DNA of 62,906 nt, taken from the NCBI RefSeq assembly GCF_021502675.1, contig NZ_JAKFHA010000049.1, positions 1 to 62,906 on the forward strand, written 5' to 3'. The notes below the pieces were generated by a model. The model was given only the letters and a program-made list of their open reading frames with translations, was not told the origin of the DNA and made no database searches. The DNA is from Yinghuangia soli. GTDB taxonomy: Bacteria; Actinomycetota; Actinomycetes; Streptomycetales; Streptomycetaceae. A program made the position numbers and the translations under genes. Of this stretch, positions 1-62,906 are shown piece by piece. The first letter of the stretch is position 1. Each line of letters opens with the position of its first letter.

Positions 1-14
1 CCGCGGCACGACGC

Positions 15-39
15 CCATGATCCGGGCGGATCCGGGTAG
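15..39 (+). promoter_or_regulatory. Weak SigB-type promoter for the sigma-like fragment gene
   Basis: A GGGTAG -10 element lies at 34-39 with CCAT exactly 15 bp upstream. The usual first G of the GNNT -35 is replaced by C, so the match is imperfect. It sits 22 bp before the ATG at 62 and shares the spacing of the better promoters in the window. Confidence 0.35.
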
Positions 40-61
40 CGGTGGGGTGGAGGCGGACACC

Positions 62-304
62 ATGAAGACCTCGGATTCGTACCTTGCGGATATCCGCGGC
101 ACCGAGCGCGCGAGCGCGCTGGCCCGAGCCGCGCGGCGGGTGTTCGACGACGGCGAAGTGCACGATCTCGTCGACCAGTTGATGCGCCGGATGGAGTCCG
201 TGGACCCCGACAGCAAGGCGTACGCGCGGTTCGCGACATGCGTGGTCGAACTGGTCACCGCACCGCCGCGCGGCGCAGGCACCGGTTCTGGCACCGCGTC
301 CTGA
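62..304 (+). CDS. Small sigma-factor-like fragment protein (80 aa)
   Basis: Function is not recognised directly. Residues from about 17 to 65 align without gaps to residues of the 154-aa protein encoded at 26588-27052: 17 of 49 are identical by my count, ending in a shared R-F-x-x-C-[VI]-V-E-L. That stretch resembles the segment before region 2 of SigB/SigF sigma factors, where actinomycete proteins often read like IELNLPLV. The protein stops just after it, so no -10-binding or region 4 part is present. The ATG at 62 is chosen because a GGAGG lies 8 bp upstream. The gene converges on the sigma factor gene that ends at 343. A role as decoy or remnant of a sigma factor is inference. Confidence 0.6.
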   Translation: MKTSDSYLADIRGTERASALARAARRVFDDGEVHDLVDQLMRRMESVDPDSKAYARFATCVVELVTAPPRGAGTGSGTAS

Positions 305-342
305 ACGATCCGGCCGCAGGGCGTCGCGCGATCGCGGCAGGC

Positions 343-1251
343 TCAGGCCACCCTCGCGACCCGCTGCTGCGCTTCGACTCCGTCGCGCAGTTGCGCAAGG
401 ATGCGCGTGATGAGCCGGGAGACGTGCATCTGGGAGATGCCGAGGCGTTCGCCGATCTGGCTCTGGGTGAGGTCCTCCCAGAACCGCAGGCGCAGTATCG
501 TGCGGTCGCGCTCGTCGAGTCCGGCGATCAGCGGCTTGACGGACTCGCGCAAGTCGACGAGTTCCAGGCCGGCTTCGGTGTAGCCGATGATGTCCGCGAG
601 CGGGCGGGCATCGGTGCCGCCGGAGGGCGGGGCGTCGAGCGAGCCGACGGTGTACGCGCGGTCGGCGTCGCGCCCGTTGTCGACCTCGTCCTTCGTCAGG
701 CCGGTGTGCGCGGCGATCTCGTCCTCGGTGGCCTCGCGTCCGAGCTGCTGCTGGAGTTCGTCGGCGGCGCGGGTGACCTTGAGGTAGTTCTCCTGCTGGC
801 TGCGGGGGACGTGCACGGCCCAGGAGGTGTCGCGGAAGAAGCGCTTGATCTCGCCGCGGACGGTGGGCAGCGCGAACCTCGCGAAGTCGCCGCCGTACGC
901 CGGGTCATAGGCGTTGATCGCCTTGATCAGGCCCACCATGCCGGTCTGGACGACGTCTTCGTAGGTGTCCCGGTTGCGGTAGCGCCGCGCCTCGTACAGG
1001 ACCAGGCGGAAATTGGCGCTCACGATCGCGCTGCGCACCCGGCTGTAGAGCTCCGTGCCCTCCTCGGCTTCCTGGAGGACGACCAGCAGTTCCGCGGTGG
1101 CGGCGCGCGCGGCGGGCGTCGCCAGGCTGCGCAATCGGTCCGGATCCCATTCCCAGATGCGTTCATCGGAAGGTGCGGGCTGGGACGGCACGGCAGCGTT
1201 GCGGGTTGCTTCGGCTATCGCTCGACGGGGTGCGACGAGGGTGGGTGTCAC
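343..1251 (-). CDS. SigB/SigF-family RNA polymerase sigma factor
   Basis: This 302-aa protein is a group 3 sigma factor of the SigB/SigF/SigG stress and sporulation family. Region 2 carries the family pattern VGLIKAINAYDP and GEIKRFFRD, region 3 lies around residues 150-215, and region 4 contains the helix-turn-helix ending in GISQMHVSRLI. The GTG at 1251 is chosen because AAGGAG lies 7-8 bp upstream and the alignable region begins shortly after. A GTTT-N15-GGGTAT promoter 58 bp upstream matches the class this family recognises, so autoregulation is likely. No anti-sigma gene is adjacent; RsbW-like and STAS genes lie at 25.7-26.6 kb. Which Streptomyces paralogue (SigB, F, G, I and others) it matches cannot be settled by eye. 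Confidence 0.95.
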   Translation of the reverse strand: MTPTLVAPRRAIAEATRNAAVPSQPAPSDERIWEWDPDRLRSLATPAARAATAELLVVLQEAEEGTELYSRVRSAIVSANFRLVLYEARRYRNRDTYEDVVQTGMVGLIKAINAYDPAYGGDFARFALPTVRGEIKRFFRDTSWAVHVPRSQQENYLKVTRAADELQQQLGREATEDEIAAHTGLTKDEVDNGRDADRAYTVGSLDAPPSGGTDARPLADIIGYTEAGLELVDLRESVKPLIAGLDERDRTILRLRFWEDLTQSQIGERLGISQMHVSRLITRILAQLRDGVEAQQRVARVA

Positions 1252-1308
1252 GGTTCGTCTCCTTCCAGCAGGGGCGAACAGAGCCACAGCTCCGGGTCGC
1301 GGAGACAG

Positions 1309-1333
1309 ATACCCGACACCAAATTCCTGAAAC
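1309..1333 (-). promoter_or_regulatory. SigB-type autoregulatory promoter
   Basis: On the minus strand GTTT (1330-1333) is followed after exactly 15 bp by GGGTAT (1309-1314). This fits the known actinomycete SigB consensus GNNT-N14-16-GGGTA(C/T). It lies 58 bp before the sigma factor start, so the sigma factor probably transcribes its own gene. Confidence 0.8.
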
Positions 1334-1532
1334 AAAGTTCGGGAATTTTTGTTCAGCGAACGCGCCGCGGGCATGCCGAAATTGAGCTCGGCACCCCTGC
1401 CAAATGGGGACAAAAAGTAACGAAAGTGGCGGCCATTCAGGCTCGCGAGTTTTGCCCGCCCGACCCGGAACCGACCGTCCCGGCGGACTCCCCGGATCAC
1501 CCGGATCCGCCGGGACAGTCGGTTCGACCGGA

Positions 1533-1916
1533 TCAATCGCGCCGGTCGGGATCGTCCTGCTGGGCGGGCGTCCGGCCCCAGCCGGCGGGCATCTCGTCGT
1601 CCGGTCCCGGTTCGGCGGCCTTCGTGTAGAGCAGCGCAAGCAGGTCCTCGACCGGCTTGCCCGCCTCGCCCCGGTGCCGCAGCCGCGTACCCGGGACGAC
1701 GTAGTAGACCGTCCGGCGGCCGTTGCGGGTGCGGGTGATGTATCCGGCCTGCTCCAGGTCCAGAAGGATCGACTGCACGGCCCGCTCGGTCACTTCGCAC
1801 CGCGCCGCGATCTCCCGGACCCGGATCTCCGGCTCGGCAGCGACCGCACCCAGCACGCGCGCATGCTGGGTCAGGAACGTCCAGGAACTGCGCAGGCGGG
1901 GGCCGTTCTCGTCCAT
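1533..1916 (-). CDS. Winged-helix transcriptional regulator
   Basis: This 127-aa protein has a winged HTH spanning about residues 10-75: a helix after QHARVLGAVA, a recognition helix in VTERAVQSILLDLE, and a wing in YITRTRNGRRTVYYV. The C-terminal tail is acidic and probably disordered. It belongs to the broad MarR/ArsR-like winged-helix group, and the ligand and targets are unknown. The ATG at 1916 has no convincing Shine-Dalgarno sequence. A TACGAT -10 six bases upstream would place transcription at the A of the ATG, so the message is probably leaderless. It is encoded just downstream of the 2003-2473 gene on the same strand, and it may be part of the same stress block. Confidence 0.85.
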   Translation of the reverse strand: MDENGPRLRSSWTFLTQHARVLGAVAAEPEIRVREIAARCEVTERAVQSILLDLEQAGYITRTRNGRRTVYYVVPGTRLRHRGEAGKPVEDLLALLYTKAAEPGPDDEMPAGWGRTPAQQDDPDRRD

Positions 1917-1922
1917 CCGCCT

Positions 1923-1953
1923 ATCGTAGGTTTTCGGCTTTTCCGCCGTCCAA
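1923..1953 (-). promoter_or_regulatory. Candidate leaderless vegetative promoter
   Basis: On the minus strand TTGGAC (1948-1953) and TACGAT (1923-1928) are separated by 19 bp, slightly long for a HrdB-type promoter. The seventh base after the -10 is the A of the ATG at 1916. Confidence 0.4.
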
Positions 1954-2002
1954 GAACCGGGCGTGTCGACTCGTCGCGTCGTGCGCTCGCGCGCCGGGGT
2001 GC

Positions 2003-2473
2003 TCATGCTTCTCCGATCGGTACTGCGCCGTGCAGGATCGTCGCGGCCTGCGCCGCGGCCTCGAGCCGGGCGTTGAACACCCGGGCGCATTCCTGCTCCG
2101 TCCCCTCGTCCGCATCCTCGGGCCAGGTGCCCGGGGGGACGATCTCCACCACCGCCCGGCCGCTCTCGCCGGATGCGGTCAGCCAGCCTTCGGTGAGCGG
2201 CGTAGGCGTTTCCGGCCGCCACACGAACCGGTCGCCGGCCATGCACAGCGCCTCGAAGCACCCGTCCCGCACCCGGACTTCCGCGCTCGTGTCCGGCGGA
2301 TCGCCCACCGATAGCAGGAAGCCCGACTCGTAGGCCTGGTCCAGGAGTCGCGGGTAACGCGTGGCGGCGGCCTCGACGACCACCATTGCGGTCCGGGGGC
2401 CGGTGTCCGAAGCGCACAGGACGAACGCCATGCGCAGTTGCGTGGATGCCGACGCGGGCGGGTGTGTGCTCAT
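2003..2473 (-). CDS. Hypothetical protein, putative SigB regulon member
   Basis: The 156-aa product is not recognised. It is a soluble protein with no signal peptide or membrane segment. The N-terminal half contains MAFVLCASDTGPRTAMVVVE and a run of alternating hydrophobic residues suggesting a beta-rich fold, and the C-terminal 40 residues look helical (VFNARLEAAAQAATILHGA). The ATG at 2473 is preceded by a strong GGAGAAGGAAG ribosome site. A GCTT-N15-GGGTAG promoter lies 46 bp upstream, so the gene is probably induced by the SigB-type sigma factor. Coding potential is good (biased third positions, real ribosome site), but function is unknown. Confidence 0.8.
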   Translation of the reverse strand: MSTHPPASASTQLRMAFVLCASDTGPRTAMVVVEAAATRYPRLLDQAYESGFLLSVGDPPDTSAEVRVRDGCFEALCMAGDRFVWRPETPTPLTEGWLTASGESGRAVVEIVPPGTWPEDADEGTEQECARVFNARLEAAAQAATILHGAVPIGEA

Positions 2474-2518
2474 CTTCCTTCTCCCTAGCTTTCACCGGGT
2501 CGGGGTGTTTTCCAGCCG

Positions 2519-2543
2519 CTACCCAGGTCGTCCGAGGAAAAGC
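2519..2543 (-). promoter_or_regulatory. SigB-type promoter
   Basis: GCTT (2540-2543) and GGGTAG (2519-2524), read on the minus strand, are separated by exactly 15 bp. It precedes the hypothetical gene starting at 2473. Confidence 0.7.
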
Positions 2544-2644
2544 AGGACCGCCGCACCGAGCACCGCGGCCCGGGCGTCCGCCGCGCATCCGGAGGGCCAT
2601 GTGCGCGGCGCGTCCGGGCCCTGCGCACAGGACGTCCCGGACAT

Positions 2645-2669
2645 GTGTAGGACGCCCGGGCACGGGCAG
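2645..2669 (+). promoter_or_regulatory. SigB-type promoter (GGGCAG variant)
   Basis: GTGT (2645-2648), 15 bp, then GGGCAG (2664-2669). The same GTGT-N15-GGGCAGC form recurs at 27259-27283. It lies 91 bp before the CBS-domain gene. Confidence 0.5.
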
Positions 2670-2760
2670 CCGCCCGGTGCCGGAGCGGCCGCCGCCCCCG
2701 CCGGCCGCGCCGGTTCTGCCCTTTGTGCCGCCGCGGGGCCCGACCCTTGGAGAGGCCACG

Positions 2761-3180
2761 ATGACCCTCACAATCCGCGAAGTCATGACCGAGACCCCCG
2801 TCACGATGGACGCCAAGGCCTCCATCGGCGACGCGGCCAGGTGCATGCGCGATGACGACATCGGCGATGTCCTCGTCACCGACGGTGAAAAGCTGTACGG
2901 CGTGGTCACCGACCGCGACCTGGTGGTCCGTGCCATGGCCAAGCAGCAGGACCTGGAGCAGACCGCGGTCGGCAGCATCGCCAGCCGCAGCATGGTCACG
3001 GTCGCCCCCGACGACGCCGTCGACCATGCCGTCCACGTGATGCGCACGCATGCCCTGCGGCGCCTTCCGGTGGTCGACGGCGAACGCCTCGTCGGCATCG
3101 TCTCGCTCGGCGACCTGGCGAGGGAGAAGGATCCGACGTCGGCTCTGGCCGACATCAGCGCCGCCGAACCCAATGCATGA
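2761..3180 (+). CDS. CBS-pair domain protein
   Basis: This 139-aa cytosolic protein consists of two tandem CBS motifs and little else. The first covers about residues 8-60 (VMTETPVTMDA to GVVTDRDLVVRAMA) and the second about residues 72-125 (SRSMVTVAPDD to VGIVSLGDLA). CBS pairs bind adenosyl nucleotides and act as energy or redox sensors; stand-alone members in actinomycetes and mycobacteria are often part of hypoxia or stress regulons. The ATG at 2761 has GGAGAGG 6 bp upstream. A GTGT-N15-GGGCAG promoter 91 bp upstream suggests SigB control. The partner that receives the signal is not evident. Confidence 0.93.
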   Translation: MTLTIREVMTETPVTMDAKASIGDAARCMRDDDIGDVLVTDGEKLYGVVTDRDLVVRAMAKQQDLEQTAVGSIASRSMVTVAPDDAVDHAVHVMRTHALRRLPVVDGERLVGIVSLGDLAREKDPTSALADISAAEPNA

Positions 3181-3227
3181 CGGCGACGCGGGCCCGGCGG
3201 ACGACTGCTGAGAGACGCCGCGGGGGC

Positions 3228-3253
3228 GCTTGCGTTCCCCGTCGGCCGGGTAC
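3228..3253 (+). promoter_or_regulatory. SigB-type promoter
   Basis: GCTT (3228-3231), 16 bp, then GGGTAC (3248-3253), within the published GNNT-N14-16-GGGTA(C/T) consensus. It precedes the isochorismatase-family gene by 54 bp. Confidence 0.6.
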
Positions 3254-3307
3254 CGGCGCGGATGTCCCGTATCGGGCGGGGCATTCGGCTCGGAGTCAGG
3301 CGCGTCC

Positions 3308-3844
3308 GTGAAAACTGCCGTCCTCGTCATCGACATGATCAACACGTATGGGCACGACGATGCGGAGCTGCTCGTGCCCTCGGTGCGGCACGTGCTTCCG
3401 GCCGTCGGCGCCCTGATCGGCAGGGCGCGTGAAGAAGGCATCGATGTCATCTACGTCAACGACAACTTCGGGCTGTGGCGGTCCGACCGCGCCGAGGTGG
3501 TGCGGACGGCCGTGGACGGGCCGTACGGCGACCTGGTGCGCCCGGTCGCCCCGGACGAGGACGCGCTGTTCGTGCTGAAGACCCGCCACTCCGCCTTCTT
3601 CCGGACGCCGCTGGACTACCTGCTGGACCAGCGGGGGGTGGGCCACGTGGTGCTGTGCGGGCAGGTCACCGAGCAATGCGTGCTCTACTCGGCGGTCGAC
3701 GCGCACGTGCGCCACCTTGCGGTGACCGTCGCCGAGGACGCGGTCGCGCACATCCATGCGGATCTGGCGCAGGCCGCGCTGCGCATGATGGAGCGCAACC
3801 TCGGCGCGCGGGTCTGCCCGGGGGACCGCGCCGAGCTGGTCTGA
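3308..3844 (+). CDS. Isochorismatase-family cysteine hydrolase
   Basis: This 178-aa protein has the isochorismatase/nicotinamidase fold. The catalytic triad is visible: Asp9 in AVLVIDM, Lys91 in FVLKTRHSAF and Cys124 in TEQCVLYSA, with the usual cis-peptide neighbourhood GQVTEQC. The length is typical. Members hydrolyse nicotinamide, ureido acids, N-carbamoyl compounds or isochorismate, and the substrate cannot be told from the sequence. The GTG at 3308 is chosen because GGAGTCAGG lies just upstream and VKTAVLVIDM is the natural start of the first strand. It is followed 39 bp later by the flavodoxin-fold gene, and both have SigB-type promoters. Confidence 0.92.
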   Translation: MKTAVLVIDMINTYGHDDAELLVPSVRHVLPAVGALIGRAREEGIDVIYVNDNFGLWRSDRAEVVRTAVDGPYGDLVRPVAPDEDALFVLKTRHSAFFRTPLDYLLDQRGVGHVVLCGQVTEQCVLYSAVDAHVRHLAVTVAEDAVAHIHADLAQAALRMMERNLGARVCPGDRAELV

Positions 3845-3849
3845 GGTAC

Positions 3850-3874
3850 GCATGCGGTCGGCGCCCCCGGGTAG
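3850..3874 (+). promoter_or_regulatory. SigB-type promoter giving a leaderless or near-leaderless message
   Basis: GCAT (3850-3853), 15 bp, then GGGTAG (3869-3874). Only 9 bases separate the -10 from the ATG at 3884 and no ribosome site fits there. The same spacing is seen at 27259-27283. Confidence 0.7.
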
Positions 3875-3883
3875 CGGCGCGGC

Positions 3884-4489
3884 ATGCGAGCCTTGATCGT
3901 CAATTGCACCCTGAAGCCGCCCCCGGAGGACTCGAACACGGAAGCCCTCGCGGCCGTGGTCGCCGACGCGATGCGGGAGCGGGACGTCGACGTCTCGACC
4001 GTCCGCGCGGTGGACTTCGACATCAAACCGGGCGTCTCGGCCGACATGGGCTCGGGAGACGCCTGGCCGGCGATACGCGAACAGGTTCTGGACTCCCGCA
4101 TCCTGGTGATCGCGTCGCCGACCTGGCTGGGCCGCCCGTCGTCCGTCGCGCAGCGCGTGCTGGAGCGGTTGGACGCCATGCTCGGCGAGACCGACGACGA
4201 CGGCGTGCCGGTCGCGTACAACCGCGTCGTCGGCGTCGTGGTGACCGGCAACGAGGACGGCGCCCACCACGTCGTCAGCGAGATCACCGGCGCGCTCGGG
4301 GACATCGGCTTCACGACGCCGGGCCAGGCGTGGACGTACTGGCACCTCGGCCCCGGCCCGGGGCCCGACTACCTCGAAGAGCAGCGCGGGCACGAATGGG
4401 CGCACAAGACCGGGCGTGCGATGGCCGCGAATCTGGTGGGCGTGGCCCGGGCGCTGGAGGCAATGCCCCTGAGCGCCCCGCCCGAGTGA
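3884..4489 (+). CDS. Flavodoxin-fold NAD(P)H-dependent oxidoreductase
   Basis: This 201-aa protein has the flavodoxin/NADPH-dependent FMN reductase fold. The N-terminal strand ALIVNCTLK and the following loop PPPEDSNTEAL form the FMN phosphate site. IRILVIASPTWLGRPSS-like sequence around residues 70-90 and GVVVTGNEDGAHHV around residue 115 match the second and third flavin loops. It probably reduces quinones or other small electrophiles with FMN in the cytosol. The ATG at 3884 is the only sensible start and has no Shine-Dalgarno sequence, consistent with a leaderless transcript from the SigB-type promoter 9 bp upstream. Confidence 0.9.
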   Translation: MRALIVNCTLKPPPEDSNTEALAAVVADAMRERDVDVSTVRAVDFDIKPGVSADMGSGDAWPAIREQVLDSRILVIASPTWLGRPSSVAQRVLERLDAMLGETDDDGVPVAYNRVVGVVVTGNEDGAHHVVSEITGALGDIGFTTPGQAWTYWHLGPGPGPDYLEEQRGHEWAHKTGRAMAANLVGVARALEAMPLSAPPE

Positions 4490-4542
4490 CCGCGCCCGCA
4501 CCCGTCAGCCCCAGCCACCCCCCATATGGCAGGAGACGCCCC

Positions 4543-4995
4543 ATGGCCGACCCCGCACGAGACGTCCCCCGGACCGCTCCCCCGCGGCCGACGCAGCCGC
4601 CCGATGTCCCCGCGGACGCCCCCATCGGCCGGCTGGTGAGCGATGCGTCCGCGCAGCTCTCGCAGCTGGTCCGCGATGAAATGCGGCTCGCCGAGGCCGA
4701 GATGGCCCGCAAGGGCAAGCGCCTCGGAGCCGGCGGAGGGCTCGTCGGCGGCGCCGCGGCCCTCGGCTTCATCACCGTGCAAGCTCTCGTCGCGACGGTG
4801 ATCGCCGCGCTGGCGCTGGCCCTGCCGGTATGGGCGGCCGCCCTGATCACCACAGCGGTCCTGCTCGCCGCCACCGCGGCCCTGGCCCTCGCCGGCAAAC
4901 GGGACATCGACAAGGCGCTGCCGCCGATTCCGGAGCGCGCCATCGACAGTACGAAGGCCGATGTGGCCGAAATCAAGGAAAGGGCACACCGATGA
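4543..4995 (+). CDS. Phage holin family-like membrane protein
   Basis: This 150-aa protein has an N-terminal proline-rich tail, an amphipathic helix (SDASAQLSQLVRDEMRLAEAE) and two hydrophobic segments, roughly residues 65-90 and 92-115. It then has a charged tail ending DVAEIKERAHR. This is the actinobacterial family named phage_holin_3_6, a chromosomal membrane protein family despite its name. Nothing else here suggests a prophage. The ATG at 4543 has AGGAG 8 bp upstream. The stop overlaps the next start (ATGA), so it is translationally coupled to the DUF3618 gene, a common pairing in actinomycetes. Confidence 0.88.
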   Translation: MADPARDVPRTAPPRPTQPPDVPADAPIGRLVSDASAQLSQLVRDEMRLAEAEMARKGKRLGAGGGLVGGAAALGFITVQALVATVIAALALALPVWAAALITTAVLLAATAALALAGKRDIDKALPPIPERAIDSTKADVAEIKERAHR

Positions 4996-5453
4996 GCGCT
5001 GACAAGTCCCACCACGAACACGCCCCCAGTCCCGAGGAGTTGCGCGAGCGCATCGAGGGAACCCGCGAACAGCTCGGCGCCACTGTCGAGGCGCTCGCCG
5101 CCAAGGCGGATGTGAAGGCGCGCGCCAAGGGCGCTGCCGCGGGTGCCAAGCAGCAGGTGCGCGAGACGACTTCGCACGCGGCCGCGGCCGTCAAGGGCAC
5201 CGCGGAGCAGGCCGCCCACGCGGTCCGCGGCAAGACCCCCGACTCGGTCGCCGACGCGGCCTCGCGGGCCGGCCACCAGGTCGCCGCCACCGCGTCCGAT
5301 CTTGCGGGCACCGTGCGCGAGAACACCCCTGATCCGGTCGTCGACACGGCGCGCCGGGCCTCGGGCGCGATGCGGGACCGGCGTGTCCAGACGGCGGCGG
5401 TCGTGGCGCTGGTCACCGTGCTGGTGGTGTGGCGGGCCCGCAACGGCCGTTGA
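4992..5453 (+). CDS. DUF3618 domain protein
   Basis: This 153-aa protein begins with the DUF3618 signature SPEELRERIEGTREQLGATVEALAAKADVKARAK (about residues 12-45, quoted in part: RIEGTREQLGATV). It has an Ala/Lys-rich helical middle with two similar blocks (KTPDSVADAASRAGHQV and NTPDPVVDTARRASGAM) and one C-terminal membrane helix (TAAVVALVTVLVVW) with a short basic end. It is a tail-anchored protein of unknown function, usually linked to envelope stress. It overlaps the holin-like gene by 4 bp. A strong intrinsic hairpin follows 77 bp downstream. Confidence 0.9.
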   Translation: MSADKSHHEHAPSPEELRERIEGTREQLGATVEALAAKADVKARAKGAAAGAKQQVRETTSHAAAAVKGTAEQAAHAVRGKTPDSVADAASRAGHQVAATASDLAGTVRENTPDPVVDTARRASGAMRDRRVQTAAVVALVTVLVVWRARNGR

Positions 5454-5499
5454 TCGATCCGGCGGCCGCCGCGGATCCGCCGGCTCCGGCCGCGCGTAG

Positions 5500-5531
5500 A
5501 GGTGACATCAAGGCAAGGTGACATCAAGACA
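5500..5531 (+). repeat. Tandem 16-bp direct repeat
   Basis: AGGTGACATCAAGGCA (5500-5515) is followed immediately by AGGTGACATCAAGACA (5516-5531), 15 of 16 identical. It abuts the left arm of the terminator hairpin. No coding or binding role is evident. Confidence 0.8.
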
Positions 5532-5576
5532 ACAGGAGGCCCGGGCGCAGCAGTTGCTGTGCCCGGGCCTCCTGTT
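5531..5576. terminator. Bidirectional intrinsic terminator
   Basis: A perfect 16-bp stem (AACAGGAGGCCCGGGC at 5531-5546 with its complement at 5561-5576) encloses a 14-base loop and is followed by T residues on the plus strand. It lies between the convergent DUF3618 and DUF4235 genes and can serve both. Confidence 0.9.
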
Positions 5577-5616
5577 TCACATCCGGTCCGAGTACGTCGG
5601 GTACCGGGCAGGCGGC

Positions 5617-5883
5617 TCAGCCCGGCCAGGTGCCGGACATCCGGCGTACCGCGGTGGCGCCGCCCCGGTCGGTCGCGGCCTTCACGACCGCGAAGATAGC
5701 GCCTTGAATCGCGGCGGCCAGGAGGATCTCCTGCCACTGGCGGTTCTCGTCCATGGCGTCGGGGGCGTCGTCGTCGTGGCCGAGGGCCTTCCAGGTCTGC
5801 TTGAACAGGGCGCCCGCGGCCATGCCGGCCAGCGCGCCGACGAGCAGGCCGACGGGCCGGTACGCGATCTTCGCGGTGTTCAT
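5617..5883 (-). CDS. DUF4235 membrane protein
   Basis: This 88-aa protein has two hydrophobic helices (residues 9-30, VGLLVGALAGMAAGALF, and residues 52-70, ILLAAAIQGAIFAVVKA) flanking a short acidic loop. It matches the actinobacterial DUF4235 family. The start at 5883 has GGAAGGAG 7 bp upstream. It lies 46 bp downstream of the stress SDR gene on the same strand and is probably co-transcribed with it from the GTTT-N15-GGGCAG promoter near 7050. Function is unknown. Confidence 0.9.
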   Translation of the reverse strand: MNTAKIAYRPVGLLVGALAGMAAGALFKQTWKALGHDDDAPDAMDENRQWQEILLAAAIQGAIFAVVKAATDRGGATAVRRMSGTWPG

Positions 5884-5929
5884 CGCTTGCTCCTTCCGAC
5901 AGCTTCCGAAGTTCCGGGCTGACCGCCGG

Positions 5930-6802
5930 TCACCCGGGGAGGGTCTCGCCGCCGATGGGGGTGAGGACTTCGCCGGTGTAGTAGCTGGACAGCCGCTCCG
6001 CGGCGAAGAACACGTAGGACGGGGCGATCTCGTCGGGTTCGGCGGCGCGCCCCATAGGCGCCTGCTCGCCGAAGGACGCGACGCGCTCGGCCGGGAAGGT
6101 GGCCGGGATCAGCGGTGTCCACACCGGCCCCGGGGCCACGCAGTTGACCCGGATGCCGCGTTCGCGCAGCGCCTGGGACAGGGCGTACGTCAGGGCCAGC
6201 ACCGCGCCCTTGCTCGCCGAGTAGTCGATGAGCGTCGCGTTGCCGCGGAGCCCGTTGATCGAGGACGTGTTGATGATCGCCGAGCCTTTCCGCAGGTGCG
6301 GCAGGGCGGCCTTGGTGGTCCAGAAGTAGCTGTGCACGTTGACCCGGAAGGTGTGCTCCCACGTCTCGGAGTCCAGGTCGGCGAAGTCCTCGACCGGCTC
6401 CTGGTACGCGCAGTTGTTGACCAGCAGGTCGAGCCCGCTCAGCCCTTCGGCCGCGGCGGCCACCAGTGTGCGGCAGGGCTCCTCGGACGACAGGTCGGCG
6501 CGGTGCACGATGCAGCGGCGTCCTTCGGCCTCGACCAGGCGGGCGGTGTGCGCGGCGTCCTCGTCCTCGGCTTCGGAGAGATAGCCGATCGCGACGTCCG
6601 CGCCTTCCTTGGCGAAGGCCACCGCGACCGCGCGCCCGATCCCGGAGTCGCCGCCGGTGATCAGCGCGCGGCGGCCCGCCAGCAGGCCGCTGCCGGTGTA
6701 GTCGGCCATGGCATCCCTGGGACGGGGCTCCATAGCCTCCGTCACGCCGGGGTACGGCTGCTCCTGGGCGGGTATGTCGGTGTGTCCGGTCGTGGGGGTC
6801 AT
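5930..6802 (-). CDS. SDR oxidoreductase, general-stress-protein-39-like
   Basis: This 290-aa protein is a classical-type short-chain dehydrogenase with an extra N-terminal arm rich in Pro and Gln. It has the cofactor motif TGGDSGIG, an NNCAYQEP in place of NNAG, the catalytic serine in INTSSINGLRG and YSASKGAV. The N-terminal arm and the P-I-x-P-A-T-F segment are typical of the YdaD/GSP39-like subgroup, which is SigB-controlled in Bacillus. The substrate is unknown; NAD(P)-linked alcohol or sugar oxidation is likely. The start at 6802 has GGAGAGG upstream. It lies in an operon with a 42-aa peptide gene upstream and DUF4235 downstream. Confidence 0.93.
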   Translation of the reverse strand: MTPTTGHTDIPAQEQPYPGVTEAMEPRPRDAMADYTGSGLLAGRRALITGGDSGIGRAVAVAFAKEGADVAIGYLSEAEDEDAAHTARLVEAEGRRCIVHRADLSSEEPCRTLVAAAAEGLSGLDLLVNNCAYQEPVEDFADLDSETWEHTFRVNVHSYFWTTKAALPHLRKGSAIINTSSINGLRGNATLIDYSASKGAVLALTYALSQALRERGIRVNCVAPGPVWTPLIPATFPAERVASFGEQAPMGRAAEPDEIAPSYVFFAAERLSSYYTGEVLTPIGGETLPG

Positions 6803-6845
6803 GGCGCCTCTCCATCGTGGTGCGGGTGCCGCGGGCACGCGCGGG

Positions 6846-6974
6846 TCAGTGCCGGCCTCGCGCCGATTCCGATGCCCCGCCGAACAACCGGGCAAGGGCC
6901 CGGAACGGCAGGGTCACAACCGTTGCGATGGCACTGCCGATCTTGCGCAGGACGTCGCCTATCGCCTTGAACAT
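6846..6974 (-). CDS. Small LPF-motif basic protein (42 aa)
   Basis: A 42-aa frame starting MFKAIGDVLRKIGSAIATVV and continuing LPFRALARLFGGA has a perfect GGAGG 6 bp before its ATG at 6974. Short amphipathic proteins with a V-T-L-P-F-R-x-x-A-R-L-F core are common in streptomycetes, but no function is known to me. It precedes the stress SDR by 43 bp and is the first gene after a GTTT-N15-GGGCAG SigB-type promoter, so it probably leads the operon. Confidence 0.7.
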   Translation of the reverse strand: MFKAIGDVLRKIGSAIATVVTLPFRALARLFGGASESARGRH

Positions 6975-7025
6975 GAGGGCCTCCCTGAGCCGGCGCTGAT
7001 GCCGAATCCACGGTCATCTCAGCGG

Positions 7026-7050
7026 CTGCCCCTGTTCCCCGGACGGAAAC
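7026..7050 (-). promoter_or_regulatory. SigB-type promoter (GGGCAG variant)
   Basis: On the minus strand GTTT (7047-7050) is followed after exactly 15 bp by GGGCAG (7026-7031). It lies 51 bp before the 42-aa peptide gene that leads the SDR/DUF4235 operon. Confidence 0.65.
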
Positions 7051-7077
7051 GGCGGTCCGGCCAGTGCCCGGGCCGGG

Positions 7078-7773
7078 TCAGCCCGCTTCGACGCCGGTGG
7101 CGGAGTGCGGGGCGCCGACCGGCTTCGACTCCGGGGAGCCGCGCTGGCGCAGGTAGATCGACAGGATCACCATCGAGGCGATCGCCAGGAGCTCGGACTG
7201 CCAGTTCTGCAGTGTGCGGTTCCAGAAGTCGGCCGAGGCGACGTACTGGGCCCAGCCGACCGGCGCCTGGAGGTCGCGGAGCCGCTGCTCGTTGAACGCG
7301 GCGGTGCCGGTGACCGACTGGGCCAGCCAGCACAGGACGAAGATCGTGCCCATCACCAGGCCGAGGGAGCGGGAGTAGAGGCTCTGCCGCCACCCGCGGG
7401 CTCCGGCCCACGCGGGCGATTCCGGCGTCGCGTGCGGTCCCATCCGCTGTTCCTCGTCGGTCCCCCGGCCTGCCGTGCCGAGCTTCTTCGACTCGGGGGA
7501 ACCGCGCTGCAGCAGCCAGATCGTCGCGGTGATGTAGAGGAAGAACTGCAGGTACTCGGACTGCCAGTTCTCGGTGACGTCGACCGCGAAGTCGGAGGAG
7601 GTCACGTACTCCGCGACCGAGATCTCGGCGAAGCCGCCGACCGCGAGCTGGTCGTTGAACTCCGCGCACCCGGCCAGCGCCTGGCCGACGAGGGTGACAA
7701 GGAATGCCGCGAGGAAGGCCAGCCCGAGGGCATTGTCGCGCAGGAATCCGCCCGTCCGGCGCGCGGCGGTCAT
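7078..7773 (-). CDS. DUF6766 membrane protein with internal duplication
   Basis: This 231-aa protein has four hydrophobic helices arranged as two homologous halves. Each half has a long first helix, a strongly conserved ENWQSEYLQ / QNWQSELLA motif, a second helix and an LLQRGSPESK / LRQRGSPESK end. I recognise it as the DUF6766 family. The internal repeat spans about residues 8-98 and 130-222. The ATG at 7773 overlaps the stop of the 30-aa peptide gene (ATGA). It is the last gene of a three-gene overlapping operon. Function is unknown; a membrane stress role is inferred from context only. Confidence 0.88.
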   Translation of the reverse strand: MTAARRTGGFLRDNALGLAFLAAFLVTLVGQALAGCAEFNDQLAVGGFAEISVAEYVTSSDFAVDVTENWQSEYLQFFLYITATIWLLQRGSPESKKLGTAGRGTDEEQRMGPHATPESPAWAGARGWRQSLYSRSLGLVMGTIFVLCWLAQSVTGTAAFNEQRLRDLQAPVGWAQYVASADFWNRTLQNWQSELLAIASMVILSIYLRQRGSPESKPVGAPHSATGVEAG

Positions 7774-7862
7774 CGCTGCATCAGCCCGAGCGCGGTGAAG
7801 TAGGCCAGGCCTGACGCGATGAGCAGCAGGCAGAGGACGAACAGCGTACGCACGTCTGTCAC
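7770..7862 (-). CDS. 30-aa single-span membrane peptide
   Basis: A GTG at 7862 opens a 30-residue frame, VTDVRTLFVLCLLLIASGLA followed by YFTALGLMQR, a single hydrophobic helix with short polar ends. Its start overlaps the lipoprotein stop (GTGA) and its stop overlaps the DUF6766 start (ATGA). This makes a coding role much more likely than for a random short frame. It is probably a small membrane partner of DUF6766. Confidence 0.65.
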   Translation of the reverse strand: MTDVRTLFVLCLLLIASGLAYFTALGLMQR

Positions 7863-8278
7863 CGGCCCTTGATGTCGCACCGGTACGGCCGTTCGTGCGG
7901 CTGCTCCTGGCAGCCGGCCGCGACCACACGCCAGCCGCCGGGGAACCGGGCGAGGAAGACGGTGTCGTCGGCGAAGACGACCCGGGCCTGGTTTCCCTGC
8001 ACATTCGTCCGACTGGCGGAGCCGCCTGCGGCGGGTAGTTCCTGCTCGCCGAGTGCCTGCGCACACTCGGCTTTGCCGGCCTGCGCGACTTCCTCGCGCG
8101 TGGCGGGCGCCAACCCTTCGCACGCCGCAGCGGTGTCCCCGTCGTGGAGGGCTCGGCGGAAGCCGACCGCGGCGGCAGCGGCGTCGCCCTGCCGTTCGGA
8201 CAGGGAGGCGCAGCCGGCGACCGCCAGCAGGGCCGCGGTCAGGACCGCGGTCCGCACGCACAGGGTCGGCTTCGGCAC
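7859..8278 (-). CDS. Predicted lipoprotein
   Basis: This 139-aa protein has a signal peptide (TAVLTAALLAVAGC) with a lipobox ending in VAGC, so it should be lipid-anchored on the outer face of the membrane. Four further cysteines are spread through the mature part, in ACEGLAP, AECAQAL, AGCQEQ and YRCDIKG. They may form disulfides. The GTG at 8278 is preferred over an ATG at 8308 because GGAG sits 8 bp upstream and gives a normal-length signal peptide. It leads the overlapping operon with the 30-aa peptide and DUF6766. The mature domain is not recognised. Confidence 0.82.
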   Translation of the reverse strand: MPKPTLCVRTAVLTAALLAVAGCASLSERQGDAAAAAVGFRRALHDGDTAAACEGLAPATREEVAQAGKAECAQALGEQELPAAGGSASRTNVQGNQARVVFADDTVFLARFPGGWRVVAAGCQEQPHERPYRCDIKGR

Positions 8279-8374
8279 GTGCGCGCTCCTGCCGCTGGGG
8301 CGTTCCATAGAGCGGTCAGCGTAGGCATACCGACCTGCGGACCGGCCCGCGCGGGACGGGCGCGTCGGACGGAA

Positions 8375-8397
8375 GTACCCGCTTGCAGTAGTGAGCC
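8375..8397 (-). promoter_or_regulatory. Weak SigB-type promoter candidate
   Basis: GGGTAC (8375-8380, minus strand) has GGCT only 13 bp upstream (8394-8397), one base short of the accepted range. It lies 97 bp before the lipoprotein operon. Confidence 0.3.
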
Positions 8398-8408
8398 GTG
8401 CCGGGCCG

Positions 8409-8477
8409 TCAGCCTTCGACGATGCTGCGGACGTTGTCGATGCCGCCGCATTTCTCGGCCAGTCCTCGGACGGTCAC
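8409..8477 (-). CDS. Possible 22-aa peptide coupled to the alcohol dehydrogenase
   Basis: A GTG at 8477 overlaps the dehydrogenase stop (GTGA) and reads VTVRGLAEKCGGIDNVRSIV then EG before a stop. The overlap and biased codon use suggest translation is possible, but it could equally be the remnant of a longer gene. I see no known motif. Confidence 0.3.
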   Translation of the reverse strand: MTVRGLAEKCGGIDNVRSIVEG

Positions 8478-9655
8478 GGCTGCAGCAGCACCTTGACGCA
8501 GCCGTCGCGCTTGTCGCGGAACATCTCGTACGCCTCCGGCGCCTGCCCGAGCGGCACCCGGTGAGTGGCGAACTCCTCGGTGCCCAGCGGGTCGTCGTCG
8601 GTGAGCAGGGGCAGCATGTCGTCGACCCAGCGGCGGACGTTGGCCTGCCCCATGCGGAGCTGGATCTGCTTGTCGAAGAGGGTGAGCATCGGCAGCGGGT
8701 CGGCCATGCCGCCGTAGACACCGACCACCGAGAGCGTCCCGCCGCGGCGCACCATGTCGATGCCCGCGTACAGCGCACTCAGCCGGTCGACGCCCGCCTT
8801 GCGCATGAGCTTCTCGGCAAGCCGGTCGGGCAGGAAGCCGGTCACCTGCTGCGCGGCCTTGGCGACCGGTGCCCCGTGGGCCTCCATGCCGACCGCGTCG
8901 ACGACCGCGTCCGGGCCGCGCCCGGAGGTCGCCTCGCGTACGGCCGCCGCGATGTCGTCATGATCGCGCAGGTCCAGCGCCTGCGCGCCGCGTGCCTCCG
9001 CGCGCCGAAGGCGCTCCTGGACGCGGTCCACCGCGATGACGCGGATGTCTCCGCGGTGCGCGGCGATGCGTACGGCCATGTCGCCGATGGGCCCGAGTCC
9101 GAGGACCGCGAGGGTGCCGCCTTTGGGGACGTCGGCGTACGCGACGGCCTGCCACGCGGTGGGCAGCACGTCGGACAGGTAGACGAAGCGGTCGTCCGGC
9201 GGGCCGTCCGGCACCTTGATGGGGAGGTGGTCGCCGAACGGTACGCGGAGCAGCTCGGCCTGGCCGCCGGGGACCGATCCGTACAGCCGGGTATAGCCGA
9301 ACAGCGAGCCTCCGGTGCCCTGTTCGCGGTTCTGGGTGGTCTCGCACTGGGAGTGCAGGCCTTGGCCGCACATGAAGCAGGTGCCGCACGAGACGTTGAA
9401 GGGGACGACGACGCGGTCGCCCGCCTTCAGGGTCCTCACCTCCGCGCCGACCTCCTCGACGACGCCCATCGCCTCGTGGCCGAGGATGTCGCCCGCGGTG
9501 AGGAAGGGCCCGAGCACCTCGTACAGATGCAGGTCCGATCCGCAGATGCCGGTGGAGGTCACGCGGACGATCACGTCGGTCTGCTCCCGGATCACCGGGT
9601 CGGGCACGCTCTCCACCCGGACGTCCTTGCGACCTTGCCAGGTCACGGCTTTCAT
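8474..9655 (-). CDS. Zinc-dependent alcohol dehydrogenase (formaldehyde-dehydrogenase-like)
   Basis: This 393-aa medium-chain dehydrogenase has the catalytic zinc ligands in TGICGSDLH and GHEAMG. The structural-zinc cysteine cluster is around residues 97-112 (CGTCFMCGQGLHSQC) and the Rossmann motif is VLGLGPIG. The insert after the structural zinc loop (YTRLYGSVPGGQAEL) and a long substrate region resemble glutathione-independent formaldehyde and related aldehyde dehydrogenases. Function is NAD-linked oxidation of an alcohol or hydrated aldehyde in the cytosol. The ATG at 9655 has AAGGAG 6 bp upstream. It lies 46 bp downstream of an SDR gene on the same strand and probably shares its transcript. 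Confidence 0.95.
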   Translation of the reverse strand: MKAVTWQGRKDVRVESVPDPVIREQTDVIVRVTSTGICGSDLHLYEVLGPFLTAGDILGHEAMGVVEEVGAEVRTLKAGDRVVVPFNVSCGTCFMCGQGLHSQCETTQNREQGTGGSLFGYTRLYGSVPGGQAELLRVPFGDHLPIKVPDGPPDDRFVYLSDVLPTAWQAVAYADVPKGGTLAVLGLGPIGDMAVRIAAHRGDIRVIAVDRVQERLRRAEARGAQALDLRDHDDIAAAVREATSGRGPDAVVDAVGMEAHGAPVAKAAQQVTGFLPDRLAEKLMRKAGVDRLSALYAGIDMVRRGGTLSVVGVYGGMADPLPMLTLFDKQIQLRMGQANVRRWVDDMLPLLTDDDPLGTEEFATHRVPLGQAPEAYEMFRDKRDGCVKVLLQP

Positions 9656-9701
9656 GGCTGCTCCTTCAGTGCTGTCGGAATCTCGGCCGGCGTTTCTGCG
9701 G

Positions 9702-10706
9702 TCAGGTGGCCCGGGGCTCATTGAACCGGCGGGCGGCGCGTTCGCCGAGGACAGTTGCCTTGCGCACCCAGGCGGCGGTCCCGCCGGCCCGGGCGACGAT
9801 GCCCGGGAGGTCTTCACCCGCGGGCGCCTCGGGCGGTGCGTCGGGCAGGGCCCGGGCGGCCAAGGCCATGAAGCGTCCGGTCGTCGCGGGGGCGACGCCA
9901 TGGGCCAGGACGGCGGCTTTCGCGGCGGGTGTGAGGACGAGTTCCGCGCGGCCGCGGGCGGCGGCCCGGACGATGGCCCGGGCGGCGCGTTCGGCGTCCA
10001 TGGAGAGCAGCGGCATCGACGCGGCGGCGGCGAACCAGGCGTACTCGCGTTCGGCGCGGCCGCCGAAGCGGGCGGCGCGGTGCGAGCCGGTGCGCATGAG
10101 GCCGGGGACCACGGTGGTGACGGCGATGCCGGTCCCGGCGGTCTCGGCGCGCAAGCCCTCGGAGAATCCGACGGCGGCGAACTTGGCGCATGCGTAAGGC
10201 AGGAGGTGCGGGGCGGCGATGCGGCCGCCGAGCGAGGTCACGTTGGCGATCCGGGCCTGGTCCCGGGCCCGCAGTCCGGGCAGCAGGGCGAGGGTGAGCC
10301 GCATCGGGCCCAGGAACATCACGTCCATCGCGGACTGGAACTGCTCGGGCGTCAGTGCTTCCAAAGGCGCGACCGAGATGATCCCGGCGTTGTTGACCAG
10401 GGCATCGAGGTCGCCGAAGTGCTCGCCCAGGTCGGCGACGAGTTCGTCGACGCGGTCGGGTTCGCCCAGGTCGCAGACGAAGACCGCGGGCCGGTGGCCG
10501 GTCGCGTTCTCGATCTGATCGGCCGCCCGGCCGAGTTCGGCCTTGTCGCGGGCGCAGATCGCCACCCGGGCGCCGGCTGCGGCGAGTTCGCGGGCGATCA
10601 GCAGCCCGAGGCCGCGGGAACCGCCCGTGACCAGGGCCGTCCGGCCGCGGAACCATACGGGGGTGCGGCGGAGGGCAGCCGGTATGTGCACAGGCGTGGT
10701 GGCCAT
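9702..10706 (-). CDS. SDR family oxidoreductase
   Basis: This 334-aa short-chain dehydrogenase has TGGSRGLG for cofactor binding, NNAG, a catalytic serine in NVTSLGGRIA and YACAKFAAVGF. A further 100 residues beyond the core include hydrophobic stretches (ELVLTPAAKAAVLAHGVAP) and a basic C-terminus, a layout seen in actinobacterial SDRs associated with membranes. The substrate is unknown. The start at 10706 has GGGAGG 7 bp upstream. It is divergent from another SDR gene at 10832 and leads a probable operon with the alcohol dehydrogenase. Confidence 0.93.
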   Translation of the reverse strand: MATTPVHIPAALRRTPVWFRGRTALVTGGSRGLGLLIARELAAAGARVAICARDKAELGRAADQIENATGHRPAVFVCDLGEPDRVDELVADLGEHFGDLDALVNNAGIISVAPLEALTPEQFQSAMDVMFLGPMRLTLALLPGLRARDQARIANVTSLGGRIAAPHLLPYACAKFAAVGFSEGLRAETAGTGIAVTTVVPGLMRTGSHRAARFGGRAEREYAWFAAAASMPLLSMDAERAARAIVRAAARGRAELVLTPAAKAAVLAHGVAPATTGRFMALAARALPDAPPEAPAGEDLPGIVARAGGTAAWVRKATVLGERAARRFNEPRAT

Positions 10707-10797
10707 CGTGGCCTCCCTTCCGGGACATGCCGTCCCGTGCCCGGCCGCTGTCCGCTCCCGCAGCCCGCAAACCCGGGCGGCCGGGGACCGGACAGGT

Positions 10798-10822
10798 GTT
10801 TGCCGCTCCTGGCAGCGGACAG
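10798..10822 (+). promoter_or_regulatory. Degenerate SigB-type promoter candidate
   Basis: GTTT (10798-10801), 15 bp, then GGACAG (10817-10822), which matches GGGTAG at 4 of 6 positions. As at 3884 and 27249, exactly 9 bases separate it from the ATG at 10832. Confidence 0.3.
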
Positions 10823-10831
10823 CCGCTCGTT

Positions 10832-11845
10832 ATGACGACCACGCGCCACCACCCGCAGACTGTCGTGGTCACCGGGGCGACCGGTGGCGTCGGGCGAGCC
10901 GTGGTGCGCCGTTTCGCGGCGCGCGGCGACCGCCTGGTGCTGGTGGCCCGCGGGCGAGCCGGTCTGGATGCGGCGCTGGCCGAGGCCATGTCCGCGGGTG
11001 CGGACGCGATCGCCGTACAGGCCGATGTCGCGGATCCGGCCGCAATGGAGGCAGTGGCCGTGGCGGCCGTGGCCACCTTCGGACGGATCGACGTATGGGT
11101 CAACAACGCGTTCGTCGGGGTGTTCGCGCCGTTCACGCAGGTCACGGCCGTGGAGTTCAAGCGCGTGACGGAAGTGACCTACCTCGGCTACGTGTACGGG
11201 GCGCAGGCGGCCTTGCGCCGCATGGTCCCGGCCGACCACGGCACCCTGGTCCACGTAGGCTCGGCAATCGCCTACCGGGGCATCCCGCTGCAGACCGCGT
11301 ACAGCGGCGCGAAACACGCGCTGCAGGGCTGGCACGAGGCGCTGCGCTGCGAGTTGCTGCACTCGGGCACGAATGTACGGACCACCATGGTGCACCTGCC
11401 GGCCGTCAACACCCCGCAGTTCGACTGGGTCCGATCCAGGCTGCCGCGCGGCGCCCGGCCGGTGCCGCCGATCCACCAGCCGGAGGTGGCCGCGCGGGCG
11501 ATCGTCCACGCGGCGGACCACCCCGGGCGCCGGGAGTACTGGGTCGGGGCCAGCACCGCGGCGACGTTGATCGCCAACGCGGTGGCGCCCGGGATTTTGG
11601 ACCGGTACTTGGCCCGCACCGGCTACGCCGCGCAGCAGACCGATGAGCCGCGGGCTGCCGATGGCAGCGCACTCGGCAATCTGTGGCGGCCCGTGGACGA
11701 GTACCGCGACCACGGAGCGCACGGCCGCTTCGACGACCACGCCCAGGCGCACAGCGTCCAGGCCTGGGCGTCCCGCCACCACGGCACGATGGCGGCAGTA
11801 ATGGTGCTGGCCGCCGCCACCGTGCTGTGGCGGCGGCGTCGCTGA
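10832..11845 (+). CDS. SDR family oxidoreductase with C-terminal membrane anchor
   Basis: This 337-aa short-chain dehydrogenase has TGATGGVG for cofactor binding, NNAFVGVFAP in place of NNAG, a catalytic serine in HVGSAIAYRG and YSGAKHALQGW. The last 25 residues form a hydrophobic helix ending in RRRR, so the enzyme is probably tail-anchored with its catalytic domain in the cytosol. The ATG at 10832 is chosen because the fold starts directly after it. No ribosome site is visible, so initiation may be leaderless. It is divergent from the SDR at 9702-10706. Confidence 0.9.
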   Translation: MTTTRHHPQTVVVTGATGGVGRAVVRRFAARGDRLVLVARGRAGLDAALAEAMSAGADAIAVQADVADPAAMEAVAVAAVATFGRIDVWVNNAFVGVFAPFTQVTAVEFKRVTEVTYLGYVYGAQAALRRMVPADHGTLVHVGSAIAYRGIPLQTAYSGAKHALQGWHEALRCELLHSGTNVRTTMVHLPAVNTPQFDWVRSRLPRGARPVPPIHQPEVAARAIVHAADHPGRREYWVGASTAATLIANAVAPGILDRYLARTGYAAQQTDEPRAADGSALGNLWRPVDEYRDHGAHGRFDDHAQAHSVQAWASRHHGTMAAVMVLAAATVLWRRRR

Positions 11846-11872
11846 CCGCCTCCGTTCACCGGTGCGGGCCCG

Positions 11873-13489
11873 TCACCGCCCGAAGGCGAGCGCACCCGTC
11901 TTCCCGGAGCGGGGCTTGAGTCCTTCGCAGGACAGGCCGCCCGGTTCGCCGGTTTCGAAGTACGCGACCAAGTGGCTTGTGCAGTCCGGGGCGTAGAGCA
12001 CGGATCCGTGGGCGAAGTCCTTGACCGTGAAGACGGTTCCGCCGATGCGTTCGCGCATCTGCCCGGTCCACGGATACGGCGTCAGATACTCGTTCACGTG
12101 CCCGGACAGGACCGGCGACCCGCCGCGTCCGAGTTCGAAGCGCTGGGGAGGCAGGGTCCAGCCGGCGCACATGGGGCGCTGTACCGTCCAGGCCCCGGTG
12201 ACGGGGTGGTCGCGGAGGTGGTCGCGGTACTCGTCCCAGAGCGGCTCGAGTGCGCGCGTGCTGGTGTCCTCGTTGCACAGGTACGCCAATTGCGCGGTGG
12301 CGTTGAACGGTTCGGGTGCGCCTTCGGGAGGTGGCGGCGGGCCTTCGCCGAGGCCGCCCGCGACCTGCTTGACCGATGCGGGGGCCGGGCCGCCGTCGAC
12401 CGCGGTCCGCAGGTCGTGCAGGACCTGCGCGGCCTGTTCGTACTCCAGGTCGACGGCCGAGGCGAGGAACGCGACCAGGAGGCCGTCGAGCGGGGTCGCG
12501 ATATCGGTGAACCGCCAGGGGTCCGCGTCCGCGCGGCGCCGCATCGCCAGGACCTCGGCTGCGACCTCCTGTGCCGTGCCGCCGAGGCCGTAGGTGCTGT
12601 TCCGGTCGGCGAGCCATTGCGCGAAAAGGCCGAAGTTCCGTTCCACGATCCCGGCGGTGAAACCGAAGCGGTACGCAAGGTCGTGGGCACGCGGGGAGAC
12701 CACGCTGTCCAGCCACATCCGACCGGTCCTGGCGGGGAACATGCTGCGGTACACCGCGCCGAGCTGGGTCCCCCAGGAGACGCCGACGAAGTTCATCACC
12801 GGTTCGCGCAGCGCTTTGCGGACCAGGTCGAGGTCGCGAGCAGCGTCGGCCGTGGTCAGCCGGGCCAGGAAGCGCGCGTTCGAGGCGGAGCAGGCGGCGT
12901 TGTCCGCGGCGGTGCCTGCGTACCGCGCGGCGAATTCCGCTCGGGTGAGCGGGCCGGTGCCCGCTTCCCCGGCTCCGCCGCCGGGGTCGCCCGGACAGCT
13001 GTGCGAGGTGCTGTAGCCGACGCCGCGCGGATCGAAGCCGATCAGGTCGTACTTGTCGTTGAGCCGGGCGGCGGCCTGGTTGTCGACGATGGTCGTGATC
13101 GGCATCAGGTAGCCGCCGGCGCCCGGGCCTCCGGGGTTCATCGCGAGCACGCCGAGCCGGTTCGCCCGGTCCTTGGCCTTGAGCCGGGTCAGCGCGACGG
13201 AGATCCGCTCGCCGCCCGGCTGCCGGTGGTCCAGCGGCACACTGACGGTCCCGCATTCCGTGCGCGCCCAGAGCTCGCGGAACCGGGCCTGGTCGTCGGG
13301 TCGGATGCCCAGGAAGCCGAGGGTCTCGTCGGAGTACTGCGGGCAGGCCTGCCATGCGACGGCCGCGGCGGCGGGGGAACTCCCGGGGCCGGGCGTCGCG
13401 GTGCGGGCAGCGGCGATGCCGGAGCCCGCGAGGGTGAAACCCAGGCCGATGGCGGCGGCCAGGGCGGTCGGACGTCTGCGGCGCAACAT
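11873..13489 (-). CDS. Secreted alpha/beta hydrolase (TAP-like family)
   Basis: This 538-aa exported protein has an Arg-rich N-terminus and a hydrophobic signal segment (TALAAAIGLGFTLAGSGIAA). It has an alpha/beta hydrolase core with oxyanion sequence NPGGPGAGG, the DPRGVG element and the nucleophile in GVSWGTQ. A TAP-like C-terminal domain contains the late LTPY and FAHGS (catalytic His) segments. Relatives are secreted tripeptidyl aminopeptidases and proline iminopeptidase-like enzymes. The catalytic acid is unusual: the usual G-x-x-D-P-x-T-P stretch reads GHVNEYLTP, with Asn-Glu where Asp is expected. The ATG at 13489 is chosen for signal-peptide length. It is divergent from the kinase gene at 13612. 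Confidence 0.9.
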   Translation of the reverse strand: MLRRRRPTALAAAIGLGFTLAGSGIAAARTATPGPGSSPAAAAVAWQACPQYSDETLGFLGIRPDDQARFRELWARTECGTVSVPLDHRQPGGERISVALTRLKAKDRANRLGVLAMNPGGPGAGGYLMPITTIVDNQAAARLNDKYDLIGFDPRGVGYSTSHSCPGDPGGGAGEAGTGPLTRAEFAARYAGTAADNAACSASNARFLARLTTADAARDLDLVRKALREPVMNFVGVSWGTQLGAVYRSMFPARTGRMWLDSVVSPRAHDLAYRFGFTAGIVERNFGLFAQWLADRNSTYGLGGTAQEVAAEVLAMRRRADADPWRFTDIATPLDGLLVAFLASAVDLEYEQAAQVLHDLRTAVDGGPAPASVKQVAGGLGEGPPPPPEGAPEPFNATAQLAYLCNEDTSTRALEPLWDEYRDHLRDHPVTGAWTVQRPMCAGWTLPPQRFELGRGGSPVLSGHVNEYLTPYPWTGQMRERIGGTVFTVKDFAHGSVLYAPDCTSHLVAYFETGEPGGLSCEGLKPRSGKTGALAFGR

Positions 13490-13611
13490 CACACTCTTCT
13501 CTCGCGAGGAATCCACTGCTCGGTCCTCCGAGTTCTACGGGCCGACCGGCAACAGCACGGCTACGGACACTGTTGTCCGGCTGTTAACCCCGGCCCCCGC
13601 ATACTGTGCGG

Positions 13612-14766
13612 ATGCGGGTCTCGGAACACTGGCGGAGATGGTCGATCCGGACGCGTCTGACCTTGGTCTACGCGGCCCTGTCCCTGGCTTCGGGGACGGT
13701 TCTCATGGCGCTCATGGCGTTCCTGTTCTTCCGTCAGCCGCTTCTGGTCACGATGAAACCGGTCGATCCGCCGCAGCCGCCGATGCCGCCCGGCACCCGG
13801 TCCGCCGTCGTGGACGCCGTCGAACTCCTCCCGGTGAACGCGACCGTCACCCCGACCGGGGAGACGCTCCGGGTGTTCTTCGTCGAGGCGGCGGCCGGCC
13901 TGGCGGTGATGGCGGTGATCTCGACTGCGATCGGCTGGATCGTGGCCGACCGCGTGCTGCGCCCGCTGCGGACCATGACGTCGAAGACCCGGCTGATCTC
14001 GGCGCGGAATCTCCACGAGCGCCTTGCCCTCCCCGGTCCCCGCGACGAGCTTTCGGAACTCGGCGACACCATCGACCAGTTGCTCGCGCGCCTGCAGGCC
14101 GCGTTCGATGCGCAGCGGGGCTTCGTGGCCAACGCCTCGCATGAGCTGCGCACGCCGCTGGCCATGATGCGGACCTCGGTGGACGTCGCCGAAGGCAAGC
14201 CCGCGCCGGTTCCCCGGGAAGTCACTGTGCTCGCCGGCAAGCTCCGCGAAGGCCTCGACACCGCCGACCGGCTGCTGGCCGGGCTCCTGCTCCTCGCCCG
14301 CGCCCAGAGCGACGGCTTGGCGGGGATCGAGCGCGTCTCGCTGGCCGCGCTGGCCGCGGCGGCGATCGACGCCCGCGGCACCGCCATCGCCGCACAAGGC
14401 CTCTCCGTCGAGCTCCGCGGCGACGACGCGTACGTCAGCGGGAATCCCATGCTGCTCGCGGGCCTGGTCGAGAACCTCGTCGACAATGCGGTCTGCCACA
14501 ACGAGCCGGACGGCCGGCTCGGCATCACCGCGCGGACGCACGGCCCGCGCGTCCGCCTGGTGGTGGAGAACAGCGGGGAACGGCTCGACCCCGAGGCGGT
14601 GGGACTCCTGGGCCGGCCGTTCCAGCGGCTCGGCGCGGACCGTACGTCGCGCCCGGGCACCGGGCTCGGCCTGTCCATCGTCGCCGCGATCGCCGCCGCG
14701 CACGGCGGTGTCTGGCGCGCCTCGGCCCGGCCGCAAGGCGGACTGCGCGTGGAGGTGGAACTGTGA
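13612..14766 (+). CDS. Membrane sensor histidine kinase
   Basis: This 384-aa kinase has two membrane helices (about residues 18-42 and 88-110) enclosing a short extracytoplasmic loop of about 45 residues, followed by HAMP. The phosphoacceptor His is in ANASHELRTPLAMM. The ATP-binding domain carries the N-box VENLVDNAVCHN and the G-box GTGLGLSIV. The short sensor loop suggests it senses a membrane or envelope state. The ATG at 13612 has no ribosome site; a TACTGT five bases upstream could be a -10 for a leaderless message. It overlaps the response regulator start (GTGA). Confidence 0.95.
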   Translation: MRVSEHWRRWSIRTRLTLVYAALSLASGTVLMALMAFLFFRQPLLVTMKPVDPPQPPMPPGTRSAVVDAVELLPVNATVTPTGETLRVFFVEAAAGLAVMAVISTAIGWIVADRVLRPLRTMTSKTRLISARNLHERLALPGPRDELSELGDTIDQLLARLQAAFDAQRGFVANASHELRTPLAMMRTSVDVAEGKPAPVPREVTVLAGKLREGLDTADRLLAGLLLLARAQSDGLAGIERVSLAALAAAAIDARGTAIAAQGLSVELRGDDAYVSGNPMLLAGLVENLVDNAVCHNEPDGRLGITARTHGPRVRLVVENSGERLDPEAVGLLGRPFQRLGADRTSRPGTGLGLSIVAAIAAAHGGVWRASARPQGGLRVEVEL

Positions 14767-15422
14767 GGATCCTGGTCGTCGAGGACGTCCGGCGTCTCGC
14801 CGACGACATCGCCGAGGGACTGCGGGACCAGGGCATGGCCGTCGACGTGGCGTACGACGGGACATCGGCGTCCGAAAAAGTGGACATGCACGCCTACGAC
14901 GTCGTCGTGCTGGACCGCGACCTGCCCGGACTGCACGGCGACGTCCTGTGCCGGCAGATCACCGGCGCCGAGGACCCGGCCATGGTGATCATGCTGACCG
15001 CATCGGGCGCGCCCGGCGAACGCGTGTCGGGGCTGCGCATCGGTGCGGACGACTACCTCGCCAAGCCGTTCCACTTCCCCGAACTGGTCCTGCGCGTCCA
15101 GGCCCTGGCCCGCCGGAAACCGACGGCCCGGCCCCGCATCCTGAAGCGGGCGGACATCGAACTCGATCCGGTCATGCGCACGGCGACCCGGCACGGCTGC
15201 CCGGTGCGGCTCTCGCCCAAGGAGTTCTCGGTGCTGGAGGCCCTCATGCGCGCCGCGCCGGTGCCGCTGGGCACCGAGCAGCTCCTGGAGCAGGTGTGGG
15301 ACGAGAACGCCGATCCGTTCACGAAGACCGTCCCGGTCACCATCGGCCGCCTGCGCCGCAAGCTCGGGGCGCCCGAGGCGATCGCCACCATTCCGGGCGC
15401 AGGGTACGCCATCGCGGATTGA
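14763..15422 (+). CDS. OmpR-family response regulator
   Basis: This 219-aa regulator has a receiver domain with the acidic pocket in VVED, the phosphoacceptor Asp51 in VVVLDRDLPG and the switch Lys in DDYLAKPFHF. A winged-helix DNA-binding domain follows from about residue 125 to the end (LSPKEFSVLEALM to IPGAGYAIAD). The GTG start at 14763 overlaps the kinase stop by 4 bp, so the two are translationally coupled. The divergent secreted hydrolase at 13489 is the nearest candidate target; that is inference. Confidence 0.96.
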   Translation: MRILVVEDVRRLADDIAEGLRDQGMAVDVAYDGTSASEKVDMHAYDVVVLDRDLPGLHGDVLCRQITGAEDPAMVIMLTASGAPGERVSGLRIGADDYLAKPFHFPELVLRVQALARRKPTARPRILKRADIELDPVMRTATRHGCPVRLSPKEFSVLEALMRAAPVPLGTEQLLEQVWDENADPFTKTVPVTIGRLRRKLGAPEAIATIPGAGYAIAD

Positions 15423-15444
15423 GCCCTCGTCGGAGAACGCGGCT

Positions 15445-17106
15445 TCAGATCCGGGCGAGACGACGCTGTTCGGCCTTGGCCCGTACCTTCGGGAGCTTCT
15501 CCTCGGCCCGCTCGGCGGCGCGCTGTTCTGCGGCGTAGAGGAGACCGTAGGCGAAGGTGTCGGCGCCCTCGGCGTGGGCATCGGCGGCCCGGGTGCGGAG
15601 CATGTCGCGGGCGACGACCGAGTCCTGGTGCTCGCCGAGCAGGCGCTGGACGGCTTTGGTGCGCTTGGCGAACCGGGCGGCGTTCGCTCCCGTGTGGCCG
15701 CTGATCGGGATGGCGACTTCGGCGGCGTAGCGGGCGCGTTTGGCGGCTTTGCGGGTCGCGTGCAAGGCGGTGTCGCGGTCGCCTGGGTCGGTCGCGGAGT
15801 CGATGCGCGCGGCGCGGCGGGCGAGGCGGCGCTGTTCCTTGCGGACGACCTTGCGCAGCTCGCGGGGTGCCTTGCGGTCGGCACGTCCGGGACGGAACGG
15901 TGGCGAGGACACGAGGAGTTCGAGGCGGTCGAGGAGCCGGAAATAGCGCTTGCGGTTCAGGTCTTCGACGGCCGACAGGCGTTTCTGCTGGTACGCGGTG
16001 CTCTCGGCGGCGTCGATGCGCGAAGCGGCGTCGGCGAGTTCGAAGCACGTGGACTCGTCGGCCTCGCACAGTTCGGTGGCCGTGGAGAGGACCCGCGCCG
16101 CCAGGACCTGGTGGTCGCGCGCCTCGCCCAGGGAGCGGCCCAGGTCGCGCAGTTCGTCGGCGATCGGGTCGGTGACCCTGCGGTCGAAGCAGCGCCGGTA
16201 CGAGCGGAGCAGGCTGCGCAGGCGGCGGGCCGCGACGCGCATGTCGTGCACGCCTTCCGGGTCGTCCAGCCGGACGCCGGGGTCGGCGGCGAGCAGGGCG
16301 TCGCGCTGCGTGGCGATGCGGGCGTGCACGGCGTGGCCGATGCTGCCGGGCCGGGCGGCGCGCGAGGGGGTGGCGCTTGCCGGGGCGGCTCCGGTGTCGG
16401 CAAAGGCACGGGCCGCCTTGGAGGGCGCGTCGGAGCGGTGCCAGCCGGCATCGGACAGCTGCGTCTCGACGGCGTCGAGCAGGGCGGCGGCCTCGGCGGC
16501 TTCGTTGTTCTCGGCCGCCTTGCCGCTCTTGCTCGACTTCCCGTTCTTGCCGTTCTTGCCGTTCTTGCTGTTCTTGCTGTTCTTGCTGTTCTTGCCGTTC
16601 TTCGGCGGTTCGACTTCGACTTCGACTTCGAGTTCGGACCACGCGGTGATGTACCCCGGGCGGCGCAGGAGCTCGGCGGCGACGTGGTCGTGTGCGACCT
16701 CGGCGAGCCGGGCGCCCTTCCGGTCGAGCAGGTGCTCGCGTTCGCGGCGGGTGCGCAGGCGCAGCACCGGGATGACGGCCGCACCGCGCGCGACGGCAAT
16801 AACGCGGACCGCGAGGGCCTCGGGCAGCACGTCGTCCCCGGTGTCCGGCCAGGCGGTCTCCTCGCGCCGGTCGCCGTCCAGCGGGCGCTTGAGGTGCCAG
16901 CCGGCGTCGTGGCCGCCGCGGCGCCGCCGCAGCGTCGTGCCGTGGGCGAGAAGGCGCAGGTCGTGCGTGTCGTAGTAGACCGCGTCGAGTTCCTCGTCCG
17001 CGGCCGGCACGACCTGGCCGACGCCCGGCAGCGCCCGCGTGTCGAGCCGCGGGCCGGCCGCGCCGCCTTCGAACTTGCGTTCCGTCTCGATCCCGGGACC
17101 ACCCAT
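15445..17106 (-). CDS. CYTH and CHAD domain protein
   Basis: This 553-aa protein has an N-terminal CYTH domain starting at the ExExK-like signature IETERKF (residues 6-12) and running to about residue 240. A C-terminal CHAD domain, about residues 265-550, is rich in His, Arg and Lys (VHDMRVAARRLRSLLRSYRR and HATRKAAKRARYA). CYTH enzymes act on triphosphates; CHAD domains bind inorganic polyphosphate. The two are commonly fused, so a cytosolic polyphosphate-related role is likely. A low-complexity KNG/KNS repeat near residues 169-190 is inserted inside the CYTH domain. The ATG at 17106 has only a weak ribosome site, but no later start precedes the CYTH motif. Confidence 0.92.
   Translation of the reverse strand: MGGPGIETERKFEGGAAGPRLDTRALPGVGQVVPAADEELDAVYYDTHDLRLLAHGTTLRRRRGGHDAGWHLKRPLDGDRREETAWPDTGDDVLPEALAVRVIAVARGAAVIPVLRLRTRREREHLLDRKGARLAEVAHDHVAAELLRRPGYITAWSELEVEVEVEPPKNGKNSKNSKNSKNGKNGKNGKSSKSGKAAENNEAAEAAALLDAVETQLSDAGWHRSDAPSKAARAFADTGAAPASATPSRAARPGSIGHAVHARIATQRDALLAADPGVRLDDPEGVHDMRVAARRLRSLLRSYRRCFDRRVTDPIADELRDLGRSLGEARDHQVLAARVLSTATELCEADESTCFELADAASRIDAAESTAYQQKRLSAVEDLNRKRYFRLLDRLELLVSSPPFRPGRADRKAPRELRKVVRKEQRRLARRAARIDSATDPGDRDTALHATRKAAKRARYAAEVAIPISGHTGANAARFAKRTKAVQRLLGEHQDSVVARDMLRTRAADAHAEGADTFAYGLLYAAEQRAAERAEEKLPKVRAKAEQRRLARI
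16537..16602 (-). repeat. In-frame 9-bp tandem repeat encoding KNG/KNS
   Basis: About seven 9-bp units encode Lys-Asn-Gly or Lys-Asn-Ser in a row inside the CYTH-CHAD gene, after an EVEVEVE strand. Codon-level near identity points to recent slippage expansion. Confidence 0.85.
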
Positions 17107-17170
17107 GACGGGCCGCTGCCCAGATGCGGCCAGGGCATTCGGCGCGGCGGGGCCGAGTCGGCGCGGGGCG

Positions 17171-20100
17171 TCAGCGGACCCGGACCGCGACCACGCACGT
17201 GTCGTCGTCGGTGTCCGCGCGGCTGTGCGCGAGCAGGTGGTCGAGGAGCTCGCCGACGCTGCCGTCGCGGCCGCGGGCCTGCACGAGCAGTTCGGCGACG
17301 GCCTCGACCACGCTGCGGTCACGGCGTTCGACCAGGCCGTCGGTGTACAGGAGCAGCGTGTCGCCAGGGCGCAGGGTCAGTTCTGCGTCCTCGTAGGACG
17401 CGTCGTCGAGGGCGCCCAGCAGGATGCCGCGGGGCGGGACCAGCACGGCCGCCTCGCCGTCGCGCAGGAGCACCGGCGGCGGGTGTCCGGCGGCGGCCCA
17501 GCGCAGGACGCGCGTCTGCGGGTCGTACAGCGCGCACACCGCGCTCGCGGTGGTGTGCTCGGCGAGGTGGTGGGCCGCGGTGTTCAGCCAGCCGAGCAGC
17601 CGCCCGGGCGGCTCGCCGGTGACCGCGAGGCCGCGCAGCGCGTGGCGGAGGATGAGCATGCAGGTCGCGGCGTCGATCCCGTGCCCGGCCACGTCGCCCA
17701 CGCACAGCAGGATCCGGGACGTCGGCATGATCACCGCGTCGTACCAGTCGCCGCCGACGGCCGTGTCGGATTCCGCCGGGCGGTAGCGGGCTGCCACATC
17801 GAGGTCGGCGGAGTCGAGGGGTTCCTGGTCGGGCGGCATGATGGCGCGCTGGAGCTGCCGGGCGAGGCGGTTGCTCTCGACGGTCTCGCGTTCGGAGACG
17901 GCGAGGCGGTCGCGGGTGGCGTCCAGCGCGACCTCGGTCCAGTACTGCGCGGAGACGTCCTGCTGGATGCCGCGGACGCCGATCGGACGGCCGTCCTCGC
18001 CGGCCACGGGCTCGGCCACGACGCGCACGTGGCGGACGGTCTCCGGGTCCGCCGCGAGCCGGAACACCGTGGCGGCCGGGCGGTGCTGGGCCAGCACGGT
18101 ACGCAGGAACCGGGCAAGGGTGTCGGCGTCGTCCGGGTGGGCGCGCGCCGGCAGGTCGGCAAGTCGGAACGGCCCTGCGCCGGGCGGCAGGCCGTGGAGT
18201 TCGTGGAGCCCGTCCGTCCAGGTGACGGCGCCGGTCACGGCATCCTCGTGGAACGCGCCGATGCGGCCGAGCCGTTGCGTGTCGCGGAGCAGGTCGGCGG
18301 CGGTGTTCTCGGGGGCGCGGACGCGCCAGCGCACGAGCACGCAGTCGCCGTGCCGGGTCGCGGACAGGTCCATGGCGGCGCCGGGCGGGGCGCCGGGCAC
18401 CAGCGCGGCAAGTGGCAGGCCTTCGGCATGGGACGGGCGGCCGGTGGCGTAGACGTGTTCGATCCGGGCGGACAGCCCCTCGGCCGCGGCGGATTCGGGG
18501 TAGTGGGCGCTCAGACGGGTGCCGAGCACGGCGCGCGCGGGCGGTGAACCTGCGGCGGCGTAGCGGTCGTTGGCGTGGTGGACCCGGAAGTCGGCGAGTC
18601 GGCCGTCCGGGGCGTGCAGCGGGACAAGGACCCAGGCCGGGTCGGGCAGGCTGTCGGCGAGGGCAACGGTCTCGGCGGTGCCGTCCGGGGTGCCCTCGGC
18701 GCTGCGCGGCGTGCGCGCCGCGTTGCCTGGCGTGTGCGCGGCGCTGATCGGGTCGTCGGCGCCCGGTGGGTCGGTGAGCGTCCGGGCGCACAGCGCCGCC
18801 AGCGACTCCAGGCGGCGGTGCACGGACTCCGGACCGGGCGCGACGGGATGCGCCCAGGCGATCTCCAGGACGCCGCGTACCCGGCCTCCGGCGACCGCGG
18901 GCACGGCCACCCGGGCGCCGGCGACCTCGGCTGCGCCGATGGAGGCCAGGGCGGCGTACGGAGTCGCGTACGGTCCGGCGGGTGCGCCCGTTTCGGCCCA
19001 TCCTGCGCCGCCGGCCAGCCGGGGCAGCCACACGGTCGCACGTCCGGCCACGGCCCGGCCGGCCGGGGTGGCGACGCCCGGCGGCACGTACCGCCAGCCG
19101 GCTGCGGCACTTTCGGTGAACCCGGCGTGGCCGCGGAGCCGGAGCGAGCCGTCGGCGGCGAGGCTCCACAAGGCAACGGCCGCGGCACCGAGGGTGGGCA
19201 GGACGTCCGCGGCAATGGCGTCGACGGCCGTCTGCGGGTCGCTTCGAGACGCCAGCACGCCGCTCTCCCCCGCCCCGGGAACCGGCGCCGCGGAGGTCCC
19301 GGCGGCGGCGGTGGCATGGGACGCGCCCGCACCGGGGGTTTGCGGGAGAGCCGCAGCAGTGACATCGCCGCCCGGCTGGGGGTCGCCGCCGGATGCCGGC
19401 AGCCCGCCCTCCTCCGCTGCCCGAAACGGTGCCGCTGTGGCGCCTGCCGACGAATTTCCAGGCGCTGCGGTCGCCTTGCGGGCAGCCCCCGTACCGAGGT
19501 TTTGCCGGACGTCCGCGCCAAGCTCGTCTTCACCCAGTGCGGGCGGGCCGCTCTCCCCCGCAGCAGGGACGGCCTGCACGGGATCGCCGGCCGAAGTGCC
19601 GGGGGCCGCGGTCGCCTTGCGGGACACCCCCGTGCCGAGAGTTTCCGTGACGTCGGTGCCAGCGCCGTCGCCGCCCGTTGCCGGACGGCTATCCTCCCCC
19701 GCGGCAGGGACGGCCTCCGCAGGAGTGCGTGCCGAAGTGCCGGGAGCTGCGGTCGCCTTGCGGGGCGCCCCCGTGCCGAGGGTGTGCGCGACGTCCGCGC
19801 CAACGCCGTCGCCGCCCTGTGCCGGACGGCTGCTCTCCTCCACGGCGGGAACCGGTGCTGCAGGGGTGCCGACCGGATCACCATGGCCTGACGCTGCGGC
19901 AGGTGGCATCGCTGCGTCAAAGTCTGCGGACGGCGGAGTCGCGACGCCAGAGCCTTCGCCACCCGTCGGCACGGCGCCCTCCGCAGCACCCGCGACGATG
20001 TCGGCGGCCAAGCCGACGACATCGACCCCTGCTCGGTCGGCGAGATCCGCGAGGAGCCGCGCAGCCTCGGCGGCGGAGCAGCGGCCCTGCCCGACCAGGA

Positions 20101-20395
20101 CGCCGCGGGCGGTGTCGAGGAGTGCTCGGTCGGCGTCCAGCGCGCGAGCGGCGGCAAGTTCGCCGCGCAGCCGGACGACCGCGGAGGCCAGGCGGGCCGC
20201 GGAGGCGGCACCCGGGTCGGTCGCCTCCGGGGTGGTGTCAGCAGCGGTGTCCGACCCGCCGGAGCCCCCGCCCTGGGGAGGCGAGCTCCGAACCGGAGCG
20301 TCGGGCCCGGCGCCGCTTTCCGCACCCACCGCAGAGCCCTCCTCACGCGCGGCGGCGGCCTCCTCGCGCGCGGGTCCGTCGCCGGTGCCCCTCAT
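17171..20395 (-). CDS. SpoIIE-type PP2C phosphatase with ANTAR, GAF and PAS domains
   Basis: This 1074-aa cytosolic protein starts with an acidic tail. An ANTAR-like helical segment follows at about residues 68-135 (LLDTARGVLVGQGRCSAAEA). An Ala/Gly/Pro-rich repeat linker spans about residues 182-395, then a GAF domain to about 545 and PAS-type domains to about 830. The C-terminal SpoIIE/PP2C phosphatase shows GGDWYDAV and VGDVAGHGIDAA with its metal-binding aspartates, and ends TCVVAVRVR. Such enzymes dephosphorylate STAS anti-anti-sigma proteins, releasing sigma factors; the STAS protein at 26208-26561 is a plausible substrate (inference). The start at 20395 has GGGAGG 7 bp upstream. It follows the hybrid kinase gene by 43 bp and is probably co-transcribed. 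Confidence 0.93.
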   Translation of the reverse strand: MRGTGDGPAREEAAAAREEGSAVGAESGAGPDAPVRSSPPQGGGSGGSDTAADTTPEATDPGAASAARLASAVVRLRGELAAARALDADRALLDTARGVLVGQGRCSAAEAARLLADLADRAGVDVVGLAADIVAGAAEGAVPTGGEGSGVATPPSADFDAAMPPAAASGHGDPVGTPAAPVPAVEESSRPAQGGDGVGADVAHTLGTGAPRKATAAPGTSARTPAEAVPAAGEDSRPATGGDGAGTDVTETLGTGVSRKATAAPGTSAGDPVQAVPAAGESGPPALGEDELGADVRQNLGTGAARKATAAPGNSSAGATAAPFRAAEEGGLPASGGDPQPGGDVTAAALPQTPGAGASHATAAAGTSAAPVPGAGESGVLASRSDPQTAVDAIAADVLPTLGAAAVALWSLAADGSLRLRGHAGFTESAAAGWRYVPPGVATPAGRAVAGRATVWLPRLAGGAGWAETGAPAGPYATPYAALASIGAAEVAGARVAVPAVAGGRVRGVLEIAWAHPVAPGPESVHRRLESLAALCARTLTDPPGADDPISAAHTPGNAARTPRSAEGTPDGTAETVALADSLPDPAWVLVPLHAPDGRLADFRVHHANDRYAAAGSPPARAVLGTRLSAHYPESAAAEGLSARIEHVYATGRPSHAEGLPLAALVPGAPPGAAMDLSATRHGDCVLVRWRVRAPENTAADLLRDTQRLGRIGAFHEDAVTGAVTWTDGLHELHGLPPGAGPFRLADLPARAHPDDADTLARFLRTVLAQHRPAATVFRLAADPETVRHVRVVAEPVAGEDGRPIGVRGIQQDVSAQYWTEVALDATRDRLAVSERETVESNRLARQLQRAIMPPDQEPLDSADLDVAARYRPAESDTAVGGDWYDAVIMPTSRILLCVGDVAGHGIDAATCMLILRHALRGLAVTGEPPGRLLGWLNTAAHHLAEHTTASAVCALYDPQTRVLRWAAAGHPPPVLLRDGEAAVLVPPRGILLGALDDASYEDAELTLRPGDTLLLYTDGLVERRDRSVVEAVAELLVQARGRDGSVGELLDHLLAHSRADTDDDTCVVAVRVR
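19210..19852 (-). repeat. Degenerate coding repeat of about 141 bp
   Basis: Four to five units of about 47-48 residues lie in tandem within the SpoIIE gene (pattern VPAAGE..., LGTG, RKATAAPGTSA). The last unit merges with the first helix of the GAF domain (AADVLPTLGAAAVALW), so the array seems to have grown by copying the GAF boundary. Confidence 0.75.
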
Positions 20396-20438
20396 CCGGT
20401 CCTCCCGGCCCGTGCCCGGCGCAAGCGGGCGGCCGGGG

Positions 20439-23612
<3,174 letters not shown>

Positions 23613-23809
23613 GGGGTCCTCCTCGACGGCAGGGGACGCTGGCATGGTCCAGCCGCACCCCCGCTCCCGAGCGTCCCTCTGCGCCTGGTCCGGCGCAACC
23701 GCCCGGGGCTGCTCCCGGGCCTCTGCGGGCGTATACCGGCCGGTCCGGTCGCGCGGAGAACCCGGGATGCCGCGGCTCGGCGGGTGTCCGGTGGGATACG
23801 GCCCGGTCG

Positions 23810-25042
23810 TCAGGCGCGTCGGCCATCCGGGGGATCCGCGGGCGGCGACGCGGCGTCGCCGCCGAGCAGCGGTCCGAGCACCGGTCCGAGTGGAGGTCCG
23901 AGCCGGGCGTCGCCGGCCGAAGCCGCGGCCTCGGTCCGGTCGGCCAGCATGTCGACGACGTCCGGCAGCCGCCCGCGCCTGCGGTAGGCCGCACGCTGCT
24001 GCTGGGCTGCGTCGCCGCGGCGCAGGACGTTGCCGAGCAGCTTCGCCGCCGTGGCGAAGTCCCCGGCGGCCTGCAGCCCGGGCCGGGCGCGCAGCAGGAG
24101 CGCGCGGGCGAGTCTGCGGGCCGGGACCAGGTGTCCGGTCGCGAGGTCGATCCCGGTGCCGGCCAGGCCGTCGCGGGCCGCCCTCCAGTGCGCCGCGCGC
24201 AGCAGGTGGTCCGGCACGTCCGGAGCGTCCCGGCCGGCCCGTACGTCGTCCAGCAGGCAGCCGCACAGGCCGCGCAGGAGGGCGGCGGCGAGCAGCGTGG
24301 TGCCGAGGTCGGCGTTGGAGTCGGCGATGCGGATCTCCAGCGTCGGATAGCGCTCGGAGAGGCGGGCGTACCAATAGACCATGCGGCGGTCCAGGAGCGT
24401 CCCGGAGTCGACCAGGCTGTCGAGCGCCGCGTCGTAGGCGGCGGCGTCGGGGAAGGCCGGGGTGGGCTCGACCGTGGGCCACTTGCCCCACTGGAGCAGC
24501 CGCCAGGCCGCGTAGCCGGTGTCCTCGCCCTGCCAGAAGGGCGAGTTCGCCGTGAGCGCCTGGATGGTCGGCAGCCACGGGCGCAGGTGCGCGGCGACGC
24601 GTACCGCCTCTTCGCGGTCGCCTATGCCCAGGTGCACGTGGCAGCCGCACAGGCCGTCGCCCAGGGCTCCGACGATGCCCGCGACGCGGTCGGCGATGCC
24701 GCGGTAGCGGGGTCCGCGGGTCAGGGCGGGGGAACGCATGCTGCGCAGGACGGGCGTACCGCTCGCGACGAGCCGGCAGTCGGCGGACGCCGCCGCGGCG
24801 GCGGCACCGCGGTGCAGGGCCGCCAGGTCGCGCAGCAAGGCGGGGAGGCTGCCGGCCGGTTCGCTCACGGTCTCGACCTGGGTGCGGAGAAACTCCCCCT
24901 GCAGGCGGTCGTCGAGTACGTCCTGTCCCCAGGCGAGTACGTCGGGTGCCCGCGGGACGGTCCTGCGGGTCGTCCGGTCGACGAGGAAGAACTCCTCCTC
25001 GACGCCGACGGTGAGGACGCCCGGCACGGCGTCAAACGGCAT
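23810..25042 (-). CDS. Carboxylate-amine ligase, glutamate-cysteine ligase 2 family
   Basis: This 410-aa protein belongs to the GCS2/YbdK family. It carries [11 protein letters not shown] near the N-terminus, the QVETVSEP motif, GCHVHLGI with metal-binding His, [19 protein letters not shown] and [12 protein letters not shown]. Family members couple ATP hydrolysis to amide-bond formation; in actinomycetes, which make mycothiol instead of glutathione, the substrate is usually unknown. The last 50 residues are a Pro/Gly-rich tail. The ATG at 25042 lies inside the end of the EF-hand gene (11 bp overlap), so the two are translationally coupled and should share its SigB-type promoter. Confidence 0.93.
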
Positions 25043-25319
25043 CACGGCGGTGGGTGCCCGCGGAGTGCTCGCCCCCGTGCGGCATGCGGGCCCCGGGAAC
25101 GCCGCTCAGCAGGGCGACGAACTCGTCGAAGTCGATGGTCCCGGAAGCGTCGGCGTCGTACGTGCGCATCAGCTCCGCCCCGCAGCCTGCCGTTGCGGGG
25201 CGGCCGAGCCGGTCGAGGACGGCGAGCAGTTCTCTGGTGTAGAGATGGCCGTCGTGGTCGGTGTCGGCGGCGTCGAACGCGTTGCGGACGTGGCCGAAGT
25301 CGTACGGGAAGTCGTTCAC
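25032..25319 (-). CDS. EF-hand calcium-binding protein
   Basis: This 95-aa protein contains two canonical EF-hand loops: residues 19-30 (DTDHDGHLYTRE) and residues 55-66 (DADASGTIDFDE). Both keep Asp at positions 1 and 3, Gly at 6 and Glu at 12. It is a calmodulin-like small calcium sensor of the calerythrin/CabD type. The GTG at 25319 has GAAGGA about 9 bp upstream. A GCCT-N15-GGGTAG promoter lies 78 bp before it. Overlap with the carboxylate-amine ligase gene suggests that calcium may affect that enzyme; this is inference from gene order. Confidence 0.92.
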   Translation of the reverse strand: MNDFPYDFGHVRNAFDAADTDHDGHLYTRELLAVLDRLGRPATAGCGAELMRTYDADASGTIDFDEFVALLSGVPGARMPHGGEHSAGTHRRDAV

Positions 25320-25397
25320 GGTCGGGTCCTTCCGTGGTCCGCGCCACCGGGCGGTGCCGGGGATTGCAGCGCCCGGATGGTGCGCTTCGGTCCGCCG

Positions 25398-25422
25398 CTA
25401 CCCGTACGCGGCGTGCTCAGGC
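25398..25422 (-). promoter_or_regulatory. SigB-type promoter for the EF-hand/GCS2 operon
   Basis: GCCT (25419-25422) and GGGTAG (25398-25403), read on the minus strand, are exactly 15 bp apart. Confidence 0.7.
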
Positions 25423-25679
25423 ATCGGATCGGGCACGATTGCCTGCGTGACAACCGGCGTCGTCCGGGTAGCCGCACGAATGCCGGGGCAGTATTACGCC
25501 ACGGCGGGGCTGCTGCGGTCCCTGCCGCGGCCCGGCGCGACTTCGGCGGGCGCACACGCCATGCTGAAGGCGAAAATGCAGAAAGCAGAATGAAAGACGG
25601 ACCGCAGCAATGCACGGCGGTCGGCGGGGTGACCGGAGGGGGAGGCAATGTCGGGAGCCGCAGTGGTGGGAGCCGCCGC
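25423..25679 (+). other. Divergent intergenic region before the RsbW-like gene
   Basis: With the promoter above this makes a 360-bp gap (25320-25679). A plus-strand GGGTAG lies at 25466-25471, but the nearest GNNT is 17 bp away, so it is a doubtful promoter. A 48-codon frame starting GTG at 25447 has no support beyond codon bias. I see no hairpin or operator. Confidence 0.3.
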
Positions 25680-26162
25680 ATGACATCAGGGGAAGAGCCC
25701 GAACCGGCCGTGCGGGTCGAAGTGGTCCGCGGGGGCACCCTGGTGGTGCACCTGGACGGGTCGCCCGGCTCGGTACGCGCAGCCAGGCTCGCCGCGGAGC
25801 AGTTCCTCGCGACGGACGCCCCGCACGTGCCGGACCGCCCGCCCGCAGCCGGCGCAGCCCCCGGCGGCGCGCCCAAGGCGTCCGTCGACACGCTCATGGT
25901 GGTCGGCGAGCTGGTGGCGAACGCCTGCCGGCACGCGCCGGGCCCGTGCCGCCTCACGCTGCGCTGCACGCCGTCCGGCGCCGAGATCACGGTCCGGGAC
26001 GGCGGCGACCGGCAGCCGCTGGACCGCGGAGTGCGGGCGCCCGGCTACGGGCTGATGATCGTCAAGCGGCTGACCGGCGGGGTCCGGGTGCTGTCGCACG
26101 GCGGCGGCAAAACGGTGCAGGCCACGGTGCCGTTCGCGGGCGTCCGCCCTAGGCTTGGTTGA
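25680..26162 (+). CDS. RsbW-like ATP-binding anti-sigma/serine kinase
   Basis: This 160-aa protein is a GHKL-type ATPase of the RsbW/SpoIIAB family common in streptomycetes. Visible motifs are the N-box VGELVANACRHAPG, a D-x-G box in VRDGGDR and the G-box GYGLMIVKRL. Members hold a sigma factor or phosphorylate an STAS protein on serine. An extra Pro/Ala-rich loop lies at about residues 50-70. The ATG at 25680 has GGGAG 9 bp upstream. The STAS gene follows 45 bp downstream, giving the classical antagonist pair. Whether it binds the sigma factor at 343-1251 cannot be told from sequence. Confidence 0.9.
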   Translation: MTSGEEPEPAVRVEVVRGGTLVVHLDGSPGSVRAARLAAEQFLATDAPHVPDRPPAAGAAPGGAPKASVDTLMVVGELVANACRHAPGPCRLTLRCTPSGAEITVRDGGDRQPLDRGVRAPGYGLMIVKRLTGGVRVLSHGGGKTVQATVPFAGVRPRLG

Positions 26163-26207
26163 CATGGCGACGCCGCTGCTCGGCGTGCCGAACGCGGAGG
26201 GACACCG

Positions 26208-26561
26208 ATGACGGCTCCGAAGGACCCCGGCGGCACTCCCGGCGATGCCGTGGACGCCGACTGGACGGTGGTCGCCGCCGACGGCGACATCGACTTCTAT
26301 TCGGCCGAGGAGTTCGGCGCCAAGCTGGACGCCGTGGCCGGCGACGGCGCGCGGCACATCGTCGTCGACATGAGCACCGCGGGTTTCCTCGATTCGAGCG
26401 GTCTGCGCGTCCTTCTCCATACCGCCCGCGAACTCCGGGAATCCGGCGGCATGCTGCGCCTGGCCGCCGCCCCCGAGCAGACGCTCCGCGTCATCGACCT
26501 GGCCCAAGTGGGCCCCCTGCTCCCCACCTTCGAGGACGTCGCCACGGCAGCCGGCAGCTGA
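26208..26561 (+). CDS. STAS-domain anti-anti-sigma factor (RsbV-like)
   Basis: This 117-aa protein is a single STAS domain. The phosphoacceptor segment reads AGFLDSSGLRVLL, with Ser63 the likely site by comparison with RsbV and SpoIIAA. The N-terminal strand pair is WTVVAADGDIDFYSA. In the unphosphorylated state such proteins bind the RsbW-type kinase and free the sigma factor. The ATG at 26208 has GGAGGGA upstream. It follows the RsbW-like gene and is probably co-transcribed. The SpoIIE phosphatase at 17171-20395 could regenerate its active form (inference). Confidence 0.93.
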   Translation: MTAPKDPGGTPGDAVDADWTVVAADGDIDFYSAEEFGAKLDAVAGDGARHIVVDMSTAGFLDSSGLRVLLHTARELRESGGMLRLAAAPEQTLRVIDLAQVGPLLPTFEDVATAAGS

Positions 26562-26596
26562 GGGACGGGCCGGGCCCGGCCGGCCCGTCAGCTGCC
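26553..26596. terminator. Bidirectional GC-rich terminator hairpin
   Basis: A perfect 10-bp stem (GACGGGCCGG at 26564-26573 with CCGGCCCGTC at 26580-26589) is extended by GGCAGCT/AGCTGCC beyond a small bulge. It spans both stop codons of the convergent STAS and sigma-like genes. There is no U tract, as is usual in actinomycetes. Confidence 0.7.
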
Positions 26597-27052
26597 GTTC
26601 GTGAGGCGGTGCGCCTCGGCGGCGATCACGGATGCGGCGTAGCCGCGGAAGCCCTCCCCCGAGCCGGGCGTGAAGGTGTCGACGGCGCGCCGCAGCCCGC
26701 GGCGGGCCGCACGGCGCGGCAGTTCGGCGTCGGTGTGCCTGCGCGCGGGGCCGAGCAGTTCGTCGGCGATGGCATCGGCCATGGGCTGGTTGAGCTCGAC
26801 GATGCAGTACCGGAAGCGGCCGTACGAGGAGCTCACCGGGTGCAGGGTGCGCAGCCGCGCGAGCAGTCGTTCGGTGATCGCGTCGAGTTGCGCCGGGTCC
26901 AGCGCGGTCCGGGCGACGCGCGCGAATTCCTGGATGCGGTTCATCCGGTCGCGGTGGCCGGTGGCCAAGCCGAGGCGCCCCGCCGAAGCGGGGCGCCGGT
27001 CGGGTACAGCATCGGGGACAGGGATGTCGGGGGCAGGAACGTCGGAGGACAT
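26588..27052 (-). CDS. Truncated sigma-factor-like protein (region 1.2-2 only)
   Basis: The 154-aa product is not annotated by any domain I can name, but it can be aligned over its last 110 residues with the SigB-type sigma factor at 343-1251. SSYGRFRYCIVELNQPM matches the segment before region 2, and GLRRAVDTFTPGSGEGFRGY followed by AASVIAAEAHRL matches GLIKAINAYDPAYGGDFARF followed by ALPTVRGEIKRF. It ends there, so regions 3 and 4 are absent. The 80-aa protein at 62-304 is a shorter relative. The gene is convergent with the RsbW/STAS pair. A sigma mimic that titrates an anti-sigma factor, as PhyR does in alphaproteobacteria with an ECF-like domain, is one possibility; a decayed sigma gene is the other. 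Start at 27052 is tentative. Confidence 0.72.
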   Translation of the reverse strand: MSSDVPAPDIPVPDAVPDRRPASAGRLGLATGHRDRMNRIQEFARVARTALDPAQLDAITERLLARLRTLHPVSSSYGRFRYCIVELNQPMADAIADELLGPARRHTDAELPRRAARRGLRRAVDTFTPGSGEGFRGYAASVIAAEAHRLTNGS

Positions 27053-27078
27053 GTTCGTCGCCTGAGACCGGGGTGCCA

Positions 27079-27249
27079 CTACCAGCGGTACCAGCGGCCT
27101 CGGGATCCGCCCGCCCCGGCGCCCCGGAAGAAGAATCCGAGGATCCAGACGACGAGCAGGATGACGGCTATCCACCACAGAGCCTCGAGGGCGAACCCGG
27201 CGCCGAACAGGATCAGCACCAACAGAAGGACGAGAAGAAGAGGAATCAT
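27079..27249 (-). CDS. Small hydrophobic membrane protein (56 aa, lmo0937-like)
   Basis: A 56-aa frame begins MIPLLLVLLLVLILFGAGFA, continues with a second hydrophobic helix (LWWIAVILLVVWILGFF) and ends in a Gly/Arg/Trp tail (GGSRGRWYRW). It matches the widespread small hydrophobic protein family of streptomycetes, here called lmo0937-like. The ATG at 27249 has no ribosome site. A GTGT-N15-GGGCAG promoter ends 9 bases before it, which suggests a leaderless SigB-type message. It lies 26 bp upstream of the truncated sigma-like gene on the same strand, so that gene may be co-transcribed. Confidence 0.85.
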   Translation of the reverse strand: MIPLLLVLLLVLILFGAGFALEALWWIAVILLVVWILGFFFRGAGAGGSRGRWYRW

Positions 27250-27258
27250 GCTGTGCCG

Positions 27259-27283
27259 CTGCCCTGATGTGCCGGGATGACAC
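27259..27283 (-). promoter_or_regulatory. SigB-type leaderless promoter (GGGCAG variant)
   Basis: GTGT (27280-27283) and GGGCAG (27259-27264), minus strand, are 15 bp apart. The bases from the -10 to the start read GGGCAGCGGCACAGC, nearly the same as GGGTAGCGGCGCGGC before the ATG at 3884. Confidence 0.6.
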
Positions 27284-27325
27284 GTTCCCGCGCGGGGGGA
27301 TCGACCGCGGGCGGGGCCGGCCGGT

Positions 27326-27350
27326 GCGTGACGCGTCGGCCGCCGGGTAG
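27326..27350 (+). promoter_or_regulatory. SigB-type promoter
   Basis: GCGT (27326-27329), 15 bp, then GGGTAG (27345-27350). It precedes the iron-containing redox enzyme gene by 64 bp. Confidence 0.65.
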
Positions 27351-27414
27351 CCGCGAGGCGACCCGGCGCCGGGACGACCAGGTGTCGGTGACCCGATCAG
27401 AGGATGTGGTGAGG

Positions 27415-28473
27415 ATGACCCGCGGAGCGCGCACGGCCGTGACGGACGGAGATGCGCCGACCGGACCGCATCGGCCGCCCGCGTTGCCGACAGCGCGCGG
27501 GCCGGTGTCGAAGGCGGTGCTGGACGTGCTGCGGCAGGCGCCCGGGAGCGGCGTACCGCCGATCGGGCAGGCACCGGATCCGTGGGGCGAAGACGCGCAA
27601 CTGGCGCTCTACCTTTGCTATGAGCTGCACTACCGGGACCTCCCCGGCGTTGATGCCGGCTGGGAGTGGGATCCGCAGTTGCTGGCGCTGCGCGCTCGGC
27701 TGGAGGAGGCGTTCCTCGCCGCGCTGCGCACGGCCGTCGGCGATCCGGGCAGTGTCGACCTGGCCATGGACGCGGTCCTGCATCCTGCGCGCGGCGGTCC
27801 GAAGGGCCCGTCGGCGCTGCTGGTGGAGCGTCCCGACGTGGAGCGGTTCCGCGAGTACGTCGTGCACCGGTCGGTCTTCCAGCTGAAGGAGGCCGACCCG
27901 CAGGCGCTGCTGATCCCGCGGCTGGCCGGGCGGGCGAAGGCGGCCGTCGTGGCGGTGGAGTTCGACGAGTTCGGCGCGGGGCGGGCGGAGCGCGTCCATG
28001 CGCGCTTGTACGCGGATCTCATGCGCGGGCTCGGGCTCGACGACGGCTGCAACGCCTACCTGGACCGGGTCCCGGCGCCGATGCTGGCGGTGGTGAACGC
28101 GATGTCGCTGTTCGGCTGGCACCGGCGGCTGCGGGGTATGGCTGCCGGGCATTTCGCGGCGCTGGAGGCCGGCTCGTCGCCGGGCGCGGCGCGGCTCGCG
28201 GATGCGTTGGCGCTGCTCGGCATCGACGATCCTGCGTGCACCGTGTTCTTCACCGAGCATGTCGAAGCGGACGCCGTCCACGAGCAGCTGATGCGCCGCG
28301 AGGTGCTGGGCGGACTCCTGGAGGACGAGCCCGGAGCGGCCGCCGACATCGCGTTCGGCATCCGGGTGTCCACGCTGCTGGACGACCGGTTCGGCGCACA
28401 CGTGCGCGAGGCGTGGGCGGCAGGCCGTTCGTCGCTGCGCGGTGGTCCGCTCGCCTCACTCGCCGCGCGCTGA
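27415..28473 (+). CDS. Iron-containing redox enzyme (haem-oxygenase-like fold)
   Basis: This 352-aa all-helical protein belongs to the iron-containing redox enzyme family with a haem-oxygenase-like fold. Candidate diiron ligands include the Glu and His of LYLCYELHYRD, the EFDEFGAG segment, and H and E residues of FFTEHVEADAVHEQ near residue 280. Members oxidise small molecules with a diiron centre; the substrate here is unknown. The start is uncertain: ATG 27415 has AGAGGA about 10 bp upstream, while GTG 27388 is an alternative. It has a SigB-type promoter and converges with the CDGSH gene, overlapping it by 18 bp. This gene order with CDGSH and HemK2-like genes recurs in streptomycetes as far as I recall. 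Confidence 0.9.
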   Translation: MTRGARTAVTDGDAPTGPHRPPALPTARGPVSKAVLDVLRQAPGSGVPPIGQAPDPWGEDAQLALYLCYELHYRDLPGVDAGWEWDPQLLALRARLEEAFLAALRTAVGDPGSVDLAMDAVLHPARGGPKGPSALLVERPDVERFREYVVHRSVFQLKEADPQALLIPRLAGRAKAAVVAVEFDEFGAGRAERVHARLYADLMRGLGLDDGCNAYLDRVPAPMLAVVNAMSLFGWHRRLRGMAAGHFAALEAGSSPGAARLADALALLGIDDPACTVFFTEHVEADAVHEQLMRREVLGGLLEDEPGAAADIAFGIRVSTLLDDRFGAHVREAWAAGRSSLRGGPLASLAAR

Positions 28474-28722
28474 GGTGCGCCGCGGGCGGGCGCGGTGGCT
28501 GGTGTCGCACCAGGGCAGGCGCCTGCTGCGCAGGCAGGTGCAGACGGCGACGACGACGCGTTCCGAGCGTGCGGTCGTCCCGTCCGGCATGGCGACTTCG
28601 ACCGGGCCTTCGATCAGGACGGGGCCGTTGGGGACGACGGTGATCCCGCGCGGGCATGCCGCGCTCCGGGGCGTCGGGGGACGGTCCTCGCCGTCGTGTT
28701 CAGGCTGCTGCCAGGTCGCCAC
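28456..28722 (-). CDS. CDGSH iron-sulfur domain protein
   Basis: This 88-aa protein has the CDGSH-type cluster ligands: C-x-C in AVCTCLRS and the C-D-x-S-H of PWCDTSH, the pattern that binds a [2Fe-2S] cluster with three Cys and one His. The N-terminal 25 residues are a polar tail containing PRGITVVPNGPVLIEGP, a typical pre-cluster strand. The probable role is cytosolic electron transfer or cluster sensing. The GTG at 28722 lies 23 bp inside the end of the methyltransferase gene, so translation is coupled. It converges with the iron-redox enzyme gene. Confidence 0.92.
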   Translation of the reverse strand: MATWQQPEHDGEDRPPTPRSAACPRGITVVPNGPVLIEGPVEVAMPDGTTARSERVVVAVCTCLRSRRLPWCDTSHRARPRRTSARGE

Positions 28723-29365
28723 GGATGACCACCAACTCCTCTTCCCGGCAACCAGGTTCGATGATCCCGCAGGATTCCATGTAGGGCGCTCGGGCGGTCA
28801 GCACCGGCCCGAAGGGCTGGGTCCGCCGGGCGACGACCCGGGCGCGCAGGCCGGCCGTACGCAGCAGGCGCAGCGTCCGGGGCACCCCGCACAGAGAGGA
28901 GTGCACGATCAGGACGGTGCCGCCCGGCCGGAGGATGCCGGGTACGCCCCGGCACAAGCGGTCGAGCAGCAGGCGCCCGTCGCGGCCCGCGTCCCATGAC
29001 CGCTCGGGACCGCGGTGCGGTGCTTCAGGGCTGGTCGCCGGGACATAGGGCGGGTTGGCCAGGACGAGGTCGAACCGCTCGGCGGCCACCGGCTCCAGCA
29101 GGTCGCCGCGGCGTACCCGGAGGCGGAGGCGGCGCCGGAGCCCGTTGACCCGGGCCGACCACACCGCGCGGCGCGAGATGTCCACGGCGGTGACCCGGCG
29201 ACCGGTGCCCCCGGTCCGGGCCGCGGCCAGCGCCACTGCGCCGGTCCCGGTACCGACGTCCAACACCCGTCGTGCGTCGCCGAATCCGCCTTCGAGATAG
29301 GCGGCGACCAGCAGCCAGGTGTCACCTTGGGGCCGGTACGTGCCCGGCAGGCAGAGCAGCTTCAT
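28700..29365 (-). CDS. HemK2/MTQ2-family protein methyltransferase
   Basis: This 221-aa class I methyltransferase shows the SAM motif VLDVGTGTGAVAL (about residue 35), the acidic loop TAVDIS and the catalytic NPPYVP that is diagnostic for N-methylation of glutamine or asparagine. It is shorter than PrmC (no N-terminal helical domain), like HemK2/MTQ2. The target protein is unknown. The start at 29365 has only a weak ribosome site. It lies downstream of the hemerythrin gene (54 bp) and overlaps the CDGSH gene. Confidence 0.9.
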   Translation of the reverse strand: MKLLCLPGTYRPQGDTWLLVAAYLEGGFGDARRVLDVGTGTGAVALAAARTGGTGRRVTAVDISRRAVWSARVNGLRRRLRLRVRRGDLLEPVAAERFDLVLANPPYVPATSPEAPHRGPERSWDAGRDGRLLLDRLCRGVPGILRPGGTVLIVHSSLCGVPRTLRLLRTAGLRARVVARRTQPFGPVLTARAPYMESCGIIEPGCREEELVVIRGDLAAA

Positions 29366-29419
29366 GATCGGCGGCTGCCCTGCGCGCCGCCGCCGAAACG
29401 ACGCGGCGCGCGTGCCGGA

Positions 29420-29881
29420 CTACGCGGCGCGCGGTGCGGGGATGCCGGCCTGCCCGCTCGGCGACCGGCGCCGTTCGCCGCGGCAAGCACCGCGCAGCCG
29501 GACGAAGAGGCGCTCCTCGTGGTCGCTGCGGTGGTCGCGGAACGCCACACGCAGGTTGCCGAGGAGCGTGCCGTACTGCGGCGCGTGGGGCGGGCAGGCG
29601 GCCAGTTCGTCCAGGCAGCGGGAGAGGTAACTGTGTGCCCGCAGGCCATGCGCCACGAGTTGGCAGCCACCGGTGACGTTCCGCCGGACGGCCGGATAGA
29701 TGCGCCGGCATTCGTGGTCGGCGTCGGCACGCAGTACCGCCGCCAAGTCGCCGACGGCCTCACCCACACGGGCACCGCCGCCGTCCACCGCGACCTTGCG
29801 CTGCACCTCGGCCAGGGCCTTGTCGATGTCCGCGTGCCGGGCGGCCGACTCCACGATCGCCCGGATCTCCGCGGTGGCCAT
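29420..29881 (-). CDS. Hemerythrin HHE-domain protein
   Basis: This 153-aa helical protein has the spaced His/Glu ligand pattern of the hemerythrin HHE family: ARHADIDKAL, RADADHECRRIYPA, VAHGLRAHSYL and FRDHRSDHEERLFVRL. A diiron centre binding oxygen or nitric oxide is expected. The start at 29881 is preferred over the ATG 12 bp upstream because GGAGGA lies 5 bp before it. A GGGTAG -10 lies 69 bp upstream but its -35 is poor. The gene leads a minus-strand run of hemerythrin, methyltransferase and CDGSH genes. Confidence 0.9.
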   Translation of the reverse strand: MATAEIRAIVESAARHADIDKALAEVQRKVAVDGGGARVGEAVGDLAAVLRADADHECRRIYPAVRRNVTGGCQLVAHGLRAHSYLSRCLDELAACPPHAPQYGTLLGNLRVAFRDHRSDHEERLFVRLRGACRGERRRSPSGQAGIPAPRAA

Positions 29882-29949
29882 AACGTCCTCCATCCCTATG
29901 CCCCTCGACGCGGGGTCGGCGTCGCCTCCGAAAGTGAGGCATCCAGCCG

Positions 29950-29974
29950 CTACCCGCCCAAGAACAACGGCACC
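29950..29974 (-). promoter_or_regulatory. Partial SigB-type promoter
   Basis: GGGTAG (29950-29955, minus strand) has GGTG 15 bp upstream, keeping only the G of GNNT. It is the only candidate found before the hemerythrin gene. Confidence 0.35.
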
Positions 29975-30065
29975 GGACAACGCCGGGCTGGATTCGGACA
30001 GATCCGCTCAGGATCGACCAATTCAGTTGCCACGGACTTCCCGACGAGCGATCCGCAGCGCGGCC

Positions 30066-30090
30066 GCGTGGACCGCGGCCGACCGGGTAG
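30066..30090 (+). promoter_or_regulatory. SigB-type promoter
   Basis: GCGT (30066-30069), 15 bp, then GGGTAG (30085-30090), identical in form to 27326-27350. It precedes the molybdopterin oxidoreductase by 53 bp. Confidence 0.65.
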
Positions 30091-30143
30091 CCGCCGCGCG
30101 AGCCGCGTACGACGCACAGCGGCACTGCTGGAGGAGGCCCCCG

Positions 30144-32528
30144 ATGCGAGAGCCGACACCGGAGCGGATCGCCGATCCCTGGGGCCGCCGCACACCGTAC
30201 GAGCGCGGCACGCCCTGGCCGGAACGCGTCGACACCGAGCTGGCCCCCGGCGTACGCCCTGAGGACGTGGAGCGCTGGGTCCCGTCCGCATCGCTCCTGC
30301 ACTCCAACGGGGACGCGATGGACATCGCCGTGGCCGGCGGCCGGATCGCCGGCGTCCGCGGGCGCGCGGGCGACCGGGTGAACCGCGGCCGGCTCGGCCC
30401 CAAGGACCTGTTCGGCTGGCAGGCCGGAGCCGCCCCCGACCGGCTGGCCACTCCCCTGGTCCGGCGCGACGGCCACTTGGTGCCGTGCGACTGGGACACC
30501 GCGTTGGAGGTCATCGCCGACCGCACCCGCGAGCTGCTCGCCGGCCCCGGCCCGGAGGCGATCGGGTTCCACACCAGCGGCCAGTTGTTCCTGGAGGAGT
30601 CGTACACGCTCGCGGTCATCGCCCGCGCCGGGATCGGCACTCCGCACCTGGACGGCAACACCCGGCTGTGCACGGCGACCGCTGCCGAGGCGCTCAAGGA
30701 GTCGTTCGGGTCCGACGGTCAGCCGGGCTCGTACGACGACATCGACCACACCGATGCCGTCGCGCTCTTCGGGCACAACGCGGCCGAGACGCAGCCGGTG
30801 CTGTGGATGCGGATCCTGGACCGGCTGGCCGGGACCTCCCCGCCGGAGCTGCTGTGCGTGGACCCGCGTCCCACCCGGGTGGCCCGCGCCGCGACCGTGC
30901 ACCTGGCCGCGCGGCCCGGCACGAACGTCGCCCTGCTCAACGCGCTTCTGCACGAGGTGATCCGCGCCGGACACACCGCCCCGGACTGGATCGCGGCCCA
31001 TACCGTCGGCTTCGAACGGCTCGCCGAGCAGGTCTCCGCCTGCACCCCGAAGTGGGCCGCGGACATCTGCGACGTGCCGCAGGCCCGCATCGAGGAGGCC
31101 GCCGAACTGCTCGGCAGCGCACCGCGCCTGGTGTCCACCGTGCTCCAGGGCATCTACCAGTCCCACCAGGCCACCGCTGCGGCCGTGCAGGTGAACAACC
31201 TGCACCTGATCCGCGGCATGCTCGGCCGGCCCGGATGCGGCGTCCTGCAGATGAACGGCCAGCCCACCGCCCAGAACACCCGCGAGTGCGGCGCGAACGG
31301 CGACCTGCCGGGCTTCCGCAACTGGGCCGACCCGGCGCACGTGGCCGACCTCGCGCGGGTGTGGAACGTCGACCCCGAGGCCATCCCGCACGATGCCGCG
31401 CCGACCCCGGCCATGGAGATCTTCGAACGGGCCCGGCAAGGCCGCATCCGCATGCTGTGGATCATCGGCACGAACCCTGCCGTGTCCCTCCCGCACCTCG
31501 GCCGCGTCCGCGAAACCCTTTCCGACCGCGGCCTGTTCACCGTCGTCCAGGACCTTTTCCGCACCGAGACCGCGCACTTCGCCGACGCCGTGCTGCCGGC
31601 CGCGACCTGGGGCGAGAAGACCGGGACGTTCACCAACGCCGACCGCACCGTGCACATCAGCGGCAAGGCCGTCGATCCGCCCGGCATCGCCCGCAGCGAC
31701 CTGGACATCTTCCTCGACTACGCGCGGCGCATGGACTTCCGCGACCGGGACGGCGGCCCGCTCGTGCCCTGGACCGACGCCGAGTCCGCGTTCGCCGCCT
31801 GGCAGGACTGCAGCGCGGGCCGCCCCTGCGACTACACGGCGATCACGTACGAGCGGCTGCGCAACGGCGGGATCCAGTGGCCGTGCAACGCGGAACACCC
31901 CGCCGGCACCGAGCGCTTGTACGCCGACGGAGCCGTATGGGCCGCACCGGATCAGTGCGAGACGTACGGCAAGGACCTCATTACCGGGGATCCGCTCGAC
32001 CGGGACGACTACCTGCGCCTGAACCCGCACGGCAAGGCGATGATCAAGCCGGCCCCGTACGTCCCTCCGGACGAGCCGACCGACGCCGAGTACCCGCTCC
32101 ACCTCACCACCGGCCGCGGCCTCTACCAGTTCCACACGCGCACCAAGACCGGCCGCGTGCCGGCCCTGAACGACGCCGCACCGCGGGTCTGGGCCGAACT
32201 CTCCCCCGCCACCGCGGCCGCTCTGGACCTCGCGGAAGGCGACCTGGTCGAGGTCCGCACCGCCCGCGGCAGCGTGCAGGCGCCGCTGCGCCTGGCCGCG
32301 TTGCGCGACGACACCGTGTTCGTGCCCTTCCACTACGGCTACTGGGACACCGAAGCGGCCTGCGGCCCCGACGCGCCCGGCACCGGGAGCGCCGCCAACG
32401 AGGCCACCCCGACGCAGTGCGACCCCGTCTCGCAGCAGCCGCTGTTCAAGACCGGCGCGGCGGCCGTGACCCTGGTGTCCCGAGCCGGCGGGACCCCCTC
32501 CGCATCGGGTCCTGTCTGGGTGGCGTGA
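30144..32528 (+). CDS. Molybdopterin oxidoreductase (NasA/FdhA-like) without the iron-sulfur site
   Basis: This 794-aa protein follows the assimilatory nitrate reductase/formate dehydrogenase alpha-subunit fold. The probable Mo ligand is Cys176 in NTRLCTAT, followed by YDDID, WIIGTNPAVS, NADRTVHISGKAV and a C-terminal dinucleotide-binding domain (YPLHLTTGRGLYQFH). The N-terminal C-x2-C-x3-C of relatives reads ASLLHSNGDAMD here, with Ser50, His53 and Asp57 at the three cysteine positions, so no [4Fe-4S] cluster is expected there. Electron transfer must therefore differ. There is no Tat signal, so it is cytosolic. ATG 30144 has GAGGAGG 6 bp upstream. A SigB-type promoter precedes it. Substrate is unknown. 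Confidence 0.92.
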   Translation: MREPTPERIADPWGRRTPYERGTPWPERVDTELAPGVRPEDVERWVPSASLLHSNGDAMDIAVAGGRIAGVRGRAGDRVNRGRLGPKDLFGWQAGAAPDRLATPLVRRDGHLVPCDWDTALEVIADRTRELLAGPGPEAIGFHTSGQLFLEESYTLAVIARAGIGTPHLDGNTRLCTATAAEALKESFGSDGQPGSYDDIDHTDAVALFGHNAAETQPVLWMRILDRLAGTSPPELLCVDPRPTRVARAATVHLAARPGTNVALLNALLHEVIRAGHTAPDWIAAHTVGFERLAEQVSACTPKWAADICDVPQARIEEAAELLGSAPRLVSTVLQGIYQSHQATAAAVQVNNLHLIRGMLGRPGCGVLQMNGQPTAQNTRECGANGDLPGFRNWADPAHVADLARVWNVDPEAIPHDAAPTPAMEIFERARQGRIRMLWIIGTNPAVSLPHLGRVRETLSDRGLFTVVQDLFRTETAHFADAVLPAATWGEKTGTFTNADRTVHISGKAVDPPGIARSDLDIFLDYARRMDFRDRDGGPLVPWTDAESAFAAWQDCSAGRPCDYTAITYERLRNGGIQWPCNAEHPAGTERLYADGAVWAAPDQCETYGKDLITGDPLDRDDYLRLNPHGKAMIKPAPYVPPDEPTDAEYPLHLTTGRGLYQFHTRTKTGRVPALNDAAPRVWAELSPATAAALDLAEGDLVEVRTARGSVQAPLRLAALRDDTVFVPFHYGYWDTEAACGPDAPGTGSAANEATPTQCDPVSQQPLFKTGAAAVTLVSRAGGTPSASGPVWVA

Positions 32529-32556
32529 CCGGTTCGGCACGGCACCGAAGCTGCGG

Positions 32557-33792
32557 TCACCGGGGTGGCAGCGGTCGGCGCTCGCGCTCCTCGCGGATGA
32601 ACCGGCCTGCGCGGTCGAGGGCTTCGGCTGCTTCGGGGAGGAAGGTCCAGAAGATCTGGAACGTGTGGTGGTCCACCGGGTACAGCTCGAAGCGCACGTC
32701 CACGCCGTGGTCGCGGGCGCGGTCGGCGAGGCGGTGGGCGTCGGGGCGGTACGGGTCGCCGGTGGCTGCCTGGACGAGGAGTGGCGGGAGTCCGGTCAGG
32801 TCGGCGGTGAGGGGGCTGACCAGCGGGTCGTCCGCCGGGTGGCCGCAGAGGTACTCCTCGACGAAGCGGCGGCAGAGCAGCGCCCCGATCGGGTCGCCGG
32901 GTTCGGCGGCGTCGTCCGGTTCGGTGCGGAAGCGGCCTGCGAGGTCGAGGCCGGGGCAGAGCAGGGCCGCGCGGCCCGGGGCGGGCAGGCCGCGCTGCCG
33001 GAGGGCGAGCAGGAGCGAGAGGGCCAGGTGCGCGCCGGAGGAGTCGCCGGCGACGGTGATGCGCTGCGGATCGGTGCCGCGGTCGACGAGCCAGAGGTAC
33101 GCGCGCAGGGCGTCGTCGAGGGCGGCCGGGTACGGGTGTTCGGGGGCGAGGCGGTAGTCCGGGAGCAGTACGGAGCGTTCGGCCGCGGCGGCGAGGGCGC
33201 CGGCCAGCGGGCGGTAGCCGAACGCGGATCCGCTGCGGTACACGCCGCCGTGCAGGAAGAGCACGGTGGGCTCATGGCCGGCGGCAGGCGGGGTCAGCCG
33301 CAGTGCGGGTACTCCCCCGGCGTTGACGGGTGCGATGGCGACGTCGGCGCGGGGCGGGAACCGGGCGTGCAGATCCTCCAACGCGTCGCGCAGTGACTGG
33401 ACTTCGAGGCGGCTGCCGTCGACCGGTTCCCAATACTGGGCGATGCGGGCGTGGAGTTCGCCGCCGACGGCCCGGGTCGCGGTGACGGCGTCGTCGACGT
33501 CGGCGATGATGCGCTGCGCGCGGTCGAGCAGGGCCTCGCCGGCCGGGGTGAGTTCGACGCGGTGGGTGGAGCGGCGGAACAGGGCGCAGCCCAGGAGGCG
33601 TTCGAGCGAGCTGATCTGGCGGCTGAGGGCGGGCTGCGATACGTAGAGCTGTGCGGCCGCCCTGCCGAAGTGCAGTTCGCCGGCGACGGCCGCGAACGCC
33701 CGGAGGTGGCGCAGCTCGACGGCGTCCGCGGCCTGCGGGAACGGCAGCACGTTTCCGGTGGATCCGCCGCTGTCGCCGTGCCTGCCCGTCAT
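32557..33792 (-). CDS. LysR-type HTH fused to an HSL-family alpha/beta hydrolase
   Basis: This 411-aa protein joins two unrelated domains. Residues about 25-90 are a LysR winged HTH (ELRHLRAFAAVAGELHFGRA and QPALSRQISSLERLLG). After a linker of about 60 residues, an alpha/beta hydrolase domain of the hormone-sensitive-lipase family follows, with oxyanion LFLHGGVYRSG, nucleophile AGDSSGAHLAL and a C-terminal His in PVDHHTF. The hydrolase takes the place of the LysR effector domain. It may be an enzyme whose substrate controls DNA binding, or a fusion of neighbouring genes. The start at 33792 is tentative (no ribosome site). It converges with the molybdopterin gene. Confidence 0.92.
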   Translation of the reverse strand: MTGRHGDSGGSTGNVLPFPQAADAVELRHLRAFAAVAGELHFGRAAAQLYVSQPALSRQISSLERLLGCALFRRSTHRVELTPAGEALLDRAQRIIADVDDAVTATRAVGGELHARIAQYWEPVDGSRLEVQSLRDALEDLHARFPPRADVAIAPVNAGGVPALRLTPPAAGHEPTVLFLHGGVYRSGSAFGYRPLAGALAAAAERSVLLPDYRLAPEHPYPAALDDALRAYLWLVDRGTDPQRITVAGDSSGAHLALSLLLALRQRGLPAPGRAALLCPGLDLAGRFRTEPDDAAEPGDPIGALLCRRFVEEYLCGHPADDPLVSPLTADLTGLPPLLVQAATGDPYRPDAHRLADRARDHGVDVRFELYPVDHHTFQIFWTFLPEAAEALDRAGRFIREERERRPLPPR

Positions 33793-33947
33793 GGCCGCGA
33801 GTATCGCGCACCGGGCGTCCGGGTTGCTGATGCACCCCGTGCATGACGGCGATGCGCATTCGGCCTTTCCCTCGGCGCGGCCGCGGATGCCAGCGTTGCG
33901 CACATGGCCACCCGGCCTGTCCGCCGTGCCTGGAAAGGTCATTCACC

Positions 33948-34952
33948 ATGCGTTCATCCCGCGCCTTCGCCCGCGCCGCCGCGGTCACCGCGGCCGTCGC
34001 CTCGCTCGCCGCGTCCGGTGTCCCGGTCGCATCTGCCGCGGAACCGCCGTCCGCGGCCGCGGCTTCGGCGCATCGTCCGCAGGTGTGGGCGATCCCGGGC
34101 GCGCAGGCCGCGCCGGAGGGGATCGCGCGCGACCCGTACCGGCCGTACTTCTACACCGGCAGCGCCGCGGACGGCACGGTCTACCGCGGGGACCTGCGGT
34201 CCGGCGCGGTCGAGGTGTTCCTGCCCGGCGGTGCGGACGGCCGTACGGGCGCTCTCGGCATGAAGGTCGACGCCCGCGGCCGCCTGATCATCGCGGGCGG
34301 CTTCACGGGCCTGGTCTGGGTGTACGACACGCGCAGCGGCACTCTTCTGCACACCTTCAGCAGCGGTACCGGGAGCCTGCTCAACGACGTCGCCGTCGCC
34401 GCGAACGGCGATGTGTACGTCACCGACACGCTGCAGCCCAAGATCTACCGCATCACGGCCGACCGGCTCGCGGCCCCGGCCGCGCCCGCCGCGGCGCCGC
34501 TGCCCGTCTTCGCGGACTTCACCGGGTCGCCGGTCGTCGACGGGACGAACGTGCACTTCAACGGGATCGTGGTCACTCCCGACCAGCGGTACTTGATCGC
34601 CGCGCACATGGACAGCCGCGCCCTGCTCCGCATCGACCGGCGTACCAGTGAGATCCGCCGGATCGACCTCGGCGGGGCCGATGTGAACGGCGACGGCCTG
34701 CTCATCCGCGGCCGCACGCTCTACGCGGTCAGCAGCATCGACGGCACCCGCGACACCGTCAACATCGTGCACCTGGGCGGGAGTTACGCGGCCGGCATGG
34801 TCGAGCGCCGCGCGACCCACGCGCTGCTGGACCGCCCGTCCACCGCAGCGTTCGACGGCGACGCGATCCTCGCCGTGAACTTCCAGTGGGACGTGGCGTC
34901 CCCCAACCTGCCGTACACCGTCGTCCGCGTCCCGCTGAGCCAACTGACGTAG
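33948..34952 (+). CDS. Secreted SMP-30/gluconolactonase-like beta-propeller protein
   Basis: This 334-aa protein has a clear signal peptide (ARAAAVTAAVASLAASG, cleavage near ASA-AEP) and a propeller-like series of strands. These include PEGIARDPYRPYFYTGS, LNDVAVAANGDVYVTDT and VHFNGIVVTPDQRYLIAAH, typical of the SMP-30/gluconolactonase/LRE-like superfamily. It is extracellular and its substrate is unknown. The ATG at 33948 has GAAAGG about 9 bp upstream. It is divergent from the LysR-hydrolase gene, which may control it (inference). Confidence 0.88.
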   Translation: MRSSRAFARAAAVTAAVASLAASGVPVASAAEPPSAAAASAHRPQVWAIPGAQAAPEGIARDPYRPYFYTGSAADGTVYRGDLRSGAVEVFLPGGADGRTGALGMKVDARGRLIIAGGFTGLVWVYDTRSGTLLHTFSSGTGSLLNDVAVAANGDVYVTDTLQPKIYRITADRLAAPAAPAAAPLPVFADFTGSPVVDGTNVHFNGIVVTPDQRYLIAAHMDSRALLRIDRRTSEIRRIDLGGADVNGDGLLIRGRTLYAVSSIDGTRDTVNIVHLGGSYAAGMVERRATHALLDRPSTAAFDGDAILAVNFQWDVASPNLPYTVVRVPLSQLT

Positions 34953-35159
34953 GGCGTGGCGCGCCTTTCCCTCGCGACACGGCCGCCTCCGCCTTTCGCC
35001 GCGCCCCGGCGGGTGCGATGCTCGGTGGCAGGCGGCCGCGGGAGCGGTGGAGCGAGGGGATGTGAGCCACCGGAACGCACCGGCGGTTGACACCGCTTCG
35101 TTGCACCGCCCGGCCCGCGCCGCGCCATGGACTCCGGTCGCGAGAAAGGGCGGTACGCG

Positions 35160-36104
35160 ATGAGGATCGCGTTCGTGGGTGATGTGCACGGGTGCGTGCG
35201 GCACGCATTCGGTGCGGTGGTGATGCTGCAGGCGCGCCGGGGTATCCGGCTGGACGCGGTGATCCAGGTCGGGGACCTGGGCGCGTATCCGTCGGTGGAG
35301 CGCTACGACGAGCCGACCCGCCGCTTCGCGCGGGACCATCCGGCGCAGGGCGACTTCCTGCAACTGCTGGCCCCGGAACCGTCGTTCGCCGCGGGGATCC
35401 GCGCGGCGCTGCGGCACGTCCCGCCGATGCTGTTCGTCAGCGGGAACCACGAGGACCACGAGTGGCTGGCCGGTCTGCACGCCGCCGCGCGCGGCGCGGG
35501 CGCATCGGACGCAGCGAACGCGCCGGATGCCTCGGACGCCCCGGCCGGCTCGGAGGACCCCGCGACCGTGCCGATCGACCCGCTCGGCGCGTACCGCCAC
35601 GTGGCCTGCGGCAGCGTCGTGGAGGTGGCCGGCCGCAAGGTGGCGTTCCTCGGACTGGTCGAGGTCGAGGGCTACATGGACCTGGACGAGGACGCGTACG
35701 CGCGCCTGATGGCCGCCGCGCCCGGAAGCGCCGACATCCTGGTCACCCACGACGGGCCGTACGGCATGTCGAAGGACCGGCGCGGCGAGGTGCAGGGCTC
35801 CCCGAAGCTGACCCGCCTCATCGAGCACCTCCAGCCGCCGCTGCACGTCAGCGGCCACTACCACCACCCCAACGGCCCGCGGCAGTACGGCCGGACGACC
35901 TCGTACGCGCTTGCGCAGCTGGTCCGCCCCAAGGCCGGCCGCTGGGAGCCCGAGCCCGTCAACCCCGGCCAGTCCGTGGCCCCGGGCAGCATCGGCCTCC
36001 TGGACACCGCGGCCGGCACCTTCGAGTACGTCGACGACGCCTGGCTCGCCGACGTCGGCGGCGACGCCCTGGACCTGGCCGCCCTCGTCGCAGCCGCCTG
36101 CTGA
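35160..36104 (+). CDS. Calcineurin-like metallophosphoesterase
   Basis: This 314-aa cytosolic protein shows all metal-binding motifs of the calcineurin-like phosphoesterases: AFVGDVHG (residues 4-11), QVGDLGAYPS, SGNHEDHEW, LVTHDGPYG and VSGHYHHPNG. A variable Ala/Asp/Pro-rich loop lies at about residues 110-140. The ATG at 35160 has AAAGGG 9 bp upstream. The phosphoester substrate is unknown. An inverted repeat follows its stop and precedes the acetyltransferase gene. Confidence 0.92.
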   Translation: MRIAFVGDVHGCVRHAFGAVVMLQARRGIRLDAVIQVGDLGAYPSVERYDEPTRRFARDHPAQGDFLQLLAPEPSFAAGIRAALRHVPPMLFVSGNHEDHEWLAGLHAAARGAGASDAANAPDASDAPAGSEDPATVPIDPLGAYRHVACGSVVEVAGRKVAFLGLVEVEGYMDLDEDAYARLMAAAPGSADILVTHDGPYGMSKDRRGEVQGSPKLTRLIEHLQPPLHVSGHYHHPNGPRQYGRTTSYALAQLVRPKAGRWEPEPVNPGQSVAPGSIGLLDTAAGTFEYVDDAWLADVGGDALDLAALVAAAC

Positions 36105-36107
36105 CGC

Positions 36108-36140
36108 GGAACGTCGGACGTCATACTCGTCGGACGTTCC
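36108..36140. promoter_or_regulatory. Inverted/direct repeat between two genes
   Basis: GGAACGTCGGACG (36108-36120) and CGTCGGACGTTCC (36128-36140) form a 12-of-13 inverted repeat with a 7-bp spacer. The same sequence can be read as two direct CGTCGGACGT copies. It could be an operator for the acetyltransferase gene 15 bp downstream or a terminator for the phosphoesterase. Confidence 0.55.
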
Positions 36141-36154
36141 ACACAGGAGTCAAT

Positions 36155-36670
36155 GTGATCACCATCAGACCGGCAGCGATCCAGACCGATCGTCTTACGC
36201 TGCTTCCCCTTCAGGTCGAGCATGCCGACGAAATGGCTGCGGTCCTGGGCGACCCCGCGCTGCACACGTTCATCGGCGGTGAGCCGGAGACGCTCGAAGC
36301 TCTGCGGGCGCGGTACCGGCGCTGGTCCGCGGGCTCGCCCGACCCCGGGCAGGCCTGGTGCAACTGGGTGGTGAAGATCCGCGACGAGGGTGTGCTCGCC
36401 GGTACGGTCCAGGCGACGGTGACCGCGGACGAGCGCGGGTACGCCGCGGAGATCTCCTGGGTGGTCGGGACGCCGTGGCAGGGGCACGGCATCGCCCGGG
36501 AGGCCGCGCAAGGGCTGATCGGCTGGCTGCGCGAGGTCCCGGTGCACACGGTCATCGCGCACATCCACCCGGACCACAAGGCTTCGGGAGCGGTGGCGGC
36601 TGCGGCCGGCCTCGCGGCGACCGACCGGTGGGAGGACGGCGAGGTGCGCTGGGAAGCGGCGCTCGGCTGA
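36155..36670 (+). CDS. GNAT-family N-acetyltransferase
   Basis: This 171-aa protein has the GNAT fold of the RimJ/RimL-like type: TDRLTLLPLQVEHADEMAAV at the start, AEISWVVGTPWQGHGIAREA (acetyl-CoA pyrophosphate loop) and HIHPDHKASGAVAAAAGL near the end. The GTG at 36155 is used because AGGAG lies 5 bp upstream; the ATG two bases earlier is out of frame. It probably acetylates a small molecule or protein N-terminus. Confidence 0.92.
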   Translation: MITIRPAAIQTDRLTLLPLQVEHADEMAAVLGDPALHTFIGGEPETLEALRARYRRWSAGSPDPGQAWCNWVVKIRDEGVLAGTVQATVTADERGYAAEISWVVGTPWQGHGIAREAAQGLIGWLREVPVHTVIAHIHPDHKASGAVAAAAGLAATDRWEDGEVRWEAALG

Positions 36671-36917
36671 GCGGCGCGAGACGTCCCGGAAGCGTCCCGC
36701 AACGTCCTGCGAACGTCCCAAACCCTCCCAGGGCGTCCCAGGGCGTCCCGAGGTGCCCACAAGCCGCCGGAGGCGGGACGGCTCCGTACCGTCCCGCCCC
36801 GCCCGGTCGCCGACGGCCGGCGCCGGGCCCCGCGGCGGTTCGCGGCGCGTCCCCTCGCCGCGGCGCCCGCATGCCATGCCCGGATGCGGACGCGCACCGC
36901 CTTGGCCTGTGCCGCCC

Positions 36918-37493
36918 CTACCGGACGACGTCGTAGACGAGCTTGGCGACGCCGTTGGAGTAGGTGGCGGAGTCGCGCAGCGCCAGGGTCCGCTTGTCCT
37001 GGTCTTCGCGGCTGAAGAGGCCCTTGCCGGCGCCGAGGAGGACCGGGAAGACCAGCAGGTTGTACCGGTCGATCAGGTCCGCGTCGGCGAGCCGGCGCGC
37101 CAGCTCGGCGCTGCCGTGGATGAAGATGGCACCGCCCTCGGTCTCCTTGAGCTTCGCCACGTCCTCGGTCGAGCGCAGGATGGTGATCGGGCCCCAGTCC
37201 TCGACGAGCTCCGCCTCGGTGAGCGAGGTGGAGAGCACGTACTTGGGCAGGTCCTTGTAGCCCGCGTGGTCCTCCGAGCCCGGCCAGAACGGCGCGAAGG
37301 CGTCGTAGCTGCGGCGGCCGAACATCAGCGCCGAGGTCTCCTCCAGCTCCTCGCCCTTCAGCGCGTACGCCTCCGGCACGAACGGCGTCTCCATGACCCA
37401 TCCGCCGCTGCGGTGGCCCTCGGCCTTGCCGCCGGGCGAGTCGACAACTCCGTCCAGGGACATGAACCCCGTGTAGACCAATTCTCGTGCCAT
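36918..37493 (-). CDS. Dihydrofolate reductase family protein (RibD C-terminal-like)
   Basis: This 191-aa protein has the DHFR/RibD C-terminal fold: ELVYTGFMSLDGVV, ALMFGRRSYDAF, KYVLSTSL, IFIHGSAELARRL and YNLLVFPVLLGAGKGLF. Stand-alone members are common in streptomycetes, often beside SRPBCC or ArsR genes, and their reactions are mostly unknown; NAD(P)H-dependent reduction is likely. The ATG at 37493 has GGAGGAAG upstream. Two stable hairpins lie in its leader. Confidence 0.92.
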   Translation of the reverse strand: MARELVYTGFMSLDGVVDSPGGKAEGHRSGGWVMETPFVPEAYALKGEELEETSALMFGRRSYDAFAPFWPGSEDHAGYKDLPKYVLSTSLTEAELVEDWGPITILRSTEDVAKLKETEGGAIFIHGSAELARRLADADLIDRYNLLVFPVLLGAGKGLFSREDQDKRTLALRDSATYSNGVAKLVYDVVR

Positions 37494-37513
37494 GACGGCT
37501 TCCTCCGGTTCCA

Positions 37514-37565
37514 GGGGCGCCCTCGGCGCCCCGCGTGCAGAGGCCGGCCACCGTCGTGGCCGGCC
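37514..37565 (-). terminator. Tandem GC hairpins between IclR and DHFR-like genes
   Basis: GGGGCGCC-CTC-GGCGCCCC (37514-37532) and GGCCGGCCAC-CGTC-GTGGCCGGCC (37542-37565) are perfect hairpins. They may terminate the IclR transcript or lie in the leader of the DHFR-like gene. No U tract follows. Confidence 0.5.
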
Positions 37566-37690
37566 GAGATCCAGCCTCTCCCGGCACTCGAAGGTGATCA
37601 AGTAGAGAACGGAGCACGGTCGGTTAGCGCAGCTACACGAACGGCGTCCGGCCGTGGCGCGCGGCGGTTTCCGGCCCCGCGCCGCAGCCC

Positions 37691-38386
37691 CTACGGAAGT
37701 TCCGCGGCGATCGCGCGGGCTGCGCGCTGCAGGCGCAGCGCGGTCTTCTCCTCGTCCGGAGCATCGCCCACGAACACGACGGCCAGGGCGCCGACCGTGC
37801 CGCGGGTGCCGCTGACGACCGGGACGGCGAGGGACGCGAGGCCGGGCAGCACCTCGCTGTCGGAGCGGGCGTAGCCGAGGCGGCGGGCGGCGGTGACATC
37901 GGGGCGTTCGGCCGGCCTCGCCGGGCCCGCGGAGAGCAGGGCGAGGCCGGGGGCGCCGCGGTCGAGGGCGTGGCGGGTGCCGGGGCGCTGCGCGACGGCG
38001 GCCACCGAGTGCCGCGGCTCGACGGCGGCGAGCGTGACGCACTCCTCCCCGTCGGGCACGGCCAGGAACGCGGTCACGCCTATCTCGTTCGCGATGGCCG
38101 CGAGTTCGGGCAGTGCCGCGGAGTGCAGGTCGCGGGACACCCCGCGGGCGAGGGTGGCGAGGCCGACGCCGAGTTCGCAGGCTCCGTCCGGGCCGCGGCG
38201 TACCAGCCGGTGGTCCTCCAGGGTGCGGAGGATCCGGTACGCGATCGACCGGTGCACACCGAGCGCCACGGCCAACTCGGCGATTCCCATGGGCCGTTCG
38301 GCCTCGGCGAGGATCTCGAGGATGCGCAGGCCGCGGTCGAGGGTCTGCGAGTGCGGGGCGGGCTTCGCGGGATCGTCGGCGGTCAT
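37691..38386 (-). CDS. IclR-family transcriptional regulator
   Basis: This 231-aa regulator has an N-terminal winged HTH (TLDRGLRILEILAEAERPMG, VHRSIAYRILRTLEDHRLV) and a C-terminal effector domain with IANEIGVTAFLAVPDGEECV and LASLAVPVVSGTRG. The start at 38386 has GGAGAG about 10 bp upstream. It is divergent from the MBL/monooxygenase genes, the classical arrangement for an IclR regulator of an aromatic catabolic operon. A 15-bp palindrome lies between them. Confidence 0.93.
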   Translation of the reverse strand: MTADDPAKPAPHSQTLDRGLRILEILAEAERPMGIAELAVALGVHRSIAYRILRTLEDHRLVRRGPDGACELGVGLATLARGVSRDLHSAALPELAAIANEIGVTAFLAVPDGEECVTLAAVEPRHSVAAVAQRPGTRHALDRGAPGLALLSAGPARPAERPDVTAARRLGYARSDSEVLPGLASLAVPVVSGTRGTVGALAVVFVGDAPDEEKTALRLQRAARAIAAELP

Positions 38387-38529
38387 GCGGCGGCTCTCTC
38401 CTGGCGTGGCGGGGTCCGACGCGCGGCGCGCCGACACGTCGTCCGGTCGCCCAGTTGGGCGCGGAGCCTTCTCAATGTCTCGGGCGGCGGCTACGGTGAC
38501 CGGTCAGCAGTTCCGATACCGAGAATGCC

Positions 38530-38544
38530 GTTCGATTATAGAAC
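38530..38544. promoter_or_regulatory. Candidate IclR operator
   Basis: GTTC-GATTATA-GAAC is a 15-bp inverted repeat in an AT-rich spot between the divergent IclR and MBL genes, 33 bp before the MBL start. Confidence 0.55.
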
Positions 38545-38576
38545 AAGCATCGGCGGCCGTGTCGAGGAGGCAGTGC

Positions 38577-39536
38577 ATGGCGAAGCCGTTCGCATCGTCC
38601 GCGGACCTGGGCGAGAAGCAGCGCACGCTGGAGGTCCTGGCGGACGGCGTGTATGCGCTGACCGCCGAAGGGGACCCGAACGTCGGGGCGGTCGAGGGCG
38701 AGGACTTCGTGGTCTGCTTCGAGGCGCTCGCCACCCCGGTCGCGGCGCGCGAGTGGCTGGCGATGCTGCGCGAGCACACCGACAAGCCGGTGCGCTATCT
38801 CGTCCTGTCGCACTACCACGCGGTGCGGGTCCTGGGGGCGAGCGCGTTCGACGCGGACGTCATCGTCGCGCACGACAACACCCGCCACCTGATCGCCGAA
38901 CGCGGCCTGCAGGACTGGGAGTCCGAGTTCGGGCGCATGCCCCGGCTGTTCAAGGAGCCGGAGTCGATCCCGGGCCTCACGCAGCCCACCGCGACGTTCT
39001 CCGACCGCTTCACCATCGACCTGGGCGGCGACCGCGGCGACCTGGAGCTGCGGTACTGCGGGCGCGGGCACACCGAGGGCGACATCGTGGCGTGGCTGCC
39101 GCGCCAGAAGGTGCTGTTCGCGGGCGACCTGGTCGAGGCACAGGCCGCGCTGTACACGGGCGACGCGTTCCACCGCGACTGGGCGTCCGGCACGCTGGAC
39201 GCGGTCGCGGCGCTCGGCGCGGAGGCGCTCGTCGGCGGACGCGGTGCGGTGGCCCGCGGGCGCGACGAGGTCGACGCGGCCATCGCGCAGACCCGGCGCT
39301 TCCTGCAGGTGATGATCGAGTCCGTAGGCCGGATCCAGCAGGGCGGTGGGACCCTCAAGGATGCGTTCGAGGCGGTGCACGCCGAACTGGCGCCGCAGTA
39401 CGGGCGCTGGCCGATCTTCGAGCACTGCCTGCCGTTCGACGTCTCGCGGCTGTGGGACGAACTGTCCGGCATCGAGCGCCCGGTCATCTGGACCGCCGAG
39501 CGCGACCAAGAGGTCTGGGCGCAGTTGCAGGGCTGA
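38577..39536 (+). CDS. MBL-fold protein with altered metal motif
   Basis: This 319-aa protein has a metallo-beta-lactamase fold. The signature HxHxDH reads LSHYHAVR (residues 77-84): His79 and His81 are kept, but the Asp and third His are Val83 and Arg84. Later ligands appear present (YCGRGHTEGD and FAGDLVEAQ), so at most one metal site is intact. A helical C-terminal domain (about 220-319) is present. The ATG at 38577 has GAGGAGG 6 bp upstream. It sits between the IclR gene and the FAD monooxygenase and is probably part of the same catabolic operon; its reaction is unknown. Confidence 0.88.
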   Translation: MAKPFASSADLGEKQRTLEVLADGVYALTAEGDPNVGAVEGEDFVVCFEALATPVAAREWLAMLREHTDKPVRYLVLSHYHAVRVLGASAFDADVIVAHDNTRHLIAERGLQDWESEFGRMPRLFKEPESIPGLTQPTATFSDRFTIDLGGDRGDLELRYCGRGHTEGDIVAWLPRQKVLFAGDLVEAQAALYTGDAFHRDWASGTLDAVAALGAEALVGGRGAVARGRDEVDAAIAQTRRFLQVMIESVGRIQQGGGTLKDAFEAVHAELAPQYGRWPIFEHCLPFDVSRLWDELSGIERPVIWTAERDQEVWAQLQG

Positions 39537-39579
39537 CCCGGGCGCCGACATATCCCCTCGGAAACCGCCGCGAGGAATC

Positions 39580-41313
39580 ATGCCGATGGAGACCCGTACA
39601 CCGCCCGCCCCCGTCCTGGTCGTCGGCGCCGGCCCCGTCGGCCAGACGGCCGCGCTGCTGCTCGCCCGGTGGGGCCTGGACGTGGTGGTCCTGGACCGGC
39701 GTCCGGCGCGCGACCTGGTCGGGTCCAAGGCGATCTGCCAGCAGCGCGACGTCCTGGACGTGTGGGCGTCGCTCGGCGCCCGGGCGGTCGCGGACGAGGG
39801 GCTGACCTGGACCACGGCCCGGACGTACCACCGCGACAGGGAGTTGTTCGCCTGGACGTTCACCGAGCGCGGGCGGTCCCCGCTGCCGCCGTTCGTGAAC
39901 ATCTCGCAGAGCCGGACCGAGGAGATCCTCGACGAGGCGCTCGCCGCCCGGCCGCGCATCGACGTGCGCTGGGGGCACGACGTCGCCGATCTGGTGCAGG
40001 ACGGCGCGGGCGTCACCGCGGTCTGCGCCGGCGGGACCCGGGTGCGCGGGTCGTACGCCGTCGCCTGCTGCGGCGCCCGCGGCAGTGCGGTCCGCGACGC
40101 TCTCGGTGTCGCCTTCCCGGGCGAGTCGTTCGAGGACCGGTTCCTGATCTGCGACATCCGCGCCGACCTGCCCGGTTGGGAGCACGAACGCCGGTTCTAC
40201 TTCGACCCGCCGTGGAATCCGGAGCGCCAGGTGCTGATCCACCCGTGCCCGGACTCGGTGTTCCGCATCGACTGGCAGGTCCCACCCTCCTTCGACCTGG
40301 AGTCCGAGGAGACGGCGGGCGGGCTGGACCGGCGGATCCGGCAGATCATCGGGGACCGCCCGTACGAGATCGTGTGGCGCACGGTGTACCGGTTCCACGC
40401 GCGGCTCGCGGACCGCATGGCGGTGGGCCGGGTGCTGCTGGCGGGCGACGGCGCGCACCTGGTTGCGCCGTTCGGCGCCCGCGGCCTCAACTCCGGTGTG
40501 CCGGACGCCGAGAACGCGGCTTGGAAGATCGCCTGCGTGGCGCACGGCTGGGCGCCGCCGGAGCTGCTCGCCTCGTACCACGACGAGCGGCACGCGGCCG
40601 CCCGCGAGAACCTCGAGGTGACCGGCGCGACCATGCGCTTCCTCGTACCTCCGGACGACGAGGCCCGCGCAGAACGCCTCCGCATCCTCGACGAGGCTTC
40701 CACCGACCTGGAGTTCGCCCGCAGACACGTCGACTCCGGGCGCCTCGCCGAGCCCTTCTGGTACGCCGGGTCCCCGCTGACCACGCCGAACCCCGACCGC
40801 CCGTTCCGCGGACGCCCGGACAAGGGTGCGGAGTGCGCCGCCGCCCCCGGCGTGATCGTCCCCGACGCCCCGGTCCGCATCGCCGGCAGGCCGGACGCCC
40901 GGCACCTGCGCGAGGTCTTGCGGGACGGCTTCACCCTCTTGCTGGCCGGTGATGCCGGCGCAGCCGACTCGGCCGGCTCACTCGGCCCACTGGACTCCCT
41001 CGGCTCCCCCGGCTCCCCCGGCCTCACCGACCGCGCCGACTCCGCCGACCCCGCCGACCCGCGCTACGACGACGCTTGGGCCGAACGCCTGTTCACGGCC
41101 GCCCGCCAGGTCTCCGCCGTCCCGCTCACCACGCTCCGCCTCGACCGGATCGACGTCGACGGCGCTCTGGCGGCCGCCTTCACCCCGCGCCCCGGCGAGG
41201 CGTGGCTGATCCGCCCCGACGCCCACATCGCCGCGATCCTGCCGGACGCGACCCCGCACGCTGTGGCCGAGGCTCTGCGCCGCGCTCTCGCCATACCGTC
41301 GAACTCCCTTTGA
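39580..41313 (+). CDS. FAD-dependent aromatic monooxygenase (PheA/TfdB/MhpA type)
   Basis: This 577-aa flavoprotein has the FAD motif VVGAGPVGQTAALLLA (about residue 14), the second motif VLLAGDGAHLVAPFGARGLN and a C-terminal thioredoxin-like domain from about residue 430. It is a single-component aromatic hydroxylase acting on phenols or hydroxyphenyl acids with NAD(P)H and oxygen. The C-terminal part holds a Ser/Pro/Asp-rich insertion (GSPGSPGLTDRADSADP). The ATG at 39580 has GAGGA upstream; ATG 39586 is an alternative. It follows the MBL gene by 43 bp. Confidence 0.94.
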   Translation: MPMETRTPPAPVLVVGAGPVGQTAALLLARWGLDVVVLDRRPARDLVGSKAICQQRDVLDVWASLGARAVADEGLTWTTARTYHRDRELFAWTFTERGRSPLPPFVNISQSRTEEILDEALAARPRIDVRWGHDVADLVQDGAGVTAVCAGGTRVRGSYAVACCGARGSAVRDALGVAFPGESFEDRFLICDIRADLPGWEHERRFYFDPPWNPERQVLIHPCPDSVFRIDWQVPPSFDLESEETAGGLDRRIRQIIGDRPYEIVWRTVYRFHARLADRMAVGRVLLAGDGAHLVAPFGARGLNSGVPDAENAAWKIACVAHGWAPPELLASYHDERHAAARENLEVTGATMRFLVPPDDEARAERLRILDEASTDLEFARRHVDSGRLAEPFWYAGSPLTTPNPDRPFRGRPDKGAECAAAPGVIVPDAPVRIAGRPDARHLREVLRDGFTLLLAGDAGAADSAGSLGPLDSLGSPGSPGLTDRADSADPADPRYDDAWAERLFTAARQVSAVPLTTLRLDRIDVDGALAAAFTPRPGEAWLIRPDAHIAAILPDATPHAVAEALRRALAIPSNSL

Positions 41314-41538
41314 AGCATGCCTTGTTCACAGCCACACCCCCACTTGGCCTAATCCGCACGGACGAGCCCCCGGCCAGGGAGCCGGACGAGACGCCCTCCC
41401 CACCTACATAGTTGGATTCAGGCCGCATATCGCCGCTCCGCAGGACGATCACCCCGATTTCCCGCGGCAATCTTGAGACATCGGACGGCGACGGTGGCAC
41501 TGGGCCCCCGCTCCAGCGTCCGGACTCAAGGAGCACCC

Positions 41539-41865
41539 GTGAACACGCAGCGCATCCGCACCGCCCGCCGCTTCGGCTCGACCGGCCTGCTGTCCGCCGC
41601 GGTCCTGACCACCTCGGTCGCCGGCATGCTCGTCCTCGGCGTCGGCACGGCCAACGCGAACACCGCTGCGGCGCCTGCCGCATGCGGCTACTACGAGCAC
41701 GGCAACACCGGCTACTTCAGCAACTGCTCGGGCGAGTCCGTCACCATCGAGATCGACGACTGGGGATCCAACAGCTACGCCTGCGTCCCCGCCCGCTCGA
41801 CCGCCAACCTCGGCAGCGCATGGGACATCGACGACGCCTGGGTCATCCACGCCGGCTGCAACTGA
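41539..41865 (+). CDS. Small secreted DUF6355-like protein
   Basis: This 108-aa protein has a signal peptide (TGLLSAAVLTTSVAGMLVLG) cleaved near ANA-NTA. The mature part of about 65 residues has four cysteines: ACGYYEH, SNCSGES, YACVPAR and HAGCN. The CGYYE start and the W-x-I-D-D-A-W end resemble the DUF6355 family, named in databases as natural-product-associated. Two disulfides are likely. The GTG at 41539 has AAGGAG 8 bp upstream. It is monocistronic, followed by a hairpin terminator. Confidence 0.82.
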   Translation: MNTQRIRTARRFGSTGLLSAAVLTTSVAGMLVLGVGTANANTAAAPAACGYYEHGNTGYFSNCSGESVTIEIDDWGSNSYACVPARSTANLGSAWDIDDAWVIHAGCN

Positions 41866-41924
41866 CCGGCAACTCCCCTACCGGCAACGGCATCTCATTC
41901 CGCTGCCCGGATTCACCACGCAGC

Positions 41925-41957
41925 CGCCCGGCCGCCGCACTCCGCAGCGGCCGGGCG
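41925..41957 (+). terminator. Intrinsic hairpin terminator
   Basis: A perfect 11-bp stem, CGCCCGGCCGC and GCGGCCGGGCG with an 11-base loop, lies 59 bp after the secreted protein gene. It could also serve the convergent thioesterase gene. Confidence 0.7.
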
Positions 41958-42057
41958 CTGTGCACATGTCTCTTGCACCGATGGCTCCCGGGTACGCGGC
42001 CCTCAGCCCCGGACACATGGGCTCCCGCAGCGGATCACCTGCGGAAAGCCGCGCCGA

Positions 42058-42849
42058 TCACGTCCGTACGGTGTCGGCGGCGTCGGCACCGTCCACGCCG
42101 GCTTCGCCGTCCTCCGACGCGGACTCGCCGCCCTGGCTCCACAGCGTCCGCATCGCGGGCGGGGCGATGAACACCGCGGTCGCCTCGGCGGTGACTCGGC
42201 CGCCGGCCAGGATCTCGCCGGTGGCAAAGCTCTTGCGGCCCTCGCAGTGCGTCCAGCGGGCCCGCACCTCGAGCGGCACGTCGTACGGCGTGGCGGCCCG
42301 GTAGCGGACGTCCAGCCCCGCGGTGAAGCCCGGCACGCCCGCGGCCGATGCGGCCAGGCCGAGCACATGGTCGAGGAGGGTGGCCACGACTCCGCCGTGG
42401 GCGCGTCCGGGCGGGCCGCTGTGCGCTGCGGACAGGGTGCAGTCCGCGACGACCTCCACGGACTTCGGTTCGGCGTCGGCCGCGAAGGCCTTCGTCGCCA
42501 TGTCGGGCGAGTCCCGGAAGACCAGGCGCGGCGCCTGCGGGTTGAGCATCCCCGAACCGGCCTGCGTCAGCTGGTCGATGCGGCCGCCCGGCGTGCGGGC
42601 GAAGCGTACGACGGCGTCGTTGGTGGCGGCCTGCAGCAGTTTCGTGGCCTGGCTCACCAACTGCGCGGCTTCGGCACGCACTTCGGCGTCCACATCGGTC
42701 CGTACCGCGGCCTCGACGAGGTTCCGGATGCCCTCGACCAAGTCCAGCGACGCAGCCGGGACGTCCGCGACCTCGGGGATTCCGTCCGCCAGCAGCCTCT
42801 CGATGGCCGCGGCGAACACCGCGGCTCCCTCGTCACCCGGTCCGGTCAT
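42058..42849 (-). CDS. PaaI-family hotdog thioesterase
   Basis: This 263-aa protein has a helical N-terminal extension (about residues 1-95) and a hotdog-fold thioesterase domain. The PaaI-type signature is SGPPGRAHGGVVATLLDHVLG and the strand TAGLDVRYRAATPYDVPLEV follows. It probably hydrolyses acyl-CoA thioesters. The acidic C-terminal tail (GGESASEDGEAGVDGADAAD) is disordered. The start at 42849 has AGGGGGCAG upstream. Confidence 0.9.
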   Translation of the reverse strand: MTGPGDEGAAVFAAAIERLLADGIPEVADVPAASLDLVEGIRNLVEAAVRTDVDAEVRAEAAQLVSQATKLLQAATNDAVVRFARTPGGRIDQLTQAGSGMLNPQAPRLVFRDSPDMATKAFAADAEPKSVEVVADCTLSAAHSGPPGRAHGGVVATLLDHVLGLAASAAGVPGFTAGLDVRYRAATPYDVPLEVRARWTHCEGRKSFATGEILAGGRVTAEATAVFIAPPAMRTLWSQGGESASEDGEAGVDGADAADTVRT

Positions 42850-43001
42850 CGCGCTGCCCCCTGTTGCTGTGGTGCGCGCGCCCGCGGACGGCCGCGCCAA
42901 TTACATGACTATGGCAAGCAAATCGCCTCGATCATACAGACGCCCTTGCCGGCGCATGCGACACGTGTCCAGCAGGCTCCGCGCATACCCGGGGCATCGG
43001 G

Positions 43002-43026
43002 GCATGGCAGCGCCACGCACGGGTAG
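43002..43026 (+). promoter_or_regulatory. SigB-type promoter
   Basis: GCAT (43002-43005), 15 bp, then GGGTAG (43021-43026), followed by CGGC as at 3850-3874. It precedes the 99-aa gene by 73 bp. Confidence 0.7.
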
Positions 43027-43099
43027 CGGCGTGCCGGGTCGGACGAGGCCGTCCGCTTCCCCTCCGCACCGCGGAAGCCGACCGAAGGAGCGTGCACCC

Positions 43100-43399
43100 A
43101 TGACCCGACCGCGGAACCGTGTCATCGGCATGCGAGGCCCCCACGTCGCGCCCGGCATCCCCGAGGACCACGAAGGCAGCGACGACGTGGCCGGCACGGG
43201 TTACCCACCCGCCGACGCAGCCGAATCCCAGGCCGCCCACCGGGACGAATCCCGGATCGCCGGCGAGGACGGCTCCCCGGCCTTGGACCGCGCCGTGGGC
43301 GCATCGGGGCCGGAAGACGGCACGACCGAGCCCCACGACACCGAGACCCGCGAGCTGCTGACCGACGCCCCGCCCCCGAACCGCCGTACGGCCCCCTGA
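43100..43399 (+). CDS. Acidic, probably disordered protein (99 aa), putative SigB regulon
   Basis: The product is not recognised. It is hydrophilic, rich in Pro, Asp, Glu and Ala, with no hydrophobic core, signal or repeat, and is likely intrinsically disordered. A short basic start (MTRPRNRVIGMRG) precedes the acidic body. The ATG at 43100 has AAGGAG 9 bp upstream, and a GCAT-N15-GGGTAG promoter lies 73 bp before it, which supports expression as a stress protein. Confidence 0.7.
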   Translation: MTRPRNRVIGMRGPHVAPGIPEDHEGSDDVAGTGYPPADAAESQAAHRDESRIAGEDGSPALDRAVGASGPEDGTTEPHDTETRELLTDAPPPNRRTAP

Positions 43400-43440
43400 C
43401 GCGGCTTCGCACATCGCGAAGGCTCTCGAAGGTCGCTCGT

Positions 43441-43467
43441 AATACATGACCATGGGTGTCGTGTATT
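43441..43467. promoter_or_regulatory. Candidate operator before the RidA gene
   Basis: AATACATGAC and GTCGTGTATT form a 9-of-10 inverted repeat with a 7-bp spacer. A related sequence (TTACATGACTATGG) occurs at 42901-42914. The regulator is unknown. Confidence 0.45.
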
Positions 43468-43523
43468 CGCTGCGAGGCTTTGATCAAGAAACAAGGCCCC
43501 ACCGCAAGCGAGAGGCGACCCTC

Positions 43524-43925
43524 ATGGCACACAGCATCGTCAACCCGGCCGGTCTGCACAACCCCGTCCCGTTCGGCTACAGCCACACCGCCGCCATCCC
43601 CGCGGGGACGGAACTGGTGCTGGTGGCAGGCCAGTACGGATCCGGCCCGGATGGCGCGGTCGTCTCGGACGAGTTCGCCGACCAGGTCAAGCAGACGTTC
43701 CGCAACATCGAGACCGCGCTGGCCGCCCACGGGCTCGACCTGAGCCACGTCGTCCAGCTGCGGACGTACGTCGTGGACCACGACGTCACCAAGCTCGGAC
43801 CGATCGCCGGGGCCGTGCAGGAGCACTGGGGCACGAACCCGCCCACTCAGACCCTGCTCGGCGTGGCGAGCCTGGCCGCCCCCGATGTGCTCTTCGAGGT
43901 CGAGGCCATCGCCGCCCGACCGTAA
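43524..43925 (+). CDS. RidA-family protein
   Basis: This 133-aa protein has the RidA/YjgF fold: YSHTAAIPAGTELVLVAGQY, a helix VKQTFRNIETALAAHGL, HVVQLRTYVVDH and the TLLGVASLAAPDVLFEVEAIA end. Archetypal RidA deaminates reactive enamines using an Arg near the end of strand 5; here the equivalent R-x-x-x appears as QLRTYV. Later Rid subfamilies have other roles, so the substrate is open. The ATG at 43524 has AGAGGCGA upstream. An inverted repeat at 43441-43467 may regulate it. Confidence 0.92.
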   Translation: MAHSIVNPAGLHNPVPFGYSHTAAIPAGTELVLVAGQYGSGPDGAVVSDEFADQVKQTFRNIETALAAHGLDLSHVVQLRTYVVDHDVTKLGPIAGAVQEHWGTNPPTQTLLGVASLAAPDVLFEVEAIAARP

Positions 43926-43982
43926 GCCGGGGCCGTCCGGCGAACCGAACCGGCCGGCGATCGGCGAATAGCCGGACAGGAC

Positions 43983-44076
43983 AGACGACGGCGCCGGGGG
44001 GGGGGCCCGCGCCCCCGCGGCCCCCCCGCGCCGCGGCGGCGGGCGAACGCAGCTCGCCCACGAGGCGCCGTCGTCT
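43983..44076. repeat. Long hairpin enclosing a G/C-run tract
   Basis: AGACGACGGCGCC (43983-43995) pairs perfectly with GGCGCCGTCGTCT (44064-44076). The 68 bases between are mostly G and C runs, including a G10 run. It may be a terminator of the RidA gene whose interior is wrongly sequenced. Confidence 0.6.
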
Positions 44077-44117
44077 CGGCATGCCCCGAGTCCGTCGTTC
44101 AGCCGACTGCCCTGGGC

Positions 44118-44153
44118 ATATTCCTTGACACGAATATTCGGATCAGAGAATAT
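44118..44153 (+). promoter_or_regulatory. Leaderless promoter with twin ArsR operators
   Basis: TTGACA (44125-44130), 17 bp, GAATAT (44148-44153), then the ATG 6 bases later. Two operator copies of the form ATATTC-N8-GAATAT lie at 44118-44137 and 44134-44153, sharing bases and covering both the -35 and the -10. This is what an autorepressing ArsR protein would bind. Confidence 0.8.
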
Positions 44154-44159
44154 AAAGGC

Positions 44160-45089
44160 ATGGACGCACTCCTTGCCGCTCTCGCGGACCCGGCCCGCTG
44201 GCGACTCGTCGGCCTGCTCGCCGAACGCCCCCGCTCGGTCGGCGTCCTCGCCCAACTCGCCGAAGCACGCCAACCGCAGACCACCAAGCACCTGCAGGCA
44301 CTCGGACGAGCCGGAGTCGTCACCTCGCAGCGCACCGGCCAACGCCGCATCTACGCGCTCGAGTCCGCTCCCCTGCGCGCCCTGGCCGAGGAACTCCTCC
44401 GGCTCGCCGACTCCGCACAGACCGGCGGAGCCACGGCAGTTGCCGGTGTCCCCGGCGGACCGCGCGCGACGTTCGACCGGTACGGGCTCCACCTCGACGC
44501 CGAGCGCAGCGCCGCGGACCGCCCCGGCTGGGCCGACGGCCGGACCTTCCGGTTCCACCGCGACCTGCCCGCCGCACCGGGACCGGTGTGGCGCCACCTG
44601 ACCGAGGCCCCGCTCCTCGCCGACTGGTGGACACCCGAGGCGCTGCGCAGTTCCGAACTCGTCTTCGAGGCGCGGCCGGGCGGCCGGATCGTCCAGGAGT
44701 ACCGCGACGCGGAGGACACCGACGGATCCGACGCGGCCGCCGGGCGGGCCGAGGGCGTCGTCGTCGCCGTACGCCCCGGCGAGCACCTGTCGTACCGGCT
44801 GTCCCCGCTCCTGCCCGACGGCCGCATCGCGTTCACCGCCCACCTCGACTTCGACCTCTTCCCCGGCCCCGCCGGCACCGCGGGGACGCCGGCCGCGACG
44901 GGGCTCGACGTCCGCTGGCGGATCACCGACAGCACCGTCGAGTCCGCGGACTTCATCGCAGGCATCGACATCGGCTTCGGACAGAGCCTCGACAACCTGG
45001 CGACCGCCCTCGCAGCCTTCGCCGGCTCTGCCACCTCCCCTTCCGCGGCACAGCCGCAGCACACCGACGCAAAGGACTCGCAGTCGTGA
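44160..45089 (+). CDS. ArsR-type HTH fused to an SRPBCC domain
   Basis: This 309-aa protein has an N-terminal ArsR winged HTH (MDALLAALADPARWRLVGLL, PQTTKHLQALGRAGVVTSQR). It also has a C-terminal SRPBCC/AHSA1 domain from about residue 135 (FRFHRDLPAAPGPVWRHLTEA, LLADWWTPEAL). The usual separate ArsR and SRPBCC genes (as at 48005-48948) are joined here in one chain with the regulator first. The ATG at 44160 is leaderless by promoter position. The next gene overlaps its stop (GTGA) and encodes a DHFR-family protein, so a ligand sensed by the SRPBCC pocket may be reduced by that enzyme (inference). Confidence 0.92.
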   Translation: MDALLAALADPARWRLVGLLAERPRSVGVLAQLAEARQPQTTKHLQALGRAGVVTSQRTGQRRIYALESAPLRALAEELLRLADSAQTGGATAVAGVPGGPRATFDRYGLHLDAERSAADRPGWADGRTFRFHRDLPAAPGPVWRHLTEAPLLADWWTPEALRSSELVFEARPGGRIVQEYRDAEDTDGSDAAAGRAEGVVVAVRPGEHLSYRLSPLLPDGRIAFTAHLDFDLFPGPAGTAGTPAATGLDVRWRITDSTVESADFIAGIDIGFGQSLDNLATALAAFAGSATSPSAAQPQHTDAKDSQS

Positions 45090-45712
45090 ACATGCCCCAG
45101 CGCACCGCCCAGAGCACGCCGTCCGCCCGCAAGGTGACGGCCAACATCGCCATCACCCTGGACGGCCGGTACAACGGCCCCGGCGGACCCGCCGACATAG
45201 GCCCGATCGTCCGCTACGCGACCACCGACGTCGCGCGCGACCACATGACCCGCATCTGGGAGAACGCCACCACGGCGCTGCTCGGCCGGGTCAACGCCGA
45301 GGGATTCCTCGGCTACTGGCCGACGGTCGCCGCCGACGAGAACGCCGACCCCCGCGACCGCGGCTACGCAAAGTGGCTCGTCGACACGGACAAGGTCGTC
45401 CTGTCGACCACGCTGACCGAAGCGCCGTGGGAACGCACCCGCGTACGGAACGCCCCGGTCGCCGACGTCGTCGCCGAACTCCGGGCCGCCGGCGGCGACG
45501 GCGACATCCTCGCCAACACCAGCCCGACCGTCATCAAGGCGCTGCTCGCCGCCGACCTACTCGACCGCCTGTACCTGCTGGTGTGCCCCGAGATCGCCGG
45601 CGGCGGCGACCGGCTCTTCGACGACGGTCTGCCGGGCACGCAGTGGACGCTCGCCCGCCAGGAGACCGGCGAACTGGGCGAGATCGCGATGATCTACGAC
45701 CGGATCCGCTGA
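45086..45712 (+). CDS. Dihydrofolate reductase family protein
   Basis: This 208-aa RibD C-terminal-like reductase has VTANIAITLDGRYNGPGG, TTALLGRVNAEGFLGYWP, KVVLSTTLTEAPWERTR, LANTSPTVIKALLAADLLD and LLVCPEIAGGGDRLF. It is translationally coupled by a GTGA overlap to the ArsR-SRPBCC gene and so shares its operator-controlled promoter. NAD(P)H-dependent reduction of an unknown compound is expected. GTG 45086 is chosen over ATG 45092 because of the overlap. Confidence 0.92.
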   Translation: MNMPQRTAQSTPSARKVTANIAITLDGRYNGPGGPADIGPIVRYATTDVARDHMTRIWENATTALLGRVNAEGFLGYWPTVAADENADPRDRGYAKWLVDTDKVVLSTTLTEAPWERTRVRNAPVADVVAELRAAGGDGDILANTSPTVIKALLAADLLDRLYLLVCPEIAGGGDRLFDDGLPGTQWTLARQETGELGEIAMIYDRIR

Positions 45713-45754
45713 CCCGCACGCGCAACGCGCGGGAGGGCGCAAGCGGTCGCCGCC

Positions 45755-45819
45755 GTGGCCGTGGCGGTGGCGGTGGCGGTGGCGGTGGCGGTGGCGGTGG
45801 CGGTGGCGGTGGCGGTGGC
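45755..45819 (+). repeat. GTGGCG hexanucleotide microsatellite
   Basis: About eleven units of GTGGCG in tandem lie in the 286-bp space between the reductase and the beta-propeller genes. No frame containing it looks like a gene. The rest of the space (45820-45998) shows no hairpin or promoter I can support. Confidence 0.9.
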
Positions 45820-45998
45820 AGTAGTGGTGCTCACGCTCCCCTTGGCGCGAGACGCCACCTCCACCGCCACGACCGCCCATCGTCACCACCGCTGACGGTC
45901 CTCCTCCGCCACCGAGGTCGCCACCAGCCGGCCGCTTCACGCGTCCCCTGACACCTGCTCAGCGCGTCTGCTCAGCCCGTCTGCCATGATCGCTGCCC

Positions 45999-47108
45999 AT
46001 GTCCTCTCCCCTCGTACGTCGCCGGCAGGCACTGCTCGGCGCACTCGGCGCGGCAGGATCCGTCCTGGTCGGCTGCAGCAACGACGGTGGACCCGCACGA
46101 GCGAAGCCGAGTCCGCAGCAGTCGCTGCCCCAAGGCACGGTCCGCTGGACGTTCGAGAGTTACGGAACTGCCGCGGTCACCCCGGCGTTCGCGCACGGCA
46201 AGCTCTTCGTCGGCGGCGCGTCCGTCTTCGCGCTCGATCCGGGCGACGGACGGGTGCTGTGGGAGCGCAAGACGGACGACATCGCCGACTGCACGCCCGT
46301 GATCGTCGGTGACGCGCTCATCGTCACGGGCGGCGACCTCCAGGCCCTCGACGCGCAGACCGGCGCGGTGCGCTGGCGACGGCCAGCCGTCTCCGGCGGC
46401 GGCTTCCACCACGCAAGTCACGCCGACGGACTCGTCGTCGCAGGCTCGGGTCCCACCGAAGTACGCGCCGTCGATGCAGCAACCGGCGAAGACCGCTGGC
46501 ACACCCCGCTCGGCGGCCACCTACTCGAACCACCCCGCGTCGCCGACGGCACCATCTACCTCAGCTGCGCCGACGGCCTGCACGCCCTCGACGCGTCCAC
46601 CGGCGCCCGGCGCTGGTCCGCGGACACGGAGGGCAGCCTGATCACCGCGGCCACGATCGCCGGCACCCAGGCATTCATCGGCATGGCCAAGTCCCAGTCC
46701 GTGGGAGTCCTCGGCGTCCGCGCAATAGACACTGCATCTGGCCGCACCCTCTGGCATGCCAAGACCGACGGCTTCGTCGGCGCCCCTCCCCTGCTCGACG
46801 GCCACACGCTGCACGCCACCGACGCATCCGGCGCCGTCCTCGTCGTCGACCCCCTCACGGGCGCGATACGCACCCGCACCGACATCGAAGACGCCGGACA
46901 TGGCCTCGCCCTCGACCGCGGAGTCCTCTATACATGCGGCGTCAACAACCTGACCGCGCTGAACGCCGCCACCCACACACCCCTGTGGTCGTCCCGCCCC
47001 GACGCCTTCGGCCTGAACACCGCGCTGCCCCTCCAGGACACCGTGATCCTCGGCGACGACGCAGGCATCATCCGCGCCATCGCGGGCCCCGCACGTACGC
47101 CTCAGTGA
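45999..47108 (+). CDS. PQQ-like beta-propeller lipoprotein
   Basis: This 369-aa protein has a basic start (RRRQALLGALG) and a lipobox LVGC at about residue 26, so it is exported and lipid-anchored; the twin Arg could suit the Tat route. The mature part repeats the PQQ-propeller motif (A-L-D-x-x-[TD]-G-x-x-x-W): ALDPGDGRVLWERK, ALDAQTGAVRWRR, AVDAATGEDRWHT, ALDASTGARRWSA, AIDTASGRTLWHA and ALNAATHTPLWSS. Such proteins are usually scaffolds, often of the BamB/PQQ_2 type, without PQQ. ATG 45999 has no strong ribosome site. Confidence 0.92.
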   Translation: MSSPLVRRRQALLGALGAAGSVLVGCSNDGGPARAKPSPQQSLPQGTVRWTFESYGTAAVTPAFAHGKLFVGGASVFALDPGDGRVLWERKTDDIADCTPVIVGDALIVTGGDLQALDAQTGAVRWRRPAVSGGGFHHASHADGLVVAGSGPTEVRAVDAATGEDRWHTPLGGHLLEPPRVADGTIYLSCADGLHALDASTGARRWSADTEGSLITAATIAGTQAFIGMAKSQSVGVLGVRAIDTASGRTLWHAKTDGFVGAPPLLDGHTLHATDASGAVLVVDPLTGAIRTRTDIEDAGHGLALDRGVLYTCGVNNLTALNAATHTPLWSSRPDAFGLNTALPLQDTVILGDDAGIIRAIAGPARTPQ

Positions 47109-47323
47109 CCGGCCCCGAGCAGCGGGAACTCCGCGTGCTGCCGCCAGGATCGACCGTCGCTCACGAACAGGCTCACCGACGTGACCGCCGCAGTAACCGG
47201 CAGCCGGCCGGTCAGCTCTGCCTCCACCTTGTCGAAGACGTGGGGCGGCTGCCCGTGGGCGACGGTCAGGTGCGGGATGACCTCGGAGAACTGCCCCCCG
47301 TAAGGCGGTGCTTCCGGCCATCG
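47102..47323 (-). pseudogene. 2'-5' RNA ligase family fragment (C-terminal part)
   Basis: The last 73 codons of a minus-strand frame read RWPEAPPYGGQFSEVIPHLT then VAHGQPPHVFDKVEAEL, which is the second H-x-T half of a 2'-5' RNA ligase-like protein. The first half with the other H-x-T motif is missing, and the frame upstream is not protein-like. It overlaps the end of the propeller gene by 7 bp. It is best read as a truncated gene. Confidence 0.6.
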
Positions 47324-47513
47324 CGCGGCGGCGCCGTCCGGCCTGCTCGGTGACGCTCTGACTCGTCTTGGGGCACGCCTGGATGCTCGCGGACAGCCGG
47401 TCTTCACACCACCGGATTCGGGCGACGCCGGCCGGTACACCGTGCGTCGATCGCACCAGTCTGGGGTGGAGGCCAAGGCCGGCTTCCGCGGCGTGTGGGC
47501 GAAGGCCCAGAAG

Positions 47514-47876
47514 TCAGTAGAGGTCGTCCGACTTACGGACGAGCTGCCGGAGTTCACGCGAGCTGCGTTTCGGCAGAGCCAGCATGACGCCCTCCAAGAC
47601 GTCGGGCGCCTCTCGCGGCTCGCCGCAGCACTCCCAAACGCCACAGCCGCCCTCGTAGTCCACCCAAAGAAGGCGGTCCGGAAGGGACACAAAGTGCTGC
47701 CACATGCCCAGAGCCTGTTCGGTTCTCCCCGGCCACAAGTAGCCCCGGGTGCGTTCCAAGCGGTCTATGTCACGGCACGCACGCCCGGACAGACCTTGGA
47801 TGAACAATGCAGCATGTGGTTGCCGGGGCCGCCGACGCAGACCGGCCCGAACAACCTTCGGCGGCCTACGGGGCAT
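47514..47876 (-). CDS. Hypothetical protein, possibly incomplete
   Basis: A 120-codon frame contains a convincing protein core (MWQHFVSLPDRLLWVDYEGG, CGVWECCGEPREAPDVLEGV, LALPKRSSRELRQLVRKSDD). It ends two codons later, where relatives I recall continue a little. Its first 35 residues are Arg/Pro-rich and look out of frame, so the true start may be a later TTG or GTG. It lies in a region of weak coding signal between a gene remnant and the SRPBCC gene. Function is unknown. Confidence 0.5.
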   Translation of the reverse strand: MPRRPPKVVRAGLRRRPRQPHAALFIQGLSGRACRDIDRLERTRGYLWPGRTEQALGMWQHFVSLPDRLLWVDYEGGCGVWECCGEPREAPDVLEGVMLALPKRSSRELRQLVRKSDDLY

Positions 47877-48004
47877 CGCCCTTTCGCGTTGTCATACCGG
47901 GCATCATGCCACGTCGGCTGTCGGCAGGTCCGGGTCATTTCTCGTTCCCGAACGCGACTCCCGAGCCGCTGATCCACAAGCCCTGACCGTGGCTCAAGTA
48001 CGCC

Positions 48005-48520
48005 CTACAGCGCGGCGGCCTGCTCCTCGAAGTAGGCCTTCTGCGCCGGGTAGTAGTCGTCGAACTCCGGCTTGGGCGTGCCGTCGCGGGAGGCGACGAG
48101 GTTGTCGAGGTAGTACTCCCAGCCGGGTCCGATGTCGCCGACTCCGTCGGCGTTCACCAGGTGGTGCACGAAGCCCAGTTCGGTGGTGCCGTCGTCGTTG
48201 ACGGCAAGCAGCAGCTCAAGGTGCCAGTTGCCGAACGCGTCGGTCGCCGAGAGCGCGAGCCGGATCGGCGCCTCGCATGCGTCGATGTGCATGTCGACCC
48301 ACGGCGCGCCTTCCTCGAAGGCCAGCTGGACCTTGATGAGACGGCCGGCTCCGGCCTCGCCCTCCCAGCGTCCGTACCAGCGGGCGGTGCGCTCGGGTTC
48401 GGTAACGCTCGCCCAGACGTCCTCGACGGAGGCCCGGAACGTACGGGTGAGGACGAGGTCGACGCCGTCCGGGGTGCCGAAGAGCCGTCCGGTGGGGGTG
48501 GGTGCAGGGGTGCGGGTCAT
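48005..48520 (-). CDS. SRPBCC (AHSA1-type) domain protein
   Basis: This 171-aa protein has the START/AHSA1-like fold: LVLTRTFRASVEDVWASVTE, RTARWYGRWEGEAGAGR, PWVDMHIDACEAP and TTELGFVHHLV. It probably binds a hydrophobic ligand. Its ATG overlaps the stop of the ArsR gene (ATGA), so the two are co-translated. This is the unfused version of the ArsR-SRPBCC arrangement at 44160. Confidence 0.93.
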   Translation of the reverse strand: MTRTPAPTPTGRLFGTPDGVDLVLTRTFRASVEDVWASVTEPERTARWYGRWEGEAGAGRLIKVQLAFEEGAPWVDMHIDACEAPIRLALSATDAFGNWHLELLLAVNDDGTTELGFVHHLVNADGVGDIGPGWEYYLDNLVASRDGTPKPEFDDYYPAQKAYFEEQAAAL

Positions 48521-48948
48521 GCGCTGTGGGCCTCTCCGTGTGGTTCGTGCGCGTCTCGGTCCGGCTGGTCTGCCAGGTCCGGCTGGAGTGGTTGAGCCGC
48601 TCGGTTTGCCTGGTCGGCGGCCGCGGCGCGGCGGTCGCGGCGGGTGCGGTGGACCTCGGTCTCCAGCGCGTCGAAACGGCGCTCCCAGATCTCCGCCTGG
48701 GCGAATTGCGCGAGCCAGGTGTTCAGCTCGGCGAAACGTTCCGGCTGCAGGACGTAGTAGCGGTGCCGGCCGACGAGCTCGTCGCGTACCAGGCCGCTTT
48801 CCCGCAGGACGCGCAAGTGGCGGCTCACAGCCGGCCTGCTGATGGCGAACCTCTCGCTGATCTCGCCCGCGGACAGGCGCGCGTCTCGCAGCAGCACCAG
48901 GATCTCGCGGCGTACAGGGTCGGCGATGGCTCCGGCTATCTCGTCCAC
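48517..48948 (-). CDS. ArsR-family transcriptional regulator
   Basis: This 143-aa regulator has a winged HTH typical of the ArsR group that pairs with SRPBCC proteins: MDEIAGAIADPVRREILVLL, ISRPAVSRHLRVLRESGLV and DELVGRHRYYVLQPERF. It lacks the metal-binding cysteines of arsenic sensors. The C-terminal third is an Arg/Asp/Gln-rich tail (about residues 100-143) likely disordered. The GTG at 48948 lies 7 bp downstream of a perfect palindrome, its probable operator. Confidence 0.93.
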   Translation of the reverse strand: MDEIAGAIADPVRREILVLLRDARLSAGEISERFAISRPAVSRHLRVLRESGLVRDELVGRHRYYVLQPERFAELNTWLAQFAQAEIWERRFDALETEVHRTRRDRRAAAADQANRAAQPLQPDLADQPDRDAHEPHGEAHSA

Positions 48949-48955
48949 ATGAAAA

Positions 48956-48975
48956 GCGTAACCCAGAGGTTACGC
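48956..48975. promoter_or_regulatory. ArsR operator palindrome
   Basis: GCGTAACC-CAGA-GGTTACGC is a perfect 8-bp inverted repeat. It lies in the 44-bp gap between the methyltransferase stop and the ArsR start, where it would cover the ArsR promoter. Confidence 0.75.
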
Positions 48976-48992
48976 GTTCGCCAGCGTCGCGG

Positions 48993-49760
48993 TCAGGCCT
49001 CGGCGCGGCGGCGTGCGAGGTGGATGGTGAGGTCGGCCTCCAGCTCGACCGCATCGGGCAGCACCCGCAGGATGCTCTCGAATGCCCGCTCGCGCTCCGC
49101 GGGAGGCAGGACGAGGTACGCCGAGACCGTGGAGAGGTGACCGACGTAGTCGCGCGCGCTCATCGTCACGCGCCGCTCGATCACCGCCTGCCGGACGTCG
49201 GTGAACCACTCGGACGCCTGCAGCTCCGTCCCCGGCCACTGCATCTCGCGGTCCGGAGGCGTCCCGTCCGGCGACGGGATGTCGTCGGTCGCCAGGAAGG
49301 GTGCGCGAGCCTCGTCGACGGCTTTCTGCACCGCCCGGTCGGCCAAGCGGAGCGGTCCGCCGAACGAGGCGAACACGCCGCCCGGTTCGAGCAGCGCGGC
49401 CATGCGCGGCCAGCGGCCCTCCGGCTTCGTCCAGTGCAATGACGCTGCTGCATAGACAAGTTCGTAGCGTTCGCCGGTCCGCAGGTCCTCGAAGGAGGCC
49501 TGCACAGTCCTGACGTCAGCCGGTACGTGCTTGCGCAGTTCGGCGAGCATGGCACTGTCGGGTTCGGTCGCGGTGACCGTGATCCCGCGCTGCGCGAACA
49601 GGCGTGTCGCCTTGCCGGTCCCGGCGCCGATCTCGAGGGCGGTTCGCAACGGACCGTCTGCGTACGCCGCGACCAGGTCGTACAGCTCCGCGGGATAGCC
49701 CGGCCGGAACCGTTCATAGGCTTCCGCCACGGCTCCGAAGCTCTGCGCGCGGCCCGACAT
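48993..49760 (-). CDS. Class I SAM-dependent methyltransferase
   Basis: This 255-aa protein has a UbiE/Trm9-type methyltransferase fold: FGAVAEAYERFRPGYPAELY at the start, TALEIGAGTGKATRLFAQRG as motif I, VTATEPDSAML as motif II and YELVYAAASLHWT as motif IV. Substrate is unknown. ATG 49760 is chosen because AAGGA lies 8-9 bp upstream; ATG 49769 is also in frame. It lies upstream of the ArsR/SRPBCC pair on the same strand. Confidence 0.92.
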   Translation of the reverse strand: MSGRAQSFGAVAEAYERFRPGYPAELYDLVAAYADGPLRTALEIGAGTGKATRLFAQRGITVTATEPDSAMLAELRKHVPADVRTVQASFEDLRTGERYELVYAAASLHWTKPEGRWPRMAALLEPGGVFASFGGPLRLADRAVQKAVDEARAPFLATDDIPSPDGTPPDREMQWPGTELQASEWFTDVRQAVIERRVTMSARDYVGHLSTVSAYLVLPPAERERAFESILRVLPDAVELEADLTIHLARRRAEA

Positions 49761-49965
49761 ACCCGGCATCCTTGCACGTCGCACCGCGCGCACTGGACAG
49801 TCCGGAACCGCATCTTGCCGATACGAACGTTTTTGCACGTCGTCGGCCGCACGATCAATTAGAAAGAGGTGCCCAGGCGCAGACCCGCGCACCTCGGCGC
49901 AGGCGTTCGGCGGTCACGCAACCGACGTGCGCTTCCGTCCTCGAACCCACCCTGTGGAGGTGACC

Positions 49966-50556
49966 GTGAGCGCGACGATCCGCGTCCACGCCGACACGGC
50001 CGTACTCGAACACACCGACGGCATCCGGGCCGCCTACCTGGAGGCGTTCTGCGCGCCGCCGTGGAACGAGCCCCCTGACCACGCCGACGCATACGTAAGC
50101 GACAGCCTCACGTTCCAGGTGAAACTGCCGGGCTTCACCGCGGCCGTCGCGCTGCACGAGGACACCGGCGAGGTGCTCGGCTTCGTGACCGGGTGGACCA
50201 CCCCCACCCCCTTCCCCACCGAACGCAGCTACCCGCAGGTCGCGGCGGGCCTCGGTCCCGACCGGACGCAAGCGCTGCTGTGCGGGTCCTTCGAGATCGA
50301 CGAGCTGGCGGTACGCCCCCAGGCCCAGGGCTCCGGTCTCGCTGCCAGGCTCCTGGCGGCGGTCACCGCGCACCGCACCGACGGCCGGTGCTGGCTGCTC
50401 ACCTCGCAGCAGGCGCCGCACGCGGTCGACTTCTACCGCAAGGCCGGCTGGATCCAGGCCACCGCCCCGTCCGCCGACGGCAAGGGCATCGTGGTCTTCC
50501 TCGGCCCGCAGTACCCCGACCGGGACCAAGCCGCTACGCCGCAGGCGACCGCCTGA
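49966..50556 (+). CDS. GNAT-family N-acetyltransferase
   Basis: This 196-aa protein has a GNAT core: AAVALHEDTGEVLGFVTGWT, FEIDELAVRPQAQGSGLAAR (acetyl-CoA loop) and LLTSQQAPHAVDFYRKAGW. The GTG at 49966 has TGGAGG 6 bp upstream. It is divergent from the methyltransferase gene. The acyl acceptor is unknown. Confidence 0.92.
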   Translation: MSATIRVHADTAVLEHTDGIRAAYLEAFCAPPWNEPPDHADAYVSDSLTFQVKLPGFTAAVALHEDTGEVLGFVTGWTTPTPFPTERSYPQVAAGLGPDRTQALLCGSFEIDELAVRPQAQGSGLAARLLAAVTAHRTDGRCWLLTSQQAPHAVDFYRKAGWIQATAPSADGKGIVVFLGPQYPDRDQAATPQATA

Positions 50557-50605
50557 CGCGCGTCGCCCTCCGGAACAGCCGCTGCACCTGGGCTCGGACA
50601 TCGAG

Positions 50606-50767
50606 ATGGGGGCCGGGCAGTGCGACGGCACTGTGCCGATGCGCGTGGTCGGCGATCCGGGCCAGGTCGGCGCCCCGCTGCTGCGTACCGAGGTCGAGAC
50701 GGCCCTGGCGACCGACTGTGTGCACCTCTGCGCCCGGATTTTCCGCCCCGGCGGGCTCGGTCACTGA
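50606..50767 (+). other. Short open frame of uncertain coding status
   Basis: A frame starting MGAGQCDGTVPMRVVGDPGQ runs 53 codons to a stop before the poly-G tract. The third positions are biased but no ribosome site or homologue is evident. It is probably the tail of a lost gene. It occupies half of the 421-bp gap 50557-50977. Confidence 0.25.
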
Positions 50768-50796
50768 GCTGTCGTGACCGGACCGGTCGCGTGTCG

Positions 50797-50937
50797 TGGG
50801 GGGGGGGCGCGCACACACGGGGCGGCCGCCCCCCGGGGGGCCCCGGGGGGGGGGGGGGGCGGCCCGGGGGGGGGGGGGGGGGGGTGTGGGGGGCGGGGGG
50901 GGGGGGGGGGGGGGGGGCCCCCCCCCCCCTCCCCCAC
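50797..50937 (+). repeat. Poly-G/poly-C tract
   Basis: About 140 bases consist almost only of G runs (up to 24) and then C runs, interrupted by short GTGTG or GGCGG pieces. It is not a gene in any frame. The composition is far from anything else in the window and suggests an unreliable consensus. Confidence 0.9.
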
Positions 50938-50977
50938 ATCCGCTTGCCGCGCGGGCGGCCGGTCCGGGCGGACCGCT

Positions 50978-51940
50978 TCAGTCCCGGATGCCGGCCGCGT
51001 CCAGGTAGGCGCTGAGGACCAGTTGGGCGATCGCACCGTGCGCGCCCAGCGGCTCCGCGGCGGTGCAGTCGGCGGCCGCGGCGGCCGTCGCGATCAGGTC
51101 CGGGTCGAGGTCCGGGCCGAGCACGTACGGGGCCAGCGCGAGGCGCTCGGCGCCCATCCGGCGCAGCGCGTCCGCGGCCTGGGTGACGCTGCCGGGGACG
51201 TCGAGGTCCGCGGTGACCACCGGGAGGGCCAGGCGCGCGGCCAGCAGCACGCCGGTCATGTCCGCGGCGGCCAGCGCCTCGGGGCCGCCCGTGGTGGCCA
51301 GCACTATGCCGTCCGCGGCGGTGACCACGGTGAACAGCCGGGCCCGGTCGGCGCGGGCCAGGCCGGCCTCGGACAGGCGTTCGTGCAGCGCCTCGGCGAG
51401 CAGCGGGTGCGGGCCCAGGGGCTCGGTGACCAGCAGCGGCCGGCCGGCCGCCTCGACGGTGGCCCGGACGCGGGCCTCGACGCCCGGGTGCGGACCGATG
51501 AGCAGCGGGACGACGACCGGGGTCGGGCCTTCGGGGACGGCCTCGGGCACCGCTTCCGCGGCCGGTGCGGCCTCGGGCTCGGCGTCCTCGGCGCCTTCCC
51601 CGCCGTCCTCCGGCACGTCCTCGCCGGCGGCGGCCGCGGCGCCGCCGACCGGGCCGAGCACCGGCGTCAGGTCGCTCGCCCCGTCGCCGAGCAGGGCGGG
51701 GCGGATGTCCAGGCCGGGGCGGTCGGCTCGGGCGAGGAGAGCGACCTCGCGGACCAGGGCGTCCAGAGCGTCGTTCGCCGGTCCCGGCACCGCGAGGACG
51801 AGCGGCGGGGCGCCTTGGGGGATCTCGGGGGCTTCCGGTCTGCGGTGGCGTCCGCCCGCCCGGGCAGCGGGCACGCGGGTGGGCAGGCCCTGCTGGTTGC
51901 GCGTGGGCAGAGATGAAGCTGCGTCAGGGGAAGTGCTCAT
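50978..51940 (-). CDS. Sirohydrochlorin chelatase-like (CbiX-type) protein
   Basis: This 320-aa protein has two chelatase-like half domains. The first starts APPLVLAVPGPANDALDALV with PGPA where true CbiX/SirB enzymes have H-G-[ST]. The second starts DRARLFTVVTAADGIVLATT and runs to ERLALAPYVLGP. The metal-binding His of true chelatases is not apparent at those sites. An acidic insertion (about residues 105-140) lies between strands. Streptomycetes carry many such CbiX-like proteins of unknown role. ATG 51940 is used. Confidence 0.75.
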   Translation of the reverse strand: MSTSPDAASSLPTRNQQGLPTRVPAARAGGRHRRPEAPEIPQGAPPLVLAVPGPANDALDALVREVALLARADRPGLDIRPALLGDGASDLTPVLGPVGGAAAAAGEDVPEDGGEGAEDAEPEAAPAAEAVPEAVPEGPTPVVVPLLIGPHPGVEARVRATVEAAGRPLLVTEPLGPHPLLAEALHERLSEAGLARADRARLFTVVTAADGIVLATTGGPEALAAADMTGVLLAARLALPVVTADLDVPGSVTQAADALRRMGAERLALAPYVLGPDLDPDLIATAAAAADCTAAEPLGAHGAIAQLVLSAYLDAAGIRD

Positions 51941-52088
51941 GCACGCGGATGTTATTGATTCGTTTGTACGACTTCACGCCCCGGGCGTAATTGTTACCCG
52001 GCATGCCTCGGCAAATAGGGCAAAACGGCGCTCGGCGGCGACCGCATCGGTCGCCGCCCGCACTTTCGGGCCGCCGGCGGCGGTCCGC

Positions 52089-52457
52089 TCAGACCGTCGC
52101 CTCCATGTCGGGCACCGCGGTCATCGTCTCGATCAGCAAGTCGCCGTCGAGGACGAACCATTCGGTTGCGCAGACCGCGACTTCCTTGTCCCCGATGGTC
52201 AGTTCGAGCTTGAACTGGAACGCCGCGACGTTGCCGACCACGGTCACCGGGCCGAGCAGCGTGCCGCGCGGCTTGAGCGGCAGGATCGAGGCGTAGAACG
52301 CCTGCACGGCCTCGCGGCCGACCTTCGGCTCGCTGCCGATCGGGTCGTTGACCGTGGGCTCGGGGCCGTAGGCCGCCATGATGCCTTCGAGGTCCTGGGC
52401 GGAGAGCTGGGCCAGGTAGTTTTCGACGGTCGCGACGACCTTCGCGCGCTCGGACAT
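52089..52457 (-). CDS. SnoaL-like/NTF2-fold protein
   Basis: This 122-aa protein has the NTF2-like cone fold of ketosteroid isomerases and SnoaL cyclases: VENYLAQLSAQDLEGIMAAY, TVNDPIGSEPKVGREAVQAF and VAAFQFKLELTIGDKEV. Asp in the NDPIGS loop corresponds to the general base of steroid isomerases. The ATG at 52457 has GAGGGG about 9 bp upstream. It is the second minus-strand gene after the 594-aa unknown gene. Proximity to SDR and acyl-CoA genes fits a role in lipid or steroid-like metabolism (inference). Confidence 0.88.
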   Translation of the reverse strand: MSERAKVVATVENYLAQLSAQDLEGIMAAYGPEPTVNDPIGSEPKVGREAVQAFYASILPLKPRGTLLGPVTVVGNVAAFQFKLELTIGDKEVAVCATEWFVLDGDLLIETMTAVPDMEATV

Positions 52458-52565
52458 GGGCCGGTCCCCTCGGGTGCGGTGCTGCTGGGCTGACGGCTCG
52501 TCACCCTAGGGCGAGATACTTGACCAATACAAGAGTCTCGGCGGCGTACGCGCACCGCCGGGGCG

Positions 52566-54350
52566 TCAGCCGGACGCGGCCGCCATCGCCCCCGCGGTCT
52601 CGAGCAACTCCTCGGCGGTCCCGGGGAAATCGGCCAGCAGCCGCATCGCCACCACCCGCGCCTCGGCCGAGCTGCCCAGGTGCCGGTCGACCAGGTCCTG
52701 GAGGTGGCGGTGGCAGCGCAGCATGGTCCGGTCGGCACCCGTCAGTTCGAGCAGGCAGCCGTACGTGTTGAAGGCGTGCGCAGCCGGGGCGATGCCGGTC
52801 AGCAGGTGCTCGGGCGGCATCGCGCAGCCGCGCCGCGCCGGGGCCGCCACCTGGTAGCCCTGCGGCGTCCACTCCCGCGGTACGTGCATCTCCGGCCCGG
52901 CCGGCCAGTACCCGGGCCCGGCCGACAGGCCGCGGTCGTCGACGACTTCGGGCGCCTCGCGCGGCGGGCATCCCGGAATCCGGGCGAGCAGGCCCCAGGC
53001 CGGCAGGGAGAGGGGCGCGGTGCGCTCGGCGCGGGCCACCGCCGCCCAGTCCGCGTACGGCACTTCGAGCAGCGGCCAGAGCTTCGACACGGTTTGGCCG
53101 CGCAGCCGCCCGAGCAGGGCACGCGTGGTGGTCTTGGCGGCGATCTCGGCGCGCAGCCGCTCCCGGCCGTCGGGAGCCGCGAACAAGTCGGCGAAGTGCT
53201 CGCGGTCGCGCTGCGCCATGGTCGGCAATTCGGCCACCAGCCGGGCCGCCTCGCCGGTGCCGTGCCGCCGCCAGATGCCCTCGACCGCGGCCAGCAGCAG
53301 CGAGCGGTAGCGGGGCAGCCGGAACGGAGGCGGCGCGTATTCGGAGGCGGCCATCGGCTGCTCGTACAGGGCGGCGACGCCGACGTACCCGTCCTTCTCC
53401 CAGGCCCGCAGGCATTCCTGCACCGAACTCGCGGTGTAGGTGCGCCGCAGCAATGCCGCACGCACCAACGCGGGGTCCCCCGAGTACAGGGCGGGCAGCC
53501 GTTGCGAGCGTCCGGCATCGCCGCGCACGCGGTCGACCACGGAGCGGTCCAGCGGTACGCGGTCGGCGGCTGCCATGATCCGCACCCGGACCGCGACCGA
53601 GGTATGCGGGTTGAGGTACAGCGCCGCATTGATGGCCGTGTCGTCCAATGCGGCCAGCGCACCCGCCACATCGGGGCGGCTCCAGCGGGCCTTGGCCAGG
53701 GTGAGGCGTTCCTCCGGAGTGGCCAACTCGACCAGCCACGCGACGGTTTCCGGGGATAGCGGTGCGCCGAACCGGGCCAGGTCGAGCAACGTGCCGCGGT
53801 GCAGATGCGGGGCCAGCGCGGCGAGCATGCCGGGGTCCAGCAGCATCAGCAGTTGGCGCATCTCCAGCCGGACGGCGCGCGGCGGACGCGGTATGGCGGA
53901 TGTGCCGGCGGGCTCACCGCGGGCGCCTGCGGCATGTTCGACGAGTTCGGGCAAGAGGCCTGCCCAACCAGGGAGTTCGCGCTGCAGTCGACGCCAGGCG
54001 GCGGGGTCGGCGCCGAGCCGGTCGCGCAGTGCGGCGGCAAGGCCGCGCATGCCGTCCGAATAGGCCCACGCGTGCCGCGGCGCGAGGCGGCGCAGCAGGC
54101 CCAGGACGCGCACCGCCGGCCCGGCGCCTTCCACCAGGCAGGCGACATGTTCGCCGGTCAGCCGCCAGGTGCGGGCCGTGGGCTGTTCACCGGGGAAGTG
54201 GTAGACCGTCGCGCGCGGCCGCAGCAGGGCGGCGGAGCGGTGCCGGCCGCGCTTGACCTGCTCGGGGAGTTCGGGGCCCAGCCGCCGGAGCAGCACACCG
54301 TCCTCGGTGTCCAGTTCGGTGAGCAGTGCGACGAATGCGGTGACGTCCAC
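52566..54350 (-). CDS. Large hypothetical protein (594 aa)
   Basis: Not recognised. It is a mostly helical cytosolic protein with leucine-rich helical pairs reminiscent of HEAT-like or TPR-like arrays. LALLRRLAPRHAW-type stretches recur, for example LLDLARFGAPLSPETVAWLV, ALYLNPHTSVAVRVRIMAAA and RRHLQDLVDRHLG. No catalytic motif, signal peptide or membrane helix is seen. The GTG at 54350 is preferred over a TTG at 54419 because GGGGAGG lies 5-6 bp upstream. It has strong codon bias throughout, so it is certainly a gene. Confidence 0.85.
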   Translation of the reverse strand: MDVTAFVALLTELDTEDGVLLRRLGPELPEQVKRGRHRSAALLRPRATVYHFPGEQPTARTWRLTGEHVACLVEGAGPAVRVLGLLRRLAPRHAWAYSDGMRGLAAALRDRLGADPAAWRRLQRELPGWAGLLPELVEHAAGARGEPAGTSAIPRPPRAVRLEMRQLLMLLDPGMLAALAPHLHRGTLLDLARFGAPLSPETVAWLVELATPEERLTLAKARWSRPDVAGALAALDDTAINAALYLNPHTSVAVRVRIMAAADRVPLDRSVVDRVRGDAGRSQRLPALYSGDPALVRAALLRRTYTASSVQECLRAWEKDGYVGVAALYEQPMAASEYAPPPFRLPRYRSLLLAAVEGIWRRHGTGEAARLVAELPTMAQRDREHFADLFAAPDGRERLRAEIAAKTTTRALLGRLRGQTVSKLWPLLEVPYADWAAVARAERTAPLSLPAWGLLARIPGCPPREAPEVVDDRGLSAGPGYWPAGPEMHVPREWTPQGYQVAAPARRGCAMPPEHLLTGIAPAAHAFNTYGCLLELTGADRTMLRCHRHLQDLVDRHLGSSAEARVVAMRLLADFPGTAEELLETAGAMAAASG

Positions 54351-54584
54351 GAAGGCCTCCCCCACCGGGGCGCTGACCGGCCACCGGGATGCCTCCAGGC
54401 TACGGACCGGCCCCGACAACCGCCGGAGTACAACGTGCGCCTACCAGGCAGGTCCGCGCGCGCAGAGCTGTCGAGCGGCGCCTCTTCGGATGTCCGGCAA
54501 GGCCGCGATTGCACGGCGGAGTCCATGTTCTGACGGTGCGTCACTCAAGCGGCCGGGGTGGTCGGGGCCACAGCCGGGGCGGCC

Positions 54585-54613
54585 TTGTCATCGTTCGCGG
54601 ACCGAACTAGCGT
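54585..54613 (+). promoter_or_regulatory. Vegetative-type promoter for the SDR pair
   Basis: TTGTCA (54585-54590), 17 bp, TAGCGT (54608-54613). The same -10 occurs before the acyl-CoA dehydrogenase. It lies in a 334-bp gap (54351-54684) that otherwise shows no feature. Confidence 0.6.
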
Positions 54614-54684
54614 CGCCAGATCAGGCGGTGGATCTTCCTGATTGCCCATGTTTGCCGGGGTTTTCGAAGAGAGGGGCATCCCGC

Positions 54685-55389
54685 GTGGCCGACACAGCCA
54701 TCGAAGCCGACGAAGCCGTCGCACCAGGAAGGTCCGGGCCGCGCGGCGCGGTCGTGGTCGGCCCGTCCGACGTCGCGGCCGCCGTCGTCGCGGCCTTGCG
54801 GGCCGCAGGGGCGGTCGTGGCCACCGCCGAATCCGGCGCCGACCTTGCCGGCGCCGCGGAGCAGGCCGGTCTGGCCGGGCAGGTCGACCTCGTCGTGCAC
54901 GCGCCCTACACGCCCGGGTCGACGGCTCCGTGCGCGGTGGCGGACCTGGCGCCCGAGGAGTGGGACCGGCTGGCCGAGGAGCCCGTCCGGCACGGCCTGG
55001 CGGCCCTGCAGGGCGCCTATCCGCTGCTGCGGGCCACCGGGGGCAGCTTCGTCCTCGTCGCGCCCAGCGTGGCGATCGAGGGCGGTGCGGGGCTGGTGCC
55101 GCTGGCCACCGCCTCGGAGTCGCTGCGCGCGCTGGCGAAGTCCGCGGCGCGGCGCTGGGCGCGCGACGGCATCGCGGTGCATCTGCTGGCCCCCACGGTG
55201 TTCGCGCTGGACGCGGAGGCCGAGGCGCTGCGCGGCACGGACGTGGACCGCAGCGAGGCCGCGCTCGGTGCGGACTCTATGTCGGCCGAAGCCGCCGCGG
55301 ACGTGGTGCTGCTGCTCTGCGCGCCCGGCGCCCGGCACCTGACCGGCAGCACGTTCGCCCTCGACGGCGGAGCGCTGATGCTGCCGTGA
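54685..55389 (+). CDS. Degenerate SDR-fold protein without the catalytic Tyr/Lys
   Basis: This 234-aa protein keeps the SDR fold order but lacks its key residues. The cofactor loop TGxxxGxG reads GAVVVGPSDVAAAVVAA, the NNAG strand reads LVVHAPYTPGS, and the Y-x3-K of its neighbour aligns with L140-ATA-S144. The end AGARHLTGSTFALDGGALML is typical of SDRs. The GTG at 54685 has GAGGGG about 12 bp upstream. A GTG of the next gene overlaps its stop, so the pair may be co-translated. A non-catalytic partner subunit is the likely role. Confidence 0.85.
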   Translation: MADTAIEADEAVAPGRSGPRGAVVVGPSDVAAAVVAALRAAGAVVATAESGADLAGAAEQAGLAGQVDLVVHAPYTPGSTAPCAVADLAPEEWDRLAEEPVRHGLAALQGAYPLLRATGGSFVLVAPSVAIEGGAGLVPLATASESLRALAKSAARRWARDGIAVHLLAPTVFALDAEAEALRGTDVDRSEAALGADSMSAEAAADVVLLLCAPGARHLTGSTFALDGGALMLP

Positions 55390-55451
55390 CAGGGCGCGCG
55401 GAAGGCAATGCGAACGGTACGGACACGGTGGACGAGCGTGGGGAGTTCGGA

Positions 55452-56279
55452 ATGCCCGGCAGTGCGGACGATCCTCTGGCCGGACCCGCGGCCGCCATCG
55501 CGGCGGTCGCGGACCGCAAGCCCCTGGCCGGGCGGACCGTGCTGGTCACCGGAGCGGCGGCAGGCGTGGGGCGCGGCATCACGCTGGCGCTCGGTGCGGC
55601 GGGTGCCTCGGTGGTGGTGACCGCACGGCGCAAGGAGGCCGGTGCCGCGGTCGCCGACGAGATCACCGCGGCCGGCGGGATCGCCGACGTCGCGGTGTGC
55701 GACGTGACGTCGCCGGACGAGGTGGCCGCAGCGCTCGCTGCCGCGGTGGAGCGCTTCGGGCGCCTGGACGCGGTGGTGCACAACGCGACGAGCCGGCGCT
55801 CCAGCGAGCCGGTGGACCTGGAGCACGCGCCGGTCGACCTGTGGAACGAGCATGCGGCGGTCGGCTCGGTGGCGACGTACACGCTGGCCCGGGCCGCCTA
55901 CCCGTACCTGAAGGCGACTGCGGGCTCGTATCTGGTGCTCACCTCTCCGGCCGGCATGCAGGGCAGCGCCAACCTGTCCTTCTACGCGGCCGCGAAGGGC
56001 GGCCAGCGCGGTTTCGTGAAGTCGCTGGCCCGCGAGTGGGGTCCGGACGGCATCCGGGTCAACGGCCTGGCGCCGCTGGCCGTGACGCCCGCGCTGGAGA
56101 ACGCGATGCGGCTGGACCCGACGATGGAGCGGCGCATCACCGACCTGATCCCGATGCGGTGGATCGGCGACACCGAGACGGACATCGGTCCGTGCGCGGT
56201 GTTCCTGTGCTCCGCGGCATCGCGCTATGTCACCGGTCAGACGCTCGTGGTGAGCGGCGGGCGCATGACCGCGCTGTGA
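55452..56279 (+). CDS. Catalytic SDR oxidoreductase
   Basis: This 275-aa short-chain dehydrogenase has TGAAAGVGRG for cofactor binding, VVHNATS for the NNAG strand, a catalytic serine in VLTSPAG and YAAAKGGQRGF. The end YVTGQTLVVSGGRM is standard. The ATG at 55452 has GGGGAG 8 bp upstream. An in-frame GTG at 55386 overlaps the stop of the degenerate SDR gene and is an alternative start adding 22 residues. It probably oxidises a hydroxyacyl-CoA or similar, in complex with its neighbour (inference). Confidence 0.93.
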   Translation: MPGSADDPLAGPAAAIAAVADRKPLAGRTVLVTGAAAGVGRGITLALGAAGASVVVTARRKEAGAAVADEITAAGGIADVAVCDVTSPDEVAAALAAAVERFGRLDAVVHNATSRRSSEPVDLEHAPVDLWNEHAAVGSVATYTLARAAYPYLKATAGSYLVLTSPAGMQGSANLSFYAAAKGGQRGFVKSLAREWGPDGIRVNGLAPLAVTPALENAMRLDPTMERRITDLIPMRWIGDTETDIGPCAVFLCSAASRYVTGQTLVVSGGRMTAL

Positions 56280-56623
56280 GGATCGCGGCGGGCCGCGTGC
56301 ACACGTGTCCACTCGGACGAAGCCGAACGGTCAAATCACCACAACTTGCGTATATCTCTCAAGGGTTGCGCGAGGAAAAGTAAAATTAACCGTCATTCGT
56401 GATCAGACGGTGGAGGATCGCGTCCCTTTACGTACAGGATGCTTAGCGTCCCGTCATGGTCGTACGGGACACAGGGGCAGGCCCGGCCGGGGCGGGCCTG
56501 CCCTGCCCAAAGCGCGCTCCGGGCCCGAAATGGACGACCCGCTCGCGGATTGGGCGCCCACCGGCGTCGGCGTGGACGTGTCGAGCATCGCCTGACGCGC
56601 CGTCCGGCGCAGGGCCGGACCGG
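56280..56623. other. Intergenic region with hairpin between convergent genes
   Basis: This 344-bp gap contains an unusually AT-rich patch (about 56330-56400) and a perfect 10-bp hairpin, GGGCAGGCCC at 56475-56484 with GGGCCTGCCC at 56494-56503. The hairpin may end transcription from both sides. A GTG frame at 56305-56595 has poor codon bias and I do not count it as a gene. Confidence 0.6.
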
Positions 56624-57667
56624 TCACGCGATCTTGCCTGCGATACCGGCGAGATCGCGGACCAGGCCGACCGTGCGCCGCACACGCTCCGGCTCGGGCG
56701 CCTTGGCCCGGGCCAGCGCACCCGCGCAGATCACCGCGAGCTTCACCACGGCGAACCGCTCGTAGTAGGCGAGTTCGCGTACCGGAGTGCCACCGGTCTC
56801 CTCGTACGCGTCGACGAGTTCGGCACGGGACGGCAACGCCGGGTTGGCGTCCGGGAGATGTCCGCCGCGGTGCGCGTTGAGCAGCCGTCCGGCCGGTCCC
56901 CAGTAGGCGAGCAACTGCCCCAGGTCGGCGGCCGGGTCGCCGACCGTGGACAACTCCCAGTCGAGCACCGCGCGCACCTCGGCCGGGGCGCCGGACCGGT
57001 ACATGACGTTGCCGAAGTTGTAGTCGCCGTGCACGATGCCCTGCGGGCCGGCGGCCGGGATGGCCGAGCCGAGATCGCGCAGCAGACCGTCGAGCCCCGG
57101 TGCCTCGTCGAGTCCGGTGCGGTCCCATTGGCCGCGCCAACGCCGCAACTGTCGTGACAGGTAGGGCTCTGCACGGACCATGTCGCCGAGGCCGACGTCC
57201 TGCGGGTCGACGCGGTGCAGGGCGGCGAGCGTACGGGCCAGCGCAAGCCCGGCCTCACGGGCGACCGCGGGCGGCAATGCGGCAACCTGCGCCGCGTCGG
57301 TGTGGAACACGCCGTCGAGGCGCTCCATGAGGTAGAATGGCGCGCCGAGTACGGCCGCGTCCTCGCAGAGCGCCGCCATGCGCGCGACCGGTACGCCGCT
57401 GCCGGCGAGTGCCGCCTGCACGCGGAACTCGCGGGCCATATCGTGCGCGGTCGGGAGCGCGCCGCGTGCGGGAGGCCGGCGCAGCACCCAGTCGCGGCCG
57501 CCGCCGGTGACGCGGTAGGTGAGGTTGGACGCCCCGCCGCTGAGCCGGCGGACCGTCAGGACGGTTCCCGCGTCGAGGAGTCCCGCCCCGGCGGCCCAGG
57601 CCGCCAATCGGACGGGGTCGGCAGGGTCGGCAAGGTCGGCAGTGGTGCCGGAGGCATCGGTGCTCAC
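56624..57667 (-). CDS. APH-family phosphotransferase (ACAD10/11-type kinase)
   Basis: This 347-aa protein has a protein-kinase-like fold of the aminoglycoside phosphotransferase family: RRLSGGASNLTYRV (nucleotide loop), catalytic IVHGDYNFGNVMY and metal-binding VLDWELSTVGDP. The GTG at 57667 overlaps the stop of the acyl-CoA dehydrogenase gene (GTGA). In animal ACAD10/11 and in the bacterial levulinate pathway, such kinases phosphorylate 4-hydroxyacyl-CoA so that an acyl-CoA dehydrogenase-like partner can remove the phosphate. The gene coupling supports that role here, but substrate is not proven. Confidence 0.92.
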   Translation of the reverse strand: MSTDASGTTADLADPADPVRLAAWAAGAGLLDAGTVLTVRRLSGGASNLTYRVTGGGRDWVLRRPPARGALPTAHDMAREFRVQAALAGSGVPVARMAALCEDAAVLGAPFYLMERLDGVFHTDAAQVAALPPAVAREAGLALARTLAALHRVDPQDVGLGDMVRAEPYLSRQLRRWRGQWDRTGLDEAPGLDGLLRDLGSAIPAAGPQGIVHGDYNFGNVMYRSGAPAEVRAVLDWELSTVGDPAADLGQLLAYWGPAGRLLNAHRGGHLPDANPALPSRAELVDAYEETGGTPVRELAYYERFAVVKLAVICAGALARAKAPEPERVRRTVGLVRDLAGIAGKIA

Positions 57668-58989
57668 GACGAGTGGCCCAGGTAGCGCGGCTCCCCCGCG
57701 GGGAGGTCCAGCCAGTCCGCGTAGCGCTGCTCGGCGGCCGCGCGGCGGGTCGGGACGTGCTCGGTCGGCCAGCCCTCGACGGCGTCGTAGCGGCGCAGGA
57801 TCATCTTGGCGATCTGCTGGATGTGCACCTCGTCGGCGCCGTCCGCGAGGCGGAAGTTGCGGGCCAGCCGGTACATCTCCTCCAGCGGCAGGTCGGTGGA
57901 GTACCCGAGCGCGCCGTGCACCTGGATCGCGCGGTCCACCACGTCGTGCAGGATCTGCGCACCCCAGTACTTGACCTCGGAAACGGCCTGGCGGGCCGCC
58001 TTGGGGCCCTCGGTGTCCCAGGTCCACGCGGCCTTCAGGGTGAGCAGCCGGAACGCCTCGATCTCGATGTTCGAGCGGGTCACCATCTGCTGGATCAGCT
58101 GCTGGTCGGCGAGCCGCTTGCCGTGCGAAGTGCGCGAGACTGCCCGCTCGCAGAGCATGTCGAAGGCCCGGCGGCACTGCCCGATCCAGCGCATGGCGTG
58201 GTGGATGCGGCCGCCGTTGAGGCGCTTCTGGGCGAGCAGGAACGCGTCGCCCGGCTCGCCGATCATGTTCGCCGCAGGCACCCGGCAGCCGGTGAAGCGC
58301 AGTTCGGCGTGGCCGCCGAGGTTGCGCGTGCTCTCGCCGTCGTACGGGTGGTGCATCGTGTGCACGTTGCGCACGATCTCCAGCCCGGGGGTGCCGCGCT
58401 CCACGACGAACATCGAGGCGCGGCGGTGCCGTTCGGCGTCCGGGTCGGTGACCGCGAAGACCAGGATGAAGTCCGCGCGGGAGGCATTGGAGGCGAACCA
58501 CTTGTGGCCGTCGATGACGTAGTCGTCGCCGTCCCGGACCGCGCGGGTCTTGATGCCGGTCGGGTCGGAGCCCGCGGTGTGCGGCTCGGTCAGCGAGAAG
58601 CAGCTGGTCAGCTTGCCGTCCAGGAGCGGCCACAGCCAGCGCTGCTTCTGCTCCTCGGTGGCGCCGACCGCGAGCAGTTCGCTGTTGCCGGAGTCGGGCG
58701 CCTGGTTGCCGAAGATATTGGGCGCCGAGCCGGTACGGCCCAGGATCTCGTGCATCAGCGCCAGGCGGACCTGGCCGAAGCCCTGGCCGCCCAGTTCGCG
58801 GTCCAGGTGGGCGGCCCACAGGCCGCGGTCCTTGACGCGCTGCTTGAGCGGCGCGGTGACCGCGCGCCAGTTGTCCGCGCTCATGCGGTGCCGGACCAGG
58901 TCGAGCGGCTCTATCTCCTCGACGACCAGGTCGCGGATCCAGTCGAGTTCGCGGGCGAACTCCGGGTCGGTGCTGAAGTCCCAGGCCAC
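57664..58989 (-). CDS. Acyl-CoA dehydrogenase family protein
   Basis: This 441-aa flavoprotein spans the full acyl-CoA dehydrogenase fold. It starts AWDFSTDPEFARELDWIRDL and contains CFSLTEPHTAGSDPTGIKT (FAD and substrate strand), DGHKWFASNA, HAMRWIGQCRRAFDML, ALGYSTDLPLEEMYRLARNF and DEVHIQQIAKMIL. The GTG at 58989 has GGGAGA 6 bp upstream. It is coupled by overlap to the APH-type kinase, as in ACAD11-like systems, and its promoter overlaps a MarR-type palindrome at the end of the MarR gene. Confidence 0.95.
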   Translation of the reverse strand: MAWDFSTDPEFARELDWIRDLVVEEIEPLDLVRHRMSADNWRAVTAPLKQRVKDRGLWAAHLDRELGGQGFGQVRLALMHEILGRTGSAPNIFGNQAPDSGNSELLAVGATEEQKQRWLWPLLDGKLTSCFSLTEPHTAGSDPTGIKTRAVRDGDDYVIDGHKWFASNASRADFILVFAVTDPDAERHRRASMFVVERGTPGLEIVRNVHTMHHPYDGESTRNLGGHAELRFTGCRVPAANMIGEPGDAFLLAQKRLNGGRIHHAMRWIGQCRRAFDMLCERAVSRTSHGKRLADQQLIQQMVTRSNIEIEAFRLLTLKAAWTWDTEGPKAARQAVSEVKYWGAQILHDVVDRAIQVHGALGYSTDLPLEEMYRLARNFRLADGADEVHIQQIAKMILRRYDAVEGWPTEHVPTRRAAAEQRYADWLDLPAGEPRYLGHSS

Positions 58990-59075
58990 GGCTGTCTCCC
59001 GAACGGTTGGCGGACCGCTCAGCGCTGCGCCCGGAACGGTTCACCGCTTCCCGGCCACAGCTCTGGCTCGGAGGG

Positions 59076-59108
59076 ACGCTAACCCGACTACTTAACCATG
59101 TCAATTAA
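59076..59108 (-). promoter_or_regulatory. Promoter with overlapping MarR-type palindrome
   Basis: On the minus strand TTGACA (59099-59104), 17 bp, TAGCGT (59076-59081). The -35 is embedded in TTAA-N9-TTAA (59092-59108), an imperfect palindrome suited to the MarR protein encoded just upstream. Confidence 0.65.
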
Positions 59109-59578
59109 ATCCGGGGCTCGCGCTTGACGCCGCGCAGGTCGGCCACCAGGCGCTGCATCTGCTCGGCGAGCGCGCCCAGTTCCTCCGCGGTCCAGCCCTT
59201 CAGCTGCTCGGCCAGCAGGGCGTCGTTGGCGGCCGCGAACCCGGCGTACGCCTCGCGGCCGTGGTCGGTGGCCGCGACGAGCGAGACCCGGCCGTCCTCG
59301 GCGTCCCCGATGCGGACGATGTAGCCGCCCTCCTCCAGGATCCGGATCTGCCGGCTGAGCGCCGCGGGCTGGATGTCGGCGAGCTCGGCGAGCTCGGTGG
59401 GCCGCACGGGGCCGTGGTCGATGACCCGGTGCAGGATGCCGATCGCGACCAGGTTCAGGGCGACCCCGGAACGGGCCGCGTGCAGCGCGTCCAACTGCCT
59501 GCTGTTGACGAAGCGCTTGAGCGCGTTCACGGCCTCGTTGATCGCACGGCGGCTCTGGGCATCGGTCATGCCGCGCAT
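59105..59578 (-). CDS. MarR-family transcriptional regulator
   Basis: This 157-aa regulator has the MarR winged HTH: GPVRPTELAELADIQPAALS, RQIRILEEGGYIVRIGD with the wing AEDGRVSLVAATDHG, flanked by dimerisation helices. The start at 59578 has no ribosome site, and ATG 59569 is an alternative. Its stop lies inside the promoter of the acyl-CoA dehydrogenase operon. It is divergent from the TetR gene, with 64 bp between them. Confidence 0.92.
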   Translation of the reverse strand: MRGMTDAQSRRAINEAVNALKRFVNSRQLDALHAARSGVALNLVAIGILHRVIDHGPVRPTELAELADIQPAALSRQIRILEEGGYIVRIGDAEDGRVSLVAATDHGREAYAGFAAANDALLAEQLKGWTAEELGALAEQMQRLVADLRGVKREPRI

Positions 59579-59642
59579 GTTAGAGCGTGCAGGTCACGAG
59601 CGCCCTGTGCGTGCCGGTGCGTCCGGTGCTCGTGATAGACAC

Positions 59643-60296
59643 ATGGACGTGTCCGACACCTCCGCTTCCTCCCTCGACTCCGCCCCCGCGCCGGTGCGCC
59701 GGGCCGGCCGCCGGTCCGGCCGGAAGCGCGAGGACGTCCTTGCGCACGCCTGCCTGGTGATCGGCGAACGCGGCGCGGACGCAACGAGGTTCGCGGATGT
59801 CTCGGAGGTCTCCGGGGTGCCGATCAGCACCCTGCAGTACTACTTCGGCAACCGCGAGGACCTGCTCCTGGCCGCCTTCCGGTACGCCGCGCAGCGCGAC
59901 CTGGACGGCGTGCGCGCGGCGGCCGCGGCGCTCGACGACCCGTGGGAGCGCGTGCAGAAGGTGTGCGCGTTCGTGGTCGGGTTCGCCGACGAGGCGGCGC
60001 CCTACGCGTGGCAACTGTGGGTGGAGGCGTGGCGCTGGGCGCAGCGCGACGCCGAGTGGCGCACCGAGGTGCTCGCCGACAATGCGGAGTGGCGCGGCCT
60101 GCTCGCCGAGACCGTCGCGGACGGTGTGGCGAGCGGCCGGTTCCGGGCCGACGCGGACCCCGGGCGGGTGGCCCGCCAGGCCCTCGCGATGGTGGACGGG
60201 ATCGGGCTCCCGATCGTCCTGGAGGACCCGGCGGTGCCGCCGGAGATGGCCCGCGAACTGCTCATCGACGTGCTGGCGCGCCTGCTTCTGCCGTGA
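59643..60296 (+). CDS. TetR-family transcriptional regulator
   Basis: This 217-aa regulator has an N-terminal HTH (REDVLAHACLVIGERGADAT, ISTLQYYFGNREDLLLAAF) and an all-helical ligand domain with WQLWVEAWRWAQRDAEWR, common in the subgroup controlling fatty-acid or transport genes. The ATG at 59643 lacks a ribosome site. Its end overlaps the permease gene by 35 bp in convergent orientation. Confidence 0.93.
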   Translation: MDVSDTSASSLDSAPAPVRRAGRRSGRKREDVLAHACLVIGERGADATRFADVSEVSGVPISTLQYYFGNREDLLLAAFRYAAQRDLDGVRAAAAALDDPWERVQKVCAFVVGFADEAAPYAWQLWVEAWRWAQRDAEWRTEVLADNAEWRGLLAETVADGVASGRFRADADPGRVARQALAMVDGIGLPIVLEDPAVPPEMARELLIDVLARLLLP

Positions 60297-61749
60297 CCCG
60301 CGAGGCGGGTGCCGTACGGCTGCCGCCGCGGGCGGTCAGCAGCAGGTAGCACGCGACGCCGGCCGCGCCCGAGGTGAAGAAGCTGACGTCGACGCCCGAG
60401 CACCAGTCCGCGATCGGGCCGGTGAACGAGGTCGACGAGTTCGACAGCAGGCCGACCGCGCTGCCCACCGCCCAGGCGATGGTCGCGGGCAGGTTCCAGC
60501 CCGCGGTGTACCAGTACGCGCCGCCGTGCCGCCGCTGGTTGAACACCTGCAGGTCCGGCTCGCTGAACCGGGCTCCGGTGCGCCACATGCCGGTCAGCGT
60601 GATGGCCGCCCACGGCGTGGCCAGCGAGGTCAGCACGAGCACGAAGGTGGTCACCGACTCCTCGGCGTCCCACACGAACTTGCCGAGGAAGACCAGGCCG
60701 ATCGAGGTCGCCGCGACCAGCACCGTGGAGGCCACCCGGCTGAGCCGCGGCAGGATCGCATCCAGGTCCAGGCCCATGCTGTAGAGCACGATGCCGGACT
60801 GGCCCAGGGCGCCGACCAGGCCGCACACCAGGATCGGGACGAGGAACCAGGCGGGTGCGGCGTGCACCAGGCCGGCCACGTACCCGGCGTCCGGGTCGAA
60901 GGTCGCCACCGCGGTCAGCACCCCGAAGACCTGCGGGACCACGAGGCCGGCGACCATGCCGAGGCCGGTGGCCCGGACCACCGAGCGGCCGCTGTGCCGG
61001 TGCGGGGAGACGTAGCGGGTCCAGTCGCCGGTGAGGGTGACGAAGGACACGGGCCCGGCGATGCCGGTGCTGACCATGGCGAGCAGCCAGGTGGGCCAGA
61101 AGGAGCCGAGCGCGTACGCCGCAGGGTCGCTCGGCGCGGAGAAGTCGATGTCGGACCGGAAGGCGATCAGGCCGAGCACGATGACGACCGTCATGATCGG
61201 CGCGGCCACCCGGTTGAGCAGCACGATCCAGCGGAAGCCGTAGACCGCGGCAAGGGTCGCGGCGGCGGCCAGGAGGGCATAGCCGACCGCGTACGCGGTG
61301 TCCGACTCGGGCAGGTCCACCAGGCGCGCCAGGGAGGCCACGATGGCCTCGCCGCCCGCCCAGACGGTCACCGCCATGAACCCGGTCGAGAGCAGCACGC
61401 CGATCACCGACGCGATGAGCCGGCCGCGCACGCCGAAGTAGGCCCCGGAGCCGACCGAGTTGTTCGTGCCCGAGCGCAGGCCGACGAGGGCCAGCGGGGC
61501 CACGAAGGCGGCGCCGATCAGCGTGCCGGCCACCGTCGCGGTCAGCGCGGCCCACAGGCCCAGGCCGTACGAGACGGCCAGCCAGCCGAAGACGATGTTG
61601 GTGAAGCCCAGGTTGGCGCCGACCAGGATCGCGACCAGGTCGCGCGGCCGGGCGGTGCGCTCGGCCTCGGGGATGGTGTCGACGCCGTGCTTCTCGGGGG
61701 CGTGCAGATCGGCTTCGGGACCGGGAAGGGGGTCCGGTTCATGTCCCAT
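60262..61749 (-). CDS. NCS1-family (purine-cytosine permease-like) transporter
   Basis: This 495-aa membrane protein has about twelve hydrophobic helices after a polar N-terminal tail of about 35 residues. It carries NCS1 features: VGANLGFTNIVFGWLAVSYG, LRSGTNNSVGSGAYFGVRGR and TLTGDWTRYVSPHRHSGRSV. NCS1 carriers import nucleobases, allantoin, hydantoins or related amino compounds with Na+ or H+. The ATG at 61749 has GGAGG 8-9 bp upstream. It is divergent from a PLP decarboxylase gene across a palindrome-rich region, suggesting joint control and uptake of the decarboxylase substrate. Confidence 0.94.
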   Translation of the reverse strand: MGHEPDPLPGPEADLHAPEKHGVDTIPEAERTARPRDLVAILVGANLGFTNIVFGWLAVSYGLGLWAALTATVAGTLIGAAFVAPLALVGLRSGTNNSVGSGAYFGVRGRLIASVIGVLLSTGFMAVTVWAGGEAIVASLARLVDLPESDTAYAVGYALLAAAATLAAVYGFRWIVLLNRVAAPIMTVVIVLGLIAFRSDIDFSAPSDPAAYALGSFWPTWLLAMVSTGIAGPVSFVTLTGDWTRYVSPHRHSGRSVVRATGLGMVAGLVVPQVFGVLTAVATFDPDAGYVAGLVHAAPAWFLVPILVCGLVGALGQSGIVLYSMGLDLDAILPRLSRVASTVLVAATSIGLVFLGKFVWDAEESVTTFVLVLTSLATPWAAITLTGMWRTGARFSEPDLQVFNQRRHGGAYWYTAGWNLPATIAWAVGSAVGLLSNSSTSFTGPIADWCSGVDVSFFTSGAAGVACYLLLTARGGSRTAPASRVTAEAGAPARR

Positions 61750-61805
61750 CGGGGGACCTCCGCGCAGGTGGTCGGGCCGTCGCGATGCGGGGGCGGCGGT
61801 GGGTG

Positions 61806-61852
61806 GTCAACCCGGACTGTATGGCCATACAGGTTTTCTGTACAGGGTTGAC
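61806..61852. promoter_or_regulatory. Nested palindromic operator between permease and decarboxylase
   Basis: The perfect 16-bp palindrome CTGTATGGCCATACAG (61817-61832) and the 8-bp CTGTACAG (61838-61845) lie inside an outer inverted repeat GTCAACCC (61806-61813) / GGGTTGAC (61845-61852). They sit in the 370-bp divergent gap 61750-62119. The remaining part of the gap holds nothing I can name. Confidence 0.75.
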
Positions 61853-62119
61853 TTATGCCCGGCTCCATGGCGCCAGGGGGTCTTTCGGCCATCTCACGGT
61901 TGACTTTCGGACCGCGCGTCGGGTTACCCTCCAAAGTCGATCCCGAGACCCCGGCATACGCACCCACGCGCCCGCCCCAACACAGGCAGGCGCCCGTATG
62001 CAGGCCCTGGGCGCGGAACCGGAGCGGTCCCACTCCGCCGCCCGGCGCCGCCCCGGTACCCAGCACCGCGACGCTGCGCGACCCGCAGCCGTCCGACCTT
62101 CACGAAAGCCCGGCTGCCC

Positions 62120-62906
62120 ATGTCGATGCACACGCACGATCCCGCTCTGACCGAACTGGTCTTCGCGTACATGCGTGACCGTCTCCAGCTCGATCCGGTG
62201 CCGTTGGACCATCCGGGCGACAAGGACAAGCTGGACCGGGCCCTGGCGGGTCTGATCGGGCAGGACGGGAACGATCCGGCGGAGGTGCTGCGGCTGTATG
62301 CGGAGCAGCTGGCGCCGACGGTGATCTCGTGCGACAGCCCGCGGTTCCTCTCGTTCATACCGGCGGCGCCGACGAAGGCGGCGCTGCTGTTCGACATGGT
62401 CGTCTCGTGCGCGTCGATCCAGGGGATCTCGTGGCTGGAGGCGTCCGGGGCGATCGCCGCGGAGAACCAGGTCCTGCGGCTGATCGCGGACCTGGCGGGG
62501 CTGCCGCCGCAGGCCGGCGGCTGCTTCGTCTCCGGCGGGTCGGCGGGGAACCTGTCGGCGCTGGTCGTCGCCCGCGACACCGCGCGGCGCAAGCGGGGCC
62601 TGGGCGACTACGACCGGGTCCGCATCGCGGTCTCGGACCAGGCGCACTCCTCGATCGGGAACACGCTGCGGATCATCGGCGTCGAGCCGCTGGTGGTGGC
62701 CACCGCCGACCACCGCCTCACCGGCCCGGCGCTGCGCGAGGCGCTGCTCGCCGACCCCGACCCCGCGAACGTGATCGGGGTGGTCGCCACCGCCGGGACC
62801 ACCAACGCCGGGATCGTCGACGACCTGGCCGGCGTCGCCGAGGTCGCCTCCGAGTACGGCCTGTGGTTCCACGTCGACGGCGCCTACGGCGGCGCCGGCC
62901 TGTTCG
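62120..62906 (+). CDS. PLP-dependent decarboxylase (partial, runs off the end)
   Basis: 262 codons are present of a group II pyridoxal-phosphate decarboxylase (aromatic-amino-acid/glutamate decarboxylase type, normally about 480 residues). Visible motifs are PRFLSFIPAAPTKAALLFDM, GCFVSGGSAGNLSALVVARD, DQAHSSIGNTLRIIGVE, ATAGTTNAGIVDDL and FHVDGAYGG, the PLP-binding Asp region. The Schiff-base Lys lies beyond the window. ATG 62120 has a weak GAAAG upstream; ATG 62126 is also possible. The divergent permease may import its substrate. Confidence 0.9.
   Translation, partial: MSMHTHDPALTELVFAYMRDRLQLDPVPLDHPGDKDKLDRALAGLIGQDGNDPAEVLRLYAEQLAPTVISCDSPRFLSFIPAAPTKAALLFDMVVSCASIQGISWLEASGAIAAENQVLRLIADLAGLPPQAGGCFVSGGSAGNLSALVVARDTARRKRGLGDYDRVRIAVSDQAHSSIGNTLRIIGVEPLVVATADHRLTGPALREALLADPDPANVIGVVATAGTTNAGIVDDLAGVAEVASEYGLWFHVDGAYGGAGLF

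What the first reader, a model, noticed from the sequence alone, without database searches (positions are those of the whole stretch)
1..43100. Dense SigB-type regulon with a fixed 15-bp spacer
On reading the intergenic regions I found GNNT, exactly 15 bp, then GGGTA(G/T) or GGGCAG before at least nine genes or operons: 1309-1333, 2519-2543, 2645-2669, 3850-3874, 7026-7050, 25398-25422, 27259-27283, 27326-27350, 30066-30090 and 43002-43026, plus an N16 case at 3228-3253 and weaker ones. The sigma factor at 343-1251 belongs to the family that reads such promoters and has its own copy. The published SigB consensus ends in C or T; here G is most common and GGGCAG is a possible second form. The set clusters in one region, mostly before stress, redox and small membrane genes.
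Basis: partly seen in the sequence, partly recalled or inferred. Interest (0 to 1): 0.85.

Follow-up and report, generated by a model that had tools for sequence, protein, structure and literature searches.

The report
Stress promoters with a longer signature
This stretch of an actinobacterial genome carries at least a dozen matching on-switches for stress-type genes, laid out to one rigid plan and grouped with the kind of sigma factor that should read them, and the switch is longer than its published description.

Summary
In detail: 10 of 10 quoted N15 sites and the N16 site are present, and the ten lie upstream of same-strand genes. GNNT-N15-GGGTAG occurs 73 times genome-wide, 6 in this 0.65% of the genome; N16 occurs 77 times, none here. 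But the sites are not in one region: they also cluster on C23, C78, C42, C13 and in a congener. The -10 element is longer than reported: GGG(T/C)AG is followed by C(C/G)GC in this genus and by VCGC in islands of another. A matrix trained on 51 sites outside the window gives 15 window hits, 15 upstream; 680 kb of background gives 18, 2 upstream. In 134 intergenic sites ATG follows after 9 bases in 17 and 10 in 5, at most 4 elsewhere: leaderless starts. In published S. coelicolor promoters, CG at the matching place is found in 9 of 16 SigB-recognised and 0 of 8 others, though that paper reports no distinguishing feature. Best reading: a SigB-class stress regulon with an extended -10. Which sigma reads it is open; there are no expression data. 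New variant of a known kind.

The parts
343..1251 (-). SigB/SigF/SigG-type sigma factor gene (302 aa)
   Evidence: Pfam Sigma70_r2, r3, r4; TIGR02980 244.9 bits, cut-off 234.35
1309..1333 (-). site GTTT-N15-GGGTAT, 57 nt before the sigma GTG; followed by CTGT, so no extended tail
   Evidence: matrix score 11.9
2515..2543 (-). GCTT-N15-GGGTAG-CGGC before 2003-2473 (no Pfam family)
2645..2673 (+). GTGT-N15-GGGCAG-CCGC before CBS-domain gene 2761-3180
3228..3253 (+). weak site GCTT-N16-GGGTAC before isochorismatase gene 3308-3844; may be chance
3850..3878 (+). GCAT-N15-GGGTAG-CGGC, 9 nt before the ATG of FMN-reductase gene 3884-4489 (leaderless)
7022..7050 (-). GTTT-N15-GGGCAG-CCGC, 51 nt before a 42-aa ORF (6846-6974) and then the SDR gene 5930-6802
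10744..10772 (-). GTTT-N15-GGACAG-CGGC, 41 nt before SDR gene 9702-10706
   Evidence: held-out matrix, score 12.6; gene
10798..10826 (+). GTTT-N15-GGACAG-CCGC, 9 nt before the ATG of SDR gene 10832-11845 (leaderless)
   Evidence: held-out matrix, score 12.9
17112..17140 (-). GAAT-N15-GGGCAG-CGGC, 9 nt before the ATG of CYTH-CHAD gene 15445-17106 (leaderless)
17171..19258 (-). GAF/PAS/SpoIIE-phosphatase gene, candidate activator of the partner switch
   Evidence: Pfam SpoIIE 1.2e-49
25394..25422 (-). GCCT-N15-GGGTAG-CGGC before EF-hand gene 25032-25319 and glutamate-cysteine-ligase-like gene 23810-25042
25447..25475 (+). GTGA-N15-GGGTAG-CCGC (one mismatch in GNNT), about 208 nt before the RsbW-like gene
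25680..26162 (+). HATPase_c_2 gene, RsbW-like anti-sigma kinase candidate
   Evidence: Pfam 6e-11
26208..26561 (+). STAS-domain gene, RsbV-like antagonist candidate
   Evidence: Pfam 1.7e-19
27255..27283 (-). GTGT-N15-GGGCAG-CGGC before DUF5670 small membrane gene 27079-27219; same distance (39 nt) and near-identical site before the G001 homologue
27326..27354 (+). GCGT-N15-GGGTAG-CCGC before heme-oxygenase-like gene 27505-28473
29371..29399 (-). GTTT-N15-GGGCAG-CCGC, 9 nt before the ATG of methyltransferase gene 28700-29365 (leaderless)
29946..29974 (-). weak: GGTG-N15-GGGTAG-CGGC before 29420-29881 (hemerythrin-like, below Pfam cut-off)
   Evidence: score 11.4
30066..30094 (+). GCGT-N15-GGGTAG-CCGC before molybdopterin oxidoreductase gene 30144-32528
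43002..43030 (+). GCAT-N15-GGGTAG-CGGC before 43100-43399 (no Pfam family)
15..39 (+). weak: CCAT-N15-GGGTAG-CGGT before 62-304; close to the contig end
   Evidence: score 12.1

Best explanation
The sites are working promoters of a SigB-class (group 3) sigma factor regulon. Their form here is GNNT, exactly 15 bp, then an extended -10 of CGGG(T/C)AG-C(C/G)GC, with transcription starting at about the 10th base after the hexamer, so that some genes are leaderless. They drive a general stress-type set (redox, thiol, molybdoenzyme, small membrane or envelope proteins) gathered in islands together with SigB-like sigma factors and RsbW/RsbV/SpoIIE-type partner-switch genes. Proposed working: stress activates a SpoIIE phosphatase, which dephosphorylates the STAS protein, which draws the kinase off the sigma; the freed sigma opens these promoters, possibly including that of the RsbW/RsbV-like pair. 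Shown by sequence: motif, spacer, extension, start-codon geometry, clustering, recurrence in other genomes, presence of the switch genes. Inferred: that a SigB-type sigma reads them, the switch, the stress signal. Not resolved: whether the window sigma, the C23 paralogue or both are responsible.
For: Spacer-15 peak in the window and other islands, absent from 680 kb of background and from the N16 control genome-wide. Flanking bases not used for selection are conserved in 62 sites, and 43 cores chosen without any -35 show G in 39 and T in 38 at the predicted places. Held-out matrix: 15 of 15 window hits upstream. ATG at offset 9 in 17 and 10 in 5 of 134 sites. GNNT-N15-GGGTAGCSGC 20 versus control 0 in this genome and 18 versus 4 in G001. 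Same spacer peak in g18 islands near SigB-like genes. Mapped SigB promoters of S. coelicolor have the same layout and a matching CG. Partner-switch genes in the window and beside the C23 sigma.
Against: No transcription data. The published SigB consensus ends in C or T (PMC5402319), which most of these sites do not. Neither the window sigma nor the C23 sigma has the full tail at its own upstream site. Stretches around two sigmas of the same clade (G001 C36, G002 6091k) hold no upstream N15 GGGTAG site. In G002 the extended form is not above control (8 versus 7). The partner-switch genes of the window are not next to the sigma gene.
Confidence: 0.8

Rival explanations
1. Right class, other reader: the promoters are read mainly by the C23 paralogue (operon sigma, HATPase_c_2 kinase, ANTAR-GAF-PAS-SpoIIE) or another of the eight SigB-type sigmas, and the window sigma is itself only a target in a sigma cascade.
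For: The C23 sigma lies inside an island with its own switch genes. The window sigma's own site is of the classical GGGTAT kind without the tail. Cross-recognition among SigB homologues is known (PMC8346170, section 8).
Against: The window sigma has an orthologue at the edge of the G001 island (60% identity), and the extended motif is most abundant in the two genomes that hold this pair.
Confidence: 0.4
2. The conserved element is the binding site of an activator or repressor that overlaps a promoter, not a sigma recognition site.
For: The conserved stretch after the hexamer is longer than the stated SigB -10.
Against: One orientation, not palindromic, two half-elements at a fixed 15-bp gap, and a fixed distance to start codons of leaderless genes; it matches mapped SigB promoters.
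Confidence: 0.07
3. The sites are chance matches in G+C-rich DNA that a reader picked out.
Against: 0 of 100 shuffles, held-out matrix, spacer control, conserved flanks.
Confidence: 0.02

Closest known systems
Streptomyces coelicolor SigB/SigL/SigM promoters (PMC8346170; consensus GNNTN-N14-16-GGGTAY as quoted in PMC5402319)
   Same: GNNT -35, GGG-Y-A core of the -10, spacing within 14-16, SigB-type sigma under partner-switch control; CG two to three bases after the hexamer in 9 of 16 SigB-recognised promoters.
   Different: Here the spacer is nearly always 15, the last hexamer base is G, and a CSGC (or VCGC) tail is conserved; sites are gathered in islands. The stated consensus has C or T last and no tail.
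Bacillus subtilis SigB general stress regulon (GTTTAA-N12-14-GGGWAW, quoted in PMC8346170)
   Same: Same sigma subfamily and RsbW/RsbV/SpoIIE logic.
   Different: A/T-ending -10, no CG tail in that consensus; the window sigma scores 171 bits against a cut-off of 315 for the SigB equivalog model TIGR02941. That sigB lies in one operon with its switch genes is recalled.
OsdR/DevR stress island of S. coelicolor (SCO0167-SCO0219, PMC5069765)
   Same: Many stress genes with shared control elements held together on the chromosome.
   Different: That island rests on a two-component response regulator and a palindromic site and is rich in universal stress proteins; here a sigma-type promoter is shared.

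Membership tests
SigB/SigF/SigG sigma factor subfamily (TIGR02980) | score over the curated cut-off | tested here: met
   window sigma 244.9 bits, cut-off 234.35; six of the genome's sigmas over it, C23 (232.6) and C45 (232.5) just under
SigB equivalog (TIGR02941, Bacillus type) | score over the curated cut-off | tested here: not met
   171 bits, cut-off 315
Streptomyces SigB promoter (GNNTN-N14-16-GGGTAY) | GNNT -35 with 14-16 bp to GGG | tested here: met
   10 of 10 quoted sites at N15; 39/43 G and 38/43 T in cores chosen without a -35
Streptomyces SigB promoter (GNNTN-N14-16-GGGTAY) | -10 ending in C or T | tested here: not met
   of 76 upstream N15 GGGnAn island sites 39 are GGGTAG and 23 GGGCAG; GGGTAT 2, GGGTAC 1
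Streptomyces SigB promoter (GNNTN-N14-16-GGGTAY) | transcription start 8-11 bases after the hexamer | tested here: inconclusive
   indirect: start codons at offset 9 (17) and 10 (5) of 134 sites; no RNA data
Streptomyces SigB promoter (GNNTN-N14-16-GGGTAY) | transcribed by a SigB-type holoenzyme | not testable with these tools
   needs run-off transcription or deletion plus RNA-seq
Partner-switch-controlled SigB system | RsbW-type kinase, RsbV-type STAS protein and SpoIIE phosphatase encoded nearby | tested here: met
   25680-26162, 26208-26561, 17171-19258 in the window, not adjacent to the sigma gene; kinase and SpoIIE directly after the C23 sigma
OsdR/DevR-type stress island | universal stress proteins and palindromic OsdR sites | tested here: inconclusive
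   no universal-stress-protein Pfam hit among 34 of 61 called window genes scanned; the palindrome was not searched for

The most novel reading that the evidence does not exclude
A clade of SigB-type sigma factors with a changed region 2.4-3.0 (the second Arg of VPRRLQE replaced by Ser, Gly or Thr) reads a distinct extended promoter, GNNT-N15-CGGGYAGCSGC (VCGC in a second genus). The bases just after the classical hexamer are a specificity element absent from the SigB consensus forms that I read, and they are part of what separates SigB/SigL targets from SigF/SigH/SigN targets in this family.
Probability: 0.4. Interest if true: 0.78.

Novelty: new variant of a known kind. Interest (0 to 1): 0.62.

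Why it matters
Streptomycetes carry many SigB paralogues whose promoters look interchangeable; PMC8346170 states that its promoter groups show no specific distinguishing feature. A CG(C) element just after the -10 hexamer is a small, mutable set of bases that can be tested in that same promoter collection. It also sharpens regulon prediction: 20 genome-wide hits with a reversed control of 0 for GNNT-N15-GGGTAGCSGC, against 73 with a control of 109 for the shorter form. The islands show sigma factors and a good part of a regulon held together on the chromosome.

Tried and rejected
Chance: rejected for the set by shuffles, spacer controls and a held-out matrix. Single region: rejected by genome-wide positions. 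Shorter patterns for counting over genomes: GYRTS-N14-GGGTAG exceeded its reversed control in only 2 of 15 genomes and not in this one (22 versus 23), although 18 of the 22 sites here lie in the islands; GYRTS with GGGYAG gave 163 at spacer 15 and 161 at spacer 16, lists cut at 100. The longer core was therefore used. Naming relatives through genome contigs led nowhere: 4 distant loci. The region 2.4-3.0 signature as proof of the responsible sigma: rejected as proof. G001 C36 and G002 6091k carry it without an island, while G112 833k and G052 1309k keep PRR yet lie among such sites. The union of the island sigmas of the two genera has weak support (85/50), and C45 and G038 C18:168k share the change outside that group. 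Border features: no tRNA in the window. Structure prediction and fold search were not used, as they would not answer the question; a sequence search of solved structures only confirmed the sigma family.

Rows and sequence left out: the background is 34 stretches (680 kb) taken at even steps; stretches fetched because they hold a hit or a sigma gene were kept out of it. Logos keep only sites outside called genes and within 300 nt upstream of a same-strand called gene. Islands outside the window were chosen by N15 GGGTAG hits or by SigB homologues, so their N15 GGGTAG counts are not independent; the tail, the GGGCAG form and the start offsets were not used for that choice. The columns of the held-out matrix were picked after a logo that included 11 window sites; its weights come only from 51 sites elsewhere. 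G052 and G112 are near-duplicates, so the 48 sites of g18 are fewer independent events. The published table had been displayed before the VCGC tail was seen; the test uses all 24 rows, and the table is small.
Full report
1. What was checked. The window is the whole of contig C44 of a 9.7-Mb genome in 91 contigs. No tool gives its name; a Streptomycetaceae member is my inference from the relatives, not a result. All ten N15 sites and the N16 site are present as quoted. With a simple codon-usage gene caller (61 genes), 10 of 10 N15 sites lie outside genes and upstream of a same-strand gene.

2. More than chance. In the window GNNT-Nx-GGGTAG is found 6 times at x=15, all upstream, and 0 or 1 times at each other spacer from 11 to 20. 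The same peak is seen in C23:250-410 kb (12, 10 upstream), in C78:70-130 kb (6, 4 upstream) and weakly in C42 (3, 2 upstream), while 680 kb of background has 4 (1 upstream). GGGCAG also peaks at 15 upstream of genes: 5 in the window and 8 in C23, against 0-1 and 0-3 at other spacers; in C78 and C42 it does not (1 and 0 upstream). Genome-wide GNNT-N15-GGGTAG has 73 matches (reversed control 109), 6 in the window; N16 has 77 (control 186), none in the window and none in C23:250-410 kb. Neighbouring pairs within 10 kb: 20 for N15, 4 for N16; Poisson probability of 6 in the window 1e-5, not corrected for the choice of window. Shuffling: 15 GNNT-N15-GGGYAG matches against 4.38 +/- 1.94, 0 of 100 shuffles as high.

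3. Not one region. Besides the window, sites cluster at C23:272-303 kb and 377-388 kb, C78:83-101 kb, C42:52-57 kb and C13:32-67 kb. Whether these contigs adjoin is unknown. The congener G001 has a like island on C53 (80 kb): 13 N15 GGGTAG, 12 upstream, against 0-3 at other spacers; G002:1.02-1.20 Mb has 6 (5 upstream). Stretches around other SigB-type sigmas of G001 and G002 (140 kb) have 4 N15 GGGTAG, 0 upstream.

4. In 62 upstream N15 GGGYAG sites of G000, G001 and G002 islands, columns not used for selection are conserved: C before GGG 47/62; after GGGYAG, C 57/62, C or G 58/62, G 48/62, C 48/62. Conversely, 43 upstream cores GGGYAGCSGC taken without asking for a -35 have G (39/43) and T (38/43) exactly where GNNT-N15 predicts; the background has 1 such upstream core in 680 kb. 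GNNT-N15-GGGYAGCSGC has 69 matches genome-wide (reversed control 33), 11 of them in the window; its GGGTAG part is 20: 6 in the window, 4 in C23, 4 in C78, 3 in C13, 2 in C42, 1 in C49. A matrix with weights from 51 sites outside the window gives, at score 12, 15 window hits, 15 of 15 upstream; background 18 in 680 kb, 2 upstream; one shuffled window 2. The sigma's own site scores 11.9, under that cut.

5. Start geometry. In 134 GNNT-N15-GGGYAG sites outside called genes, from island stretches of this genus and stretches of other genera, ATG begins after exactly 9 bases in 17 and after 10 in 5; no other offset from 0 to 36 exceeds 4 (the gene caller served only to drop sites inside genes). Leaderless mRNAs starting at the A of ATG would give this. 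In PMC8346170 Table 2 the TSS column holds 8-11 bases after the hexamer for the 16 SigB-recognised promoters. Short of RNA this is the best sign that these are promoters.

6. Distribution. Over 121 genomes of the family, GNNT-N15-GGGTAGCSGC gives 20 (control 0) in G000, 18 (4) in G001, 8 (7) in G002 and at most 10 in any of the other 118. Genus g18 has a mild excess (97 against 58 in 27 genomes, summed by hand). Stretches of seven g18 genomes around SigB-like genes (320 kb) show the same 15-bp peak (GGGTAG 15 upstream against 0-3 at other spacers; GGGCAG 25 against 0-7) with a related tail in 48 sites: A, C or G (47/48), then C 43/48, G 47/48, C 30/48. G005 and G126 stretches show at most a weak peak (2 and 1 upstream). 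So spacer, final G and a CG-bearing tail recur, and the tail has drifted.

7. Published promoters re-read. PMC8346170 (passages, section 8, and section 26 part 1 were read) lists 24 S. coelicolor promoters with the sigma factors that recognise each, and states that its groups have no specific distinguishing sequence feature beyond small -35 differences. CG at bases 2-3 after the hexamer is present in 9 of 16 SigB-recognised and 0 of 8 other promoters (Fisher 0.0095); in 1 of 12 recognised by SigF, SigH or SigN against 8 of 12 not (0.0094); for SigL 7 of 11 against 2 of 13 (0.033). CG at the five other offsets tested is at most 2 of 16 in the SigB-recognised set. The table is small and the test came late, but the position was taken from other genomes. 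Three of 24 have GGGTAG, so the final G has precedent.

8. What lies downstream. Window: CBS protein, FMN reductase, a 42-aa ORF followed by an SDR, two further SDRs, CYTH-CHAD, EF-hand plus GCS2 ligase, DUF5670 membrane protein, heme-oxygenase-like, methyltransferase, molybdopterin oxidoreductase, and two genes without a Pfam family. Other islands: large catalase, GCS2, hemerythrins, three polyketide-cyclase-like proteins, cation efflux, Orn/Lys/Arg decarboxylase, P450, DUF5133, DUF6479; 6 of the 20 proteins scanned had no family at 1e-5. Within the fetched stretches, best hits of site genes in other genomes are themselves site genes in 168 of 378 cases, against 259 of 1554 for other genes (near-identical genomes counted apart).

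9. Which sigma. Eight SigB-type sigmas score near or over the family cut-off, six over it. The window sigma and G001 C53:7 kb pair at 60% identity inside a clade of eight sigmas which, among the rows in the tree, are all from this genus (100/93, 96/98). The C23 sigma is in the same clade and is followed by an anti-sigma-kinase-like gene and an ANTAR-GAF-PAS-SpoIIE gene. These eight and eight g18 sigmas replace the second Arg of the VPRRLQE stretch by Ser, Gly or Thr; by recalled knowledge of sigma70 this lies where the upstream edge of the -10 is read. The association with islands is not clean (see Tried and rejected), and the sites upstream of the window, C23 and G001 sigma genes that I looked at lack the full tail. 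Which sigma reads the promoters is not proven.

10. Mechanism and verdict. Most likely a stress-activated partner switch frees one or two SigB-type sigmas, which open these promoters. Promoter class: strongly supported. Sigma family: well supported. Exact sigma, signal and role of the tail: open. Passages only were read of PMC5402319, PMC5069765, PMC9205884, PMC11538686 and PMC3613396; PMC5402319 and PMC3613396 give GNNTN-N14-16-GGGTAY or GGGYAY, and none of the passages states a CG tail. Text searches (and six written forms, 15 of 50 papers listed) showed no listed paper that describes it; logos in figures could not be checked, so a tail may already be visible in one.

Noticed in passing
L012:17014-17343(-); L135:16991-17314(+); L149:6533-6859(+); L187:8080-8403(+); L185:9548-9898(+); L196:8627-8950(-): A conserved protein of about 107-116 aa (75-87% identity to the L012 copy in five other genomes) that has an N15 site in 6 of 6 copies; no Pfam family over its cut-off and no NCBIfam hit. 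In G001 it is the gene just before a SigB-like sigma.
   Followed up: partly
PMC8346170 Table 2: CG two to three bases after the -10 hexamer: 9 of 16 SigB-recognised promoters, 0 of 8 others.
   Followed up: yes
window 20439-23612 (-): A 1057-aa hybrid histidine kinase with several HAMP domains, GAF, HisKA and a receiver domain inside the island.
   Followed up: no
window 13705-15422 (+): A two-component pair (HAMP-HisKA kinase and OmpR-type regulator), no site found before it.
   Followed up: no
G000 C23:382850-386849 (L007:12850-16849): Sigma, HATPase_c_2 and ANTAR-GAF-PAS-SpoIIE genes in a row, a compact partner-switch unit.
   Followed up: partly
G000 C45:192197-192931 and G038 C18:168516-169388: Two long-branched SigB-type sigmas that pair with full support and also lack the second Arg of VPRRLQE.
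   Followed up: no
G000 C23:279622, C78:95712 and C42:53085: Three polyketide-cyclase-like (SRPBCC-type) paralogues, each with its own N15 GGGTAG site, in three different islands.
   Followed up: no
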